Shown one piece after another: positions 1-64,000 of a DNA stretch of 64,000 bases; the first letter of the stretch is position 1, and each line of letters starts with the position of its first letter. The stretch is from Corynebacterium amycolatum SK46. Its GTDB lineage: Bacteria > Actinomycetota > Actinomycetes > Mycobacteriales > Mycobacteriaceae. Location: assembly GCF_000173655.1 (NCBI RefSeq), contig NZ_ABZU01000007.1, positions 62,001-126,000 on the forward strand, read 5' to 3'. The translations under genes were made by a program, and so were the position numbers. Below the pieces are notes generated by a model. That model was not told the origin of the DNA and ran no database searches. It saw nothing but the letters and a program-made list of their open reading frames with translations.

Positions 1-340
1 AGACACCGAGAAGATTTACCCCGTCGCCGAACAAAAGAACACCGACATCTTTTCCTTTGCCCGCCAAGTAGCGGACCAAGTCGGCGGAACGACTGTCGTG
101 CGCACACCGGGCAATGTGGCCACCGCATCTTCCGATTTTCCCCGCGCAGCCATTGAACGCGCCGACCACGCAATGATGGAGACTCCGCGAGACTATCCGG
201 CAGGTCTCGATGCCTATTTGCACGAGCTCACTAACTACGTCGTTCCGTGGACTCTTTACAGCCTCATCGCTGGCGTCGTTATCGTCGCACTATTCGTCGG
301 ACTGACGTTCTACTGGCTACGCACACGCCCAACCGTCTAA
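1..340 (+). CDS. Rv1476-like membrane protein, C-terminal part
   Basis: This is the end of a gene that begins before the window; the open frame runs in from base 2. The visible part is about 112 residues: a soluble stretch, then one strong hydrophobic segment of about 25 residues close to the C-terminus, ending in a short basic tail (WLRTRPTV). The shape (extracytoplasmic or soluble body with a C-terminal membrane anchor) and its place just ahead of a RipA-like gene match M. tuberculosis Rv1476, a membrane protein of unknown function. The assignment rests mainly on this gene order, and no function can be given. Confidence 0.7.
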   Translation, partial: DTEKIYPVAEQKNTDIFSFARQVADQVGGTTVVRTPGNVATASSDFPRAAIERADHAMMETPRDYPAGLDAYLHELTNYVVPWTLYSLIAGVVIVALFVGLTFYWLRTRPTV

Positions 341-345
341 GGGCT

Positions 346-357
346 CGCTTTACGACG
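346..357 (-). repeat. Recurring 12-base word CGTCGTNAAGCG
   Basis: Exact copy (N = A), read on the reverse strand, 6 bases after the stop codon of the first gene. It is one of about 16 exact or near copies in the window, described under findings. Confidence 0.6.
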
Positions 358-525
358 GGCACTGAAGCTAGCGGCCCCACTGGACACATTCACCATCCTC
401 GGTTTTCCATCCCCAGGAAAGAGACAGAGTAAATGCCCCAAAAACTGGTAGCAGTGAGGAAATCAGCCACTATCCAAATTGGATAACGCTGTTGCATTCG
501 CCGTAACCGTGCCAACGATTTTTAC

Positions 526-556
526 AAAGGTCAAGCATGAACGCTTGACCTTTTCT
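526..556 (+). terminator. Rho-independent terminator
   Basis: A perfect 11-bp stem (AAAGGTCAAGC / GCTTGACCTTT) with a 6-base loop is followed by a short T run. It ends transcription from the membrane-protein gene about 190 bases after its stop, and separates it from the RipA-like gene. Confidence 0.8.
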
Positions 557-616
557 TATGTCCGATACCCTAGGTAGGGGCCTGCGATATTCCGGCACGC
601 CGACAAGCCATCGAAT

Positions 617-632
617 AGTGACATAATTCACA
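617..632. promoter_or_regulatory. Candidate GlxR (CRP-family) binding site
   Basis: AGTGACATAATTCACA matches the known corynebacterial GlxR consensus TGTGANNTANNTCACA at every fixed position except the first. It lies about 340 bases upstream of the RipA-like start, inside the long leader. Control of peptidoglycan hydrolases and resuscitation factors by CRP-family proteins is known in the group; regulation here is inferred. Confidence 0.5.
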
Positions 633-970
633 TAGAAAACTAGGGCTCACCATAACCGCAGGCCACGGCGTATAACGAAACGATTACAAAGTGGGGGACA
701 GTTGGTAATTTTGTTACTTATGTTTTTTTAGAGCTTTTTGACCCGTAAAGTGCTTCGTGATGCCAATAGTGGACTCAAGGGTCCAGTATTGACCAAAGAA
801 AACTCGCGGGAGCGCCGCTGTTGCTTTTGGTTCTGGTTTCGGTTCGACGTTTTTCGTAGTTCCACTCAAGACCGGGAGACAACAACGGGAAGATATCCAA
901 CGATGGGGAAGTCGCTGGTGTCGATTCTGAGGCGTGAACGCACCCATAGGAGAAATGTAGGAGTAACGCG

Positions 971-2635
971 GTGCCGAGTAATCGCAAAGTCCGTGCATCA
1001 TATTGGACTCGTCCAATTGCCGGTATTATCACGGCGGGTCTTCTGGCGACGAACACTCAGGTCGCAGCTGCACAACCACTAAATCCGAGCGACGCCCAGA
1101 TCCGTCAAGCGCGCGAGGCGGCCTCTAACGCCGAGTCGTACTTGCAGTCCCTGGTCGCCGAGGTAACTTCGAGCGAGCGCCGGGTATCTGACCTCGAGCT
1201 ACGCATGGGCACTCTGCGCGAGGACGTCAACAAGGCCATGGTGGACCTTGAAAACGCTCGGGATGCTGCGAACCGTGCGCGCGAGGCGGTCAACGAGGCA
1301 CGTACCCAACTCGACCGTTCCCGCGCCGAACTCGCTAGCGCTCAGAAGCAGTTCGATGAGCTAGCACGCACCATCATGCGTCAGGGCCGTTCCAGTGGTT
1401 CGATTCTCGAGGGTGCGCGAGATGCTTCCGAGGCCATTAACCGCCTGTCCGCTTTGCGTCGCGAAGCTGACCGTCAAGAGCAGACCGTTGACTCGCTGGA
1501 TAAGAATCGAACTGAGGCTGCTAACCAGGAGTCCACACTTCGCAAGAAGAGTGACGAGGCTCAGCAGGCGGAGGCCACCGCAAACCAGCGAAACACCGAT
1601 GCTCAGAACGCGTACTCCGAGGCAAACGAGGAGCTTCAAAAGGAGCAAGCTGATTACCAGCAGGCTCAGGTCGACCGCGATGCTGCAAAGGCATCTTTGG
1701 ACGCAGCCCGAAACGCGGTCAACGAGCTGAACTCTCAGCGCCAGAATTATGAGAACGAGCAGGCCCGCAAAGAAGCGGAAGACGCCGCTGCCAAGAAGGC
1801 CGCTGAGGAAGCTGCAGCTAAGACTCGCGCCGAGGCGCAGTCGAACCAGACTGATGAGGATTCCTCTTCCGAGTCCACAGATGAAAGCTCTAGCACCACC
1901 GACTCGACTGGCTCCACCGGCTCCACTGGTTCTAACAGCTCCACAGGTTCCAATAGCTCGACCGGCTCGACTGGTTCCGCGGGTACCACCGACTCGACTG
2001 GCTCCACCGGCTCCACTGGTTCTAACAGCTCCACCGGCTCTTCTGGTTCCACTGGCTCCACCAGTTCCTCTGAGACGACCGAATCTTCGGACTCCTCTGA
2101 GTCCACCGAGACCTCGGAATCGTCGAGCACCGGCAGCTCGTCGTCAAGCGGTACCCCAGCACAGACTGTGGCGCCGACGAATCCAGAGACCGGTCAGAGC
2201 ACCTCAGGTTCTTCCAGCCAGAAGGTTGAGACTGTCATCGCACGTGCGATGGGGCAGCTCGGTGTCCCTTACGCATGGGGCGGCGGCAACGCCAACGGCC
2301 CGACCAAGGGCATCCGTGACGGCGGAGTAGCTGACTCCCACGGCGACTACAACAAGATTGGTTTCGACTGCTCGGGACTGACTCTGTACGCCTACGCCGC
2401 TGTCGGCATTGACCTGCCTCACTACACCGGCTACCAGTACCAGCGCGGAAAGCACTACCCGGCATCTCAGATGAAGCGTGGTGACCTGCTGTTCTGGGGC
2501 CCGAATGGTCATGGCCACGTCGCTATCTACCTGGGCGATGGCAAGATGATTGAGGCACCACAGTCTGGTTCTGTGGTTAAGATCTCGCCAGTCCGTTATA
2601 ACGGAATGACACCGAACGTTGTCCGCCTCGTCTAG
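971..2635 (+). CDS. ripA: RipA-like secreted NlpC/P60 peptidoglycan endopeptidase
   Basis: The enzyme cuts peptide bonds in peptidoglycan and in this group separates daughter cells. It is 554 residues. The GTG start at 971 has GTAGGAG just upstream and gives a signal peptide ending near AAA-QP. Residues about 35-290 are a charged, heptad-rich coiled coil. Residues about 295-400 are a Ser/Thr/Gly-rich linker built partly from a 90-bp repeat. The NlpC/P60 domain fills the last 125 residues. The catalytic triad is visible as Cys467 (FDCSGL), His516 (GHVAIYLG) and Glu528 (MIEAP), with the same spacing as Cys383, His432 and Glu444 of M. tuberculosis RipA. It lies directly before the moxR group, as in mycobacteria. 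The linker is longer and more repetitive than in mycobacterial RipA. Confidence 0.9.
   Translation: MPSNRKVRASYWTRPIAGIITAGLLATNTQVAAAQPLNPSDAQIRQAREAASNAESYLQSLVAEVTSSERRVSDLELRMGTLREDVNKAMVDLENARDAANRAREAVNEARTQLDRSRAELASAQKQFDELARTIMRQGRSSGSILEGARDASEAINRLSALRREADRQEQTVDSLDKNRTEAANQESTLRKKSDEAQQAEATANQRNTDAQNAYSEANEELQKEQADYQQAQVDRDAAKASLDAARNAVNELNSQRQNYENEQARKEAEDAAAKKAAEEAAAKTRAEAQSNQTDEDSSSESTDESSSTTDSTGSTGSTGSNSSTGSNSSTGSTGSAGTTDSTGSTGSTGSNSSTGSSGSTGSTSSSETTESSDSSESTETSESSSTGSSSSSGTPAQTVAPTNPETGQSTSGSSSQKVETVIARAMGQLGVPYAWGGGNANGPTKGIRDGGVADSHGDYNKIGFDCSGLTLYAYAAVGIDLPHYTGYQYQRGKHYPASQMKRGDLLFWGPNGHGHVAIYLGDGKMIEAPQSGSVVKISPVRYNGMTPNVVRLV
1895..2034 (+). repeat. 90-bp-period direct repeat in the linker of the RipA-like gene
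   Basis: Two identical 50-base copies (1895-1944 and 1985-2034) are separated by 40 bases of related Ser/Thr/Gly codons. They encode TTDSTGSTGSTGSNSS-type sequence. A period of 90 keeps the frame, so copy number can change without breaking the protein. Confidence 0.8.
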
Positions 2636-2689
2636 TTTCTAACGACGTGTTCTACAGGTCGGGCGACCGACCTAAAGAAGGGTTTCTCT

Positions 2690-3694
2690 GTGACCTACCC
2701 AACGCCCACTGACCACACGGACCTCGAGCGCGCATACGCGGAGCTGGGGAAGGTTGTGGTTGGCCAGGAGCACCTGATTAAGCAGCTCTTTATCGCGATG
2801 CTCGCAGGAGGACATGTCCTGCTCGAAGGTGTTCCGGGTGTTGCGAAAACTCTGGCAGTGTCTACCTTTGCCACAGTGATGGGTGGGTCCTACTCCCGCA
2901 TCCAGTTCACTCCGGATTTGGTGCCATCAGATATTGTCGGCACCCGGATTTTCCGCCAGGACACCTCGGAGTTCATTGTCGAGCCCGGCCCGGTCATGTC
3001 AAATATCGTGCTCGCTGATGAAATCAACCGCGCACCGGCGAAGGTGCAGTCGGCACTGCTGGAAGTCATGGCAGAGCACCAGGTGTCCATCGCAGGAGAG
3101 TCCACGCCAGTACCCGAGCCGTTTCTGGTCCTGGCCACGCAAAACCCAATTGAAAACCAGGGTGTCTACCCACTGCCAGAGGCCCAGCGGGACCGATTCC
3201 TATTCAAAGTCCTCGTGGGTTACCCCACTCCGGCGGAAGAGCGGGAGATTGTCTACCGCATGGGAGCCACCCCTCCAGCCGCGCAGCAGATTCTCACCCC
3301 AGAGAGTGTTCGGGAACTGCAGCGCGCTACCCGCGAAGTCTTTGTCCACCACACACTGATTGACTACATCGTGGCCGTTATCGAACTCACCCGTAATCCG
3401 ATGCGGGCGGAGTTGAAGGATGTCGACCGCTGGCTTTCCTATGGCGCATCGCCGCGTGCAACTCTTGGTGCTGTCGCGGCTGCCCGCGCTCACGCGCTGT
3501 TTTCCGGTCGCGACTATGTCGTGCCGGACGATGTGGTCTCCGTGCTTCCCGACGTGCTGCGTCACCGCCTGGTCCTGTCCTATGAGGGATTGGCCGATGG
3601 CGTTACTCCCGAACGGATTATTGACATCGTGTTGTCTCACGTGCGTCTTCCCCAGGGCGCGGGCACTGGCTCCGATGAGGGCACTGCCTCCTAA
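2690..3694 (+). CDS. moxR: MoxR-family AAA+ ATPase
   Basis: MoxR proteins are AAA+ chaperone-like ATPases that work with VWA-domain partners, often in cell-envelope assembly. The protein is 334 residues. The Walker A motif is GVPGVAKT (47-54) and Walker B is VLADE with Asp110-Glu111; the sensor region reads ATQNPIE. The GTG start at 2690 follows the ribosome site AAGAAGGG. An 18-base hyphenated palindrome (2656-2673, AGGTCG/CGACCT) lies just before that site. The stop overlaps the next start (TAATG), so it is translationally coupled to the DUF58 gene. It corresponds to M. tuberculosis moxR1 (Rv1479). Substrate unknown. Confidence 0.9.
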   Translation: MTYPTPTDHTDLERAYAELGKVVVGQEHLIKQLFIAMLAGGHVLLEGVPGVAKTLAVSTFATVMGGSYSRIQFTPDLVPSDIVGTRIFRQDTSEFIVEPGPVMSNIVLADEINRAPAKVQSALLEVMAEHQVSIAGESTPVPEPFLVLATQNPIENQGVYPLPEAQRDRFLFKVLVGYPTPAEEREIVYRMGATPPAAQQILTPESVRELQRATREVFVHHTLIDYIVAVIELTRNPMRAELKDVDRWLSYGASPRATLGAVAAARAHALFSGRDYVVPDDVVSVLPDVLRHRLVLSYEGLADGVTPERIIDIVLSHVRLPQGAGTGSDEGTAS

Positions 3695-4542
3695 TGTCAG
3701 CTCGTGAAGACGATCTTGCACGCGTCCTGGCGTACTTAGAGCTAACTGTTACACGTAAGCTTAACGGACTTTTGCGCGGCAGCTTTCTCTCCACCGCTAC
3801 TGGAGAAGGCTCTGAGCCGGTTGGCTCCCGCGAATATGTCATCGGCGATGATGTTCGCCAGATGAACTGGGCAGTGACAGCCCGTACTGGAGTGCCACAC
3901 GTTCGCACCTCCGAGGCCGAGCGCGAGCTGGAGTGTTGGATCGTCGCCGAACCCGCCGCACGTCTGTCCACGGGATTGGCCGATACCACCAAACGACATC
4001 TGCTCACCGCCGCTGCCGGCGCTGTAACGATGCTTAACGACGCCCCGGGGTCCCGAACTGGATTAATCGCCGGTGGCACTCCAGTGCCCGCGGGCCAGGG
4101 CCGTGCCCACAGCTTGATGCTGCTCAAGCAGTTGGCTGACGCGACTGCTGAGCATAACCTCGCAGCGGATATTGACACAGTAATGACTCAGGCTCCGCGC
4201 GTTGGGCTGTTGGTTGTCATCTCGGATTTCCTTGGATCACTCGATTGGGCGCGCCCGCTGCGCGTTGCCTCGGCCTCGACAGAGATTATGGCGATCCGCC
4301 TGGTCGATCCAGCCGATGAAGCCCTGCCCGGCGAAGGCCCGGTGGTTATGGCGGATTCAGCAACTGGTGAGACCATTGAACTCAACATCAACGACAAAAC
4401 CCGCGCCGAGTATGCAGCTCAGGCTAGTGCCCACCACGAGCGTGTAATCAATGAACTGCGCAAATGCCGTGCTCGCGTTATTACCTTGCGTACGGATTCC
4501 GATTGGATACTGGATTTTGCTCGACAAATTGGCCAACATTAG
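3694..4542 (+). CDS. DUF58 protein, MoxR partner
   Basis: A 282-residue protein of the DUF58 family, which in bacteria is nearly always encoded between a MoxR ATPase and a VWA membrane protein. The family hallmark region is visible near residues 45-65 (REYVIGDDVRQMNW, then the basic VPHVRTSEAERE). The C-terminal half has the alternating strand-helix pattern of a VWA-like fold without a clear metal site. The start is the ATG sharing a base with the moxR stop. It corresponds to Rv1480. Its role is inferred from family context: an adaptor in a MoxR chaperone system acting near the membrane. Confidence 0.85.
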   Translation: MSAREDDLARVLAYLELTVTRKLNGLLRGSFLSTATGEGSEPVGSREYVIGDDVRQMNWAVTARTGVPHVRTSEAERELECWIVAEPAARLSTGLADTTKRHLLTAAAGAVTMLNDAPGSRTGLIAGGTPVPAGQGRAHSLMLLKQLADATAEHNLAADIDTVMTQAPRVGLLVVISDFLGSLDWARPLRVASASTEIMAIRLVDPADEALPGEGPVVMADSATGETIELNINDKTRAEYAAQASAHHERVINELRKCRARVITLRTDSDWILDFARQIGQH

Positions 4543-4654
4543 CGGCTGAGTAACCGCTTGTTAGTGCTATTTTTAGGCCACCGACTAACCGGCTATAACC
4601 ACTGGTTTATACGCGACTGTTTAGGCGACTGGATGTGAGGAAACTGATACCGCG

Positions 4655-5647
4655 ATGACGTTCCTAAACTCAACTTTTGCGCACCCAGGTTGGCTACTCG
4701 CACTCGTTCTGCCTCTCGTGGCAGCCGCGGCCTATTGGATCAGCACTAAGCAGCGAAAGCAACGTGCCATTGCCTTTGGCAACTTCACCATCGTTGGGTC
4801 ACTGGGGAATAAGTCGTCGGCACGCCTGCGCCATGTCGTGGCTATCAGTGCGCTGTTGTCTCTAGTTCTGGTCATCATTTCATTGGCTGGTCCGATATCG
4901 GAGACCAAAGTCGCCCGCAACCGAGCGACGGTCATGCTGGTGGTCGACGTTTCACTGTCCATGTCGGCCACCGATGTTGCGCCCGACCGCATCACTGCCG
5001 CTAAAGAAGCCGGTCAAGAATTCGTGGAGAACCTTCCCGACGACCTCAATATCGGCCTGGTGACGTTCTCTGGCCGCGCTCGCACTGCTGTTAGCCCGAC
5101 TACCAACCATGACACCGTGAATCGAGCGCTTCAGGCTGCTGAGTTAGATCAGGCTACTGCTACCGGTGATGCCATCGCAGCCGCGCTCGATGCCATCAAT
5201 CAGTTCAGCGACTCAGTTCAAGGCGGGGGAGAAGGTGCCCCACCAGCGACAATTGTGCTGCTTTCCGACGGCAAACAGACCGTTCCACAAGAACTCGACG
5301 ATCCCCGCGGCGCGTATACAGCCGCCGCCGAAGCCGCCAAGGCCGGGGTGCCAGTCAACACGATTTCGTTCGGTACCGCGCAAGGCGCAATCACGGTTCA
5401 GGGCGAATTAATTCCAGTGCCTAACGACGACGATTCGCTGCGAGAAATCGCCCGTCGAACAAAAGGTGAGTTCTTCAGCGCTGGGTCCTTAGAGCAGCTC
5501 CGCGATGCCTATGGCTCACTGGAAGATGACATCGGTTACGAACTCAAGCGGGCCGAGAATCCGAGGCCCTATCTGATTGCGGCCTTCGCGATGCTGCTAG
5601 TGACTGTGGGCTCACTGCTTGTGACCAATCGTCGAATTCCGCAGTAG
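4655..5647 (+). CDS. VWA-domain membrane protein (BatA/Rv1481 type)
   Basis: A 330-residue membrane protein with hydrophobic segments at about 12-30, 62-80 and near the C-terminus (about 303-322). Between them lies a von Willebrand A domain. The metal site is complete: DVSLS (Asp98, Ser100, Ser102) and later LLSDGKQT. It is the third member of the MoxR-DUF58-VWA set and corresponds to Rv1481. The 112-base gap upstream holds a near-palindromic A/T-rich stretch (TATAACCACTGGTTTATA), so it may also have its own promoter. It probably presents substrates at the membrane for the MoxR ATPase; the substrate is unknown. Confidence 0.85.
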   Translation: MTFLNSTFAHPGWLLALVLPLVAAAAYWISTKQRKQRAIAFGNFTIVGSLGNKSSARLRHVVAISALLSLVLVIISLAGPISETKVARNRATVMLVVDVSLSMSATDVAPDRITAAKEAGQEFVENLPDDLNIGLVTFSGRARTAVSPTTNHDTVNRALQAAELDQATATGDAIAAALDAINQFSDSVQGGGEGAPPATIVLLSDGKQTVPQELDDPRGAYTAAAEAAKAGVPVNTISFGTAQGAITVQGELIPVPNDDDSLREIARRTKGEFFSAGSLEQLRDAYGSLEDDIGYELKRAENPRPYLIAAFAMLLVTVGSLLVTNRRIPQ

Positions 5648-5663
5648 GGCGGGGTTAGGGTGC

Positions 5664-5675
5664 CGTCGTAAAGCG
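5664..5675 (+). repeat. Recurring 12-base word CGTCGTNAAGCG
   Basis: Exact copy (N = A), 17 bases after the stop of the VWA gene. See findings for the full list. Confidence 0.6.
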
Positions 5676-5751
5676 ATGGGCATGGAACCCAATGGGTAGG
5701 AGACGCCGGGGCATTGAGCAGTCGTCTTATGGTGTCCTCAGACTGCGCTAC

Positions 5752-5757
5752 TAACAT
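5752..5757 (+). promoter_or_regulatory. -10 box placing a leaderless hemH start
   Basis: TAACAT ends 8 bases before the ATG at 5766, so transcription would begin at about the start codon. No ribosome site precedes either possible start, which supports a leaderless mRNA. Confidence 0.4.
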
Positions 5758-5765
5758 GATTGGCT

Positions 5766-6824
5766 ATGTCTTCTGATAATTTTGACGCTATTTTGCTGTT
5801 GTCTTTCGGCGGTCCCGAAAAGATGGCCGATGTGCGTCCCTTCCTGGAGAATGTCACCCGCGGCCGCGGAATTCCGCCGGAGAGGTTGGACGAAGTCGGT
5901 GCTCACTATGCGCACTTCGGCGGTAAGTCCCCGCTCAACGATTTAAACCGTGAAATTGTCTCCAACCTTAAGGCTGAGCTGACTCGCCGTGGCTATGACT
6001 TGCCTGTTTATTTCGGCAATCGCAATTGGCATCCGATGGCTGAAGACACCGCGGCAAAGATGGCTGAAGACGGCGTTAAGCGAGCGCTCGTATTCGCCAC
6101 TAGCGCCTGGGGAGGCTATTCCGGCTGCCGCCAGTATCACGAAGACATTGCTCGGATGCGCGAATCTCTGGGCGACCGTGCTTTTGACATGGAGAAGATT
6201 CGGAGCTTCTACGATCATCCACTCTTTATTGAAGCCTATGCAGACGCAGTGCGTGAGGCGTTTGCCAAGCTGCCGGATGACCGCCGTGACGAGGCCCGGC
6301 TTATTTTCACCGCTCACTCTATTCCGGTATCGGCGGACAAGGCTTCCGGACCGGTAGAGCTCGGCGGAAATCTTTACTCTCGCCAGGTCAACGAAGCAGC
6401 ACGACTCGTCGCCGATGCAGTCGGCATCACCGACTTTGACGTCGTCTGGCAGTCCCGCTCTGGCCCGGAGCACGTGCCGTGGTTGGAGCCTGACATCGTC
6501 GACCACGTTGAAGCGAAGGTCGCCCAAGGCCTCCGATCCGCAGTAGTGTGCCCGATTGGCTTCATCTCGGACCACGTTGAGGTCGCCTGGGATTTGGATG
6601 CTGAGCTTCAGGATGAAATGGCTCATCACGACATCGTCATTGAGCGTGTCGGAACGCCTGGTCCGACGGCCACTTTCACTGACATGCTCGTGGAGCTCAT
6701 CGAAGAGCGCATCGCAGATGCCGAACCCCGCCGCCTGGGAAGTGAACCGCTACTCGGCTCGGCCTGCAACGGCGCCTCCTGCTCCGCAGCCTGTTGCACC
6801 CCGGCAAAGCGCCGCCCGCACTGA
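5766..6824 (+). CDS. hemH: Ferrochelatase (coproporphyrin III type)
   Basis: This enzyme inserts Fe2+ into the porphyrin. In Actinobacteria the family acts on coproporphyrin III (also called CpfC), the step before decarboxylation to haem. The protein is 352 residues from the ATG at 5766; an in-frame TTG two codons earlier is less likely. Family landmarks include LLLSFGGP at the N-terminus, TAHSIP with the metal-binding His, and the later EVAWDLD. Cysteines in SGCRQY and in the C-terminal run [12 protein letters not shown] resemble the [2Fe-2S] ligands known from M. tuberculosis ferrochelatase. It sits at the same place as Rv1485. Confidence 0.93.
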
Positions 6825-6865
6825 TTCCTTTGGTTTCAATCCGGGCCTCGGGGCAGGGCAAACCT

Positions 6866-7735
6866 CTAGCGGGTCCACTCCTGAATCGCGTATTCCACCG
6901 CGCTCATCCGCGCCTGCCGGATCTTTCGCCACAGCGGGATGAGCTGCGTATCAAAAGCGGCGCTGCCGTGCCCCGACTCGCTGCCCTGTGCCACCGCCAG
7001 AATCGACGACACCCGATCAGCTCTGGCGAGCACTCCCAGTGCACGCCGCGGCACATCATCTGGCACAAAAGCCATGTCCAGGTGATCATCGAGCATGCCG
7101 ACCATCAGCCGGGGGTCCGCCTTCGGGACACCACTGCTTGACGACGTCAGCGGTGAACGCGGCATCGCCGCAATAGTGGCAGCCGCAACCCGCGCCGCAT
7201 CTGCGAGCTGCAAATCTGCCTCGCCAGGGGAGAGATACGCCGGCTCGGGAATGTGGCCTTCCAGTGTGTACCAATGCCACTGCGGCAGACCGGGCACCGG
7301 CGATGTCACTGGTATGAGCACATGGTTCCAACCCGGCTCCGCATCCGCAATCGCAATGGCTGAGCCTGCTGCGCGTGCAGCCTCAGCGGCGTCGGTTCCC
7401 GCAGGCAGTGCAGGTGCATCACCGGGCCCGGAGAGAATAAGGCGGACGAGGGGACGGTGGTCACTGTGCCAATCTCCCGCTTCAGTAACTGCTCGAAGAA
7501 GGCGGAGCATGTCGCTTCGATCGAGGTCAGCGTCGCAATCGATGACATTCGGAACCGTGGCGTCGGCAAGCACGAACGTTCCCGGAACTGACGTGGGCCC
7601 TCCGAGCGAGTCGAGCGCGTCGAGGAGATGATCGTAGTTTTCCAAACCCGACAACCATGCGCCCAGCCAAAGGGCGATGTGCTGAGTTGGACTCCAGACC
7701 TGGTCGAGAACACTGCGCTGCATAGTGCAGCTCAT
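6866..7735 (-). CDS. Conserved protein of Rv1486c type, function unknown
   Basis: A 289-residue soluble protein facing hemH and divergent from the DUF3097 gene. The open frame extends upstream to 7870, but that would overlap the neighbouring gene. The ATG at 7735 (MSCTMQRSV) or 7723 is the likely start. No catalytic motif is recognised. The sequence is rich in Ala, Asp and Pro, with WHWYTLEGHIPEPAYLSPGE as its most distinctive stretch. A four-serine run at about residues 197-200 is encoded by a near copy of the word CGTCGTNAAGC (7135-7146). Gene order (hemH, this gene reversed, NfeD, SPFH) matches M. tuberculosis Rv1485-Rv1488. Confidence 0.75.
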   Translation of the reverse strand: MSCTMQRSVLDQVWSPTQHIALWLGAWLSGLENYDHLLDALDSLGGPTSVPGTFVLADATVPNVIDCDADLDRSDMLRLLRAVTEAGDWHSDHRPLVRLILSGPGDAPALPAGTDAAEAARAAGSAIAIADAEPGWNHVLIPVTSPVPGLPQWHWYTLEGHIPEPAYLSPGEADLQLADAARVAAATIAAMPRSPLTSSSSGVPKADPRLMVGMLDDHLDMAFVPDDVPRRALGVLARADRVSSILAVAQGSESGHGSAAFDTQLIPLWRKIRQARMSAVEYAIQEWTR

Positions 7736-7774
7736 CCTAGTGCAGTGTGTCGTTGGTCCCGTAACCGATGCTGT

Positions 7775-7780
7775 TAATCT
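7775..7780 (+). promoter_or_regulatory. -10 box for a leaderless DUF3097 gene
   Basis: TAATCT ends 8 bases before the ATG at 7789. The same hexamer stands 7 bases before the arc start at 38846. Confidence 0.45.
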
Positions 7781-7788
7781 CAGTACCC

Positions 7789-8643
7789 ATGAGCTTTCAA
7801 GACCCGTACCGCAATCAGGACGTGTTCGCTGGCGCACGTGGCCACCGCCGTCGTATCCCACAGCCGGCACGCGAGGTGACAGCAGAAAATGGTGTTGTCG
7901 TCGAGGCGTCCTATGACGGATTCGTCGGTGCGATTATCGGGTTGGAGAAAACTTTCGACGGCTGGTGCGTCCGGCTGGAGGACCGCCACGGCAAGTCGCG
8001 GCTGTTTCCCATGCACGAGCGCGGTTTTCTCATCGACGGCAAACCTGTGACTCTGGTGCGGCCGAAGGCACAACCAAAAAAGCCCTCACAGGATCTGTCG
8101 GCATCGGGCTCGCGCAAGGTTCACAACGTCAAGGCCAAGGTTGCTCTACCCAGCCGTATCTGGGTTGAGGGTATTCATGACGCTGCAATTGTCGAGAAGG
8201 TATGGGGCCACGATCTGCGTGTTGAGGGCGTAGTCGTCGAGTATCTGGAGGGCTTGGACAATCTCCCGGAACGCTTGGCCGAATTTGGTCCGGGTCCGAA
8301 GCGCCGCGTCGGAGTCTTGGCAGACCACTTGGTGGAAGGCAGTAAAGAGAGCCGCATGACTCAGCAGCTCGGCCCGCACGTGATGGTCACAGGCCACCCG
8401 TTTATCGATGTCTGGCAAGCGGTCAAGCCCTCGTCGGTAGGCATCGAAGCATGGCCGGAAGTTCCTTACGGGGAGGACTGGAAGACAGGAATCTGCCGTC
8501 GCTTGGGCTGGGGAGACGACCCCAAGCAGGGCTGGCGACGCGTCTACGCAGGTGTACACACCTACCGTGATCTGGAGTCGGATTTGATTGGTGCAGTCGA
8601 GCGCTTGGTCGACTTTGTAACTGAGCCACATATGCAGTACTGA
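7789..8643 (+). CDS. DUF3097 family protein
   Basis: A 284-residue protein of the actinobacterial DUF3097 family, function unknown. Recognisable family blocks are IWVEGIHDAAIVEKVWGHDL, the following VEGVVVEYLEGLDNL, GVLADHLVEGSKES and GHPFIDVWQAVKP. The alternation of Glu and Asp in conserved strand ends (VEGIHD, LADHL) resembles a Toprim-like fold, which would suggest nucleic-acid chemistry; this is inference. The ATG at 7789 fits a leaderless start, and the longer frame from 7768 runs into the promoter. Confidence 0.8.
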   Translation: MSFQDPYRNQDVFAGARGHRRRIPQPAREVTAENGVVVEASYDGFVGAIIGLEKTFDGWCVRLEDRHGKSRLFPMHERGFLIDGKPVTLVRPKAQPKKPSQDLSASGSRKVHNVKAKVALPSRIWVEGIHDAAIVEKVWGHDLRVEGVVVEYLEGLDNLPERLAEFGPGPKRRVGVLADHLVEGSKESRMTQQLGPHVMVTGHPFIDVWQAVKPSSVGIEAWPEVPYGEDWKTGICRRLGWGDDPKQGWRRVYAGVHTYRDLESDLIGAVERLVDFVTEPHMQY

Positions 8644-8691
8644 CCCCTGAATATTGTCTCCACTCGCCCCACATTTGTTCTGCAAAGTAGG

Positions 8692-8697
8692 TAGGGT
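8692..8697 (+). promoter_or_regulatory. -10 box for a leaderless nfeD-like gene
   Basis: TAGGGT ends 6 bases before the GTG at 8704, close to the spacing expected of leaderless corynebacterial genes. Confidence 0.4.
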
Positions 8698-8703
8698 GAG
8701 GGC

Positions 8704-9141
8704 GTGATTCCTCTCCTTTGGCTCGGAGCAAGCCTCCTACTGGTTCTCGGTGAACTCGCGGTCGGAGATTTAGCACTGTTAATGCTCGGAGGTGGTGCGC
8801 TGGCAGCGTCCGGTGCGAGCCAGCTTGGAGCGCCGCTTTGGCTGTCAGTGGTCATCTTCGCCGTTGTGTCCGCCACACTTGTGCTGACAGTTCGCCCTGT
8901 GTTGCGCAAAAAGATGGCAAAACCGGACAAGTCCGCTGAACTGGAGTCGCGTCCGGAACTGCTAGCGGGCCGTCATGCTGAGGTCATCGAGCCAGTTTCC
9001 TCGTCATCGGGTCTGATTAAGGTCAATGGTGAGTTGTGGAGCGCGCGCAGTCTTCTGACTGCGCAGACTTTCGATGCGAAGGAAAGAGTCACGATTGTAG
9101 AGATTTCGGGCAATACCGCAGTAGTGGACAAGCTGCTCTGA
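8704..9141 (+). CDS. NfeD-family membrane protein
   Basis: A small 145-residue membrane protein: two or three hydrophobic segments in the first 70 residues, then a soluble beta-rich domain (OB-fold in known NfeD proteins) at about 78-145. NfeD proteins are the usual partners of SPFH/stomatin proteins in membrane microdomains, and the next gene is exactly that. It corresponds to Rv1487. The short type lacks the ClpP-like protease domain of long NfeD proteins. The GTG start is chosen because it begins the hydrophobic segment and fits the -10 box. Confidence 0.8.
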   Translation: MIPLLWLGASLLLVLGELAVGDLALLMLGGGALAASGASQLGAPLWLSVVIFAVVSATLVLTVRPVLRKKMAKPDKSAELESRPELLAGRHAEVIEPVSSSSGLIKVNGELWSARSLLTAQTFDAKERVTIVEISGNTAVVDKLL

Positions 9142-9232
9142 GCAGTCAACTCACTTAAAGGGCGCTCGGAGCACTCTTAGTTACTGACCATTAAATAACT
9201 GACCACACAGTTTCTAACTACGAGGGAATCCC

Positions 9233-10624
9233 ATGGAAGGCTTTATCATCCTCGTCGTTTTCATTCTCGTGGTTGTTACCTTGGTTCTCAAAGCGATTGT
9301 CCTGGTTCCTCAGGGTGAAGCGGCAATCGTAGAGCGACTGGGACGATACACGCAGACACTGAATAGCGGCCTGAACTTCATCATCCCGATCATTGACCGA
9401 GTGCGCGAGAAGGTTGATACCCGTGAGCGTATGGTTACCTTCCCGCCACAGGCAGTGATCACCGAAGACAACCTGACTGTGGCTATCGATACTGTCGTGA
9501 CCTTCCAGGTCAACGAACCGGATCGGGCGATTTACGGTATCGACGACTACATTTTCGGTGTCGAACAGATCACCACCGCAACGCTTCGCGACGTCGTGGG
9601 TGGCCTGACTCTGGAAGAGACACTGACTTCCCGTGACTACATCAACCGCCGTCTGCGCGGCGAGCTGGACGAGGCCACTGCCAAGTGGGGTCTTCGTATC
9701 GCTCGTGTGGAGCTGAAGGCTATTGAGCCGCCACCGTCGATTCAGCAGTCGATGGAAAAGCAGATGAAGGCCGATCGCGAGAAGCGTGCCATGATTCTGA
9801 CTGCGGAAGGTACCCGCGAAGCCGATATTAAAACTGCTGAGGGCCGTAAGCAGGCACAGATTCTGGCCGCCGAAGGTAACAAGCACGCAGCAATTCTGGC
9901 TGCTGAAGCTGAGCGTCAGGCAACCATTCTGCGCGCTGAGGGTACTCGCGCCGCTACCTACCTTGAGGCGCAGGGTAATGCTCGCGCTATCCAGAAGGTC
10001 AACGCAGCTGTTAAGGCTTCACAGTTGACACCTGAGATTCTTGCCTGGCAGTACCTGGAGAAGCTACCTGAGCTGGCAAATAAGGACGGCAATACTGTTT
10101 GGATGATTCCGTCGCAGTTCGGCGACAGTCTCGAGAGCTTCGCTAGGGCTTTCGGCAAGAAGGATGCCGACGGTGTCTTCCGCTATGAGCCTCCGGCCGT
10201 GAGCCGAGAGACCAAGGAAGAGGCTGAGCAGGGCCGCGACGAGAACTGGTTCGATATGTCGACCAACCCGGAGTTGGCTCGTGCTGTTGCCGCGGCGAAC
10301 GAGGTCGCTAACCGCCCGGTTGATGATCCGGTAGCTGCAGCAGCTGGTAATACCCCTGAGAGGAAGAAGAACCGCCGCGCTGATTCGGCTCAGCCCGCTC
10401 AGCCTAAACAGTTGGGTGGCCAGAACCGCCCGGCAGCGGTTGAACCTGCGACACCGGCTGCGCCCGCTGCACCGGCTGCGCCGTCAGGTCCTTCCGGCAA
10501 ACGTGACCTGCCCTCGGCTCCTGGCACCGGTAATACCAATGCAGGCGGCGGTGCACACTCCACCGAGCGTCCAGATTTTTCAGGATGGTCACGTGACCCT
10601 TACGCCCCAGAAAATGGGCAGTAA
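9233..10624 (+). CDS. SPFH/stomatin-like membrane protein
   Basis: A 463-residue band-7 protein. An N-terminal membrane helix (about 3-23) is followed by the SPFH domain to about residue 180, marked by VPQGEAAIVERLGRY. A long Ala/Glu-rich coiled coil with repeated AEG/AEAERQA units runs to about 260. The last 150 residues are low-complexity Ala/Pro/Gly and probably disordered; this tail is longer than in many stomatins. Such proteins form oligomeric membrane scaffolds that organise microdomains and protease quality control. It corresponds to Rv1488 and pairs with the NfeD gene upstream. Confidence 0.88.
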   Translation: MEGFIILVVFILVVVTLVLKAIVLVPQGEAAIVERLGRYTQTLNSGLNFIIPIIDRVREKVDTRERMVTFPPQAVITEDNLTVAIDTVVTFQVNEPDRAIYGIDDYIFGVEQITTATLRDVVGGLTLEETLTSRDYINRRLRGELDEATAKWGLRIARVELKAIEPPPSIQQSMEKQMKADREKRAMILTAEGTREADIKTAEGRKQAQILAAEGNKHAAILAAEAERQATILRAEGTRAATYLEAQGNARAIQKVNAAVKASQLTPEILAWQYLEKLPELANKDGNTVWMIPSQFGDSLESFARAFGKKDADGVFRYEPPAVSRETKEEAEQGRDENWFDMSTNPELARAVAAANEVANRPVDDPVAAAAGNTPERKKNRRADSAQPAQPKQLGGQNRPAAVEPATPAAPAAPAAPSGPSGKRDLPSAPGTGNTNAGGGAHSTERPDFSGWSRDPYAPENGQ

Positions 10625-10628
10625 GCTT

Positions 10629-11201
10629 TTATAACTCATCAGCTCGCTGAAGCAGGTGGACGGCCAGGTTCCAGCCGGCCAGCTCCGCCTGCCAGCCAGC
10701 TGCTGCGAGGCGCTGATTGACGGCCTGCTTTGAAACTCCCAATTCTTCCGCGGCCTCTACCTGTGAATAACCAGCGCGAACCAAACCAGTAGCCTCACGC
10801 CCTTCAGGGGACCTGCGAGAGATAACATGGTGCAGCAATGTGAATGCTGCACCAATATCCTCCGAGTAGTCCTTACCACGCGGATTGTTAGTCCGAATGC
10901 GGGTTTTTACCGTGCCGGACCTGCCTCCCTTACCAACGACTGAGCTCGATGCCAGATGCGCTTGCTCCATGTCGTCCTGAGGACAAACACCGATACCTAT
11001 TGCCCAGTCACCTGCGGCCAATAGCGCCAGCACAAGCGTGGTGACTCCCACGGCATTTTCAGGAGCTGCGCGAAGCTCTTCGATACCTGCAACCTCAACA
11101 GTTCCTACGCCTTCCAGGCCGGAAAGTGCCTGCGCAGAGGCCCGAACGTGATCTGCCCTGCGAGTAGATCGACCGCGATACCTGGCAAAGACTGAGTACA
11201 T
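10629..11201 (-). CDS. SatD-like protein with C-terminal HTH
   Basis: A 190-residue protein from the ATG at 11201 (MYSVFARYRGRST); the open frame reaches 11264, but the extra residues look like leader. The middle has an alternating hydrophobic pattern (ALLAAGDWAIGIGV) and the C-terminus a helix-turn-helix (YSQVEAAEELGVSKQAVNQR). This arrangement resembles SatD-family proteins, whose function is uncertain. It ends 4 bases after the SPFH gene on the other strand. DNA binding is likely from the HTH; target unknown. Confidence 0.6.
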   Translation of the reverse strand: MYSVFARYRGRSTRRADHVRASAQALSGLEGVGTVEVAGIEELRAAPENAVGVTTLVLALLAAGDWAIGIGVCPQDDMEQAHLASSSVVGKGGRSGTVKTRIRTNNPRGKDYSEDIGAAFTLLHHVISRRSPEGREATGLVRAGYSQVEAAEELGVSKQAVNQRLAAAGWQAELAGWNLAVHLLQRADEL

Positions 11202-11329
11202 ACGCTCTAGTCTAGCCCCACCCCTTGACAGTTGGGCTAAGACACGTTCCTTCCCTCCGCACACTCACGGGCACCGAACACCAGCTCGCCGAAAAACTCA
11301 CGCCTAGCTCAAGAGCGCCAAGCGGTGTT

Positions 11330-12001
11330 TTAACGTTTCGAAGAACCGGTTACGACAGGGAACTTGGCGTCCGCAAGAAGCCCCAGCAAGCCAAGCACGA
11401 GCAGAATTCCCGTGGCCACCGCAAAGCGCACGTCAAAGCCGACCAACAGCGCGTCGCCAAGCAGAACGACGGCGAGTGTGTTCGGCGCCGAACCTAGGGC
11501 AGTGGCGATGATATACGGCACGATGCGTATCGACGACAGCCCACAGGCGTAGTTGAGAAACGAAAATGGCACGCCAGCAATCATGCGCAAGCTGAGCACT
11601 GTGAGCCAGCCGCGTTGCTCCAACCGGTGGTCGAGACTGAGAAGACGGCGGTTGGTCAGGTGCGTGCGAATCCAGTCGCGCCCCAGGAAACGCACAATGC
11701 ATAGGGAGAGAAGGGCAGAAACCGTCGTCGCAGTAATTGCCAGCAGGAAACCGAGCACTGGCCCGAAGAGGATTCCGGAAGCCAAAGTGAATACGGTGCG
11801 GGGGATTGGGAACTGAGTCAGTGCAACGTATGCGAGGAAGTAGAGAAGCGGGAACCAGTCACCGGCATCGATGGACCACTGCCGGATGGTAGCGACGGTG
11901 GGAACATCGACGTACAGCGTGACGACGACCCCCACACCTACGGCTAGCACCAGCAGAACCTTTTTGAGTGTAGGGGTAATTCGCACATCGGATACGTTCA
12001 C
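11330..12001 (-). CDS. TVP38/TMEM64 (VTT domain) membrane protein
   Basis: A 223-residue integral membrane protein with about five or six hydrophobic segments. The VTT/DedA-related core is visible as PIPRTVFTLASGILFGPVLG and, later, the re-entrant-like RMIAGVPFSFLNYACGLS. Proteins of this superfamily are linked to phospholipid or undecaprenyl-phosphate scrambling. The position before mutA on the opposite strand matches Rv1491c. Specific substrate unknown. Confidence 0.85.
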   Translation of the reverse strand: MNVSDVRITPTLKKVLLVLAVGVGVVVTLYVDVPTVATIRQWSIDAGDWFPLLYFLAYVALTQFPIPRTVFTLASGILFGPVLGFLLAITATTVSALLSLCIVRFLGRDWIRTHLTNRRLLSLDHRLEQRGWLTVLSLRMIAGVPFSFLNYACGLSSIRIVPYIIATALGSAPNTLAVVLLGDALLVGFDVRFAVATGILLVLGLLGLLADAKFPVVTGSSKR

Positions 12002-12385
12002 CCATTTGAGGTTACCGGGGATTGCGGGGAAGCGTGTGACCTGCGAGTTGGGGGTTCTGCAAGGAGAGCGAGTCAGTGGCTAAAGGCGTTTGCCCTTTAT
12101 TTCACTAGGATGGGTATCAAGGTCACTATGCCTTGGCTCGAGCACTTGACGTGCCCGTCAGCACAAACCGAACGTAAGGGTATTGCACAAGTACCTGAAA
12201 AGTTCAGTGCACGGACACTCGGGTTTGTCTTAGCGTCTGACTAGTGGCTCTTATTGACTATTGGAGGAAGCCAACGCCTTTAGATCCTTTTCCGGCGCGG
12301 AGAATTCGGAAATTGTCGCAGCCGATTTTCCTCGGCCGTGGATTGATGGGGCGTTGCTTAGAACATGTAAGGGAGAAGGTCTGTC
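12002..12385. other. Long leader region ahead of mutA
   Basis: This 384-base gap separates the divergent VTT gene from mutA. Two ten-base arms, TAAAGGCGTT (12081-12090) and AACGCCTTTA (12273-12282), are perfectly complementary and could bring the ends of a 200-base leader together. Between them an ATG at 12110 opens a 44-codon frame ending at 12244 with no clear ribosome site. None of the conserved cobalamin-riboswitch core is present. A good ribosome site (AAGGGAGAAGG) precedes the mutA GTG. Confidence 0.45.
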
Positions 12386-14278
12386 GTGACTGACCGAACG
12401 ACCCCCGAATCACCTTCCACGCTGCCACCAAACTTCGAGGAATTGCAGAATTCCTGGTATCAGGGCGTGGCCAAGGTATTCGCGCGGGTGCACAAGCAAG
12501 ACGTTGCAGATGTACCGCTCGATATTTGGAAACGACTGATTCAGACCACCTATGACGGTGTCGATGTCCGCCCGCTCTACACCCGTGCGGACGAGCTCGC
12601 GGAAAGCCCAGCTCCGGGCCAGTTCCCATTCGTCCGTGGCGCAAAGGTCACTTCGGACAACACCAACGGTTGGGGTGTTCGGGAGACCTTCGGTCGCCAG
12701 TACCCGGGTGAAGATGCCCTCGATCCGAAGACCGTCAACGAGACTCTGCTGACTGCCCTGGAAAACGGAACCACGGACATCCGCCTGGACTTCACCGGCT
12801 CCCTCGAAGCCGCTGATGTGGCGGCTCTGCTTAACAACGTCTACGTCGACCTCGCTCCGATTGCCGTGCATGCCGGTAAGAAGACCGCGCAGGTTGCGGA
12901 AGCACTGACGTCCTACATTGAGCAGGCGAACCCGGCTAATCCGGACAACGTCGCAGTCGAGCTTTCCGCAGCTCCGCTGACCTCCGCTTTTGCCGGTATT
13001 GACGATGTTTCTCTCGACGAGGCCACTCAGCTGGCCGTCAAGGCGGCAAAGCAGCCGGGCGACGTCCGTGCCCTGCTTGTCGACGGCGTTGTTTTCTCCA
13101 ACCTGGGTGCAAACAACATCCAGGAGATTGGCTACAGTCTCGCCGTTGGTGTCGCCTACTTGCGCGCGCTGACCGAAGCGGGCTTGAGCGCTGAAGAAGC
13201 CCTCGGCCAGATCGCGTTCCGCTTTGCCGCTACCGACGACCAGTTCGACACCATTGCGAAATTCCGCGCCGCTCGCGTTCTGTGGGCTCGCGTTGCTGAG
13301 GTTGTCGGTGCCCCCGAGGCTGGCCGCGCTCCGATGCACGCCGTAACCGCCCCGGTGATGTTCAGCCAGCGCGATCCGTGGGTCAACATGCTGCGTGTGA
13401 CTGTCGCCTCCTTCGCCGCAGGCGTCGGCGGTGCCTCCTCAGTTGAGGTTCTGCCTTTTGATTACGCAGTTGTCGGCGGCATGCCGAACGTCTCCAAGAC
13501 CTTCAAGGCTCGCATCGCTCGCAACACCAACCTGTTGCTGTTGGAAGAGTCTCACCTTGGTTACGTCGCCGACCCAGCAGGTGGCTCCTACTTCGTCGAA
13601 GACCTTACCGAAGAAATGGCCGACAAGGCGTGGGAGATTTTCACCGGCACTGAGGCCGCCGGCGGTTTCACCTCCGCGGAGGCCGATGTTCGCGCCGCCC
13701 TGGACGCTACCTGGGAAAAGCGCCGCGCCGATATCGCACATCGCCGCACCAAGGTCACCGCTATCAACGAGTTCCCGAACCTGGCTGAAGCCCCACTGGC
13801 TCCCGAGGCCCGCCCGGAGGGCGACCCGATTCGCCGTTGGGCAAGCGACTTCGAGGCACTGCGCAACCGCTCCGATGACTTCCTGGCTGAAAAGGGCAAC
13901 CGTCCGCTTATTGCGATGCTGCCGCTGGGTCCGCTGGCCAAGCACAACATCCGCACTGGATTTACCTCCAACCTGCTGGCATCCGGCGGTATCGCCGTCG
14001 CTAACCCCGGTCAGGTTGTGCCAGGAGAGGCCGGTTTCGAAGAGGCAGTGAAGGCCTCTCCGATTGTCGTGCTGTGCGCAGCCGACAGCGAGTACGAGGC
14101 TTCGGGCCAGGACGCTGTCAAGGCCGCCCGCGCCGCAGGCGCTAAGGAGGTCCTGGTGGCCGGCTCCGAGAAGAGCTTCGCCAATGCCGCTGAGGACGCT
14201 CGCCCCGACGGATACCTGAACATGACCATCGATGCTGTCGCGGAGCTGTCCCGACTGCTGAACGAACTGGGAGCGTGA
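12386..14278 (+). CDS. mutA: Methylmalonyl-CoA mutase small subunit
   Basis: MutA is the non-catalytic subunit of the MutAB dimer that interconverts (R)-methylmalonyl-CoA and succinyl-CoA, in propionate metabolism and supply of methyl-branched precursors. It is 630 residues: a TIM-barrel-like domain (to about 480) and a B12-fold C-terminal domain. The latter lacks the cobalamin-binding DxHxxG (the equivalent region reads ADSEYEASG), as expected for the small subunit. The GTG at 12386 follows AAGGGAGAAGG. Only 8 bases separate its stop from the mutB start, so the two are coupled. It corresponds to Rv1492. Confidence 0.93.
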
Positions 14279-14286
14279 AGGAAGTA

Positions 14287-16506
14287 ATGACCACCATCCC
14301 AAATTTCGCTGACATCTCCCGCAACACCGACGACGCAGCCGCTGCCACCAACAAGGCAGCTGCCGCGGAAGCTGGTGAAGTGTGGACCATTCCAGAGGGC
14401 ATCGATGTCAAGCGCGTCTACGATCGCGCTGACCGCGACGCCGCTGCCGCCGAGGGCCACCCGGTAGATTCTTTCCCGGGTATCGCCCCTTTCATGCGCG
14501 GGCCATACCCGACCATGTACACGAACCAGCCGTGGACTATTCGCCAGTACGCTGGCTTCTCCACTGCAGCTGAGTCCAATGCCTTCTACCGGCGCAACCT
14601 CGCGGCTGGCCAGAAGGGCCTTTCGGTCGCTTTCGACCTGGCTACCCACCGTGGCTACGACTCGGACAACCCGCGTGTGTCCGGCGACGTCGGTATGGCC
14701 GGTGTGGCAATCGACTCGATTTACGACATGCGTGAGCTCTTCCAGGGCATTGACCTGGGCGGCGTCTCGGTGTCTATGACCATGAACGGCGCTGTGCTGC
14801 CGATTCTGGCCTTTTACATTGTCACTGCTGAAGAGCAGGGCGTTTCGACTGAGCAGCTGCGCGGTACGATCCAGAACGACATTCTCAAGGAGTTCATGGT
14901 TCGTAACACGTACATCTACCCGCCGAAGCCCTCGATGCGAATCATCTCTTCGATCTTCGAGTACACCTCGGCAAAGATGCCGAAGTTCAACTCGATCTCG
15001 ATTTCCGGCTACCACATTCAGGAAGCCGGCGCGACGGCCGACCTTGAGCTCGCTTACACGCTTGCCGACGGCATCGAGTACCTGCGGGCCGGTATTGACG
15101 CCGGCCTGGAAGTTGACAAGTTCGCTCCGCGTCTGTCCTTCTTCTGGGGCATCTCGATGAACACCTTCACCGAGATTGCCAAGCTGCGTGCAGGCCGTAT
15201 CCTCTGGTCCGAGCTGGTTGGCAAGTTCGGCCCGAAGAACCCGAAGTCGCAGTCTCTGCGTACTCACTCGCAGACCTCCGGTTGGTCGCTGACCGCCCAG
15301 GATGTCTACAACAACGTCGCGCGTACTGCAGTTGAGGCTATGGCCGCAACACAGGGTCACACCCAGTCGCTGCACACCAACGCACTGGACGAGGCCCTGG
15401 CACTGCCGACTGACTTCTCGGCCCGTATTGCTCGTAACACTCAGCTGCTGCTTCAGCAGGAGTCCAACACCACGCGTCCGGTTGATCCGTGGGCTGGTTC
15501 CTACTACATCGAGTGGCTGACTAACGAGCTGGTCAAGCGTGCACGTCAGCACATCGACGAGGTCGAAGAGGCCGGCGGTATGGCACAGGCCACCATCGAG
15601 GGCATTCCGAAGCTGCGTATTGAAGAGGCCGCAGCTCGTACGCAGGCCCGTATTGACTCGGGTCGTCAGGCTCTCATCGGCGTGAATAAGTACCAGGTCG
15701 AAGAGGACGAGGCCATCGAGGTTCTCAAGGTTGAGAACTCCCGCGTACGCCAGGAGCAGATTGACAAGCTGGCTCGCCTGCGCGCCGAGCGCGACGAAGA
15801 AGAGGTTCAGAAGGCACTGGCCGCTCTGACCGACGCTTGCCGTAACCCGGGTGAACCGGGGGACCTGGACAAGAACCTGTTGAAGCTCGCTGTCGACTGT
15901 GCTCGCGCCATGGCCTCCATCGGTGAAATCTCCGACGCCATGGAAGAGGTCTTTGGCCGCCACCAGGCCGAGATCCGCACTCTCTCCGGCGTCTACAAGG
16001 ACGAAGTTGGCAAGGAGGGAGCCGTGTCCAACGTCTCCAAGGCCATCGCCATGGCCGATAAGTTCGAAGAGCAGGAAGGTCGCCGTCCGCGTATCTTCCT
16101 GGCCAAGATGGGCCAGGATGGTCACGACCGCGGCCAGAAGGTCATCGCGTCCGCCTACGCGGACCTTGGCATGGACGTTGACGTGGGACCGCTGTTCCAG
16201 ACTCCGGAGGAGGCCGCCAAATCGGCCGTCGACTCGGATGTCCACGTCGTGGGTGTTTCTTCGCTGGCCGCCGGACACCTGACGCTCGTTCCTGCCCTGC
16301 GCGATGAGCTGGCAAAGCTGGGTCGTGAGGACATCATGATTGTTGTCGGTGGTGTTATCCCACCGGGCGACTTCCAGGAGCTCTACGATGCCGGCGCTGC
16401 GGCTATTTACCCGCCGGGCACCGTCATCGCTGATTCGGCAATCGATATGATGACCAAGCTCTCTAACGAGCTGGGCCTCGACCTTGCCGTTGACGAAGAG
16501 TCCTAA
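14287..16506 (+). CDS. mutB: Methylmalonyl-CoA mutase large, B12-binding subunit
   Basis: This is the catalytic subunit; adenosylcobalamin drives the carbon-skeleton rearrangement. It is 739 residues from the ATG at 14287; a GTG at 14275 overlapping the mutA stop is in frame but lies before the GGAAG ribosome site. The substrate barrel fills about 1-560. The C-terminal cobalamin domain carries GQDGHDRG with the cobalt-ligating His613, followed by the expected SxL (GVSSLAAGH) and GG ([10 protein letters not shown]) motifs. A stable hairpin separates it from meaB. Known family biochemistry; function is certain. Confidence 0.96.
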
Positions 16507-16520
16507 ATAACTACCGCATC

Positions 16521-16550
16521 CGCGCTGGGCTGAGTGTTCAGCTCAGCGCG
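16521..16550 (+). other. Intercistronic hairpin between mutB and meaB
   Basis: A 13-bp stem (one G-U pair) with a four-base loop, CGCGCTGGGCTGA/TCAGCTCAGCGCG, lies 14 bases after the mutB stop. It is not followed by a T run, so it is more likely an mRNA stability or processing element than a full terminator, and would lower meaB relative to mutB. Confidence 0.6.
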
Positions 16551-16572
16551 TTGTCGGAATTGAGAAGTAGCG

Positions 16573-17685
16573 ATGAACGAGTATCTTGAAGAAAACCTGG
16601 GCACCCTCGTCACTACCGCTGGTACGGTCGTTGAGGGAAAGACTGCTGTAGCCCCCGAAGTCGTCCGCCGTGCGCGACGACGGATAGATGTCGACGACCT
16701 CTTTGAGGGCGTGCGGGCTGGAAACCGCACTAAGTTGGCTCGGGCAATCACGCTGCTGGAGTCGACTGCTCCGGCGCATAAGGTGCTGGCTCAGGAGCTA
16801 CTGGTGAAGTTGCTGCCATTTTCCGGAAAGGCCATGCGTGTCGGCCTTACCGGTGTCCCCGGCGTCGGTAAATCAACCACGATTGAAACCCTCGGGCTGA
16901 AGCTGATTGAGGAAGGGCACCGTGTTGCGGTGCTGGCCATTGACCCGTCGTCGACGAAGTCCGGTGGTTCGATTCTGGGCGATAAGACCCGTATGTCCCG
17001 GCTCTCGGCTGCGGATGAGGCCTTCATCCGTCCGTCGCCTTCTGCGGGCACGCTCGGTGGTGTCGCCAAGGCAACGCGTGAGGCCATGGTGGTGCTCGAG
17101 GCCGCAGGCTACGACATTGTCATCGTCGAAACTGTCGGCGTCGGTCAGTCCGAGGTCGCGGTGGCACAGATGGTGGATACGTTTGCGTTTCTGGCACTCG
17201 CTGGCGCTGGTGACCAACTCCAGGGCATCAAGAAAGGCGTGCTGGAGATGGCCGACGTGATTTCTATCAACAAGGCGGATGGTAAGAACTTGCGCCCGGC
17301 AAAGCGCGCTGCGCGTGATTTGATGACGGCCATGAAGATGGTTCGCTCCTCAGATCAAGTCTGGACTCCACCGGTGCTGACTATGTCGGCATTGGAGGAC
17401 GACGGCATCGACAAGTTCTGGCAAGCCATCGAAGACCATGTCGAGGCTATGCACGAGCATCATCTCTTTGATGAAAACCGCGCTAACCAGCAAATTAAGT
17501 GGATGTGGTCCATGGTGCACGAAACGCTCTTGCAGCGACTCAACACCAACGAGGCTGTGCAGACAGAGAGCACCCTGGTGGAAAAACAACTCCGCTCGGG
17601 GCAGCTCACACCGACGCTCGCCGCCCAGCGCATCATGGAGGCATTCGACCAGGGAAGGGCATCGAACGCCGGGCTCGCCAACTAG
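16573..17685 (+). CDS. meaB: MeaB-type GTPase, mutase chaperone
   Basis: A G3E-family P-loop GTPase of 370 residues that loads and protects adenosylcobalamin in methylmalonyl-CoA mutase. Walker A is GVPGVGKS near residue 100, followed by VLAIDPSSTKSGGSILGDKTRM, the later ETVGVGQSE and the NKAD base-recognition motif. The N-terminal helical extension and C-terminal dimerisation arm (to 370) are of normal length. The ATG at 16573 has AGAAG upstream. It follows mutAB as Rv1496 does, but without the mazEF4 genes that intervene in M. tuberculosis. Confidence 0.94.
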   Translation: MNEYLEENLGTLVTTAGTVVEGKTAVAPEVVRRARRRIDVDDLFEGVRAGNRTKLARAITLLESTAPAHKVLAQELLVKLLPFSGKAMRVGLTGVPGVGKSTTIETLGLKLIEEGHRVAVLAIDPSSTKSGGSILGDKTRMSRLSAADEAFIRPSPSAGTLGGVAKATREAMVVLEAAGYDIVIVETVGVGQSEVAVAQMVDTFAFLALAGAGDQLQGIKKGVLEMADVISINKADGKNLRPAKRAARDLMTAMKMVRSSDQVWTPPVLTMSALEDDGIDKFWQAIEDHVEAMHEHHLFDENRANQQIKWMWSMVHETLLQRLNTNEAVQTESTLVEKQLRSGQLTPTLAAQRIMEAFDQGRASNAGLAN

Positions 17686-17707
17686 GTTCAGAAGGGCGCG
17701 GGGTTTT

Positions 17708-17719
17708 CGTCGTAAAGCG
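17708..17719 (+). repeat. Recurring 12-base word CGTCGTNAAGCG
   Basis: Exact copy (N = A) in the 51-base gap between the convergent meaB and kmtR stops, 23 bases after the meaB stop. Its match extends to CGTCGTAAAGCGAGC, the same 15 bases as the copy ending at 357. Confidence 0.6.
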
Positions 17720-17736
17720 AGCGTATCCGTGTGCGC

Positions 17737-18069
17737 CTACTGAGCGCGGTGATGGGGCGGATTGCTGTAGAGCGTGTGTTCGGCGAAGTGGAGAGCGTTG
17801 ACCACCAGGTTGGTGAGGTGCTCGTCGGGCTGAGAGTAGAAGCTAGACGTACCTTCCTTGCGGGTCTGCACCATATTGGCCATGCGCAACTTCGCCAGGT
17901 GCTGAGAAATCGCGGGGATGGGGCGATCGAGCGCACTAGCGATGGCGGTGACGCTCATCTCCCCGTCACGGAGGAGTGACAGGATGGAGAGACGCGTCTT
18001 GTCTGCCATCAACTTCAGTACGTTAGTGGCAACGTCGAGCTCGGTGCTCGTAGGAGCATTCTCAGTCAT
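17737..18069 (-). CDS. kmtR: KmtR-type ArsR/SmtB nickel-cobalt sensor
   Basis: A 110-residue winged-helix repressor that, in the family, releases DNA when Ni(II) or Co(II) binds. The recognition helix region reads RPIPAISQHLAKLRMANM. There is no ELCVCDL-type cysteine site. The C-terminal helix and tail hold His84, Glu97, His98, His106 and His107. These have exactly the spacing of the ligands His88, Glu101, His102, His110 and His111 reported for M. tuberculosis KmtR. A palindrome 46 bases upstream is a likely autoregulatory operator. No metal exporter is adjacent, so its regulated transporter must lie elsewhere. Confidence 0.75.
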   Translation of the reverse strand: MTENAPTSTELDVATNVLKLMADKTRLSILSLLRDGEMSVTAIASALDRPIPAISQHLAKLRMANMVQTRKEGTSSFYSQPDEHLTNLVVNALHFAEHTLYSNPPHHRAQ

Positions 18070-18114
18070 TTGGAGGGGTTAGTCCTTTCGAAGTCGACAT
18101 GCCAAACACTTACT

Positions 18115-18134
18115 ATGTTCAATGTAGTGAACAT
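18115..18134. promoter_or_regulatory. Palindromic operator ahead of kmtR
   Basis: ATGTTCA-N6-TGAACAT, perfect 7-base arms, lies between the divergent kmtR and cardiolipin synthase starts. ArsR-family repressors bind inverted repeats of this kind and commonly control their own gene, so this is the probable KmtR operator. Confidence 0.55.
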
Positions 18135-18244
18135 TACTACGTATTGATACCAGTATTCAATTTCAGATGTCACAATAGGCTGTCACGAAAAAGGGGAGAG
18201 TGCACCTAAGGGGCAGCGACCAAAGGTACTGAAAATTCCTTCAG

Positions 18245-18250
18245 TAATAT
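18245..18250 (+). promoter_or_regulatory. -10 box for a leaderless cls gene
   Basis: TAATAT ends 7 bases before the ATG at 18258, and no ribosome site precedes that ATG. A small palindrome (CTGAA-N6-TTCAG, 18229-18244) abuts the box and could bind a repressor. Confidence 0.5.
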
Positions 18251-18257
18251 CATCTGC

Positions 18258-19751
18258 ATGGATTGGTTGATGGGTACCTTCCCGTGGCTGGTGGAGGACT
18301 TAACGTGGTGGCAAGTACTATTTTTCGCACTCGACTACACGATTAAGTTCATTGCGATTGGATGGGTGCCGGAAAACCGAAGTCCATCGGCTTCGACGGC
18401 GTGGCTGCTGCTGATTCTGCTTATTCCATTTATCGGCCTACCTCTGTTCCTCTTCCTGGGCTCGCAGCAGATTACGGGCCGTCGACATAAGGTACAGGCA
18501 CTGGCACAGGAGCTCATTGCGGAACGTACCGAGCATCTGCCCGACGTACCGGACGATGCCGAGATAGAAGATGATGTTGTCAACGTACTCAAGCTCTCGC
18601 GCCAGCTCACGGGAATGCCGGCAATTGCCAGCGCGGAAAAGGGACTTTTCACCGAATTCGATGCCTCTATTGACCGCATGATTGAAACCATCGATGCGGC
18701 CCAGAAATCAATCCACGTGCAGTCCTACATCTTTGCACTGGATTCCAGCACGGAGCCTTTCATACAGGCTCTCGAGCGCGCGAACGACAGGGGACTAGAT
18801 GTCAAGGTACTGGTCGATCCGATCGGTTCATGGAAGTACCCCGGCTACTACAAGCTGAAAAAGCGCCTGGACCAGGCTAAAATCTCCTGGCACCCGATGC
18901 TGCCCGTGAGCCTACTGAAGCTCACCTGGCGCCGCCTGGATCTGCGTAATCACCGCAAGCTCGTAGTTATTGATGGCGACATTGTATTCATGGGCTCGCA
19001 GAACTTGATTGAGCCCGAATATCAGAAGAAAAAGAACCATAAGATTGGCCGTCGCTGGGTGGACACGTGGATTGAGCTCGAGGGCGATATTGCGCTGGCC
19101 TTCGACGCAATTTTTGCGGTCGACTGGACCAGCGAGCTATACAAGACCCCAGACGCCACCAGGGACTATTCCCTCCACAACACCGAAGTCAACGACAACT
19201 ACAACGTTGTCCAGGTGCTGCCGTCGGGTCCGGGCTTCAGCACGGAGCCGAACCTGCGCGTTTTCAATAACATGATCTACCAGGCGCACGAACGAATTAT
19301 CGCCGTCAGCCCGTACTTCGTCCCGGACGAGTCCATGCTGATGGCGCTGACCTCCGCCGCATATGGAGGCATCGATGTCCAACTCTACGTCAACGAAGAG
19401 TCCGATCAGTTCATGGTTGGCCACGCGCAGCAGTCCTACTACCAGGCACTGCTAACCGCTGGCGTGAAGATTTACCGCTATCCGGCACCTGCGGTCCTGC
19501 ACTCCAAGTTCATGGTTATCGACGACCGCATGGCCATGTTCGGCTCCTCCAATCTGGATATGCGCTCGTTCGGCCTCAACTACGAGATCACGCTTCTTTC
19601 CGCCGCCGGTTCCATCGTGGACAAACTGATTACGCTTGCCGACGAGTACCGCGACAAATCCCTCCTGCTCACCCAGGAGGAATGGAATGACCGGCCCCTT
19701 CGCCAGCGCTACCTGGACTCTGTTTTCCGCTTGACCTCGGCGCTGCAATAG
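18258..19751 (+). CDS. cls: Cardiolipin synthase, phospholipase D family
   Basis: Makes cardiolipin at the cytoplasmic membrane by joining phosphatidyl groups. It is 497 residues: two N-terminal membrane segments (about 15-35 and 48-70, the PLD nuclease N-terminal type), then two HKD catalytic motifs. The first is HRKLVVIDGD near residue 235, the second HSKFMVIDDRMAMFGSSN near 415. Length and layout are normal for bacterial Cls. The start is taken from the leaderless promoter. A downstream hairpin belongs to the opposing tRNA transcript. Confidence 0.92.
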   Translation: MDWLMGTFPWLVEDLTWWQVLFFALDYTIKFIAIGWVPENRSPSASTAWLLLILLIPFIGLPLFLFLGSQQITGRRHKVQALAQELIAERTEHLPDVPDDAEIEDDVVNVLKLSRQLTGMPAIASAEKGLFTEFDASIDRMIETIDAAQKSIHVQSYIFALDSSTEPFIQALERANDRGLDVKVLVDPIGSWKYPGYYKLKKRLDQAKISWHPMLPVSLLKLTWRRLDLRNHRKLVVIDGDIVFMGSQNLIEPEYQKKKNHKIGRRWVDTWIELEGDIALAFDAIFAVDWTSELYKTPDATRDYSLHNTEVNDNYNVVQVLPSGPGFSTEPNLRVFNNMIYQAHERIIAVSPYFVPDESMLMALTSAAYGGIDVQLYVNEESDQFMVGHAQQSYYQALLTAGVKIYRYPAPAVLHSKFMVIDDRMAMFGSSNLDMRSFGLNYEITLLSAAGSIVDKLITLADEYRDKSLLLTQEEWNDRPLRQRYLDSVFRLTSALQ

Positions 19752-19780
19752 GGCAGAGCCATTGGTCCGACAGACAAAGC

Positions 19781-19821
19781 AAAAATCCCGAGATCTGCAT
19801 TTACTGCAGTTTCTCGGGATT
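19781..19821 (-). terminator. Terminator of the tRNA-Leu transcript
   Basis: A ten-base perfect outer stem (AATCCCGAGA/TCTCGGGATT) encloses a smaller TGCA hairpin. Read on the reverse strand it ends in a T5 run. It lies 8 bases beyond the tRNA 3' end, and may also stop readthrough from cls. Confidence 0.8.
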
Positions 19822-19828
19822 CATCTTG

Positions 19829-19914
19829 TGTCCGGAGGGGGACTTGAACCCCCACGCCCGTTAATAGGGCACTAGCACCTCAAGCTAGCGCGTCTGCCAT
19901 TCCGCCACCCGGAC
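19829..19914 (-). tRNA. tRNA-Leu, anticodon GAG
   Basis: An 86-base class II tRNA read on the reverse strand. The acceptor stem pairs GTCCGGG with TCCGGAC. The anticodon stem pairs CTAGC with GCTAG around the loop TTGAGGT, giving anticodon GAG (reads CUC and CUU). A long variable arm (GCCC...GGGC) and a T arm with GTTCAAG are present. CCA is not encoded (ACA follows). No integrase or repeat of the 3' end is seen nearby. Confidence 0.95.
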
Positions 19915-20140
19915 CGGGTAGGAAGCACTTCCGTGCTGACCTGTGATACTGTATCCCGACTACATAATGAAACACAAATTGGCAGGTCAGCGGGGCATTG
20001 GCACGCCAAACCTGGGTGTAATTACATCAGCGGTGTTAGCCCCGCACCCGACTTGGATTCGCGCTGAGAATCAGGCCCTGCAGATAGGCAGTCTGGTGAA
20101 GTCCCTGCAGCGCGCTCATAAAGTAGGCACACTGGTATTT

Positions 20141-20737
20141 ATGACTACGAATTCCAACGACACTGCAAACGACACCGCAAGCAAAACTACAAACAACACT
20201 GCAAATGCTCCGGTTTTCCCGGGCCCGGATCCGTACGCACCGCTGAAGGATTTGCCGACCTTCGAGCTGTCCTCACCAGATATCAAGGATGGCGAGAAGA
20301 TTGCGGATGAATTCCGCGCTCCGTCGAATGTGTCGCCGCAACTGGATTGGGCAAATCTGCCGGAGGGCACTAAGTCCATTGCCGTGACCTGCTTCGATCC
20401 GGACGCCCCGACTGCGTCGGGCTTCTGGCACTGGGCTGTCTTCAACATTCCAGCGACCGAAAAGGGTCTACCACAGGGAGCTGGCTCCGAAGACGGCTCT
20501 AAGCTGCCAGAAGGCGCTATCCAGCTTGTTGGTGACTCGGGCATGCGTGGTCACTACGGAGCTAACCCACCGGCGCAGCATGCCCCACACCGTTACATGT
20601 ATGCGGTGCACGCGGTCGACGTCGAGAAGCTCGATGTTCCGGAAGATGCGACGCCAACTGTGCTTGGCTTCAATCTGTACTTCCACTCGATTGCGCGTGC
20701 CATCATCACGCCGTGGTGGGAGAACGTCGGGGAGTAG
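20141..20737 (+). CDS. YbhB/YbcL-family (PEBP-like) protein
   Basis: A 198-residue protein of the phosphatidylethanolamine-binding-protein superfamily. The signature FDPDAPTASGFWHWAVFNIP and the later GHYGANPP...HRYMYAVHA form the anion-binding pocket in known members. The open frame extends to 19943, but those residues overlap the tRNA promoter region. The ATG at 20141 begins a Thr/Asn-rich stretch before the fold. Bacterial members have no settled function. No signal peptide is seen, so it is probably cytoplasmic. Confidence 0.85.
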   Translation: MTTNSNDTANDTASKTTNNTANAPVFPGPDPYAPLKDLPTFELSSPDIKDGEKIADEFRAPSNVSPQLDWANLPEGTKSIAVTCFDPDAPTASGFWHWAVFNIPATEKGLPQGAGSEDGSKLPEGAIQLVGDSGMRGHYGANPPAQHAPHRYMYAVHAVDVEKLDVPEDATPTVLGFNLYFHSIARAIITPWWENVGE

Positions 20738-20875
20738 GGACACGCCGCCCACACGGGCAACTCAACCGGCCGGGCACGATACTCATACAGAAACCCCCGG
20801 GGCCAGCGCCTTCATGGCCGCAGGACCCGGGGTCACGTGTTTGTTGGGTTAGGAAGCCTCAACCGCTCTCAGCAA

Positions 20876-21976
20876 TTAACCCCGCCACGGCAGACCACAG
20901 CCGACAGCCTCAGAAATGGAATAGAAGCCCTGAGCTCGAATCTGGCGAGCCAACCCTTGGTGAATGTCACGAATCCAGTCTGGACCGCCATAAATCAACG
21001 GTGTGTAGCCCTGCAGCAGGGAAGCGCCGTTGGCAATCCGCTGCCACGCCTGCTCAGCAGTTTCAATGCCGCCGACACTGATGAGAACTAGTTTGTCTCC
21101 GACGCGCTCGTGCAGCAGCTTCAGCACCTCTAGTGACCGAGCTGCCACAGGAGCGCCCGAGACTCCACCGGCCCCCATCTCCGCGACTTCATCCGCGGGC
21201 GTACGCAGGCCTTCGCGAGAAATGGTGGTGTTGGTGGCCACAATGCCTGCCAGCCCAAGGTCAACAGCCAGGTCAGCAACTGCGATGACATCATCGTCGG
21301 AGAGATCAGGAGCGATCTTGACCAGCACCGGCGAGTCGGTCTCCTCAGTCACCGCTGCCAGAATCGGGCGCAGGGACTCCACCGCCTGAAGGTCGCGCAG
21401 ACCCGGCGTGTTCGGTGAGGAGACATTGACAACAACGTAGTCCGCTAAGCCGCCGAGCTGGCTGGCCGATTCTCGATAGTCATCGACGGCCTCTTCCAGC
21501 GGAGTCACCTTGGTTTTGCCAATGTTGATACCGATGACGTCGTCACTGCGACGCGCCCGCAAGTTCTCCGCTACAGCAGCTGCACCGGGGTTGTTGAAAC
21601 CCATGCGGTTCAAAATGGCGCGGTCTTCCTTCAGGCGGAACAGACGCGGGCGATCATTGCCCGGCTGCGGCTTGGCAGTCACGGTTCCCAGTTCCGCGTA
21701 GCCAAAACCGATTGGCCCCCAGCAATCCGGAGCAATAGCAGCCTTGTCGAAGCCCGCGGCGAGCCCCAGCGGACGCGGGAAGTCCACACCGAACACGGTT
21801 TGTCGCAGCACAGCATCGTCAACAACGAGTAGCTTGCTTATCGCCCGCTGAAGACTCTCCGACTTCTGCAGCCCCTTCAGTGTCTTCGAGATGGCCTCGT
21901 GAATCTGCTCCGGCGGGACCTGGAACATTGCCTTTAGCGCGAGTTGATAGGACTTGGCGCGAAGTTTCGAAGGCAT
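20876..21976 (-). CDS. pyrD: Dihydroorotate dehydrogenase, quinone type (class 2)
   Basis: Oxidises dihydroorotate to orotate in pyrimidine synthesis, passing electrons to membrane quinone. It is 366 residues, with the N-terminal helical membrane-association extension of class 2 enzymes (about 1-55), then the FMN barrel. Visible landmarks are [32 protein letters not shown] with the catalytic Ser, and the FMN-phosphate region [12 protein letters not shown]. Its ATG directly abuts the TAG stop of the lipoprotein gene upstream, so the two form an operon. A CCCCGGG/CCCGGGG inverted repeat at about 20793-20835 lies beyond its stop. Confidence 0.95.
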
Positions 21977-23140
21977 CTACTTAGTCTCTCCCTCGGAGTC
22001 GTCTGCTCCCTTGGTGTCACCTGCACCGGTCGGTAGTTTATCGGCTGGTTCCCGGACCGACATCTCCTCACGGATCTTCTCTGCATCCTGCTTGAAATCA
22101 GCAATTGCCTTATCGACGTCCGCGGAGTCAAAAATCTGGGCCCCGTCACCGGTAGCCGAGAAGATGCCAATCTGGCCATCCTCGGTGGCAACAACCGACT
22201 GTGGATCTGCAACCGTGTTGATGTCCGCGACCTTGACTGGGGTACCCGAGCTGATGTCGTAACCAGTCAGCTTGTTCACCTTCGTCGAAGTCACCCAGAC
22301 AATTCCGCGCGATTCATCGACCGCTACCGCCCACGGAGCCTCCGGGGCCGGAGCTGCCTGATGGAGGCGAATGATGTCAGTGGCAGTGTAAATAAGCAGC
22401 TGGTTGCCCTTGGTGTCTGCGGCAGCGATGACATGGTCACCGGAAGCTACCTTGCCGACGCCGATACCTGCACGCAGCGCAGAGCCAGCGCGAGACTCAT
22501 CGAGCTTGAGCTCATGCACCGAAGTCTCCGGACGATTGACCTCTAGCAGCTTGACGTCCGCGTCATTGTCCGCTTTGGGAATCTCAACGAGCTGCGACCC
22601 GTTATTGGCAGCCTTGAAGTCACTGGCCAACTCGCCATCAGCGCCGAACACATCGACGACATTGCTATCCGCATGGGCACCGATGATGCGACCGCCCTCC
22701 AGGCCAACTGCGGCGGAGTAGTTGGTGCCACGGCCGACAACAGCCGTTTCCGTAGCCTGGTCAGTAATGACGTGGATGCCATCTTCACACGGCAGCAGAG
22801 CATTAGGGCCGCCCGGCGCGAGCTCGCCACACTTCGCGTCCAGCTTCATTGAACGTTCGATTGGGTTATTCAGCGGACCGGCAAAGATCTTATCCCCGGC
22901 TTTCAGGACAACTCGGTCGCCGACAAGCACGGCATCAGTGATGCCCTCATCAATCTTCTTGGCTTTCCCGATAGCAGTATCGGGAGCAGCGGGTGAAGCG
23001 GCCGGCACTGGCGTGGCGTTGCCCATTCCGGCATCGATGTCTCCTTCCACATCGGAGGAGCATCCAGCCAGGACCACTGCGCTAGCGGAAAGCCCCGCTA
23101 GAAGGGAGGTTATGACACGTCGACGACTGTTTTCACTCAC
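21977..23140 (-). CDS. Secreted lipoprotein with beta-propeller-like repeats
   Basis: A 387-residue predicted lipoprotein: signal peptide with twin arginines (RRRVITSLLAGLSASAVVLAGC) ending in the lipobox LAGC, with Cys26 as the modified residue. The body alternates short strands with Gly and Asp-rich turns in a way typical of six- or seven-bladed propellers (GIVWVTSTKVNKLTGYD, GDHVIAAADTKGNQLLIY). It ends in an acidic tail (GADDSEGETK). It is immediately upstream of pyrD and cotranscribed. Function unknown; a link to pyrimidine synthesis is not implied by the sequence. Confidence 0.8.
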   Translation of the reverse strand: MSENSRRRVITSLLAGLSASAVVLAGCSSDVEGDIDAGMGNATPVPAASPAAPDTAIGKAKKIDEGITDAVLVGDRVVLKAGDKIFAGPLNNPIERSMKLDAKCGELAPGGPNALLPCEDGIHVITDQATETAVVGRGTNYSAAVGLEGGRIIGAHADSNVVDVFGADGELASDFKAANNGSQLVEIPKADNDADVKLLEVNRPETSVHELKLDESRAGSALRAGIGVGKVASGDHVIAAADTKGNQLLIYTATDIIRLHQAAPAPEAPWAVAVDESRGIVWVTSTKVNKLTGYDISSGTPVKVADINTVADPQSVVATEDGQIGIFSATGDGAQIFDSADVDKAIADFKQDAEKIREEMSVREPADKLPTGAGDTKGADDSEGETK

Positions 23141-23202
23141 GCTATAGAAACTACCACCCCGGCCGGACTACTTTGTGGACGCCTCCAGCCGTGGGAAGTT
23201 CT

Positions 23203-23240
23203 CGCATTCGTTGCTCCTTATAAGCCCTTATAAGAATGCG
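23203..23240. repeat. Nested inverted repeat with two CTTATAAG palindromes
   Basis: Arms CGCATTC (23203-23209) and GAATGCG (23234-23240) enclose two adjacent copies of the palindrome CTTATAAG (23217-23224 and 23227-23234). The element lies between the aldo/keto reductase stop and the lipoprotein start, both reading leftwards, so it is a candidate operator or promoter for lipoprotein-pyrD. Confidence 0.4.
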
Positions 23241-23248
23241 GTTACTGA

Positions 23249-24184
23249 TTACAGCGTGACGTCGTCAAGCGCGTTGCAAATCTGCGGTGGCAGCGTGAGT
23301 TGTTCGGCGGTGAGGTTTTCGCGTAGTTGAGCGCGGTCTCGAGCGCCAACGAGGATCGAGGTGACGCCCGGCCGATCGCGCGCCCAGGAAATCGCTGCGA
23401 CGGCAGCACTGACGCCGAGCCCCTTGGCTGCGGTGGTCAGCGCGCCTGCGACCGTGACGCCGCGCGTATCGAGGTAGTCCTGTACCTCTGCGTCGGCATG
23501 TTCGGAAGCAGCGCGGGAATCCTCGGGAATGATGTGCTGGTATTTGGCGGTCAACACACCTTGGGCCAGTGGGGCGCCACCGATAAAGCCGAGCCCCAAA
23601 TGCTCACAGGCGGGCAGCAGTTCGGCCTCAGGGCTTCGCTGCAGCAGCGAGTACTCATGCTGTGCGAACACCGGGGCGATTCGATCCGCGGCGGCATGCG
23701 TCACCGCCGCCTGCCAACCGCTGTATCCACGCAGTCCGGCGTAACGTACTTTCCCCGTGCGCACAGCCCATTCCAGGGTGTCGGCGACCTCTTCCGGCGG
23801 GGTTAGCCCGTCCCAGTAGCCGGGCGACCACAGATCAATGTGTTCGACGCCGAGGCGTCCGAGCGTTTCATCGAGGTCCTTTTGCAATGTTTTACGCGAG
23901 CAGTCCACGCGCCTGCCGACGGGTCGCTCGGGGTGTATGCCAGATGCGACCGAGAGCACCAATTCGTCGGCAACGCCGCGCTTTGCGATGACTGCACCCA
24001 GCATGTCGGCAACAGTGTCGCCGCCGTGGAGTGGGGAAGCGTCGACAAGGTTGCCTCCGGCGTCGAGGAAGTCCGTCAGGATGCGTCCGGCTTCGTCTTG
24101 CCTGGTACCCGCACCCCAGGTGGCCGTACCCAGCCCCACGGCGGAGACGCGTAAACCGCTGTTGCCCAGAATTCGTTGTTGCAC
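23249..24184 (-). CDS. Aldo/keto reductase
   Basis: An NAD(P)H-dependent reductase of 311 residues with the TIM-barrel pattern of the aldo/keto reductase superfamily. It starts with [21 protein letters not shown] and carries the active-site region [11 protein letters not shown], where the usual catalytic Tyr of the D-x-x-x-Y motif is replaced (DASPLHG). This deviation could alter or abolish normal activity. [14 protein letters not shown] near the C-terminus is the cofactor-phosphate site. The GTG start at 24184 is divergent from uppP. Substrate unknown. Confidence 0.85.
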
Positions 24185-24316
24185 GATTTTTACTTTAGGA
24201 CACCCGTGTGCGGTCGCGGGAAAAGTTCCACGCGAGAGGTCTCGCTATCGCCGCACCGAAACCTCGCTATAGCCACAACACAAACCGGACGAGTAGCCTA
24301 TACACCCGTGACTATC

Positions 24317-25198
24317 ATGACGACACTAAGCGCCTCAGCGGATACCGCTGCCGATACCGCCGGCACCGGTATGACCTGGGCGCAGACGATCATCCTGTCC
24401 GTAGTGCAAGGTCTGACGGAATTTCTCCCAGTGAGTTCCTCGGGGCACCTTCGGATTGTCTCCGAGCTGCTGTGGGGCCAGGACGCCGGCGCATCCTTCA
24501 CCGCTGTGGTGCAGCTTGGCACCGAATTGGCTGTGTTGGTGTTCTTCGCCAAGGATATCTGGCAGATCCTCACTGGCTGGTTTGCCGGTCTGTTCAATAA
24601 GGAAGCCCGCGGTTTCAACTACCGCATGGGCTGGATGGTGATTGTCGGTACGCTGCCGATTGCCATCATCGGCGTGCTGGGGAAGGACCTCATCCGCGAT
24701 AACCTGCGCAATCTCTGGATTACAGCCGCTGTGTTGGTGCTTTTCTCCTTCGTCTTTATCGCCGCAGAGAAGTTCGGCCGTCGTGAGCGCAATTATGAAG
24801 AGCTGACCATGCGAGATGCCATCGTCATGGGTTTCGCGCAGTGTCTGGCGCTCATTCCGGGTGTGTCACGCTCGGGCGGTACGGTGTCTGCCGGCCTGTT
24901 CTTGCACTTGGATCGAGAGGTTGCAACGCGATTTTCCTTCCTGCTGGCTATCCCCGCTGTTTTCGCTGCTGGAATTTTTTCGCTTCCAGACGCGTTTGAC
25001 CCTGCGGCGGGACAGGCCGCTAGTGGTGCGCAATTGGCCATCGGTACGCTGATTGCCTTCGTCGTCGGTTATGCGTCTATCGCATGGTTGCTGAAGTTTG
25101 TGTCGAACCACTCCTTCGCTTGGTTCGCCGCGTACCGCATCCCGGTCGGTTTGATTGTTATGGTGTTGCTCGGCTTCGGCACGATTAACGCTGTTTAG
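24317..25198 (+). CDS. uppP: Undecaprenyl-diphosphatase (BacA/UppP)
   Basis: Integral membrane phosphatase that recycles undecaprenyl diphosphate for cell-wall synthesis and confers bacitracin tolerance. It is 293 residues from the ATG at 24317; a GTG at 24308 is also possible, and the longer frame from 24176 overlaps the divergent reductase. The two family signatures are complete: [14 protein letters not shown] with its essential Glu and Ser, and PGVSRSGGT with the catalytic Arg. About eight hydrophobic segments follow. mshC starts 18 bases after the stop. Confidence 0.95.
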
Positions 25199-25216
25199 TG
25201 AGGTAGTGAGTATTTA

Positions 25217-26572
25217 ATGCATTCGTGGCCCCAACCACAGGTTCCCAGTCTCGGCGATGCGCGCTTCGATGTGTTCAACCGCGCCAGCAATACAGGTAAG
25301 GCGCATTCGCTTGACGACGAAAGCTCAACATCGGTACCCCTACGCCTCTACGACACCGCGGATCAGAAGGTCTCCCAAGTGGAAGCGGGACCGGAGGCGA
25401 CCATGTACGTGTGTGGCATCACGCCCTATGACGCCACACACCTGGGACACGCAGCAACCTACCTCACCTTTGATCTGATTTACCGTCAGCTGCTGGACAA
25501 TGGACACTCGGTGCATTACGTCCAGAACATCACCGATGTCGATGACCCGTTGTTCGAACGTGCGGAGCGCGATGGGGTGGACTGGCGCGAGCTGGGCACC
25601 TCGCAGATCGATTTGTTCCGCTCGGATATGGAAAACCTGTCGGTGATTCCACCGCGCGACTACATCGGCGCCATGGAGTCCGTCGACGAGGTCGTGGACA
25701 TGGTCGAGAAGCTCTTGGAAAATGGCTCGGCCTACCAGCTCACCAATGACGAGTACCCGGACGTGTACTTCCGCAAGAGTGCCACCGAGAACTTCGGTTA
25801 CGAGTCCAATTACTCGGCAGAGCAGATGGCGGAGTTCTTTGCGGAGCGCGGTGGCGACCCGGATCGCCCGGGCAAGGAGAACCCGCTGGACGCGCTGGTG
25901 TGGCGTGCCGCTCGCCCCGGGGAGCCAAGCTGGGAGGCTCCTTTTGGTGCGGGCCGACCGGGTTGGCACATTGAGTGCTCGGCGATTGCCACCAACCGCC
26001 TGGGGAAGAGCTTCGACATTCAGGGCGGTGGCTCGGATCTCGCGTTCCCGCACCATGAGTTCTCGGCGGCTCACGCTGAAGCCGCTACTGGCTGTGCCCG
26101 TATGGCTCGCCACTATGTTCACGCTGGCATGATTGCGCTCGATGGCGTCAAGATGTCCAAGTCGCTGGGCAACCTGGTGTTTGTCTCCAAGCTGGTGGCC
26201 GCCGGAGTGGATCCGAGTGCTATTCGCATTGGCGTGTTCGCCAGCCACTACCGCTCTGATCGCGATTGGTCGGACGAGGTGCTGGAGGCAGCCAAGGCAC
26301 GTCTCGAGGCCTGGCGTGCGGCTTGCGAATCTACTAAGACTGCCACCGATGAGAAGGCTGTACGCGAAGCAGCGGCACTGGTTGCCGATGTGCGCGCAAG
26401 CCTGGCCAATGACCTGGATACGCCGGCTGCTCTGGCCGCTATCGATGCCTGGGCTGTGGAGTGTTCCTCGGCTACTGGCAACAAGGCTGATGCTGGCACG
26501 GTAACTAGCGCAGCTGGCGCCGGAGAATTCGTTGCCGCCGCGCTGGACGCGCTGCTGGGCGTTAAAATTTGA
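25217..26572 (+). CDS. mshC: MshC, cysteine:glucosaminyl-inositol ligase
   Basis: Adds L-cysteine to GlcN-inositol with ATP, the penultimate step of mycothiol synthesis. It is 451 residues, related to cysteinyl-tRNA synthetase: zinc Cys66 in [20 protein letters not shown], which also holds the HIGH-like element, and the KMSKS loop in [10 protein letters not shown]. Between the N-terminal HSWP segment and the PLRLYD strand lies an extra stretch of about 20 residues (roughly 20-40) compared with the mycobacterial enzyme as I remember it. A reverse copy of CGTCGTNAAGCG (25308-25319) sits inside that stretch. ATG at 25217 follows GAGGTAGTGAG. Confidence 0.94.
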
Positions 26573-26574
26573 CC

Positions 26575-26982
26575 ATGAGCAACTCAGATTTATCTGCTGC
26601 CGAAGTAACGAAAGAGAACATCGATAAGCTAGTTGCCGATTTGCGCATGTTTGCCACTGGCAGCTACCTGCAGCCCGAGGAACGCGAGTTCTGGGAGCCA
26701 CTTTTTGACGAAGCGGTAGCGGACCAGGTCGGGGAAGCCCTCCGCGAGGCCATCGCTGGTATTGATCAGGCGGCGGAGCTGGCCGTCGATAAGCGGGAAG
26801 AAGCCGCAACGCAGGCGGTGGAGAACTGTCTACAGCGCGTGGCTGCGATTGAGCATGAGCACGGTGGCTCGATTTTTGATGAGGAGCTCGACGAGATTCT
26901 CGCGATTATCAATTCCGCAACGAAGGCTGTCGGTTTGGACCTGCCTGCGGTGAAGGCGGAAAGCTACTTCGAGATGGAATAA
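26575..26982 (+). CDS. Small acidic helical protein, unknown
   Basis: A 135-residue, strongly acidic, probably all-helical protein with no motif I recognise. There is no signal or membrane segment. Typical stretches are FWEPLFDEAVADQVGEALRE and IFDEELDEILAIINSATKAV. The ATG at 26575 lies 3 bases after the mshC stop; an upstream TTG overlaps the stop. Tight coupling suggests production together with MshC. A regulatory or structural partner role is possible, but nothing in the sequence shows it. Confidence 0.65.
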   Translation: MSNSDLSAAEVTKENIDKLVADLRMFATGSYLQPEEREFWEPLFDEAVADQVGEALREAIAGIDQAAELAVDKREEAATQAVENCLQRVAAIEHEHGGSIFDEELDEILAIINSATKAVGLDLPAVKAESYFEME

Positions 26983-27012
26983 TCAGCCCAATTAACGGCG
27001 CGGTTATGAAAG

Positions 27013-27028
27013 TAGACTAAGGTGTCTA
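27013..27028. promoter_or_regulatory. McbR-type operator ahead of metH
   Basis: TAGAC-TAAGGT-GTCTA is a perfect match to the C. glutamicum McbR operator TAGAC-N6-GTCTA. It ends 3 bases before the metH ATG and covers its ribosome site (AAGG), so a bound repressor would block transcription across the start. McbR is the TetR-family repressor of methionine and cysteine synthesis. Confidence 0.75.
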
Positions 27029-27031
27029 TTC

Positions 27032-30000
27032 ATGACTGAACGCCACTCTTCCGAGTTCCTCACCGCACTGCACAGCCGTGTACTCATTGGCGATGGCGCC
27101 ATGGGTACCCAGCTGCAGTCTTTTGACCTCGACGTTGACGCGGACTTCCTCGGCTACGAGGGCTGTAATGAGATTCTCAATGACACCCGTCCCGACATAA
27201 TCGAGACGATTCACCGGCGTTATTTCGAGGCCGGCGCCGACCTGGTGGAAACCAACACCTTCGGCTGCAACTTTCCGAACCTCGCGGATTACGACATTGA
27301 AGACCGTATCCAGGAGCTAGCGCACAAGGGCACCGCAATCGCCCGCAAGGTCGCTGACGAAATGGGACCGGGCCGCGAGGGGATGCGACGCTTTGTCCTC
27401 GGTTCGCTGGGGCCGGGCACGAAGCTGCCGTCGTTGGGACACGCTCCGTACGCTCAGCTTCGCGACGCTTACACGGAGGCCGGACTCGGCATGATCTCCG
27501 GTGGCGCGGATGCGTTTTTGATTGAGACCTGTCAGGACTTGCTGCAGGTAAAGGCGGCCGTCAACGGCGTCAAGGCCGCCATGCGACAGGCTGACAAGAA
27601 GATTCCGATCGTCGTCCACGTGACCGTCGAGACCACAGGCACCATGCTGATGGGCTCGGAGATTGGTGCAGCCCTGGCGGCGCTGCAGCCGCTGGGTATC
27701 GACATGATTGGCCTGAACTGTGCAACGGGCCCGGACGAGATGAGCGAGCACCTGCGCTACCTGTCCAGTTTCGCCTCCATCCCGGTATCCGTGATGCCGA
27801 ATGCGGGTCTACCAGTGCTGGGTAAGAACGGGGCGACCTACCCTCTGACCGCACCAGAGCTGGCCACAGCGCTGCGCGGCTTTGTTGAAGAGTTCGGCCT
27901 GTCGATGGTCGGTGGCTGCTGTGGTACCACACCGGAGCATGTTTCTGCTGTTCGCGATGCTATTACCGGTACTGGCGCCTACGCCGAGCAGGGCCCTGCT
28001 GTTCAGGCAGCACGCCCATCGACGGATCCGAACGCAAAGCCAATCGATGAGGTTGCGTCTCTGTACTCGGCAACCCCGCTGACACAGACAACCGGCATCA
28101 CCATGATTGGTGAGCGCACCAACGCCAACGGCTCCAAGGCGTTCCGCGAGGCCATGCTGGCCGGTGATTGGGAGAAGTGCCTTAACACCGCCCGCGGTCA
28201 GGTCACCGATGGCGCACACATGATTGACCTGTGTGTGGACTACGTGGGTCGCGATGGGCGCGATGACATGGCAACCCTGGCATCGCAGATTGCCACCTCG
28301 GTGACGTTGCCGGTCATGCTGGACTCGACGGAACCGGAGGTTTTGAAGACTGGCCTGGAGCACCTCGGTGGTCGCTGCGCGGTCAACTCTGTGAACTTTG
28401 AAGACGGCGATGGCCCGGACTCGCGCTACCAGCGCATTATGCGCCAGGTTGTTGAGCACGGTGCTGCTGTGGTCGCTTTGACTATCGACGAAGAAGGTCA
28501 GGCGCGTACGAAGGACAAGAAGATTGAGATTGCCGAGCGCCTCATCGCCGACATCACCGGCACGTGGGGACTGCGCGAGCAGGACATTATTGTCGACTGT
28601 CTGACTTTCCCGATTTCCACTGGCCAGGAGGAAACTCGCCGCGACGGTATCGAAACCATCGAAGCCATCCGCGAACTTAAGCGTCGCCACCCGAACGTGC
28701 ACACCACGCTCGGCCTGTCCAACATCTCCTTCGGTCTGAACCCGGCGGCCCGCCAGGTACTCAACTCGGTGTTCCTCAACGAGTGCATCGAGGCCGGCTT
28801 GGACTCCGCCATTGCCCACAGCTCCAAGATCTTGCCGATGAACAAGATCGACGATAAACAGCGCGAAGTCGCGCTCGATATGGTGTACGACCGCCGTCGT
28901 GAAGCGGGACACCCCGACGGGGAGTACGACCCACTGCAGGTATTCATGGAGCTCTTCGAAGGAGTCTCCGCCGCTGATGCGAAGGATGCCCGGGCCGAAC
29001 AGCTTGCCGCCATGCCGCTGTTCGACCGCCTAGCGCAGCGCATCATCGACGGCGAGCGCACAGGTATCGAAGCTGACCTCGATGAAAGCATGAAGGAAAA
29101 GGAACCGCTGGCGATTGTCAACGAGGACCTGCTGCGAGGCATGCAGACCGTTGGTGACCTGTTCGGTTCCGGCCAGATGCAGCTACCGTTCGTGCTGCAA
29201 TCGGCTGAGACAATGAAGGCCGCGGTGGGCTACCTCGAGGGCTTTATGGATGCCGAGGATGCCACTGGCTCCAAGGGGTCGATTGTGCTGGCCACGGTGA
29301 AGGGCGATGTCCACGACATCGGTAAGAACCTGGTGGAGATTATTCTCTCCAACAACGGTTACACCGTACATAACCTGGGCATTAAGCAGCCGATAGCTAC
29401 GATTTTGTCCGCGGCCAAGGAGCTGGATGTCGATGCCATCGGCATGTCCGGCCTGCTGGTGAAGTCCACTGTGGTGATGAAGGACAACCTGCTGGAGATT
29501 AACTCCGCGGGAGACGCTGCCCGCTTCCCGGTGCTGCTTGGCGGTGCCGCGCTGACACGCAGCTACGTCGAGGACGACCTCTCTGAGCTCTACCATGGCG
29601 ATGTCTACTACGGCAGGGACGCCTTCGAGGGGCTGCGCATCATGGACGAGCTAATGGCAGCGAAGAAGGGCCTGGGGCCAGACGAGAATTCGCCTGAGGC
29701 CATTGCCGCCCGCGAGAAGAAGGAAGCTCGCCGCGCCCGCCGTGAGCGCTCCAAGCGCATCGCCGCGCAGCGCGCCGCCAAGGCTGCTGCTGAAGCCCCC
29801 GAGGTGCCGGAGCGATCCGACGTCGCCGCTGATGTCCCCGTTGCGACACCGCCGTTCTGGGGAACTCGCATTGTCAAGGGTCTGCCCCTCGACGACTACC
29901 TGACCACTCTCGACGAACGCGCTCTGTTCATGGGGCAGTGGGGTCTGCGCGGCACCCGTGGCGACGAGGGACCGAGTTACGAGGAATTAGTCGAATCCGA

Positions 30001-30691
30001 TGGTCGACCGCGCCTGCGCGCATGGCTGCAGCGCCTGCGCGCCGAGAACATTCTCCAGCATGCGGCTGTCGTCTACGGCTACTTCCCGGCGGTTTCTGAG
30101 GGCGATACCGTCCACGTACTCCCGCTGCCTGCGGAAGGGGAGCAGCCCGACCCCACAGCCGAGCCAGTGGTGTCCTGGACCTTCCCGCGCCAGCAGCGCG
30201 GTCGCTTCCTATGCATTGCTGACTTCATTCGCTCGCGCGAAGATGCCATCGCCGCAGGACAGACCGACGTCATGCCGTTCCAGTTGGTGACCATGGGACA
30301 GCCCATCGCTGACTTCGCCAACGATATTTACGCCAAGAACGAATACCGCGACTACCTGGAGGTTCACGGTATCGGCGTGCAGCTCACCGAGGCGCTGGCC
30401 GAGTACTGGCACCAGCGCATTCGCTCCGAGCTCGCGTTCTCCGACGGCACAAGTGTTGGCGCGGAAGACTCGGACGATACCCAGGATTTCTTTGACCTGA
30501 AGTACCGTGGCGCTCGTTACTCCTTCGGCTATGGTTCCTGCCCGGATCTGACCTTCCGTCAGGGCATGATTGACCTGCTGCAGCCGGAGCGCATCGGCGT
30601 GGAACTCTCTGAGGAGCTCCAGCTGCACCCAGAGCAGTCCACCGATGCGTTCGTGCTCTACCACCCGGAAGCGAAGTACTTCAACGTGTAG
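27032..30691 (+). CDS. metH: Cobalamin-dependent methionine synthase
   Basis: Transfers the methyl group of methyltetrahydrofolate to homocysteine through methylcobalamin. At 1219 residues it has all four modules. The homocysteine domain (about 1-330) has zinc ligands Cys230, Cys296 and Cys297 (GLNC, GGCCGTT). The folate domain follows (about 350-620; GERTNANGSKAF). The B12 domain (about 650-880) has cobalt-ligating His761 in GDVHDIGKN. The C-terminal activation domain, about 940-1219, has RGARYSFGYGSCPD. An Ala/Arg-rich linker of about 45 residues (near 890-935) joins the last two. A McbR-type operator overlaps its start. Full length and apparently intact. Confidence 0.96.
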   Translation: MTERHSSEFLTALHSRVLIGDGAMGTQLQSFDLDVDADFLGYEGCNEILNDTRPDIIETIHRRYFEAGADLVETNTFGCNFPNLADYDIEDRIQELAHKGTAIARKVADEMGPGREGMRRFVLGSLGPGTKLPSLGHAPYAQLRDAYTEAGLGMISGGADAFLIETCQDLLQVKAAVNGVKAAMRQADKKIPIVVHVTVETTGTMLMGSEIGAALAALQPLGIDMIGLNCATGPDEMSEHLRYLSSFASIPVSVMPNAGLPVLGKNGATYPLTAPELATALRGFVEEFGLSMVGGCCGTTPEHVSAVRDAITGTGAYAEQGPAVQAARPSTDPNAKPIDEVASLYSATPLTQTTGITMIGERTNANGSKAFREAMLAGDWEKCLNTARGQVTDGAHMIDLCVDYVGRDGRDDMATLASQIATSVTLPVMLDSTEPEVLKTGLEHLGGRCAVNSVNFEDGDGPDSRYQRIMRQVVEHGAAVVALTIDEEGQARTKDKKIEIAERLIADITGTWGLREQDIIVDCLTFPISTGQEETRRDGIETIEAIRELKRRHPNVHTTLGLSNISFGLNPAARQVLNSVFLNECIEAGLDSAIAHSSKILPMNKIDDKQREVALDMVYDRRREAGHPDGEYDPLQVFMELFEGVSAADAKDARAEQLAAMPLFDRLAQRIIDGERTGIEADLDESMKEKEPLAIVNEDLLRGMQTVGDLFGSGQMQLPFVLQSAETMKAAVGYLEGFMDAEDATGSKGSIVLATVKGDVHDIGKNLVEIILSNNGYTVHNLGIKQPIATILSAAKELDVDAIGMSGLLVKSTVVMKDNLLEINSAGDAARFPVLLGGAALTRSYVEDDLSELYHGDVYYGRDAFEGLRIMDELMAAKKGLGPDENSPEAIAAREKKEARRARRERSKRIAAQRAAKAAAEAPEVPERSDVAADVPVATPPFWGTRIVKGLPLDDYLTTLDERALFMGQWGLRGTRGDEGPSYEELVESDGRPRLRAWLQRLRAENILQHAAVVYGYFPAVSEGDTVHVLPLPAEGEQPDPTAEPVVSWTFPRQQRGRFLCIADFIRSREDAIAAGQTDVMPFQLVTMGQPIADFANDIYAKNEYRDYLEVHGIGVQLTEALAEYWHQRIRSELAFSDGTSVGAEDSDDTQDFFDLKYRGARYSFGYGSCPDLTFRQGMIDLLQPERIGVELSEELQLHPEQSTDAFVLYHPEAKYFNV

Positions 30692-30698
30692 CTTCGCG

Positions 30699-31607
30699 TT
30701 ATCCCTGCGGGCGCACCAGCAAAGTCTGCATGCTGCGACCTATCGGTCCGTGCGCATCATAGAGCTCGCCCGCCGTCATACCGATTCCATCGGGCCCGAT
30801 GGAACCGCGGGCGGCGATACCAACCCAGCCGCCGTCTTCCGGCTGCGACTCCGATTCCGCCGACTTCTCCGACGCTCCGAGCTGAGGGAGTCGGTGCAGA
30901 TGAACTACTAAATCAGTGTTCATGAAGGCCCACTGGTGCGGGCTCAGAGTGGCTCCGATACCGTTGGCGGTATCGGCTACTTGCATGACTCGCTCCACTG
31001 CAGTCGGCTCCTCCCCGAGCACGATTGGGTGCGGCGCGCGAACCCAGTGAATCTGCGTCCCCGCATCATCCTCCGTCGCTGCTGCGCGGGCTTCGATGGA
31101 CTCAATGTAGCCACCACTCCAGTCCTCAGTAAGCGGAATGTACTCCGCGGTACTTTCCGCCGGGCCAGGCACATGTTTGTCGAAAGCGCGCTCAATATCC
31201 CGCGTATCCGCCGTGGCCATCATCCACGCAGATGCAGTGGCAACGGGGCGCCAGACACCCTTGACGTCGGCAAGCAATTCAGCCTCAACTTTGGCAATCT
31301 GACGTCCCGGTCGCGACACCCACGAGCGCGTCCGCAACTCCGTATACGGCACGGCGGAGAGCAAATCGACAGCTATGCGAGTGATGCGCATTCCCTCGCT
31401 CTTTAGGCGGCGACGTTCCAACATGCGCGTCAGTAGGGCAGACGGCGGCGCCCCGTGCTGGAACGGACCCCACGCACCGTAAGTGAAGCTGGTGGGCATG
31501 AATCGTTCGTAACTCAATTCATTTTCGGTGATAGTTCCCAGCGGAATGAAATAGGCCTCGGGGTTGTCGATGGCTTGCGCGAGCGAATCTGTCGTGGGGT
31601 TGGTCAT
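30699..31607 (-). CDS. Thioesterase-family protein (double hotdog)
   Basis: A 302-residue protein of the acyl-CoA thioesterase type with two hotdog-like halves. Landmarks are FTYGAWGPFQHGAPPSALLT in the first half, where the family's helix lies, and GATLSPHQWAFMNTDLVVHL in the second, ending with GSIGPDGIGMTAGELYDAHG before a basic tail. It probably hydrolyses acyl-CoA thioesters; chain length unknown. It is convergent with metH, with 7 bases between stops. AAAGAAAGG precedes its ATG. Confidence 0.8.
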   Translation of the reverse strand: MTNPTTDSLAQAIDNPEAYFIPLGTITENELSYERFMPTSFTYGAWGPFQHGAPPSALLTRMLERRRLKSEGMRITRIAVDLLSAVPYTELRTRSWVSRPGRQIAKVEAELLADVKGVWRPVATASAWMMATADTRDIERAFDKHVPGPAESTAEYIPLTEDWSGGYIESIEARAAATEDDAGTQIHWVRAPHPIVLGEEPTAVERVMQVADTANGIGATLSPHQWAFMNTDLVVHLHRLPQLGASEKSAESESQPEDGGWVGIAARGSIGPDGIGMTAGELYDAHGPIGRSMQTLLVRPQG

Positions 31608-31762
31608 AGCTTGTTAATGCCTTTCTTTTGCTCGGGAGACGTATACGCACTATCTTCCCGAAATCCCTGGCGGTACTTTTCTACCTAAAACCCTAGTCCT
31701 AAATCTCGTGGCCTTGCTGACATAATCGCCAAATACATTCTCACCTGGCATAGTCGCATGGT

Positions 31763-32446
31763 GTGAAAGCAATTTTGTGGGACATGGACGGCAGCCTCAT
31801 CAATACGGAACCCCTGTGGGAGATTGCCACGTACGACCTCTCGGAATTCGTAGGCCGTCGCCTGACTCCGGAGTTGCGCATGCAGTGCGTCGGCAACACG
31901 CTCTGGGACACGCTGTCGATTTGTGCTGATCATGCGGGACGCACGCTTGACGACGAGCTGTTTTCCTCGGGCTCCCAATTCGTCGAAAACCGCTTCACTG
32001 AATTGGTTCTAGAACATGGGGTGGAGTGGCGCCCGGGTGTGCCGGAGATTTTGGACCAGACCCGAGCTGCTGACATTCCGGTGGTGTTGGTCACCAATAC
32101 TCGTCGTCACGTGGCGCAACCCTGCATTGATGCCATGGGGGAGCATCACTTTGCCGCGACAGTGTGTAGTGATGAGGTGGCCAACGGGAAGCCGGCACCG
32201 GATCCATACTTGCGTGGCGCAGAGCTAGCCGGATTTGCGCCAGAGGACTGCCTGGCTATCGAAGACTCCTCAACGGGGGTGCGTTCTGCACTCGCGGCAG
32301 GCTGCACGGTGGTGTGGAATCCAATGCCAGATGTGAGCGTTTCGCAGGCTGATGTGGAGACTTTAGTACCCCCGGCGCGCTTCATTTCGGGCAATTTGGA
32401 TACCTCGAATTTGGGCTTATTGCGGGCTGCTTTCGCGGGCGAGTAG
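31763..32446 (+). CDS. HAD-superfamily phosphatase (beta-PGM-like)
   Basis: A 227-residue HAD hydrolase with an alpha-helical cap. Motif I is DMDGS (the usual DxDGT with Ser for Thr), motif II is LVTNTRR, motif III is the Lys in [10 protein letters not shown], and motif IV is [11 protein letters not shown]. The set is complete, so phosphatase or phosphomutase activity is expected; substrate unknown. The GTG at 31763 lies 8 bases after CATAGT and may be leaderless. It precedes hisE by 22 bases, so it may share the his transcript and act in histidine synthesis (for example as histidinol-phosphatase), but this is only inferred from position. Confidence 0.82.
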
Positions 32447-32468
32447 ACGACATGGAACAATAGACCAG

Positions 32469-32732
32469 GTGAAGAACTTTGATGACCTGTTTGCAGAGCT
32501 GAAGGAAAAAGCACAGTCGCGCCCCGAGGGATCGGGCACAGTCAAGGCGCTGGACGCTGGCGTGCATTTCCAGGGCAAGAAAATTGTCGAAGAGGCCGGC
32601 GAGGTCTGGCTTGCAGCTGAGCACGAATCTGACGAAGCCCTCGCAGAGGAGATTTCGCAGCTGTTGTACTGGCTGCAGGTGGTCATGGTCGGTCGCGGGC
32701 TGAGCCCCGAGGATGTTTACAAGTACCTGTAG
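32469..32732 (+). CDS. hisE: Phosphoribosyl-ATP pyrophosphatase
   Basis: Hydrolyses phosphoribosyl-ATP to phosphoribosyl-AMP, second step of histidine synthesis. It is 87 residues, normal for stand-alone HisE, with the all-helical MazG-like fold. The metal-binding acidic cluster is [20 protein letters not shown]. The GTG start gives [10 protein letters not shown], a standard HisE beginning. It is followed at 14 bases by hisG, an arrangement shared with other Actinobacteria. Confidence 0.93.
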
Positions 32733-32746
32733 GAGAAATCAACACC

Positions 32747-33592
32747 ATGCTGCGTATTGCCGTGCCCAACAAGGGATCGCTGTCCGAGGCGGCAGTCGAA
32801 ATCCTGAAGGAAGCTGGCTACCCGGGCCGAGGCGATTCCAAGAGCCTGACCATCCACGACGAAGCCAACGACATTGAGTTTTTCTTCCTCCGTCCGAAGG
32901 ATATTCCCATCTACGTTGGCAACGGCCATCTGGATTTGGGCATCACCGGCCGCGACCTGGCCGCTGACTCGATGGCCCCGGTCGATGAGGTTCTAAATCT
33001 GGGCTTCGGCGCCTCGACCTTCCGCTACGCCGCTCCAGTCGATGAGGAGTGGACCGTAGAAGCTCTGGAGGGCAAGCGCATTGCCACCTCGTACCCGAAT
33101 CTGGTGCGGGAGGATCTGAAGGCTCGCGGCATTAACGCCACCGTTATTCGCCTTGATGGTGCAGTGGAGATTTCCATCCGCTTGGGAGTTGCCGACGTTA
33201 TCGCCGACGTTGTCTCCACCGGCCGTACCCTGCGTAAGCAGGGATTGAAGCCATTCGGCGATGTTTTGGTCAGCTCTGAGGCAGTTGTTGTCGGACGCAA
33301 GGGTGTGGAGGTCACCGAGGAGCAGCAGGTGTTCCTGCGTCGTATGACCGGCATTTTGCATGCCAAGACGTACTTGATGATTGACTACAACATCCGTGCG
33401 TCTGCGCTGGAAGAGGCGTCCAAGCTCACTCCGGGCCTGTCAGGCCCGACCGTGTCGCCGCTGGCGAACGAGGATTGGGTAGCAGTTCGCGCGCTAGTGC
33501 CGAAGACCGAGGCCAACCCGCTCATGGACGCACTGGCAAAAATCGGTGCCGAGGCAATTCTGGCCTCGAATATCCGTATCGCTCGAATCTAG
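32747..33592 (+). CDS. hisG: ATP phosphoribosyltransferase, long form
   Basis: First and committed step of histidine synthesis, joining ATP and PRPP. It is 281 residues, the long HisG type with a C-terminal ACT-like domain (about 210-281) that binds histidine for feedback inhibition. The type-II PBP-like catalytic domain shows [13 protein letters not shown] and the PRPP loop region [19 protein letters not shown]. An AGGAGA ribosome site precedes the ATG. No terminator is obvious within 100 bases after the stop. Confidence 0.95.
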
Positions 33593-33946
33593 TTACTAGG
33601 TCCGGTGGCGCGGAGTTAGTTGCGTGTTTTTAGCTTGGGCGCGCCGAGCTGCTTTGGGGACGGCTACACGGGTCTAGTTGCATATTGATGGGAGGGCTAG
33701 TCGCGCGTAGCCAAATGCGAGCTCGCTAGGGCCAGACGCGAGCTCACTAAAGGATTTCAATCTTTACCTACTTTTGCGTAAGTAGTAGCGTTGACCATAG
33801 AAGGGCGCACGGCGTTAGCCGGATTGAAGCAGCAAACTCCTGTGTGAATGCGGCAATCACGCCGACGCTGTAGTTTTGACAACACAACCATGTCTTGTCA
33901 ATCACTGCAGCCCACAAGGCTGCGACTCCTAGAAGGGATTGTCCAT
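33593..33946. other. Intergenic region between hisG and aspA
   Basis: This 354-base gap has no gene I can support. It holds the self-complementary GCGAGCTCGC near 33717, a palindrome CTACTT-N6-AAGTAG (33768-33785), and, closer to aspA, TTGACAA-N12-TTGTCAA (33876-33882 and 33895-33901). The latter lies 45 bases before the aspA start and overlaps a possible -35 TTGACA. It is therefore a candidate regulator site. AGAAGGGA gives the aspA ribosome site. Confidence 0.5.
33876..33901. promoter_or_regulatory. Palindrome ahead of aspA
   Basis: TTGACAA-N12-TTGTCAA, perfect 7-base arms, overlapping a possible -35 element of the aspA promoter. The binding protein is unknown. Confidence 0.4.
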
Positions 33947-35395
33947 ATGTCCGCAACACGCACCGAGGTTGACCTGCTTGGCTCCATGGAGGTTCCAGCA
34001 GAAGCTTATTACGGAATACATACCCAGCGCGCAATCGACAACTACCAAATCTCCGGCAAGACCATCAATGATGTGCCGGAGTTCATTCGCGGCATGGTAA
34101 TGGTGAAAAAGGCCACTGCTATTGCCAACCAGCGCGTCCATACACTGCCGAGCGATGTTGCGGAAACTATTGTCGCAGCCTGTGATGAAATCCTGGAAAA
34201 GGGACGCTGTATGGATCAGTTCCCAATCGATGTCTTCCAGGGCGGAGCTGGAACAAGTGTCAATATGAATACCAACGAGGTCATTGCCAACCTCGCGCTG
34301 GAACTCCTCGGTCAGGAAAAGGGACGCTACGACATCATTCACCCCAATGATGATGTCAACCAGTGCCAGTCGACCAATGACGCCTACCCAACTGGTTTCC
34401 GCCTTGCTGTCCACATGTCTCTGCTAAATCTACAGAAGCACTTTGATTCCCTGGTTGAAGCGCTGCATGCCAAGGGCGATGAATTCAACGACATCATCAC
34501 GATGGGGCGCACACAGCTCCAGGATGCCGTTCCTATGACTCTGGGGCAGGTATTCCACGCATTTGCCAACAACCTTGAGGAGGAACAGGAGTCCATCGCA
34601 ACCGCGTCGGCACGCCTGCTGCAAATTAACCTCGGTGCAACTGCCATCGGCACTGGCGTGAATGCACCGGCGGGTTACCGCGAAGCCGTAACACAAGCGC
34701 TTCGGGAAGTCAGCGGTTTTGATGTGAGCTCCGCGAAGGATTTAATTGAGGCTACCAGCGATACTGGCGCATACGTCAGCGTGCACGCCTGCTTGAAGCG
34801 CGCGGCCATGAAGATTTCTAAGATGTGCAACGACCTTCGCCTACTGGCATCGGGTCCGCGTGCTGGTTTGAACGAGATCAACTTGCCAGAGCGTGCTGCT
34901 GGTTCGTCAATTATGCCGGCGAAGGTTAACCCAGTGATTCCGGAAGTCGCAAACCAAGCCTGCTTCAAGGTTTTCGGCAATGATGTCACGCTGACCTGGG
35001 CCGCCGAGGCCGGCCAGCTTCAGCTGAACGTGATGGAGCCAGTCATTGGCGCATGTCTTTTTGAAACGATTGGTCTGCTACGCAACGCCACCGACACTCT
35101 TCGAGACAAGTGCATCACCGGTATCACTGCAAACGCTGATGTGTGCCGTGGCTATGTCGACAATTCGATTGGTATCGTGACCTACTTGAATCCGGTCATT
35201 GGCCACTACGAGGGAGACATGGTCGGCAAAGAGGCCGCTCGCACTGGTAGGTCTGTCCGCGACATTGTACTTGAGCGAGGACTTATGGATGAGTCTGAAC
35301 TCGACCGCGTCCTGAGCACCGAAAATCTGATGCACCCAGAGTACCGAGGTAAGCGATACGTAGCAGGGGAGTCTCGACTAGACAACCTGTCTTAG
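33947..35395 (+). CDS. aspA: Aspartate ammonia-lyase (aspartase)
   Basis: Deaminates L-aspartate to fumarate and ammonia. It is 482 residues from the ATG at 33947, which has AGAAGGGA upstream; the open frame starts earlier, but those residues do not belong to the family. The aspartase/fumarase signature [12 protein letters not shown] carries the catalytic Ser. The N-terminal [20 protein letters not shown] distinguishes it from fumarase. The gene for a C4-dicarboxylate transporter follows, as in E. coli aspA-dcuA. Together they would import aspartate and export succinate or fumarate for fumarate respiration. Confidence 0.94.
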
Positions 35396-35435
35396 ACGGC
35401 CTCCGGGATTACGTTGTGATTTTTCGGAGATTCAC

Positions 35436-36749
35436 GTGTTAGTTGCAGTCCAAATCCTCATCGTCTTAGCTGCTATCGTCCTGGGCGCACGTCTTGGTTC
35501 AATTGCTATCGGATTCGCCGGTGGGCTTGGCGTTTTGGCGCTCGGTATTACCGGTATCCCGGTTACCAAAGATGACATACCCTTCGATGTCATCGGCATC
35601 ATAATGTCGGTCATTGCGGCCATCGCAGCAATGCAAAGGGCCGGTGGCATGGACTACCTCGTCCATCTTGCCGAGCGTTTGCTTAGAAAGAATCCGCGCC
35701 ACATTACTTACTGGGCACCAGTAGTCACTTACCTCATGACGCTGCTCGCCGGCACCGGCCACACCGCATTTTCCACCCTCCCAGTTATCGCCGAAGTATC
35801 CAAGGAAGGAGGCGTTCGCCCGTCCCGCCCGCTGTCCGTGGCGGTCATCGCATCTCAGTTGGCGATTACGGCATCACCCATTTCAGCGGCTGTGGTGCTC
35901 ATGGCTTCGCTCATGGAACCCCGCGGCGTTGGTTATCTCACCCTCCTGGCGATTGTCATTCCTTCAACTTTCCTCGCCATCCTTCCGACCGCCTTTGTCA
36001 CAAATCACCTAGGCAAAGAGCTTGACGACGATCCGGGGTATCAAAGCCGCTTGGAAAAGGGGTTGGTCTCTAAGCCACGTGGCCAGATGAGCAAATACGT
36101 GCCAACCAAGTCGGCCAAGTGGTCCGTGGCGATTTTCCTACTCTCGATTCTCGCGGTGATGGTCTACGCGACCATCAGCACTGAACAGGTCGGCCTCGTC
36201 GCTGATCCCACGCTCCCACGAAACGAGGCGATCATGTCAATCATGTTGACCGCCGCCACCGTTATCGTGCTGGCCTGCAAATTGGACGCGGCAACCATTT
36301 TGAACACCCCGGTGTTCAAATCGGGCATGTCCGCCAGCGTCTGCGTTCTCGGTGTGGCGTGGCTGGGAACCACAATTATTAACCACTACATCGACGACAT
36401 TAAGACCGCGTCCGGCAGCGTACTGACCACGATGCCGTGGATGCTGGCAATTGTGCTCTTTTTCGCGGCCGCTTTGCTGTACTCGCAGGCGGCCACTACA
36501 AAGGCCATCATGCCCGCTGCACTCGCGGTGGGAGTTTCTCCCATCACCGCGATTGCTTCCTTCGCAGCTACTTCCGCGCTATTCGTACTGCCTACTTACC
36601 CGACGCTCCTTGCCGCGGTGGAGATGGACGACACTGGCACAACCCGAATTGGCAAATACGTGTTTAACCACTCGTTCATCATCCCAGGCACCTTATGTAT
36701 TGTCCTGTCCGTCGCGTTCGGTTTCGCCTTCGGCAGCGTGCTGTTGTAG
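35436..36749 (+). CDS. Anaerobic C4-dicarboxylate transporter (Dcu family)
   Basis: A 437-residue membrane carrier of the DcuA/DcuB family, with about ten or eleven hydrophobic segments. Family landmarks are the N-terminal GARLGSIAIGFAGGLGVL, TLLAGTGHTAFSTLPVIAEV and ASQLAITASPISAA. It exchanges aspartate, fumarate, malate and succinate across the membrane. The GTG at 35436 has CGGAGA upstream, 40 bases after the aspA stop, so the two are one operon. DcuA and DcuB cannot be told apart from the sequence by eye. A near match to the recurring word (36019-36030, reverse) encodes ELDDD in the central cytoplasmic loop. Confidence 0.9.
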   Translation: MLVAVQILIVLAAIVLGARLGSIAIGFAGGLGVLALGITGIPVTKDDIPFDVIGIIMSVIAAIAAMQRAGGMDYLVHLAERLLRKNPRHITYWAPVVTYLMTLLAGTGHTAFSTLPVIAEVSKEGGVRPSRPLSVAVIASQLAITASPISAAVVLMASLMEPRGVGYLTLLAIVIPSTFLAILPTAFVTNHLGKELDDDPGYQSRLEKGLVSKPRGQMSKYVPTKSAKWSVAIFLLSILAVMVYATISTEQVGLVADPTLPRNEAIMSIMLTAATVIVLACKLDAATILNTPVFKSGMSASVCVLGVAWLGTTIINHYIDDIKTASGSVLTTMPWMLAIVLFFAAALLYSQAATTKAIMPAALAVGVSPITAIASFAATSALFVLPTYPTLLAAVEMDDTGTTRIGKYVFNHSFIIPGTLCIVLSVAFGFAFGSVLL

Positions 36750-36837
36750 GCGCGGAACATGTAGGCATGGATTACGCAATTAGTGCCTAGGTTTATGGCA
36801 AGAATTCGCCTGTAAATGCCATTCAATTGCTATAAGC

Positions 36838-38736
<1,899 letters not shown>

Positions 38737-38765
38737 AACCGCCGCTTCGCGCTGGGAGGTGTAGC

Positions 38766-38777
38766 CGTCGTAAAGTG
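38766..38777 (+). repeat. Near copy of the recurring word (CGTCGTAAAGTG)
   Basis: Eleven of the twelve consensus positions (N included) match, 30 bases after the trmI stop and ahead of the arc promoter. Confidence 0.5.
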
Positions 38778-38832
38778 TGATGCGACACACGGTCTAAATC
38801 GACCAAGCAACAACGACATCTGGCCCTATGGG

Positions 38833-38838
38833 TAATCT
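38833..38838 (+). promoter_or_regulatory. -10 box for a leaderless arc gene
   Basis: TAATCT ends 7 bases before the ATG at 38846. An earlier in-frame ATG at 38828 lies upstream of this box and so would not be transcribed from it. Confidence 0.5.
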
Positions 38839-38845
38839 GGGGTAT

Positions 38846-40423
38846 ATGACAACGCCGTCTGACAAAATCCGTGATCTTGAGCAGAAGAACTACAACCTCG
38901 GCATTCGAAATAATCGCCTGGTTGAGCTGTTGCGGGACTCCCGTAACAAGCTAGAGCTACTGCGCCAGGACATGGAGGACATGCTGGAGCCGCCTAGCAC
39001 GTACGGTATTTTCCTCAAGCCGGGGCCGGAGAAGGGCACCGCAGAGGTGTTTACCGGAAATCGACGGATGCGCCTGCGGGTGCAGCCGGAGATTAACGAG
39101 CGGGCACTTCAGCCGGGCGCGCAGGTGCGTCTGAATGAGGGCTCGATAATCGTGGAGGACTGCGGTTATCCGGAAAGCGGCGATATCGCCAACGTTCGTG
39201 AGGTGCTGCCGGATCGGGAACGCATTTTGGCCTCGGATACTCACGGCGAGGAATTCGTGGTGTCGCTGGCGGGGGATTTGTCGCCGAAGCCGGGGGACTC
39301 GGTGATGATTGACCGCAAGTCGGGCTATGCGTTTGAGGTCATTCCGAAGTCCGAGGTGGAAAACCTGGTGCTTGAAGAGGTACCGGATGTCACCTACACG
39401 GATATCGGTGGTTTGGACAGTCAGATTGAGCAGATTCACGACGCCGTGGAGATGCCTTTCCTGCAGCCAGAACTGTTTGAGCAATACAACCTGCGTCCGC
39501 CGAAGGGTGTGCTGCTCTACGGCCCTCCCGGCAATGGTAAGACGCTGATCGCCAAGGCTGTGGCTAATTCGTTGGCACGCAAGATTGCGCTATCCCGAGG
39601 TAAAACCGAGGCGGAGGCTCAGCGGGCGCAATCGTACTTCTTGAATGTCAAGGGCCCGGAGCTGCTGAACAAGTTCGTGGGTGAAACCGAGCGTCAGATT
39701 CGCCTGATTTTCGACCGCGCTCGAGACATTGCCGAGGATGGCAAGCCGGTTATCGTCTTCTTTGATGAGATGGACTCGATTTTTCGCACTCGTGGTTCGG
39801 GTATCTCCTCGGATATGGAAAACACCGTGGTCCCGCAGCTGCTCAGTGAACTTGACGGTGTGGAAGGGCTGGAAAACGTCATCGTGATTGGTGCCACCAA
39901 CCGCGAGGAGATGATTGACCCGGCAATTCTGCGCCCAGGACGCCTGGATGTGAAAATCCGCATTGAGCGCCCGAATGAGGCTGCGGCGAAGGATATCTTC
40001 CGCAAGTATTTGACTCCAGAGCTGCCGTATAACGCAGCCGAGGTGGAAGCGCACGGTGGGGTGGAGCAGAATGTCTCACACCTCATTGACCAGGTTGTTG
40101 AGCGGATGTACGCCAAGACGGAAGAAAACGAATACGTGCGGATTCGCTATGCAGATGGCACCAGCGAGGTTATGTACTACCGCGATTTCAACTCCGGCGC
40201 GATGATTTCCAACATCGTCGACCGTGCGAAGAAGTCCGCCATCAAGTCGGTTATCGCTGGCGGCGAGGCTGGTATTAGCTTGGATCACCTGCTGTCCGCA
40301 GTGGCGGAGGAGTTCGCACAGAACGAGGACCTGCCGAACACCTCGAACCCGGATGAGTGGGCTCGAATCTCCGGCCGTCCGGCGGCGCGCGTTGCCTCGG
40401 TTGAGGTGATTCGCCATGGCTAA
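38846..40423 (+). CDS. arc: ARC/Mpa AAA+ ATPase of the Pup pathway
   Basis: A hexameric ATPase that recognises pupylated proteins and unfolds them. It is 525 residues from the leaderless ATG: an N-terminal coiled coil that binds Pup (about 5-45), two OB folds (about 50-190) and one AAA domain. Walker A is GPPGNGKT (226-233) and Walker B ends in Asp307-Glu308. The C-terminus is ASVEVIRHG and lacks the GQYL tail with which mycobacterial Mpa docks on the 20S proteasome. This fits the absence of proteasome genes. The stop overlaps dop by 8 bases. Confidence 0.93.
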   Translation: MTTPSDKIRDLEQKNYNLGIRNNRLVELLRDSRNKLELLRQDMEDMLEPPSTYGIFLKPGPEKGTAEVFTGNRRMRLRVQPEINERALQPGAQVRLNEGSIIVEDCGYPESGDIANVREVLPDRERILASDTHGEEFVVSLAGDLSPKPGDSVMIDRKSGYAFEVIPKSEVENLVLEEVPDVTYTDIGGLDSQIEQIHDAVEMPFLQPELFEQYNLRPPKGVLLYGPPGNGKTLIAKAVANSLARKIALSRGKTEAEAQRAQSYFLNVKGPELLNKFVGETERQIRLIFDRARDIAEDGKPVIVFFDEMDSIFRTRGSGISSDMENTVVPQLLSELDGVEGLENVIVIGATNREEMIDPAILRPGRLDVKIRIERPNEAAAKDIFRKYLTPELPYNAAEVEAHGGVEQNVSHLIDQVVERMYAKTEENEYVRIRYADGTSEVMYYRDFNSGAMISNIVDRAKKSAIKSVIAGGEAGISLDHLLSAVAEEFAQNEDLPNTSNPDEWARISGRPAARVASVEVIRHG

Positions 40424-42017
40424 TTCCGCACAGACGATGCCTTCCGCACAGCCGAAACGTCCCGCACAGCCGAAGCGCTTCTTCGGCACGGAGATTGAGT
40501 ACGGGATTTCCAGCCCGGACAACCCGGATGTCAGCCCAATTCTCACCTCCACGCAGGCCGTGCTGGCTTTCGCGCACGAGCAGGAGGAGGGCCTGTCGGG
40601 ACGCATCCGCTGGGACTACGCGCCAGAGTCGCCACTGCGTGACAGCCGCGGCTTTGACCTGCGCCGCTACCACCAGCCGCCGATTGTTGACCCCAACGCC
40701 GTCGGCGCTGCAAACCTGCTGGTGCAAAATGGTGCTCGCTTCTACGTCGATCACGCGCACCCGGAATACTCCTCACCGGAAACGGCAACTGCTCGCGAGG
40801 CAGTTATCGCAGACCGTGCAGGGGACAGGATTATGCTGCGCGCAGCTCAGCTTGCCGCAGAAGCCACCGACGCCGAGGGCAATCCAGGTCCGACGCTGAA
40901 GCTCTACCGCAACAACGTCGATGGCAAAGGCGCTTCCTATGGCGCCCACGAGAACTACCTCTTCTCCCGAGAAACCGAGTTCGATGACATCGTCGCCGGT
41001 CTGACACCGTTTTTCGTCACCCGCCAGGTGTTCACGGGCGCTGGTCGCGTAGGTCTGGGGCAGATAGGGCAGGAGTCGGGTTTCCAGATTTCGCAGCGCG
41101 CGGACTACATCGAGACTGAGGTCTCGCTGGAGACCACTTTGAACCGCGGCATCATCAACACCCGCGATGAACCACACGCCGACTCCGATCGCTTCCGCCG
41201 CCTGCACGTCATCATCGGGGATGCCAACATGAGTGAGGTCGCCACCTTCCTCAAGCTGGGCACCACAGGTTTGGTCATTGACGCCATCGAGGACGGCGTG
41301 CGTTTCGACGACCTGCAGCTCCGCAACCCCGTCGAGGCCGTCCATAAGGTCTCCCGAGACCTGACTTGCACCGAGAAGCTGCAGCTGGCAGACCATGTCA
41401 CGTGGATGTCCGCGGTGGAAATGCAGTACGAGTACCTGCGTCGCGTGGAGAGCTACGACCAGCAGGGTGACGTCGTCAAGCTCTGGCGTGAAGTGCTCGA
41501 CGTGCTTTCCGACGACCCCCGCAAGGCAGCCCACCTGCTGGATTGGGTGGCGAAATACAACCTCATGGAGGGCCTGCGTACCCGCCTGGGCGCGGGCTGG
41601 GACCACCCGAAGTTGGCGTTGATAGATATTCAGTACTCGGATATCGATCCGGCTCGTGGACTGTACCATGCGCTGGTGCGCCGCGGTTCGATGCGCACGC
41701 TCGTGACAGAGGAAGAAGTCGACCACGCGGTTGAATACGCGCCGGAATCCACGCGTGCGTATGTGCGCGGTGGCATTCTGCGCCGCTTTGGCAAGGACGT
41801 CGTCGCGGGCAGTTGGACCAGCTTGGTGGTGGACACCGCGGGGGTGTATCGGCGCACTCGTGACGTGGAGTCGCCAGGAATTACGCTGGCCTACATTACG
41901 CTGGATGAAGTTGACCGTTTCACTGCCGCAGAATGCGGTGACGTGTTGGAGGCTGCGGAGACAGTGGCCGAGGTGGTCGAGCATCTGCGTACGCTCGGGG
42001 CTATCCGCGAACAATAG
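40416..42017 (+). CDS. dop: Dop, deamidase/depupylase of Pup
   Basis: Converts the C-terminal Gln of Pup to Glu and removes Pup from tagged proteins. It is 533 residues of the glutamine-synthetase-like fold. The ATP/Mg site begins with GTEIEYGI (Glu26, Glu28). The catalytic Asp112 lies in FYVDHAHPEYSSPE. An insert of about 40 residues after the first strand (EEGLSGRIRWDYAPESPLRD) is the Dop loop that separates Dop from PafA. Start codon ATG inside the arc end, hence coupled. A near copy of the recurring word encodes DVVKL at 41471. Confidence 0.93.
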   Translation: MANSAQTMPSAQPKRPAQPKRFFGTEIEYGISSPDNPDVSPILTSTQAVLAFAHEQEEGLSGRIRWDYAPESPLRDSRGFDLRRYHQPPIVDPNAVGAANLLVQNGARFYVDHAHPEYSSPETATAREAVIADRAGDRIMLRAAQLAAEATDAEGNPGPTLKLYRNNVDGKGASYGAHENYLFSRETEFDDIVAGLTPFFVTRQVFTGAGRVGLGQIGQESGFQISQRADYIETEVSLETTLNRGIINTRDEPHADSDRFRRLHVIIGDANMSEVATFLKLGTTGLVIDAIEDGVRFDDLQLRNPVEAVHKVSRDLTCTEKLQLADHVTWMSAVEMQYEYLRRVESYDQQGDVVKLWREVLDVLSDDPRKAAHLLDWVAKYNLMEGLRTRLGAGWDHPKLALIDIQYSDIDPARGLYHALVRRGSMRTLVTEEEVDHAVEYAPESTRAYVRGGILRRFGKDVVAGSWTSLVVDTAGVYRRTRDVESPGITLAYITLDEVDRFTAAECGDVLEAAETVAEVVEHLRTLGAIREQ

Positions 42018-42077
42018 GCACACATAGTGCAGTAATAGGCAGTAATACTCAAAAGTTCAATTTTAAGGAGCAATATC

Positions 42078-42272
42078 ATGGCTGGTAACACTCAGGTTTT
42101 CGGCGGCGGTTCCGGCGGAGGCGACGAGGAAGAGTTCGGCGAGGTCGCTGGCGGCGGTCAGGCTCAGGAGCACGTTGCAGCTGCTGACGACCTGCTGGAT
42201 GAAATTGACGGTCTGCTGGAGAACAACGCCGAGGAGTTCGTGCGCTCGTATGTCCAGAAGGGTGGCCAGTAA
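42078..42272 (+). CDS. pup: Pup, prokaryotic ubiquitin-like protein
   Basis: A 64-residue, acidic, mostly disordered protein that is ligated to lysines of target proteins. It shows the Pup pattern: Gly/Glu-rich N-terminal half, a helical ARC-binding stretch (DDLLDEIDGLLENNAEEFVRSY), and the C-terminal QKGGQ. The last residue is Gln, so Dop must deamidate it before PafA can use it. A strong ribosome site (AAGGAG) lies 8 bases before the ATG. Only 3 bases separate its stop from pafA. Confidence 0.97.
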   Translation: MAGNTQVFGGGSGGGDEEEFGEVAGGGQAQEHVAAADDLLDEIDGLLENNAEEFVRSYVQKGGQ

Positions 42273-42275
42273 AAA

Positions 42276-43766
42276 GTGACTGACCAGCAGGAGCCGGCAC
42301 AGGCGTTGACCCGGCGCATCACCGGCATTGAGACCGAGTTCGGCATCACTCTGACTCTGGATGGCTCGCGCCGTCTGGGGCCGGATGAAATTGCCCGTTA
42401 CATGTTCCGCCCGGTGATTGCCAAGTACGGGGCGACCAACATTTTCACCCCCAATGCTGGTCGTATGTACCTCGATGTCGGAAGCCACCCGGAGTACGCC
42501 ACTGCTGAGTGCGATTCGGTCTCGCAGCTGGTCGCGTACGACCGCTCGGGCGAGGTCATCTTGAACGAGCTCGCCGAGAAAGCCGAGGCAGAGCTTGCCG
42601 ACGAGGGCATCGGTGGCAAGGTCTACCTGCTGAAGAACAACGTTGATACCGTCGGTAACTCCTACGGTTGTCACGAAAACTACCTGGTTGGACGTGAACT
42701 GGGACTGAAGTCCCTGTCCAAGCTGCTGTTACCTTTCTTGGTTACGCGTCAGCTCATTTGTGGTGCGGGGAAGATTTTCCTGCCGTACCCAACCTCGCCG
42801 TATCACAACGATCCGATTCAGTACTGCTTCTCGCAGCGCGCGGATCACGTGTGGGAGGGTGTCTCCAGTGCAACGACACGCTCCCGGCCGATTATTAACA
42901 CTCGCGATGAGCCACACGCGGACTCCAACCGATTCCGCCGCCTGCACGTCATCGTGGGCGACTCCAACATGAGTGAGACGACGACTGCACTCAAAATTGG
43001 CTCCACTCAGCTGGTCCTGGAAATGATTGAAGCCGGCGTGAAGTTGCCGGACTTCGAGGTCGCCAACGAGATCAAGTCCATCCGTGCGGTGAGCCGCGAT
43101 ATGACGGGCAAGGCCGAGATTCCACTGCGCAGTGGCGAAACTGCCACCGCGCTGCAGATTCAGCGTGAGTTCTTGGACGCTGCGACGGAGTGGCTGAAGG
43201 TCCGCGAAGAAAACATGGTCAACGAGGACAAGGGCATTGCCGGTGCCGGCACGTCCAACGAAGAAATGAGCCGCATTGTCGAGCTGTGGGGTCGCGCGCT
43301 CGATGCCGTGGAAACCGGTGACTGGTCTCTCATTGAGCACGACATTGACTGGGCCATTAAGTACTCGCTCATGAAGCGCTACCTGGACCGCGGTCTAACG
43401 CTGGAGGACCCCAAGCTTCATCAGATCGACTTGGCCTACCACGACATCCGTCCCGGCCGAGGCATCTTCCGCGCGCTGGAAGCCCGTGGTATTGCCTCGC
43501 GGTGGATTACCGATGAGCAGGTCGCTGAGGCGGTCCGCATCGCACCGCCAACTACTCGTGCGAAGCTGCGCGGTGATTTCCTCGTTGCAGCCGAAGACTC
43601 CAGTTTGAAGACCGTAGTGGACTGGACACACCTGAAAATCTCCGGCGACGATCCCATCTCCACTATGCTCGGCGACCCCTTTGCCACGGAAAACGATGAG
43701 GTCAATGAGATGATCGAGATTCTGACGGCCGCGAAGAAGACCTCGGATACGGATTCGAATAACTAG
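42276..43766 (+). CDS. pafA: PafA, Pup ligase
   Basis: Joins the C-terminal Glu of Pup to lysine side chains, using ATP. It is 496 residues, a paralogue of Dop without the Dop loop. GIETEFGI carries Glu19 and Glu21, and MYLDVGSHPEYATAE carries the catalytic Asp67; these equal Glu9 and Asp57 of the M. tuberculosis enzyme, offset by a 10-residue N-terminal extension. GTG start, 3 bases after pup. In mycobacteria prcB and prcA lie near this gene; here they do not. Confidence 0.95.
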   Translation: MTDQQEPAQALTRRITGIETEFGITLTLDGSRRLGPDEIARYMFRPVIAKYGATNIFTPNAGRMYLDVGSHPEYATAECDSVSQLVAYDRSGEVILNELAEKAEAELADEGIGGKVYLLKNNVDTVGNSYGCHENYLVGRELGLKSLSKLLLPFLVTRQLICGAGKIFLPYPTSPYHNDPIQYCFSQRADHVWEGVSSATTRSRPIINTRDEPHADSNRFRRLHVIVGDSNMSETTTALKIGSTQLVLEMIEAGVKLPDFEVANEIKSIRAVSRDMTGKAEIPLRSGETATALQIQREFLDAATEWLKVREENMVNEDKGIAGAGTSNEEMSRIVELWGRALDAVETGDWSLIEHDIDWAIKYSLMKRYLDRGLTLEDPKLHQIDLAYHDIRPGRGIFRALEARGIASRWITDEQVAEAVRIAPPTTRAKLRGDFLVAAEDSSLKTVVDWTHLKISGDDPISTMLGDPFATENDEVNEMIEILTAAKKTSDTDSNN

Positions 43767-43809
43767 TTCCGTCCCCGGAAACTGCCCCAGGAAAAGGAGC
43801 CCCACAGTC

Positions 43810-44838
43810 GTGTCTGTCTCGCCGGTATCGGAAAACCCCGGATCCGCTGCGATCAGTGAGAACCAACGTCAGGTTCAGCTGCTGTTGGCGCTTGCCGACG
43901 ACACTGGGTGGGTCAGCGAGTCGTGGATCTCCAAACATGTCGAGGGTTACTCCCGTGTTTCCGAGGATTCCCGGGCTCGTTATTTACGTGCGGACACCGC
44001 GGCACTCCTGGCAGCCGGGGTCCCGGTGGAGGTTTCGTCGTCAAGCGCGGGCGATAAGGTCAAACGTCTGCGCCTGAACAGACTACGGTGGCCCCAGCAC
44101 GACCCCGAGTTCACTGAAACCGAGGCTTCAGTGGTTTTCCAGGCGGCGAATGCGGCGTTTGGTTCGGAGGAGCTGAGCTCGACGGCTGTGGCGGCGTGGC
44201 GGAAGCTCGCGTCCTTTACGCAGCGTAGTGCTATCGCAAAGCCGGAGGAGTCGGTAGTGGTGGCCGATGCGGTGGATATGAGTCGAGTGGATTTCAGCAC
44301 GCTGCTGACCGCGATGACTTCGCCACGGCGAACAGTGGAGATGTGGTACTCCCGCCAGTACGGCGTGGATGATGAACTGCGCATTCTGGAGCCGTGGGGT
44401 CTGATTAATCTGCGCGGGCGCTTTTATTTGTTGGGCTTTGATCCGCAGCGTGAGGCGGCGCGTATGTTCCGGCTCAGCCGTATCCGCGATGTGTCGGATA
44501 CGGGGACGTCGGCGACCCAGCCAATGCCCGATGGCGACTTGCAACAGATTGCGGAAGACATGTTGCACCGCGGTGGGAAGACCTATCAGGCGGTTGTTCG
44601 TATTGCGCCGAATACCTGCGCCGATGTGGTGATGAAAGCGACGGCCCTGGGGGAGGGGCGCTACGAGTTGCCGGCGGCACCTGTGAGCGAGATTGTGTCC
44701 ACAGGATTGAGTTACGCACCGGATTTGATTGTTGAATCACCGGCGAAGGCGCGGTCGGAAATTATTGCTCGGTTGGAGCAGGTACTCGCTCGCCATGGCG
44801 GATCGAATGGTACGAAGAACACTCTGGAGGGCAACTAA
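43810..44838 (+). CDS. pafB: PafB, WYL-domain transcription regulator
   Basis: One half of the PafBC activator that turns on the LexA-independent DNA-damage response in Actinobacteria. It is 342 residues: an N-terminal winged helix (about 15-95), then a WYL domain with FYLLGFDPQREAARMFRLSRI, and a C-terminal WCX-like extension. A four-serine run in the HTH-domain loop (about 76-79) is encoded by an exact copy of the recurring word (44036-44047). GTG start after AGGAG. Its TAA overlaps the pafC ATG (TAATG), so the two halves are made in step. Confidence 0.92.
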   Translation: MSVSPVSENPGSAAISENQRQVQLLLALADDTGWVSESWISKHVEGYSRVSEDSRARYLRADTAALLAAGVPVEVSSSSAGDKVKRLRLNRLRWPQHDPEFTETEASVVFQAANAAFGSEELSSTAVAAWRKLASFTQRSAIAKPEESVVVADAVDMSRVDFSTLLTAMTSPRRTVEMWYSRQYGVDDELRILEPWGLINLRGRFYLLGFDPQREAARMFRLSRIRDVSDTGTSATQPMPDGDLQQIAEDMLHRGGKTYQAVVRIAPNTCADVVMKATALGEGRYELPAAPVSEIVSTGLSYAPDLIVESPAKARSEIIARLEQVLARHGGSNGTKNTLEGN

Positions 44839-45869
44839 TGACAGTGCATGCAGCCCGGGAGCTTGACGCGAATGTCAGCGTCGACGAGTTGTTGGCAGTC
44901 GTACCGTATTTTTCGCAGCACCGTTCAATGACAGAGGCCGCTACCGAGCTAGCCATCCCTTTCGCCCGAATTCGGGCAATCGTGGAGCAGATTGCCGATA
45001 TTGACCAGCCGGGACTCCTCGGAGTGCGGGCTTTTGAAGTTGATTACCGCAACAGCTTTGACGTCCGCATTCGCCCTCAGGCAACGGTGCTCAGCCAGCC
45101 GCGTGCGCTCACAGCCGAAGAGACCGCGACCTTGCTGCTCGTCCTGGAAACCATCGAGGACTCCGCAGCCACCACTTCCTCCGAGGCCGCGCAGACGGCC
45201 GCGACAAAGCTCCGCAGTGCGCTGGGAACAAACGTCCCCATCATTGACTCGACCGCCGCGGAGGATGGCAAATCCTTTTCCTTTTCTGAGCAGATTTACT
45301 CCGCGCTGCATCAGCGCAAGGTGTTGAAGGTGCGCTACCGGAATGCCTCGGGGCAGGTTACAGTCCGTGAGCTTGACTGTGTCAACGTTTATACAGTTGA
45401 ATCCACGACGTATCTCCGCGCTGTCGACCGTGCCCAGGAAGACAGCCGTCAGAAGAGCTTCCGCGTCGACCGCCTGGAGGCCGCCGAGGCCCTCGACACT
45501 CCAGCCGGTTTCCACCGCGCCGAGCCGGTCGACATCCGTGATCCCCACGCCTTTGGTGCGGAAACGGGAACGTCCGAATGGGCGAGTGTGCTTATCGACG
45601 CCGACGCCACCTGGATCGCAGACTATGAACCGGTCTTTTTTACCGAGAATGAAGAAGGCCAAGAAGATGCCGAAGATGTCTTTGACCAGGGCTTAGGGCC
45701 GTCGGAATTTTCCGCTGACGTGCCCATGTCAGACTTGGCCGCAACTGTCTCCTTTGTTCTCCGCCGTTCACCGAGCGTAACGGTCACTGAGCCCCTAAAA
45801 TTGAAAAACGCCGTTGTTGCGCAAGCCCGCGAAGCTTTGGCAGAGTATGGTCGAAACGACAAGGCTTAA
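44838..45869 (+). CDS. pafC: PafC, WYL-domain transcription regulator
   Basis: Second half of the PafBC heterodimer, 343 residues, same layout as PafB. An N-terminal HTH region ([20 protein letters not shown]) is followed by the WYL core ([20 protein letters not shown], then [20 protein letters not shown]). An acidic insert ([15 protein letters not shown]) near residues 265-280 is not typical. It is translationally coupled to pafB by a one-base overlap. It is likely present at all times and activated by a signal of DNA damage, as in mycobacteria. Confidence 0.92.
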
Positions 45870-45943
45870 ATCAAAGCTTCAATCGCGCACGATGTGGCAA
45901 TTTGCCACTTGTATTTAAATTCATTCGAAAGGTCTCTAAGCGG

Positions 45944-46267
45944 ATGCCGAACCTAGGTCCCTGGGAAATCATCATTATCCTGGTCGTTCTTGTCTTGCTC
46001 TTTGGTGCAAAGAAGTTGCCAGATGCCGCACGTTCGCTCGGCCGCTCCATGCGTATTTTTAAGTCCGAAGTCAAGGAAATGCGCAACGATGACGAGCAGC
46101 AGGAGCAGGCTGCAATCCAGCAGGCTCCACAGGCTCAGCCACAGCAGCCGTACCAGCCGCAGCAGCAGTACCAGCAGCCGGCACCTCAGGCCCAGCCGCA
46201 GCAGCAGTACCAGCAGCCGTACCAGCCACAGCCTGGCCAGAACAACCCTGGCCAGCCGCAGCAGTAG
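45944..46267 (+). CDS. tatA: TatA, twin-arginine translocase pore subunit
   Basis: Forms the membrane pore for folded proteins with twin-arginine signals. It is 107 residues from the ATG at 45944 ([10 protein letters not shown]); the frame open from 45902 is leader. A single N-terminal membrane helix (about 6-22) is followed by the hinge [14 protein letters not shown] and an amphipathic helix. The last 45 residues are Gln/Pro repeats ([11 protein letters not shown]) encoded by a 39-bp repeat, an unusual tail for TatA. It stands with tatC, 18 bases downstream. Confidence 0.94.
46154..46219 (+). repeat. 39-bp-period repeat in the tatA tail
   Basis: Two identical 27-base copies (46154-46180 and 46193-46219) encode QPQQQYQQP. 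The 39-base period keeps the frame. Confidence 0.7.
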
Positions 46268-46285
46268 TAGAAGGCCGGTTGAAGC

Positions 46286-47512
46286 GTGACTTCAGCTACA
46301 TCCACATCACGTCCTCGGAAGCGCCAGCATAAGCGCAATCCCGAGGGCGTGATGACTATTGTCGAGCACATTCAAGAGCTCCGGCGTCGCCTCGTTCTCG
46401 CCCTCGCTGGTATTGCCGTCGGCACTGTTGTGGGCTTTATCTGGTATCAGACCGCCTTTACCATTGGCCAATTCCGCATACCGTTTACCTCAACAAATAT
46501 CGGTCCTCTGCACTTTAAGTCCTTGGGCGAGTTGCTCAAGGATCCGTACTGTCAGCTTCCACCCGAGATGCGTCTCGGCGGTGGTGAAGGCGCGGAGTGT
46601 CGTCTGCTGGCGACCAGTCCGTTTGAAATGTTCATGTTGCGCCTGAAGGTCGGTGCGCTGGCCGGTCTGGTGATGTCGTCGCCATGGTGGCTCTACCAGA
46701 TTTGGGCCTACATCACTCCCGGCTTGGTGCGCAGAGAACGCCGCACCACGCGCAGGGTTGTGACTGCCGCCGCGCTGCTGTTTGTCATGGGTTCCGTCCT
46801 GGCGTACTTCGTTGTCGCCATCGGTCTGGAGTTCTTGCTCCAGATTGGTGAAGAGACGCAAATTTCTGCACTCACCGGTTCGCAATACTTCGGTTTCCTC
46901 TTGGCGCTCATCGTCTGCTTTGGCGTGAGCTTTGAGGTTCCGCTTTTCCTGGTCATGTTGAACATGGCCGGTGTCGTTACCTACGAGAGTATCAAGGACA
47001 AGCGCAGCATCATCATTATGTCGCTGTTCATCTTTGCAGCCTTCATGACTCCGGGGCAGGAACCAATATCTATGGTCGCGATGGCGACTGCACTGACGTT
47101 GCTGGTGGAAATCGCAATTCAGATTTGTCGCATTCATGACCGTCGGAAAGCAGAAGAGCGACCGGAGTGGTTGGATGTGGATGACGAGCAAGGCTCCGGA
47201 CCGATTACGGCTTCCGGTCCGATTGGCTCCGCCGGCGGTATCGGTGACGTGGGCGGCATCGACGCCCCGACTTCAGTAAGTGCGCCGACGTCGATTCAGC
47301 CGGGCGGCATGCCGACGGCATCAGCGGCCCCGACGACCTCCCCGATTTCTGGCCCGACGCCTGTGCCCGCGCCGACGCCGACGCGGGCATCCCAGGTGCG
47401 CCCGACTCGCAATTCTCGTCCACCACGGCCACAGGGCATGATTCCGGAGACGCCGATGCCGACGCAGGACTTGCGAAATCGTCCGACGAGCGACTTTGAT
47501 GATGTTCTCTAG
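46286..47512 (+). CDS. tatC: TatC, twin-arginine translocase receptor
   Basis: Integral membrane receptor that binds twin-arginine signals. It is 408 residues with six membrane segments in the first 290; family landmarks are MTIVEHIQELRRRL at the N-terminus, FEVPLFLVMLNMAGVV and FIFAAFMTPGQEPISM. The last 100 residues are low-complexity (PTSVSAPTSIQPGG, PTPVPAPTPT) and probably disordered in the cytoplasm. This makes it longer than the usual 250-310 residues. GTG start. Confidence 0.93.
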   Translation: MTSATSTSRPRKRQHKRNPEGVMTIVEHIQELRRRLVLALAGIAVGTVVGFIWYQTAFTIGQFRIPFTSTNIGPLHFKSLGELLKDPYCQLPPEMRLGGGEGAECRLLATSPFEMFMLRLKVGALAGLVMSSPWWLYQIWAYITPGLVRRERRTTRRVVTAAALLFVMGSVLAYFVVAIGLEFLLQIGEETQISALTGSQYFGFLLALIVCFGVSFEVPLFLVMLNMAGVVTYESIKDKRSIIIMSLFIFAAFMTPGQEPISMVAMATALTLLVEIAIQICRIHDRRKAEERPEWLDVDDEQGSGPITASGPIGSAGGIGDVGGIDAPTSVSAPTSIQPGGMPTASAAPTTSPISGPTPVPAPTPTRASQVRPTRNSRPPRPQGMIPETPMPTQDLRNRPTSDFDDVL

Positions 47513-47536
47513 CGCGGTTTATGACACTCTAGAGGC

Positions 47537-50323
47537 ATGACTCTTCTCGGCGATTTCGTCAGCCAACAGGATTTCGATCTTGACGACTTTCAGCTCCGCG
47601 CCTGCCAATCAATTGAGGCAGGGCGGGGCGTTGTCGTCTGTGCCCCCACCGGTGCGGGCAAGACCATTGTTGGCGAATTCGCTATTTATGCAGCTCTCGA
47701 GCGTGGTGGCAAGTGCTTTTACACCACGCCCATCAAGGCGTTGAGCAACCAGAAGTACCACGATCTAGTCGAGGACTACGGCGAGGACCGCGTGGGTCTG
47801 CTCACTGGTGACACTTCGATTAATGGTGACGCAGACATCGTGGTGATGACTACCGAGGTGCTGCGCAATATGATTTACGCGAACTCGCCGACGTTGAAGA
47901 AGCTCACGCATGTAGTGATGGATGAGATTCACTACCTCGCTGACCGCGAGCGCGGCGCTGTGTGGGAAGAGGTTATTTTGAACCTCGACCAGTCCGTGGC
48001 CGTCATCGGTTTGTCCGCGACGGTGTCCAACTCCGAGGAGTTCGGCCGCTGGCTTTCCACGGTGCGCGGGCATACGGACGTCATTGTCACGGATCTGCGC
48101 CCGGTTCCGCTGCATCAGCACATGCTGGTGGGAAACCGGCTCTATCCGCTTTTCGAGGCGAAGTCGGACAAGGTCAATCAGGACCTGTTGGAGGCGTGCC
48201 GTCGTGCCGAGTTCGGCTACGGCGACGCTGGGGCCAGGGAGCGCTACCAGTACAAAAAGCACAAGGGCGGTGGACGCTCGTATAGCTGGGGCGATAAGGG
48301 GCAGCGTAAGTTCCGCCCACCGAAACGTGGCGATGTCATTCGCATGCTCGGCGCCATGAACATGCTGCCCGCGATTGTTTTCATCTTCTCCCGCGCGGGC
48401 TGTGAAGGAGCGCTGGCACAAGTCGGTGCTACGCGCGCAGAACTCACTGACCGGGACGAGCAAGAGCGCATCGCCAAAATTATCGATGACGGTGTGGCTC
48501 ACATTCCGAAGGAAGACCTGCAGGTTCTCGGCTTCCTGCGCTGGCGCCGCATTCTCATCCGCGGTTTTGCCGCACACCACGCGGGCATGCTGCCGGCGTT
48601 CCGGCACATTGTGGAAGAGCTCTTTAACGAAGGCCTGGTCAAGGTCGTCTTCGCCACCGAGACGCTCGCACTGGGCATCAACATGCCTGCCCGCACGGTT
48701 GTGCTGGAGAAGCTGGTCAAGTTCAACGGCGAAGCACACGTGGACCTCACCCCGGGGCAGTACACGCAGATGACAGGTCGCGCTGGTCGCCGCGGTATCG
48801 ACACCGTCGGCAATGCCGTGGTGCAGTGGGCTCCGGCAATGGACCCGAAGGCTGTCGCAGGGCTGGCATCCACACGCACATATCCGCTGATTTCCACCTT
48901 CGCACCGAGCTACAACATGAGCGTCAACCTCCTGCAGACACTCGGTTACGAGGGGTCGAAGCGCGTCATGGAGCGCTCATTCGCACAGTTCCAGGCGGAT
49001 GGCGACATCGTCGGAGTTGCTGCCGAACTCTCCAAGGCCAAGCAGGAAGCCGCGGCCCTGCGTGCGGAATTGCTCGGCAGGGGAGCCGACGCACACGCTG
49101 AAGGGGCGGAGGCTGAAGCGTCGTCGTCAAGCAGGGAAGGCAGTTCGCGTGACGACGAGCGCCTAACCCAGATGCTCGAATACCTGGATCTGCGCGCGAA
49201 GCTGACCCAGGAGGAGAAGAACGCCAAGCGCCGCAATATTGAAGACCGCCACACAGAAACGGTGACCGCGCTGCGTAGGCTCCGTCGAGGCGAGGTTATT
49301 CCGCTGCCGAAAGGTAAGAAGGTTCAGTTGGCGGTGGTGTACCGAGAGGACCATTCGAAGTCGAATCCGCGTCCCGGTGTCATCAGTGTCGGCGGGTTCG
49401 TGGGGCGTGTGGAGCCGCATATCTTCCCAGCGGCGCCGCAGACGGTCGGCTCGATTAAGCTGCCGCGGGATGCGGATCGGCATCCGCGACGTGCGCTCGG
49501 AATTGTGCGAGCAGAGATTGGCCGCAAGGGGCTAAAGGGACCAAAGAGGCTGAAGCGTCGCACTGGTGGCAACTCGCCGGCAGTGAGGAAGTTGCGCCAG
49601 GAGCTGCGCGAGCACCCGCTGCATGGGGACCCTGCGGTGGAGACGATGGCTCGTCACGCCGATACGCTGCGACAGGCCGAGGCGCATGTCGCCAAGCTGC
49701 AAAAGCGCGTCGATTCCGCCTCGGATACATTGGCACGCACATTCGACCGCATGCTGCAGTTGCTAACACAGATGGACTACGTGGAATGGCTGGAGGGCGC
49801 GGAGCCGACGATTACGGAGGAAGGCCTGCGGCTGGCGCAGATTCACAACGGCTCGGATTTGCTGGTGGCCACGTGTCTGCGCCGTGGCATCTGGGATGAC
49901 CTGGACCCCGCGGAGCTGGCCGGTGCGGTGTCGAGCTTGGTCTTTGAAAACCGCAAGGCCAGCCAGGGCAGCGATGAAGTGCCGACCGAGCCGCTGGCCA
50001 AGGCTCTGGGGAATACATACCGCATCTGGGAAGAGTTGTCGGAGGACGAGCGCCGCTACCGGCTGCCGGTAACGGACTTGCCGGATATGGCTTTTGCTAC
50101 GGCGATTCATCAGTGGACTGCGGGCGCACCGCTGGGGTACTGCCTACAGGCAGCGGCCGAAAGCGGCGCGGAGCTAACCCCGGGTGACTTTGTCCGCTGG
50201 TGCCGTCAGGTCATTGATCTGTTGCAGCAGATTAAGAAGACCGGCTACTCCACGGACATTCGTGACAAGTCCGCCGAGGCTATTCAGGCAATTCGCAGGG
50301 GAGTAGTGGCGCTGAATAATTAG
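47537..50323 (+). CDS. helY: HelY, Ski2-like DEAD/DEAH RNA helicase
   Basis: A 928-residue superfamily 2 helicase of the Mtr4/Ski2 type found throughout Actinobacteria. Walker A is CAPTGAGKT (35-43), motif II is VMDEIH, motif III is GLSATV, and motif VI is MTGRAGRRGID. The C-terminal part has the winged-helix and DSHCT-type helical domain ending with DLLQQIKKTGYSTDI. A Ser/Glu-rich insert near residue 525 contains a near copy of the recurring word (49122-49133), encoding four serines. It corresponds to Rv2092c, after tatC as in mycobacteria. Probable role in RNA processing; substrates are not known. Confidence 0.92.
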   Translation: MTLLGDFVSQQDFDLDDFQLRACQSIEAGRGVVVCAPTGAGKTIVGEFAIYAALERGGKCFYTTPIKALSNQKYHDLVEDYGEDRVGLLTGDTSINGDADIVVMTTEVLRNMIYANSPTLKKLTHVVMDEIHYLADRERGAVWEEVILNLDQSVAVIGLSATVSNSEEFGRWLSTVRGHTDVIVTDLRPVPLHQHMLVGNRLYPLFEAKSDKVNQDLLEACRRAEFGYGDAGARERYQYKKHKGGGRSYSWGDKGQRKFRPPKRGDVIRMLGAMNMLPAIVFIFSRAGCEGALAQVGATRAELTDRDEQERIAKIIDDGVAHIPKEDLQVLGFLRWRRILIRGFAAHHAGMLPAFRHIVEELFNEGLVKVVFATETLALGINMPARTVVLEKLVKFNGEAHVDLTPGQYTQMTGRAGRRGIDTVGNAVVQWAPAMDPKAVAGLASTRTYPLISTFAPSYNMSVNLLQTLGYEGSKRVMERSFAQFQADGDIVGVAAELSKAKQEAAALRAELLGRGADAHAEGAEAEASSSSREGSSRDDERLTQMLEYLDLRAKLTQEEKNAKRRNIEDRHTETVTALRRLRRGEVIPLPKGKKVQLAVVYREDHSKSNPRPGVISVGGFVGRVEPHIFPAAPQTVGSIKLPRDADRHPRRALGIVRAEIGRKGLKGPKRLKRRTGGNSPAVRKLRQELREHPLHGDPAVETMARHADTLRQAEAHVAKLQKRVDSASDTLARTFDRMLQLLTQMDYVEWLEGAEPTITEEGLRLAQIHNGSDLLVATCLRRGIWDDLDPAELAGAVSSLVFENRKASQGSDEVPTEPLAKALGNTYRIWEELSEDERRYRLPVTDLPDMAFATAIHQWTAGAPLGYCLQAAAESGAELTPGDFVRWCRQVIDLLQQIKKTGYSTDIRDKSAEAIQAIRRGVVALNN

Positions 50324-50485
50324 TTATCTCGGACACATCTCTTCTCCTGAACATCTGGTTCCTGAGGTGAACATGATAAATTACTAAAAGCAGAATAGTT
50401 ACGGCACTATTCTTATCTCGCAGTGACTAACGAAACTGCAGATTATATTTTTCATATCTGACTTCATTTCTCAGGAAGGCCCCGA
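50324..50485. other. A/T-rich gap with hairpin before the SGNH gene
   Basis: A 162-base, markedly A/T-rich gap compared with its neighbours. It carries AGAATAG-N8-CTATTCT (50392-50413), a perfect 7-base inverted repeat about 73 bases before the next start, and a ribosome site (AGGAAGG). It marks the left edge of the two-gene insert between helY and pepQ. Confidence 0.5.
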
Positions 50486-51337
50486 ATGCGCAAGCTTCAT
50501 AAGACTCTGTCCGCTGTAGGAATCGCGGCACTGAGCTTCGGCATTGCCCCAATCGCAAACGCTGCACCCGCTGGAAACGTTGTTACCTTCGGCGATTCGT
50601 ATTTCGCCAATCCGACCGTTGAGGACTACTGGATTGCCAAGGCTCCAGAGCAGATTCCTGGGCTCCCAGAGGTTCAGCAGAAGAATGGTTGCGCGCATGA
50701 CCCTGATGGAATTCCGGCCAAGATCGGTAAAAAGACTGGCCGCCAGCTAGATGACTACTCCTGCGCAGGAGCCGTCCTCTACACGCCGAATGCAAACAAT
50801 CTCGATCGACAAATCGAAGGCGCTATTCGCGATGGAGCACTGACCCCGCAGACTGCATTCATCGCAATTCAGATTGGTTTCAACGACACCTACAACAACG
50901 CAGTCAATCTTCCTTCCGTGCGTGAGGGCTGGTGGAAGGATGCTTCCGATGCCGCAGTAAATAAAATTCGCGCACATGCGCCGAATGCCCGTATCGCGTT
51001 TGTCAATTACCCAACCATTTCGCATCCCGGTGATTCCAAGCAGTGCCTCATCCATGTGAACGTTGCTGGACAAAACGTCGACGCCGGGGTTCCCGCATTC
51101 TGGATTGAGCAGGGCGAGATTGAAACCTCTAAGTACGCACAGCAGGCCGCTGACCGCCATAACGCCGAGTTTGTTGATGTCCGCTCGATGACCACGGATC
51201 GCCATGAGTGTGCACCGGATGATAAGCGAATCATCGCAGGCGCAGTCGACAACCGCACTCAGGACTACAACCTTCCGGTTCATCTCAATGGTGAAGGCAA
51301 AGAGATTATCGCCGACGCAATCGTCGCCCGCATCTAG
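50486..51337 (+). CDS. Secreted SGNH/GDSL-family hydrolase
   Basis: A 283-residue exported esterase or lipase. The signal peptide (MRKLHKTLSAVGIAALSFGI...) ends near ANA-AP at about residue 27. Catalytic elements are Ser38 in FGDSY (block I), Asn133 in IGFND (block III), and His266 in LPVHLNGEG (block V). Four or more cysteines suggest disulphides outside the cell. The fold matches actinobacterial secreted lipases that act on lipids or acylated glycans; substrate unknown. It is separated by a terminator from the acyl-CoA ligase that follows and may work with it on lipid use. Confidence 0.85.
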   Translation: MRKLHKTLSAVGIAALSFGIAPIANAAPAGNVVTFGDSYFANPTVEDYWIAKAPEQIPGLPEVQQKNGCAHDPDGIPAKIGKKTGRQLDDYSCAGAVLYTPNANNLDRQIEGAIRDGALTPQTAFIAIQIGFNDTYNNAVNLPSVREGWWKDASDAAVNKIRAHAPNARIAFVNYPTISHPGDSKQCLIHVNVAGQNVDAGVPAFWIEQGEIETSKYAQQAADRHNAEFVDVRSMTTDRHECAPDDKRIIAGAVDNRTQDYNLPVHLNGEGKEIIADAIVARI

Positions 51338-51349
51338 TCCTTGCCTCTG

Positions 51350-51380
51350 AGCCCTGCGCCTTATGGCCCAGGGCTTTTAT
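51350..51380 (+). terminator. Terminator after the SGNH hydrolase gene
   Basis: Stem AGCCCTG/CAGGGCT with a loop of about 12 bases, then TTTTAT. It ends the SGNH transcript before the ligase gene. Confidence 0.75.
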
Positions 51381-51406
51381 CTTCAACTCACTACTTTTAG
51401 GGAAAA

Positions 51407-53023
51407 ATGACACCTCGCACTCAACGCGCAACTCATGTGTCGTCTTGGACCCAGGTTAAGCAGTTTGCTACTGCTCTCGGCCCTCTCAAGCGTGCCGGCA
51501 TCCTCAGAAATGATGGTCCTAAAGCACTGAAGAATATGTCCCAATGGGGCATTTCCATGGCAGCTCTCGTCGAAAACGACTGCCTTAATTGGCCTGACCG
51601 ACTTGCCATTGTGGATGATTTCGGCGAACTTACATATAGCGAGCTTCGAACCCAGGCTAGAACACTCGCGGTACGCCTAATGGAAAAGGGGATTACCGAA
51701 GGATCCACCATCGCAATACTTGCGCGAAACTCCCGTGCCATCGTGCTGCCGTTGTTGGCCTGCAGCTACCTCGGGGCCCGCCCGATGATTATGAATCCTG
51801 CCTCATCGTCGAAGCAGGTTAGCGCGATTATGTCTGACTATGGCGCGGATATTTTGGTCGTAGACGCCGAGTACAACCAAGACGCAGAATTTCCAATCAA
51901 ATCACTCACTGTCGGTGGTGACCATGATGAGTTTCTTTCCCTCGTTTCCGGCCCAACCGATAGCTCCAAGCTTCCTCGAAAGCCGCGGCAGCAAGAAACG
52001 ATCATCATGTCGTCTGGAACTTACGGAATCCCCAAAGGCGTTCGCCTCCCGGTTCCACGCACGCCGAAGGTGCTCGGCGGTATTGTAAAGGCAATCCCGT
52101 GGAAGAAGAACATGGTAGTTCAACTGACCGCTTCGGTCTTCCATGCGTGGGGCTGGCTCAACCTTCAGATTGGCTTGGCCACTGGGGCGACACTCATTTT
52201 GCGTCGAAATTTTGATGCAGATCAGGCTGCTGCGGACTGCCTTCAGTATGGAGTAACCGGAATTGTCTCAGCTGCAGTCTTCCTGAAGGATCTAGTCACT
52301 GCCGCGGACCGAGCAGAAACAAAGATTGGCCCATTTGAGTTCATCGTTTCTTCGGGTAACGCCATGCCGCCATATTTGGTTCGTGAGCTCAACAAGCGAT
52401 TTGGGCCTGTTGTGTGCAATTTCTATGGCTCCACTGAGCATGGCCAAATCGCCATTGCAACTGGTCCGGAATTCGCCGCTGACCCGCACACCACTGGGCA
52501 TATTCCATCTGGCGTCGAGCTCCGCATTTTCCGTGAAGATGGCACTGAGGCCAATCCAGGAGAGCTAGGTAACGTCTACGCAGCAAACTCTATGACCATG
52601 ATCGGGTTACTGGCGGCACGTGACAAATATGATGTCATTAATGGACTGCTCGGAACAGGGGATAAGGGCCTCATTGATCAAAACGGCATGCTTCAGCTAG
52701 CCGGTCGCGCAGACGACATGCTGATCAAGGGAGGCGAAAATGTCTACCCTCGTGAAGTTGAGGAATTCCTCGGAACCGTCGATGGAATCGACGATGTGTT
52801 TGTCCACGGTAGTCAGGATGACATCGTCGCGACTCTTAGAGCCTACGTTGTACGTGAAGACAGCGTTGCTGGTGCTAACCTGTCCGACGATATGATTCGC
52901 GAACACGTTCGCCAGAATCTCGCGGAGCACAATGTACCTGACGAGATTGTGTGGATGAAATCGTTGCCTCGTAATGACGGTGGCAAGGTCGTCCCACGCC
53001 GTCTACCCGACACCAGCGTCTAG
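51407..53023 (+). CDS. Acyl-CoA/acyl-AMP ligase (FadD-like)
   Basis: A 538-residue ANL-superfamily enzyme that activates a carboxylic acid with ATP. The phosphate loop reads MSSGTYGIPKG, where the usual TSGTTG is changed. Further motifs are NFYGSTEHG, LLGTGDKG and GRADDMLIKGGENVYPREVE; the catalytic lysine is probably that in GGKVVPRR. The N-terminus has an extra 50 residues without a signal. The gene is less G+C-rich than its neighbours and lies between helY and pepQ, where M. tuberculosis has other genes. Likely a fatty-acid CoA ligase; the acid is not known. Confidence 0.85.
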   Translation: MTPRTQRATHVSSWTQVKQFATALGPLKRAGILRNDGPKALKNMSQWGISMAALVENDCLNWPDRLAIVDDFGELTYSELRTQARTLAVRLMEKGITEGSTIAILARNSRAIVLPLLACSYLGARPMIMNPASSSKQVSAIMSDYGADILVVDAEYNQDAEFPIKSLTVGGDHDEFLSLVSGPTDSSKLPRKPRQQETIIMSSGTYGIPKGVRLPVPRTPKVLGGIVKAIPWKKNMVVQLTASVFHAWGWLNLQIGLATGATLILRRNFDADQAAADCLQYGVTGIVSAAVFLKDLVTAADRAETKIGPFEFIVSSGNAMPPYLVRELNKRFGPVVCNFYGSTEHGQIAIATGPEFAADPHTTGHIPSGVELRIFREDGTEANPGELGNVYAANSMTMIGLLAARDKYDVINGLLGTGDKGLIDQNGMLQLAGRADDMLIKGGENVYPREVEEFLGTVDGIDDVFVHGSQDDIVATLRAYVVREDSVAGANLSDDMIREHVRQNLAEHNVPDEIVWMKSLPRNDGGKVVPRRLPDTSV

Positions 53024-53056
53024 TTCCGCGCCTCTGTCTTATTCAAGGCCGACGGG

Positions 53057-53062
53057 TACAGT
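53057..53062 (+). promoter_or_regulatory. -10 box for a leaderless pepQ gene
   Basis: TACAGT ends 8 bases before the ATG at 53071; no ribosome site is seen. Confidence 0.4.
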
Positions 53063-53070
53063 TGGCAACT

Positions 53071-54186
53071 ATGAGCAACGGTATCTTTAGCTTTGACATC
53101 TATCAGCAGCGTCTGGATCGCACGGCGGAGCTACTCCGCAGCCGCGATGCGGACGCTGCAGTCTTTGGAACCGGCGCTGACCTGCAGTATCTCATTGGTT
53201 CTGCGGTCACTTCGCATGAGCGTCTCACCGCGCTGGTGGTCACCGCAGTCGGCACAACCACGCTGGTACTGCCCGCTGTTGAGCGCGGGGATCTGCCGCT
53301 GTGCGCAATCGGTGATCTCAACGCCGATGTGGTGTTGTGGGAAGACGGAGAGAATCCGCACCGCATTGTCGCCGACTTGGTGGGCCACGTGGGCACCCTC
53401 GCAGTGGGCGCTTCGTTGACCGCTGACCACTTGATTCCCATTCAGGATCTCACCGGAGCCAAGACTGTGTTGGCCGGAGACCTTCTGAAGGAACTGTTTA
53501 TGCGCAAGGACGCCGCTGAGATTGATCAGCTGCGCGAAGCCGGCGCCGCTATTGACCGCGTTCACGCTCGCGTGCCGGGCATGTTGCGCGCAGGTCGCAC
53601 TGAGCGCGAGGTCGCCGACGAGATTTCGGCTGCCATCCTGGAGGAGGGGCACGTCGCCATTGACTTCGTCATTGTCGGCTCCGCTGAAAATGGCGCGAAT
53701 CCGCACCACGATTTCTCCGACCGCGTCATCGAGGAAGGCGACGTGGTGGTCGTCGATATCGGAGGCACCTTGCCGCTTGGCTACCACTCCGATTGCACGC
53801 GCACCTATGTCGTCGGCAAGCCGGGGGAGAAGGAAGCTGCAGCGTGGGCGGCTCTGCGCAAGGCGCAGGAAGCTGCCGTGGCGGCGGTGCGCCCTGGCGT
53901 GACGGCTGCGGAAATCGATGCGATTGCGCGCAATAGCCTAACTGCTGCGGGCTACGGCGAGTACTTTATCCACCGCACTGGTCATGGCATTGGCCTGTCC
54001 ACGCATGAAGAGCCGTTCATTATGGCTGGCAATGAGCTCAAGCTCGAGCCTGGCATGGCATTTTCGGTGGAGCCGGGCGTGTACCTACCAGGTGAGTTCG
54101 GTATGCGGCTGGAGGACATCATCATTGTCACCGAAGATGGCGGCGAATCGGTCAATAACGGTCCGCACGATTTGATTACCGTCTAA
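53071..54186 (+). CDS. pepQ: Xaa-Pro dipeptidase/aminopeptidase (M24B)
   Basis: A 371-residue metallopeptidase of the pita-bread fold that cuts X-Pro bonds. The N-terminal creatinase domain (about 1-130) is followed by the catalytic domain. Metal ligands are the Asp of VVVDIGG, the Asp of HSDCTRTY, the His of HGIGLSTHEEP, the Glu of FSVEPGVY and the final Glu of MRLEDII. The ATG at 53071 is chosen over an upstream TTG at 53062, which falls in the -10 box. It matches mycobacterial PepE (Rv2089c) downstream of helY. Confidence 0.9.
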   Translation: MSNGIFSFDIYQQRLDRTAELLRSRDADAAVFGTGADLQYLIGSAVTSHERLTALVVTAVGTTTLVLPAVERGDLPLCAIGDLNADVVLWEDGENPHRIVADLVGHVGTLAVGASLTADHLIPIQDLTGAKTVLAGDLLKELFMRKDAAEIDQLREAGAAIDRVHARVPGMLRAGRTEREVADEISAAILEEGHVAIDFVIVGSAENGANPHHDFSDRVIEEGDVVVVDIGGTLPLGYHSDCTRTYVVGKPGEKEAAAWAALRKAQEAAVAAVRPGVTAAEIDAIARNSLTAAGYGEYFIHRTGHGIGLSTHEEPFIMAGNELKLEPGMAFSVEPGVYLPGEFGMRLEDIIIVTEDGGESVNNGPHDLITV

Positions 54187-54218
54187 CCGAAGTTTAGGGG
54201 AAAGGTATTTTCTAGCGC

Positions 54219-54983
54219 ATGGGACACGTACTCGTACTTGGTGCCACCAGCGAAATCGGCGGGGAAGTTGCCGCGCGGTTGGCCAATCACAACACCTTCA
54301 CGCTCGCTGCGCGCCGCACTGAGGCGCTCGACGGCATTGCTGGCCGACTCATCGATGCCGGTGCCGTCGCGGTGCACCGCATCCACTTTGATGCAGATGA
54401 CATCGCCGCGCACCGCCAGTTCGTTGAGCACGCCTGGCAGCACGGTCCCATCGACACGGTGATTGTCGCGTTCGGCATCCTCGGTGATCAACGGAAGTGT
54501 GAGGAGTCCGGCGAGGCTGCTGCGTCAGTCATTCATACCGACTTCACGGCACAGGCGTCGATTCTCACAGAGATTGTCGCGCGCATAGAGTCCGACATCG
54601 CCGCCGGCAAACTGCCTGTGCGCGACAAGGTCGCGGGCCGCATCATGGCCTTTTCCTCTATCGCAGGTGCCCGCGTGCGCCGCGCCAACTACGTCTACGG
54701 TTCGGCGAAGGCCGGCCTCGACGGTTTCCTCCAGGGCATGCAGGACCGCCTGCACGGCAGTCATATTCAGCTGACGATTGTCCGCCCGGGCTTCGTCATC
54801 GGCCGCATGACCGAAGGCATGAAGCCGGCACCGATGTCATCGCGCCCAGCCGAAGTTGCTGAAGCTGCCGTCACCGCTTTCGACGGTCGGAAGCCCCACG
54901 TCTGGGTGCCGCGTAAATTGGCATTGCTCGCACGCGCCACACATCTGACTCCGCGCTGGATTTGGCGGAAGATGCCCCGATGA
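54219..54983 (+). CDS. Short-chain dehydrogenase (Rv2073c/DprE2-like)
   Basis: A 254-residue NAD(P)-dependent oxidoreductase. The cofactor motif reads VLGATSEIGGEVA, the catalytic Ser lies in AFSSIAG, and YVYGSAKAG holds the Tyr and Lys. It is related to DprE2, which completes arabinose epimerisation on decaprenyl phosphate, but lies next to cobL, as Rv2073c does in M. tuberculosis. Its substrate is unknown and it need not belong to B12 synthesis. Its stop overlaps the cobL start (ATGA). Confidence 0.85.
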   Translation: MGHVLVLGATSEIGGEVAARLANHNTFTLAARRTEALDGIAGRLIDAGAVAVHRIHFDADDIAAHRQFVEHAWQHGPIDTVIVAFGILGDQRKCEESGEAAASVIHTDFTAQASILTEIVARIESDIAAGKLPVRDKVAGRIMAFSSIAGARVRRANYVYGSAKAGLDGFLQGMQDRLHGSHIQLTIVRPGFVIGRMTEGMKPAPMSSRPAEVAEAAVTAFDGRKPHVWVPRKLALLARATHLTPRWIWRKMPR

Positions 54984-56206
54984 GCCCAAAGCTTCGCGTC
55001 GTCGGCATCGGCTGCGACGGGTACGTTGGTCTATCCACGCGCGCTGTCGAGGCGTTGTCGTCGGCTCGCCGCATCATTGGCTCTCCCCGTCAGCTCCATT
55101 TGCTTGCCGACGTCAACCTGGACGCCGAACTCTCTCCTTGGCCAGGTGGCTTCTGGAAGGACTGGCAGGCCACCCTGGCAGATGTTGACCCCGCAGTCGA
55201 TGTCATCCTCGCCAGTGGGGATCCGATGTTCCACGGTGTCGGCGCGTCCCTGGTCCGGGAGCTCGGCCGTGGCGCCGTGAAGGTTATTCCAGCGCCATCG
55301 TCGGCCTCATTAGCCTGCGCCTACCTCGGCTGGCCCGTGCATGACACTCCGGTGATTTCGCTGGTGACAGGGGAGCCGGGAATACCTGGAGCCGCGCGTG
55401 TGGTACCGGCAGCGGATGCACTACGGCCCTTCCTGGTGCTGTGCCGAAACGCGGACTCAGTGAAGGAGGTCGCTACGGTTTTAGCCGACCGCCCAGACAC
55501 CAAGCTCACCGCGCTGACCAATCTCGGCGGCACGGAAGCTACAGGGCTGCCCGAGTCCGTTGCCGCAGGCACGGTGGCGAACCCACCGGTTCCAGCTGGC
55601 AACCTCACAGTGCTGGCGGTGGAGCCGTCGGGAAGCGCGCGCGGCTGGCTGCGCGACGGTGACTTTGATTCGGACGGCCAGCTGACGAAGGCGCCGATTC
55701 GCCAAATGACCGTCGCCGCGTTAGATCCGCGGCCGGGGGCACTGCTGTGGGATGTCGGCGGTGGCACGGGATCGATTGGCATTGAGTGGGCTCGGCACGG
55801 CGGACGTGCGGAAATTTTCGAGCGTGATGATGTTCGTGCAGAGCGAATTGCTAAGAATGTGGCGACTCTGTCTGGCAATGTGACCGTCCACCACGGAGCG
55901 GCACCAGCGGTGTTGGCTGACTCGAATCTTCGCCCCGATGCCATTTTCATCGGCGGAGGTCTCACTGCTGACGGCATGATTGAAACCTGTTGGCAACACC
56001 TTGCTCCAGGAGGCACCATCGTCGCAAATACCGTAACGCTGGAGTCGGAGGCTTTGCTGTGGCAGGCACGTCGCGACTATGGCGGGGATGTCACCAGGCT
56101 TTCCGTGGAGCGCGCAGGTGCAGTCGGCAGTTTCACTGCGTGGCGGCCGGCGTTGCCGGTGGTGCAGTGGGTGGCGGTGAAGCCAGTAGCGCCTGCGCTA
56201 CCATAG
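54980..56206 (+). CDS. cobL: CobL, precorrin-6B methyltransferase (CbiE-CbiT fusion)
   Basis: Methylates C5 and C15 of precorrin-6B and removes the C12 acetate carboxyl. It is 408 residues. The N-terminal CbiE-type methyltransferase (about 1-200; VVGIGCDGYVGLS, ILASGDPMFHGVG) is joined to a C-terminal CbiT-type SAM domain (about 215-400; LLWDVGGGTGSIGIEWA). The ATG overlaps the SDR stop by four bases (ATGA); a TTG at 54962 is upstream but less likely. First of three cob genes on this strand. Confidence 0.93.
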   Translation: MSPKLRVVGIGCDGYVGLSTRAVEALSSARRIIGSPRQLHLLADVNLDAELSPWPGGFWKDWQATLADVDPAVDVILASGDPMFHGVGASLVRELGRGAVKVIPAPSSASLACAYLGWPVHDTPVISLVTGEPGIPGAARVVPAADALRPFLVLCRNADSVKEVATVLADRPDTKLTALTNLGGTEATGLPESVAAGTVANPPVPAGNLTVLAVEPSGSARGWLRDGDFDSDGQLTKAPIRQMTVAALDPRPGALLWDVGGGTGSIGIEWARHGGRAEIFERDDVRAERIAKNVATLSGNVTVHHGAAPAVLADSNLRPDAIFIGGGLTADGMIETCWQHLAPGGTIVANTVTLESEALLWQARRDYGGDVTRLSVERAGAVGSFTAWRPALPVVQWVAVKPVAPALP

Positions 56207-56252
56207 ACGTAATTTCTCTGTCTAGAAAATATTGAGGACTCTGTAACTCACA

Positions 56253-57026
56253 ATGACTGTGTATTTCATCGGTGCAGGCCCGGGGGCAGCGGATTTGCTG
56301 ACACTGCGTGCGGACCGGCTTATTCGCTCCTGCCCAGTGTGTCTTTACGCGGGATCGATTGTCCCGCCTGAGGTGCTGGAAAACTGCCCCGAAGGCGCAG
56401 AGATTATCAATACCGCGCGAATGCCGCTGGATACCATCATCGAGACCATTCAGGCGGCACATGCGGCGGGCAAGGATGTCGCACGCCTGCAGTCCGGCGA
56501 CCCGTCGGTGTGGTCGGCGCTGGCAGAGCAGGTTCGCCGTCTCAGCGAGCTCGGCATTGACTACGAAATCGTTCCGGGTGTGCCGGCATTTTCCGCGGCT
56601 GCGGCCGCTCTTGGCCACGAGCTCACGGTGCCAACTGTTGGTCAGTCAGTAGTGCTAACTCGTATCTCCGGGCGCGCTTCCAAGATGCCAGAGGGCGAAA
56701 CTCTGGAGAACTTCGGCCGCACGGGCGCGACTCTATGCATTCACTTGGCCGCCCACGATATCGACCGTGTGGTTGAGGAGCTCACCCCGCATTATGGTGA
56801 GCACGGTCCGGTCGCAGTAGTAGCCTTTGCTTCCCGCCCGGAACAGGTTATTCTCCGCGGCACGCTGTCTGATATCGCGCAGCAGGTCAAGGATGCAGGT
56901 GTGACTCGTACGGCTGTCATCATTGTCGGCAAGGTGCTCACCGCCGAGGCGTTCCCGGATAGCTACCTCTACAGCGATGATCGCCCACGCGATGAACACG
57001 GACGGACCATTCCATGCGTGCACTAA
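56253..57026 (+). CDS. cobM: CobM, precorrin-4 C11-methyltransferase
   Basis: Adds a methyl group at C11 of precorrin-4 from SAM. It is 257 residues of the tetrapyrrole methylase fold: [20 protein letters not shown] at the N-terminus, [16 protein letters not shown] for the substrate loop, and [17 protein letters not shown]. The ATG at 56253 follows a short A/T-rich gap of 46 bases. It overlaps cobK by 13 bases, so the two are coupled. Confidence 0.94.
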
Positions 57027-57754
57027 TTCTGGGTGGAACTGCTGAAGCCCGCGCCCTGGCCAAGCGCCTAGTGGGTGAGGGCTGGTTTGTCACCTCTTCA
57101 CTGGCCGGTCGCGTTTCAAATCCCAAGCTGCCCGTCGGCAATGTCCGTATCGGCGGTTTTGGCGGTCCCGCGGGTCTGACTCGGTGGCTAATCTCCGATG
57201 CCACTGAAGTCATCATCGATGCCACGCATCCGTATGCAGAAAAGATCAGCGAATCTGCTGCTGAAGCTGCCCGAGCCACCGGTATTCCGCTCGTGGCGCT
57301 GCATCGCCCTGCGTGGGAGAAGCAGCCAGGCGACAACTGGATTGAGGTGTCTTCCATGCAGGAGGCCGCGGACGTTGTTGCCGACCGTTTCTACAGCCCG
57401 TTTCTCACTATTGGCCGTCAGCAGCTTGCTCCATTTGCCGGTGACTCCAACGGCCGTTACCTCATTCGCTGTGTGGAACAGCCCGCGCCGCCGCTGCCGA
57501 AGAATCGGAAGATTATTCTCAGCCGCGGGCCTTACGACGTCGCAGCGGAGCGCAAGCTCATGCGGGATTACGCCGTGGACTGCGTGGTGACCAAGAACTC
57601 CGGTGGTGCTGCTACTTACGCCAAGATTGAGGCAGCTCGCGACCTGAAGAAGCCGGTCGTTATCGTGCAGCGCCCGCAGCTGCCCGGCGCGGATATCGCC
57701 ACCGTCGCCACAACGGTGGATGAGGCGTACAACGCCGTCATCCGCCGGGCGTAG
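57014..57754 (+). CDS. cobK: CobK, precorrin-6A reductase
   Basis: Reduces the macrocycle of precorrin-6A with NADPH. It is 246 residues with the expected start [17 protein letters not shown], the middle [17 protein letters not shown], and [16 protein letters not shown] near the end. It faces cobIJ, with only 3 bases between the two stops and no visible terminator, so the transcripts probably overlap at their ends. Confidence 0.94.
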
Positions 57755-57757
57755 CGG

Positions 57758-59368
57758 CTAGGGCAGCAACTCGCCAGTTCCGCTGGTGCCGCCCTCACCG
57801 TAGTGACGTGCGGTGTAGACCCGAGTGGTCTTGCCGGCACGATACGCCTTCGTCGACGACGAACCGATAATCACCATGGTTCGCATATCGACGACATCCG
57901 GATCGAACTCCGCCAACGTGGTCACGGTGACGTTTTCCTGCTCGGAGCCGACTGCCCGCGCCACAATCACCGGCGTTGTCGGCTCGCGGTATTCCATGGC
58001 CAGTGCGCGCAGCTCGCGAACCTGCCACCTCCGCGACTTGGACGCCGGGTTGTAGACAGCAAACGCCATGTCTGCTCCGGCTACTGCACGCACTCGCTTA
58101 ACGACGACTTCCCAGGGCTTCAACCTGTCGGAGAGACTGAGCATCGCAAAGTCATGTCCAAGGGGAGCGCCCACTCGACTTGCGACAGCCTGAGCCGCAG
58201 TCATACCCGGCACGACTCGAACTGGAATGTTTCGCAACATATCGTCGTCAGCGACTTCCAGCACTGCGGCCGCCATGGCGAAGACTCCCGGGTCACCGGA
58301 GCTGACCACCGCAACACGACCTCCGCGCTTGGCAATATCCAACGCCATAGTGGCTCGCTCTGCCTCTACGCGGTTGTCAGAGAGGTGGCGGCGCTGCCCG
58401 GCGCGCTCGGGGACTCGGTTGATGTAGGTGGAGTAGCCCACCAGATCCGTGGCCCGGGCCAGTTCCTCGGTGACTTCTGGGGTGGTCCAGTGTTCAGCAC
58501 CTGGGCCCAGGCCGACAACGACGACTTCACCGACCGCTGGGGTAGCCGACTCAGTTGCTGTAACGGTGGCTGCACCGGTCGCCGCATCGTCAGCTAACTC
58601 TGATGCTCCAGAAACGCTCCGTTCAGTGCCGTAGACGGCGGAAGGCACGATGGCTACTGCAAAGTACGGAACCTTTTCCGGGTCTGCATCGGCCAGCGGG
58701 TAGCTGGTGTGCTCATTCATGGTGGCTCGCTCGACAACGTAGGCGCGCTCGAGCATTCCAGCGGCTTGCAACGCTGTACGAACCTTCTCAACGTTTTTCC
58801 CCAGCTTCATAATGACTACACAGTCTGAGGCGTCAAGAACCGCAGCGATGCGCTCGGAATCTGCGGTGGCCGGGACAACGCTGACGATTTCGGTAGCCTC
58901 GCCGAGCGGCTGGCCAATCTCTGCTGCCGCCGCAGTAATGCTGGCCACTCCGGGGACGATCTCGGTGGGGAAGTCCTCGCTGAGAGCGTGGTGCAGATGC
59001 TGGTACGAGCTATAGAGCATCGGGTCACCGAGCGAAAGTACCGCAACGCTTCGTCCCTCGGCCAAGTGCTTGTGCAGGCGAGCAGTGGCCTCTGCATAGA
59101 AACCGGCGAGCTGCTCGCGGTAGTCGGCTGGGCGCCCGGTGGTCACCGGGTATTGCAATTGCTCTTCCACGGCAGCGTCGTCACGCGCGTCAATCAGTTC
59201 GGCGGCGATTGAACGCGCCGTGGAACGTCCGTGAGTTCCGGCATGGTAGGCGATGACATCAGCTGTGCGGATGATGTCGGCACCGCGGAGTGTAATGAGA
59301 CCTGCGTCGCCGGGGCCGAGTCCGACGCCGTAGAGATGACCAGGCTGAGCACTGTAGGAGCCGGACAT
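57758..59368 (-). CDS. cobIJ: CobI-CobJ fusion, precorrin-2 C20- and precorrin-3B C17-methyltransferase
   Basis: A 536-residue protein joining two tetrapyrrole methylases. The N-terminal CobI part (about 1-245; GVGLGPGDAGLITLRGADII, LSLGDPMLYSSYQ) methylates C20 of precorrin-2. The C-terminal CobJ part (about 275-515; VVGLGPGAEHWTTPEV, VSSGDPGVFAMAA) methylates C17 with ring contraction. The linker of about 30 residues is Ala/Thr-rich. The fusion is known from M. tuberculosis Rv2066. An exact copy of the recurring word lies in the CobJ half (58095-58106, same strand as the gene). It begins 4 bases after the cobH stop. Confidence 0.93.
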   Translation of the reverse strand: MSGSYSAQPGHLYGVGLGPGDAGLITLRGADIIRTADVIAYHAGTHGRSTARSIAAELIDARDDAAVEEQLQYPVTTGRPADYREQLAGFYAEATARLHKHLAEGRSVAVLSLGDPMLYSSYQHLHHALSEDFPTEIVPGVASITAAAAEIGQPLGEATEIVSVVPATADSERIAAVLDASDCVVIMKLGKNVEKVRTALQAAGMLERAYVVERATMNEHTSYPLADADPEKVPYFAVAIVPSAVYGTERSVSGASELADDAATGAATVTATESATPAVGEVVVVGLGPGAEHWTTPEVTEELARATDLVGYSTYINRVPERAGQRRHLSDNRVEAERATMALDIAKRGGRVAVVSSGDPGVFAMAAAVLEVADDDMLRNIPVRVVPGMTAAQAVASRVGAPLGHDFAMLSLSDRLKPWEVVVKRVRAVAGADMAFAVYNPASKSRRWQVRELRALAMEYREPTTPVIVARAVGSEQENVTVTTLAEFDPDVVDMRTMVIIGSSSTKAYRAGKTTRVYTARHYGEGGTSGTGELLP

Positions 59369-59371
59369 GGT

Positions 59372-60022
59372 TTAGAGAATCTCCTTTGCGGTGGCGATGG
59401 CATTGAGGGCAGCACAGGTGATAGCCGAGCCGCCGCGACGGCCGGTGACGGTGATGTACTTCAGCTCCGGGTTTTCCGCACCGGAGTCAATCGTGGCCCG
59501 CTTGGATTCTGCGGCGCCGACGAAGCCGACTGGCATAGCCAAAATGGCAGCGGGCATGGGAAAGGACCCCTCATTGATGCGGTTGAGCAGGTGGAACAAG
59601 GCTGTGGGGGCGTTGCCGATGGCGACGACCGCGTCCTCCAGGCGCGTCTTCCACAGCTCCACGGCAGCAGCAGTACGGGTGGTGCCGAGTTCCTGGGCCA
59701 ACTCAGGGACGCGCCCATCGCGCAGCAAGCAGATGACCTCGTTGTCGGCGGGTAGACGCTTTCGGGTAATCCCCGAGGCAATCATGTTGACATCGGTGAA
59801 AATGGGAGCGCCATCTTCGAGAGCCTGACGCGCTGCGCGCACCGCTCCCGGGGAAAAGACGATGTCCTTAGCCAGGTCTGTCTGACCTGCTGCGTGAATC
59901 ATTCGGACGGCGACAGTTTCCTCATCGGCGTCGAAGCGGGAAAGGTCACTTTCCTCGCGGATGATGGCAAATGAGTTGCGGTAAATGTCCGCGCCATCGG
60001 TGTTGTACTCAAAGCGCTTCAT
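59372..60022 (-). CDS. cobH: CobH, precorrin-8X methylmutase
   Basis: Moves the methyl group from C11 to C12 of precorrin-8X, giving hydrogenobyrinate. It is 216 residues, normal for the family. The catalytic His lies in VRMIHAAGQTD near residue 43. Other landmarks are FTDVNMIASGITRKRLP and ALFHLLNRINEGSFP, followed by MPVGFVGAAESK. It is the middle gene of cobG-cobH-cobIJ, with 11 bases after cobG. Confidence 0.95.
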   Translation of the reverse strand: MKRFEYNTDGADIYRNSFAIIREESDLSRFDADEETVAVRMIHAAGQTDLAKDIVFSPGAVRAARQALEDGAPIFTDVNMIASGITRKRLPADNEVICLLRDGRVPELAQELGTTRTAAAVELWKTRLEDAVVAIGNAPTALFHLLNRINEGSFPMPAAILAMPVGFVGAAESKRATIDSGAENPELKYITVTGRRGGSAITCAALNAIATAKEIL

Positions 60023-60033
60023 AGGCTTTAAGA

Positions 60034-61209
60034 CTAGTCCACAGCGGTTACCTCGTATTCTCCGTCCCCAGTGGCCAGGTAATCGAAGTAACCCCCCTTG
60101 GGCTTACCGCAACGGCGCTCACAACCGGAAAAGTGCACGCGCCCCTCGGGCAGTCGGCCATCGGCAATTGCGTGAGAAGCATCGCCGCGTGTGTCAGCCA
60201 GAGACTTTTCGCAGCCGGGGCGTCCGGTGCAGGCGCTGACGCGCAGCCATGTGGACTTCCGGTCAAAGATCAGACCATTCGGCGCCAGTACCTTGACGAC
60301 CTGCTCGGCGACTTCCTCCTCCAAATCGTGGAGGATTAGTGAGTACCACGGCGTGATGTGAACTGGAACCTGCGTATGCGAAATCGCACGGGCCAGACGC
60401 GCCGGAAGGACACCAAAACGCAGGCCCGCAGCCAAGCTGACCAGTCCATCCGGCTGGTCAATCCAACCAATCTGGCGAGATAGCCCCGCGGTGGCATCAA
60501 AGTTCTCAGCCGGAGTCGGCTGCTGGCGACGGACTCGCGCGCCCAATTCCTCGATTACGGCATCAGCAACGCGCTCGGCCGCATTGGCTTCAGCGATGCG
60601 CCAGGCTGAACCACGGTTGTCATTCCACACTTTCGCTGTGGCGATGAGAGCCTCCACGACGTCGTCACGCGAGACGACAATCCCCGAGGTCGCGCCGCCA
60701 ATGATGAGTTCGAACGTGCTCTCATCGTGTGCGACAACGCCGAAGTCAGGGCGCTCACCGAGCACGTCACCGCGGCCGTCGTCGAAAGCCATGAGCGTGC
60801 GACCTGGCAGTGTTGCCAGCGACGGCTCCGCGATGAGAGCCTTGTCGAACTCTTGAACCAGGTCGCGCACATCAGCTTTACCGCCTACGCGACCGGACAG
60901 CGGCGACTGAAGAACGTTGCGTACGCGGTCGTGGCTGGTGGAGGGAACCAGCTTCTCTTCTTCTGCGGCATCGGCGAATGCGCCGGTGTTGGTGATGCCG
61001 CGGATCTGAACATTGCCGCGGGAAGTGAAGTGAATATCACCGTCGCCGAAATTCTCGGCCAAATCGGCGAGAACGGCGAAGCCCGGCGCGGGAAGGAAGC
61101 CTCCGGGGAAGCGCAGACGACCAATCGCGCCATCAGCTGCGATATGAACCTTGCGGGTGCCGGGGCAACCGTCCTGACGAGTGCGGGTTCCTTGATCAGA
61201 TGCAGTCAT
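60034..61209 (-). CDS. cobG: CobG, precorrin-3B synthase
   Basis: An oxygen-using Fe-S enzyme that makes precorrin-3B; its presence marks the aerobic B12 pathway. It is 391 residues from the leaderless ATG at 61209; the frame open to 61335 holds no family sequence. It belongs to the nitrite/sulphite-reductase-like fold, with ferredoxin-like halves (RFPGGFLPAPGFAVLADLA; FTSRGNVQIRGI). The [4Fe-4S] ligands are the four cysteines in ACTGRPGCEKS and FSGCERRCGKPKGG near the C-terminus. It heads the leftward operon cobG-cobH-cobIJ. Confidence 0.93.
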   Translation of the reverse strand: MTASDQGTRTRQDGCPGTRKVHIAADGAIGRLRFPGGFLPAPGFAVLADLAENFGDGDIHFTSRGNVQIRGITNTGAFADAAEEEKLVPSTSHDRVRNVLQSPLSGRVGGKADVRDLVQEFDKALIAEPSLATLPGRTLMAFDDGRGDVLGERPDFGVVAHDESTFELIIGGATSGIVVSRDDVVEALIATAKVWNDNRGSAWRIAEANAAERVADAVIEELGARVRRQQPTPAENFDATAGLSRQIGWIDQPDGLVSLAAGLRFGVLPARLARAISHTQVPVHITPWYSLILHDLEEEVAEQVVKVLAPNGLIFDRKSTWLRVSACTGRPGCEKSLADTRGDASHAIADGRLPEGRVHFSGCERRCGKPKGGYFDYLATGDGEYEVTAVD

Positions 61210-61216
61210 ACTCTCA

Positions 61217-61222
61217 AGAATA
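61217..61222 (-). promoter_or_regulatory. -10 box for a leaderless cobG operon
   Basis: TATTCT on the reverse strand ends 7 bases before the ATG at 61209. With no leader there is no room for a riboswitch in this operon. Confidence 0.5.
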
Positions 61223-61407
61223 CGCAAACACGCACAGAGCTGAGCCCCCGAAAACAGGGGCACATTATCCAGCCCCTTTTCAGCCCAACAAAACCATCCT
61301 GAAGTGGAGTTTTGATATCCCTCCGCGAAAAACATACAAATTCTTCACTAAAATCCACCGATTTACCTTTCTAAAACCTTATTGTTTTTATCACCTAACT
61401 TCCTCTG

Positions 61408-61427
61408 AATTAAGGGAAGTCTTAATT
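61408..61427. promoter_or_regulatory. Palindrome ahead of the LIP lipase gene
   Basis: AATTAAG-N6-CTTAATT, perfect 7-base arms, 36 bases before the lipase ATG. It does not fit the DtxR, GlxR or McbR consensus; the binding protein is unknown. Confidence 0.4.
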
Positions 61428-61462
61428 TTGGTTTTTCAATCTGGGGTTATTCAGGAGATTTC

Positions 61463-63025
61463 ATGCCACATCACGACACTGAAGCACTCACGCACGAGGC
61501 ACACGGCATCGTCGGTATCGGCCGCGCCTCGGCACAGACGCGCACTGCTTCACGACGACACCGTCGCACCATCCGAACGGGAATCGGGGTAGCACTAGCG
61601 GGGCTTATGACCATCGGCCTAACTACACCTGCAAACGCACAGCCACTAAACATCCCAGGCCTATCGGATAGTGGGCTGACGGATAAGGTGTCGTCGTCAA
61701 GTGCAAACCGCGAATTGCCTGGTTTCGGCCATGTACCGAACCCGAATATGGAGAGGCTGCTTGGCATCGAGAAGGACGAAGAGGAGTCTGACAGCGAGGG
61801 TGCAGGCAGGCAGCTGACCCCGGAACAGGCACGCGTGACCGCAGCCTCTCCGCTGAATTCTCTGCCGCTGACCCCGTCGCGCACGGCAAATGCCGGCACG
61901 CTGGTCAGCAGCGAGAATGCCGAGATGATGGTGAACGACAAGCTGTGGAATGTAGATGCCAAGCGTATTCACTACAACTCCACAGATTCTCTCGGAAATC
62001 CCAGTGTCGACACCGCCATTGTGGTGACTCCGAAGACGGAGTGGAAGGGCAGTGGTCCGCGCCCGGTCGTGGCAATCGCGCCAGGCACGCAGGGTGGCGC
62101 GGAAAAGTGCGATCCTTCGGTCTCGTCACAGACCGGGTTGAAGATCGAGTTCGGCCCGATGGACATTATTGCCCCATACGAGACGATTCCGATGGTCGCA
62201 AACCTGAAGCGAGGCGCAACTGTGGTGATGATTGACCACCACCGCAATGCCCAGGGCAACCAGGACTATGTCGACAACATTGCCTCGGCACAGTCGCTGT
62301 TTGATGCCGTGTCTGCCTCACACGAGCTCGGCGTGGACAAGAAGGCACCCGTGGGAATCTATGGCTACTCCCAGGGCGGCTCCGCAGCTGCCGCAGCCGC
62401 TGAGCGCGCAGGTGTCTATGCTCCGGAGCTCAACGTCGCCGCATCTGCCGCCGGCGGCCCACCTTCCGATCTCGCAAACGTCCTCGACCAGATTGACGGC
62501 ACCACGCTGACCGCCGCAATCGCACTGGCAATCAACTCTGTCCTGGACAAGGATCCGGAGCTGCGCCGCGTCCTCGAAGAAGAAATCAGTCCCGAGGGCA
62601 AGAACCTGCTGGACAACGTGGGCAACTACTGCGCGGGCGGCTTGGGTTTCCATCACGCGTTTGAAACCACTGACCAGTACACGACTAGCGGGGAATCCCT
62701 CAGCGAGCTGATTAAGCGCTACGATCCGGTGCAGAAGGAACTCGCACGCCAGCGTGTCGGCAACTTCGTGCCAAATGCCCCGGTGTACCTCTACTCGGGT
62801 GAGCACGATGACATTATCCCTATCAACCAGGTCCGCAAGCTCCGTGATGCCTGGCTGAATCTCGGCTTCACCGACCTGGAGTACGTCGAAAACACGACTT
62901 CGCCTCTGCTGCCGAAGACTGGCCTGAACCATGTCGTTCCGATGCTCGCGGAACTGACTAATGCCACCGACTTCCTCTGGTCGCACTTCCCGGACCAGCC
63001 CGCAGAGCAGTCGCTGGAACTCTAG
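61463..63025 (+). CDS. Secreted LIP-family lipase
   Basis: A 520-residue exported alpha/beta hydrolase of the secretory lipase (LIP) family. A long, basic signal region (RRHRRTIRTGIGVALAGLMTIGL) ends near ANA-QP at about residue 60. A Ser/Glu-rich linker follows, with four serines encoded by a near copy of the recurring word (61692-61703). The nucleophile lies in GYSQGG, the acid probably in SGEHDDIIP, and the His in GLNHVVP. CAGGAGAT is the ribosome site. It probably hydrolyses host or environmental triacylglycerols. It has no visible link to the flanking cob genes. Confidence 0.87.
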   Translation: MPHHDTEALTHEAHGIVGIGRASAQTRTASRRHRRTIRTGIGVALAGLMTIGLTTPANAQPLNIPGLSDSGLTDKVSSSSANRELPGFGHVPNPNMERLLGIEKDEEESDSEGAGRQLTPEQARVTAASPLNSLPLTPSRTANAGTLVSSENAEMMVNDKLWNVDAKRIHYNSTDSLGNPSVDTAIVVTPKTEWKGSGPRPVVAIAPGTQGGAEKCDPSVSSQTGLKIEFGPMDIIAPYETIPMVANLKRGATVVMIDHHRNAQGNQDYVDNIASAQSLFDAVSASHELGVDKKAPVGIYGYSQGGSAAAAAAERAGVYAPELNVAASAAGGPPSDLANVLDQIDGTTLTAAIALAINSVLDKDPELRRVLEEEISPEGKNLLDNVGNYCAGGLGFHHAFETTDQYTTSGESLSELIKRYDPVQKELARQRVGNFVPNAPVYLYSGEHDDIIPINQVRKLRDAWLNLGFTDLEYVENTTSPLLPKTGLNHVVPMLAELTNATDFLWSHFPDQPAEQSLEL

Positions 63026-63035
63026 CAACAGGCGC

Positions 63036-63135
63036 TGCAGTAGAGTGATGGAGAAATCCACTGCCATGCCTCTGACGAGAAGCTCGGTGAAAATCCGCAC
63101 GGTCGCGCCACTGTCACAGTCAGACCTCGTCATCG
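63036..63135 (+). ncRNA. Cobalamin riboswitch upstream of cobN
   Basis: The conserved core of the B12 aptamer is clear: GGTGAAAATCCGCACGGTCGCGCCACTGT spans 63086-63114, with CGGTG, AATCCG and GCCACTGT in the right order and spacing, then a B12-box-like TCAGACC at 63120-63126. GAGAAG upstream fits the conserved GAAG side of the core. Ends are approximate. A GGGGA/TCCCC hairpin (about 63161-63178) next to the ribosome site AGGAAG is the probable expression platform, hiding the site when B12 is bound. Confidence 0.88.
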
Positions 63136-63198
63136 GCTAAAAGGCAGGCTCCCGCCGATCGGGGACGCGTTGCTCCCCAGGAAGTGAATAACTGCACC

Positions 63199-64000
63199 GT
63201 GATTCTGCTGCTATCGACCTCCGATACCGACCTATTGTCCGCCCGCGCGGCCACTCAGGCCGACCCGGAGGTGTCCTACCGTTGGGCAAACCCGGCGCGT
63301 TTGCTCGACGATGATCTACCTCAGCTTGCCGACGGCGCAGATGTCGTCATCATCCGTCTTCTCGGCGGCCGCCGCGCCTGGGAATCCGGCATCGACTACT
63401 TTGTGAACTCCGGTATTCCCACCGTCCTCGTCTCGGGTGAGCAGGCGCCCGATGCCGAACTCACCGAGTACTCGACAGTTCCCGCAAACGTCGCCACGCA
63501 AACGCACATCTACCTGGCCGAAGGCGGCGCAAAGAACCTCGCACAGCTGCACAATTTCCTGTCGGACACACTACTTCTGACCGGTCTTGGCTTTGAAGAG
63601 CCCACTCGCATGCCGGCCTGGGGTTTCCTGGAGCGCAACTCCAAGGTGGCCAAGGAAGATTCCCGCGGCACCGTCGGCATTATCTACTACCGCGCCCAGC
63701 ACTTAGCGGGAAATACGCACTACATTGAGGCACTCGCTGACGCAGTCGAGGCTCGTGGCTACGTCGCCAAGCCGATCTTCGCCGCGTCCCTGCGCACCGC
63801 CAGCGATGAGTTGCTGGCAGAGATGGCCTCCTGCGACGCGCTCATCACGACGGTGCTTGCCGCTGGCGGCAACCGCCCGGCACTCGCGCAGGCCGGTCAG
63901 GACGATGACGGCTGGGATGTCGCGGCACTCGCAGACCTCAACATCCCAATCATTCAAGGATTGGCCCTGACTTCCTCCAAGGCAGCGTGGGAAGACAACG
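63199..64000 (+). CDS. cobN: CobN, cobaltochelatase large subunit, N-terminal part
   Basis: CobN is the large subunit of the ATP-dependent chelatase that inserts Co2+ into hydrogenobyrinate a,c-diamide, in complex with CobS and CobT or similar. The frame is open from the GTG at 63199 to the window end (267 codons); a GTG at 63184 is also in frame. The translation starts VILLLSTSDTDLLSARAAT and continues ADVVIIRLLGGRRAWESGID and VGIIYYRAQHLAGNTHYIEAL, matching the start of CobN/magnesium-chelatase-H-like proteins. It lies behind a B12 riboswitch. Confidence 0.92.
   Translation, partial: MILLLSTSDTDLLSARAATQADPEVSYRWANPARLLDDDLPQLADGADVVIIRLLGGRRAWESGIDYFVNSGIPTVLVSGEQAPDAELTEYSTVPANVATQTHIYLAEGGAKNLAQLHNFLSDTLLLTGLGFEEPTRMPAWGFLERNSKVAKEDSRGTVGIIYYRAQHLAGNTHYIEALADAVEARGYVAKPIFAASLRTASDELLAEMASCDALITTVLAAGGNRPALAQAGQDDDGWDVAALADLNIPIIQGLALTSSKAAWEDN

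Follow-up and report, generated by a model that had tools for sequence, protein, structure and literature searches.

To our knowledge, uptake words have until now been reported from two families of Gram-negative bacteria. The available portions of the sources put the DUS of Neisseria at about 1,900 copies in 2.2-2.3 Mb, with a 5'-CTG-3' core common to all neisserial dialects (PMC3630211) and a spacing that tracks conversion tracts of 1.1-1.7 kb (PMC2397512), while the available part of PMC1939737 describes uptake by H. influenzae as independent of USS orientation. Among actinobacteria, the accessible text of PMC6667448 describes ComEA and TadA1/A2 of Micrococcus luteus as being required to bind and import DNA. 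The literature searched yielded no report of natural transformation of any Corynebacterium, nor of an uptake-type word in this genus. Here we describe CGTCGNNAAGC, a genus-wide, dialect-forming chromosomal word that, in our analysis, stands an even chance of being the DNA uptake (self-recognition) sequence of Corynebacterium.

The window, i.e., the whole stretch of DNA analyzed, comprises 64,000 nucleotides of Corynebacterium amycolatum SK46 (NZ_ABZU01000007.1, positions 62,001 to 126,000; GCF_000173655.1). The first-pass annotation had listed nine exact copies of a recurrent word, CGTCGTNAAGCG, all of which are present, along with a tenth that it overlooked at 28895-28906(+); these ten compare with 0.05 expected from 100 shuffles. 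The recurrence of its core, CGTCGTNAAG, is likewise real, with 18 copies (0.79 expected) rather than the 16 reported, those at 28895 and 61548(-) having been missed. The exact word was, however, drawn two bases too long: substitution counts reveal that only CGTCG..AAGC is fixed, whereas position 6 prefers T and position 12 prefers G. The true word is thus the bipartite CGTCGNNAAGC (CGTCG-NN-AAGC), with nine fixed bases and a gap of exactly two; 38766 and 61692, both among the 16, have AAG without the following C and are therefore not words. An exact match to CGTCGNNAAGC is found at 40 places in the window (Table 1). As had been proposed, the word extends well beyond the window: the 2.51 Mb genome has 331 copies of CGTCGTNAAGCG (4 in the reversed-pattern control) and 1,622 of CGTCGNNAAGC (72 in the reversed control), which amounts to ~0.65 per kb with near-equal strands and falls in the same density class as the DUS of Neisseria. 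Across 464 kb, CGTCGNNAAGC occurs 290 times, whereas 300 same-letter rearrangements average 6.6 copies, a 44-fold excess, and gaps of 0, 1 and 3-8 between the halves yield only 4-20 copies each. A genome-wide excess this extreme, in an asymmetric word of ~9-12 bases, is characteristic of the DUS and USS.

Table 1. Copies of the bipartite word in the window, all exact matches (positions are those of the window).
Word	Coordinates	Strand	Context
CGTCGTAAAGC	347..357	-	
CGTCGCGAAGC	1457..1467	+	
CGTCGTCAAGC	2139..2149	+	within NlpC/P60 gene
CGTCGGGAAGC	3544..3554	-	
CGTCGTTAAGC	4032..4042	-	
CGTCGGAAAGC	5260..5270	-	
CGTCGTAAAGC	5664..5674	+	outside length-chosen ORFs
CGTCGTCAAGC	7136..7146	-	
CGTCGGCAAGC	7561..7571	+	
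CGTCGCGAAGC	9583..9593	-	
CGTCGCCAAGC	11452..11462	+	
CGTCGACAAGC	13075..13085	-	
CGTCGGCAAGC	15060..15070	-	
CGTCGTAAAGC	17708..17718	+	outside length-chosen ORFs
CGTCGGCAAGC	19634..19644	-	
CGTCGAGAAGC	20620..20630	+	
CGTCGTCAAGC	23260..23270	+	
CGTCGTCAAGC	25309..25319	-	within tRNA-synt_1e (MshC-type) ORF 25217-26572
CGTCGATAAGC	26784..26794	+	
CGTCGCGAAGC	27457..27467	-	
CGTCGTGAAGC	28895..28905	+	overlooked in first-pass annotation
CGTCGGCAAGC	31265..31275	+	
CGTCGTCAAGC	31945..31955	-	
CGTCGTCAAGC	36020..36030	-	
CGTCGGCAAGC	38679..38689	-	
CGTCGTCAAGC	41471..41481	+	
CGTCGGAAAGC	41504..41514	-	convergent with 41471, 33 bp apart
CGTCGGCAAGC	42593..42603	-	within Pup-ligase gene
CGTCGGCAAGC	43890..43900	-	within WYL-domain (PafB-type) gene
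CGTCGTCAAGC	44036..44046	+	same WYL-domain (PafB-type) gene as 43890..43900
CGTCGATAAGC	45590..45600	-	within PafC-type gene
CGTCGGAAAGC	47141..47151	+	
CGTCGTCAAGC	49122..49132	+	within helY-type helicase gene
CGTCGGCAAGC	53811..53821	+	
CGTCGGCAAGC	55102..55112	-	
CGTCGGGAAGC	55626..55636	+	
CGTCGTTAAGC	58096..58106	-	
CGTCGTGAAGC	61547..61557	-	within secretory-lipase gene
CGTCGGCAAGC	63324..63334	-	
CGTCGCCAAGC	63762..63772	+	

Most of the words lie within genes that are unrelated to one another, and they occur in both orientations and in all six frame/strand classes. A general enrichment after stop codons, which had been suggested, does not hold up: 37 of 290 words fall outside ORFs that were chosen crudely by length, where ~10% of the DNA lies, and there is no clear intergenic excess (the word at 25309..25319 was scored as outside ORFs by this choice, though it is inside the MshC-type ORF). 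Between close species (93.8% identity), 53 of 61 words are conserved compared with 266 of 454 rearranged control words (Fisher p 9e-6); this is a one-way count, and counting each conserved word from both sides gives 106/117 versus 532/890 (p 2e-12). Together with the use of all six classes, this bears out the earlier claim that it is the DNA, not the protein, that is maintained. About half of the in-ORF copies (129 of 253) share one frame, namely the opposite strand in phase 2, as might be seen if the word were a by-product of codon usage or of a repeat, be it protein or mobile. We consider this almost certainly wrong, as the other frame/strand classes are also used, neither rearranged words nor other gap lengths exceed background, and the word is missing from congeners of similar GC. 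The background-level rearrangements, the distribution over the genus and the above conservation refute a codon artefact and a protein or mobile repeat alike; a dispersed mobile repeat (REP or similar) would further require conservation beyond the word, and the 25-base flanks display only codon-like periodicity.

The expected presence in related Corynebacterium proved to be genus-wide: CGTCGNNAAGC has 195-1,964 copies in 171 of 242 genomes, one of which carries mainly the CGTCA form, CGTCANNAAGC (902 copies), while 16 further genomes have at least 200 copies of the CATCG dialect, CATCGNNAAGC, and 55 reach neither level. The distribution over the 242 genomes is bimodal, and sister genera (140 genomes of 30 genera) are near background. 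CATCGNNAAGC ranges from 211 to 1,337 copies in 17 genomes, the bilingual G023 among them; the CGTCG, CATCG and CGTCA forms are nearly mutually exclusive, with two forms coexisting in G023 and G226. Such clade-specific dialects, usually one per genome, are again typical of the DUS and USS. In the tree, the clade of C. macginleyi/KPL1814, which uses CATCG, and that of C. tuberculostearicum, which uses CGTCG, are sisters. At 3 of the 24 word places in loci aligned between them, the two differ by dialect, with most rows of one clade reading CGTCG and the other clade reading CATCG. The rarity of DUS and USS in recently acquired mobile DNA also has its counterpart, in a small sample counted without the C. 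qintianiae and phage-host chromosomes: four plasmids (92.7 kb) have one CGTCG and four CATCG words, and phage BFK20 has one word in 42 kb. When 40 kb of each of ten genomes with few CGTCG copies was scanned de novo, the CATCG dialect emerged in four and no comparable word in the other six (G006, G010, G017, G028, G042 and G048). The best near-variant in low genomes was CGTCGNNGAGG in G010 (10 versus 0.8 expected), an excess that a GC-rich coding background could yield; other top words inspected were local, mostly coding-like, repeats and one palindrome.

In genomes with the CGTCG form, same-orientation copies avoid each other below ~1 kb, whereas opposite-orientation copies do not: the window's genome has 24 same- versus 79 opposite-orientation pairs, and ten pooled other CGTCG genomes have 32 versus 61. 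The CATCG dialect lacks this exclusion, with 76 same-orientation pairs observed, 76.1 expected and 99 opposite among 408 sites. Given this larger CATCG sample, we dropped the exclusion as a universal fingerprint and treat it as restricted to genomes of the CGTCG form (G000, G005 and the ten pooled). Each orientation tiles its strand at roughly 3 kb, and the copies are spaced more regularly than at random (CV 0.73-0.94 across four samples versus ~1.0). The dialects, the 55 of 242 genomes that nearly lack the word and the orientation-specific spacing all go beyond the picture of the first-pass annotation. A dispersed binding site of a chromosome-organizing or nucleoid protein, with ~1,600 sites, would fit a word that is genome-wide, conserved, independent of gene context and evenly spaced. 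We regard it as quite unlikely, as it would not account for the dialects and the near absence in so many congeners, and the exclusion of same- but not opposite-orientation copies is hard to reconcile with a plain binding site. An asymmetric bipartite word read per strand could also be a strand-specific modification or nicking site (of a methylase, a restriction relative or a repair strand mark), as some methylase sites have a similar two-part form. However, such sites are usually neither >40-fold enriched nor conserved at individual positions, and they would not be expected to keep a fixed distance of 1 kb, making this very unlikely.

Across 60 genomes, ComEC (including all 30 low-count genomes), the Tad ATPase and prepilin peptidase matches (each including 30 of 30 word-free genomes) were found in every one; 58 of the prepilin peptidase matches are over the curated cut-off, and both of those below it come from word-free genomes. 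A PDDEXK_1 match lying in a frame of 1,000 aa or more, the size of AdnA/AdnB, is equally universal (60/60), and RecC is found in 0 of 60. None of these five separates word-bearing from word-free genomes; the competence machinery also occurs in the latter, so its presence does not discriminate. TadA scores are 168-203 bits in all 30 word genomes, no higher than 164.2 in 24 of the 30 word-free genomes and 169-179 in the other six, but we do not rely on this split since it seems to follow deep clades and six genomes overlap. The ComEA N-terminal tail does not discriminate either, the motif used having detected ComEA in only part of 30 loci. The Tad ATPase locus was taken from 20 genomes, and most of their gene lists were inspected.

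These data bear on the main rival, a Chi-like signal, according to which an end-resecting helicase-nuclease (AdnAB being the candidate) would read the oriented word while unwinding from a break and switch to producing a RecA-loaded 3' tail, with the chromosome strands tiled separately. Chi acts by orientation, and the orientation-specific exclusion below ~1 kb is what a directional motor reading each strand separately would leave; the tiling of both strands and the universal AdnA/AdnB-size frames point the same way. Nevertheless, we deem it unlikely: proteins of AdnAB size are also present in 30 of 30 word-free genomes, and neither the RecBCD nor the replication-biased orientation expected of Chi is found, with RecC missing throughout and replichore polarity absent (135 versus 121, p 0.42, in 20 stretches of G005). 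The latter agrees with the earlier remark that the word lacks replication polarity and also eliminates KOPS, which require strong replichore polarity. Further, E. coli Chi itself has no clear exclusion (6 close pairs versus 8.4 expected among 62 sites in 300 kb, a yardstick of weak power), and we know of no Chi precedent for dialect switching within a genus.

An uptake-type sequence, as first suggested, is also our best reading, at roughly even confidence. A predicted surface DNA receptor would bind the word and feed ComEA/ComEC in natural transformation; a DNA-binding protein, perhaps a Tad-type pilin, may favor word-carrying DNA, and word orientation could pick the imported strand. Such strand choice would account for the fact that, in CGTCG genomes, redundancy within ~1 kb, the putative size of the imported tract, is confined to same-orientation copies. 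Biased import would spread and repair copies (molecular drive). On this view, a receptor that changed its specificity would convert one dialect in place to another, and if the receptor were lost, the word would erode until it neared background, as in the 55 low genomes. Against the uptake reading stand the competence genes of word-free genomes, a spacing unlike that of known uptake words, the missing exclusion in the CATCG dialect, weak terminator pairing, the lack of a clear intergenic excess and the fact that no natural transformation of a Corynebacterium turned up in the literature searched. Somewhat short of even, we place the fuller proposition that Corynebacterium has an uptake-word system, the first beyond two Gram-negative families. 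In this proposition, the bipartite word would be read on each strand separately, its dialects would set mating boundaries among human skin, mucosal and animal species, and it would be kept by natural transformation with ~1 kb single strands in a genus without known competence. If the uptake reading is true, natural transformation would be both widespread and selective by species in a genus that includes human commensals, pathogens and industrial strains; dialects would predict gene flow; and uptake words would have a third origin, with sister clades of different dialects offering a route to the receptor. If the word is instead Chi-like, it would represent a recombination signal tied to strand-specific spacing in a lineage without RecBCD. 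On either reading, there are about 1,600 conserved sites per genome, for which the literature searched provided no report.

Among known systems, the KOPS-type polar segregation signals are likewise short, asymmetric, repeated chromosomal words, from which the Corynebacterium word differs in lacking replichore polarity. E. coli Chi (GCTGGTGG) is similarly over-represented in the chromosome, but Corynebacterium has no RecC, and its word has dialects and is nearly absent from many congeners. The USS of the Pasteurellaceae (Hin and Apl types), as far as the available parts of the sources go, matches it in having nine fixed bases, a similar density and two clade dialects (PMC12616744), as well as even spacing (PMC1939737), but the USS core is contiguous, AAGTGCGGT or ACAAGCGGT. 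The same-to-opposite ratio of close pairs in the window's genome is unlike that of USS-like (41 versus 53) and DUS-like loci (23 versus 33), these yardsticks being proviral contigs chosen for holding one copy, of which density and redundancy filters kept 35/120 and 19/122, respectively. Close inverted, terminator-like pairs, which are typical of but not defining for the DUS and USS, are infrequent in Corynebacterium: at 0-60 bp, there are 14 convergent pairs versus 7.5 expected (~2-fold), compared with 14 versus 1.9 (7-fold) for USS-like and 18 versus 1.6 (11-fold) for DUS-like loci. Unlike the DUS, the Corynebacterium word (CGTCG..AAGC; reverse complement GCTT..CGACG) has no CTG, is bipartite with two free bases, is mostly intragenic, shows orientation-specific exclusion, and belongs to a Gram-positive phylum. 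The DUS of the Neisseriaceae, read by the minor pilin ComP, nonetheless resembles it in being an asymmetric word of ~10 bases with several hundred to some thousand copies and, in the available parts of PMC3630211 and PMC2397512, in having one-letter dialects that are specific to clades, bilingual genomes, a low frequency in acquired DNA and ~1 kb-scale spacing.

All nine exact occurrences of CGTCGTNAAGCG listed by the first-pass annotation are present in the window, and a tenth was added at 28895 (10 against 0.05 expected), with the core CGTCGTNAAG occurring 18 times against 0.79 expected; across the genome (G000; 2.51 Mb, 48 contigs) the 12-base word is found 331 times and its reversed control 4 times. 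We substituted every position of CGTCGTNAAGCG in turn and counted copies in samples of G000 (464 kb) and of its close relative G005 (400 kb): a single change within CGTCG or AAGC left 0-7 copies, as against 46 and 52 of the unchanged word. By these counts the two blocks of that exact word hardly vary, and the fixing of positions 6 and 12 has to be given up, both being variable. The bipartite word CGTCG-NN-AAGC thus defined has 40 copies in the window, 290 in the G000 sample (300 rearrangements of the same letters, at least one of which drew the word itself, gave a mean of 6.6 and a 95th percentile of 14) and 256 in the G005 sample (rearrangement mean 5.7). Other gap lengths (0, 1, 3-8) yield 2-20 copies in these samples, and no further fixed bases were found in the flanks there.

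Counted in 242 genomes of Corynebacterium, CGTCGNNAAGC has 195-1,964 copies in 171, on near-equal strands, and 8-134 in the other 71, with the reversed control never exceeding 119 in a single genome. A second dialect, CATCGNNAAGC, detected de novo from 40-kb samples of four CGTCGNNAAGC-low genomes, has 211-1,337 copies in 17 genomes, 16 of them among the 71. A third, CGTCANNAAGC, derived from C. ulceribovis (9 in 22.8 kb against 0.18 expected), is numerous only in G226, which is bilingual (902 CGTCA and 343 CGTCG), and stays at or below 119 elsewhere. Another bilingual genome, G023, holds 1,337 CATCG and 352 CGTCG, and the CGTCG genomes G034, G180, G181 and G195 hold 144-165 CATCG, the usual level being 20-100. 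With the dialects combined, a word reaches at least 195 copies in 187 of the 242 genomes and falls short of that level in 55. A few of these 55 keep a residual excess of CGTCG (e.g., G170, 115 against 27 in the control; G178, 127 against 35) or of CATCG (G027, 159 against 10), which may represent decaying or weak systems. Among 140 family genomes from 30 other genera, there are 28-418 copies in 1.9-8.5 Mb, mostly close to the reversed control, and the largest excess is about 2.6-fold (G338, 373 against 143).

The window HelY is 98% identical to that of one C. vitaeruminis assembly. Among 63 named helY loci, CATCG predominates in five (C. macginleyi plus four strains not named to species), one uses CGTCA and four are almost word-free (C. 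phocae, C. flavescens, HMSC04H06 and SUG2093). In the HelY tree, the CGTCG-using C. tuberculostearicum clade is sister to the CATCG clade. An alignment of seven loci of one clade with five of the other (74% identity) has 24 word places, three of which (columns 4223, 13829 and 20320) show CGTCG in most rows of one clade and CATCG in most of the other. A fourth place, column 22403, is mostly CATCG in the second clade and mixed in the first; the remaining places are clade-private, partial or shared. A second CATCG group (G001, G004, G026, G096 and G106) clusters with word-free G042 in a helicase tree (support 87/99). Within it, G096 (L089, L090) favours a longer form, its top de novo words summing to GCTTGCCGATGCC. 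G010 (L077, L078), a genome with none of the three known forms, has CGTCGNNGAGG 10 times in 40 kb against 0.8 expected, which is either a further dialect or coding background. The 20.7-kb C. aurimucosum plasmid NZ_CP068167 (L446) carries three CATCG and zero CGTCG words and is possibly derived from a CATCG species, the helY locus of C. aurimucosum (L152) using CGTCG. Other repeats were seen in individual genomes (see table): those of word-free G028 and of G017, the latter with spacings in multiples of three, are probably coding, and the palindrome of G006 is operator-like.

To gauge selection on the DNA, we compared G000 with G005 where the two can be aligned (91.8 kb, 93.8% identity): G005 retains 53 of 61 G000 words, as against 266 of 454 permuted words (Fisher p 9e-6). 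Using ORFs chosen crudely by length, 37 of 290 words lie outside ORFs, and those inside occupy all phases, with one favoured (129/253), 97 on the coding and 156 on the opposite strand. The earlier reading that there is no replication-polar signal is borne out in G005 (135 leading against 121 lagging, p 0.42).

We counted pairs 100-1000 bp apart against an expectation of uniform placement and found a deficit specific to orientation. G000 has 24 same-orientation pairs against 84.2 expected (sd 9.6) and 79 opposite pairs against 88.1; G005 has 26 against 75.1 and 91 against 79.9, respectively. The deficit stops at about 1.0-1.2 kb, is alike inside and between genes, and is absent from 38 control 7-mers of similar count (minimum ratio 0.82). 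Ten other CGTCG genomes pooled give 32 same-orientation pairs against 59.6 and 61 opposite against 61.0; singly their counts are small and mixed, with same exceeding opposite in 3 of 10. Groups of named loci, all from one chromosomal region, have fewer same than opposite pairs in 11 of 12, the twelfth holding no pairs. Across 408 sites in 1.04 Mb from seven CATCG genomes the deficit is absent (same 76 against 76.1, opposite 99 against 77.7).

ComEC, the Tad ATPase, the prepilin peptidase and AdnAB-size nucleases were each found in 60 of 60 genomes tested, and RecC in 0 of 60; none of these, being equally present or absent throughout, therefore accounts for the presence or absence of the word. 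The ComEC set was picked before the dialects were known, and its low-count half includes CATCG genomes; the other four share a set of 20 CGTCG, 10 CATCG and 30 word-free genomes. The comEC of word-rich G090 (1,618 copies) may be frameshifted.

Positions of the window and of individual features
Feature	Sequence	Position	Strand
Window	contig 42 of G000	62001-126000	
PD-(D/E)XK (RecB-family) nuclease, PF12705, 349 aa	window	36841-37887	(-)
ComEC match divided over two overlapping frames	G090, C4	524862-525658	
Repeat of ~250 bp, eight copies	G028, L083	7756-9796	
Dense GGAGCnnnnGGAGC array	G017, L079	17303-18299	
Palindrome TAGACnnnnnnGTCTA, three copies in 5.5 kb	G006, L075	11485, 11562, 16979	

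In the searched literature, outside which most subscription journals and preprints lie, the word's four degenerate forms appear in no paper, and there is no report of uptake sequences, competence or over-represented motifs in Corynebacterium; the plain 11-mer CGTCGTCAAGC is printed in six papers, none of which, by title, concerns this genus. A spaced-motif survey, in the part available, lists three Corynebacterium genomes with CRISPR pairs only (PMC5217627).

In copy number and length, in having dialects that follow clades and in being scarce in acquired DNA, the known words that it resembles are the uptake sequences of Neisseriaceae (DUS) and Pasteurellaceae (USS). By analogy with these, it is an evenly balanced possibility that the Corynebacterium word works like an uptake sequence. 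In the mechanism we propose, the word would select the strand for import, and opposite-strand copies would therefore not replace each other; CATCG genomes, which lack the spacing pattern, would be younger or different. In the available parts of the respective papers, eight DUS dialects, some one base apart, and one bilingual genome are described (PMC3630211), DUS spacing is tied to conversion tracts of 1.1-1.7 kb (PMC2397512), and the H. influenzae word is evenly spaced with uptake independent of orientation (PMC1939737). The Corynebacterium word shares the dialects, bilingual genomes, conversion-tract-scale spacing and even spacing, but, to judge from the spacing of its copies in CGTCG genomes, may depart from H. 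influenzae in the orientation independence. Same-orientation pairs number 41 against 52.8 expected in USS-like loci (opposite 53 against 56.4), 23 against 40.0 in DUS-like loci (opposite 33 against 47.4) and 6 against 8.4 for E. coli Chi, a recombination hotspot word. Because it has neither the CTG core of DUS nor the terminator habit of DUS and USS, and its role in uptake is putative, we class the Corynebacterium word with neither.
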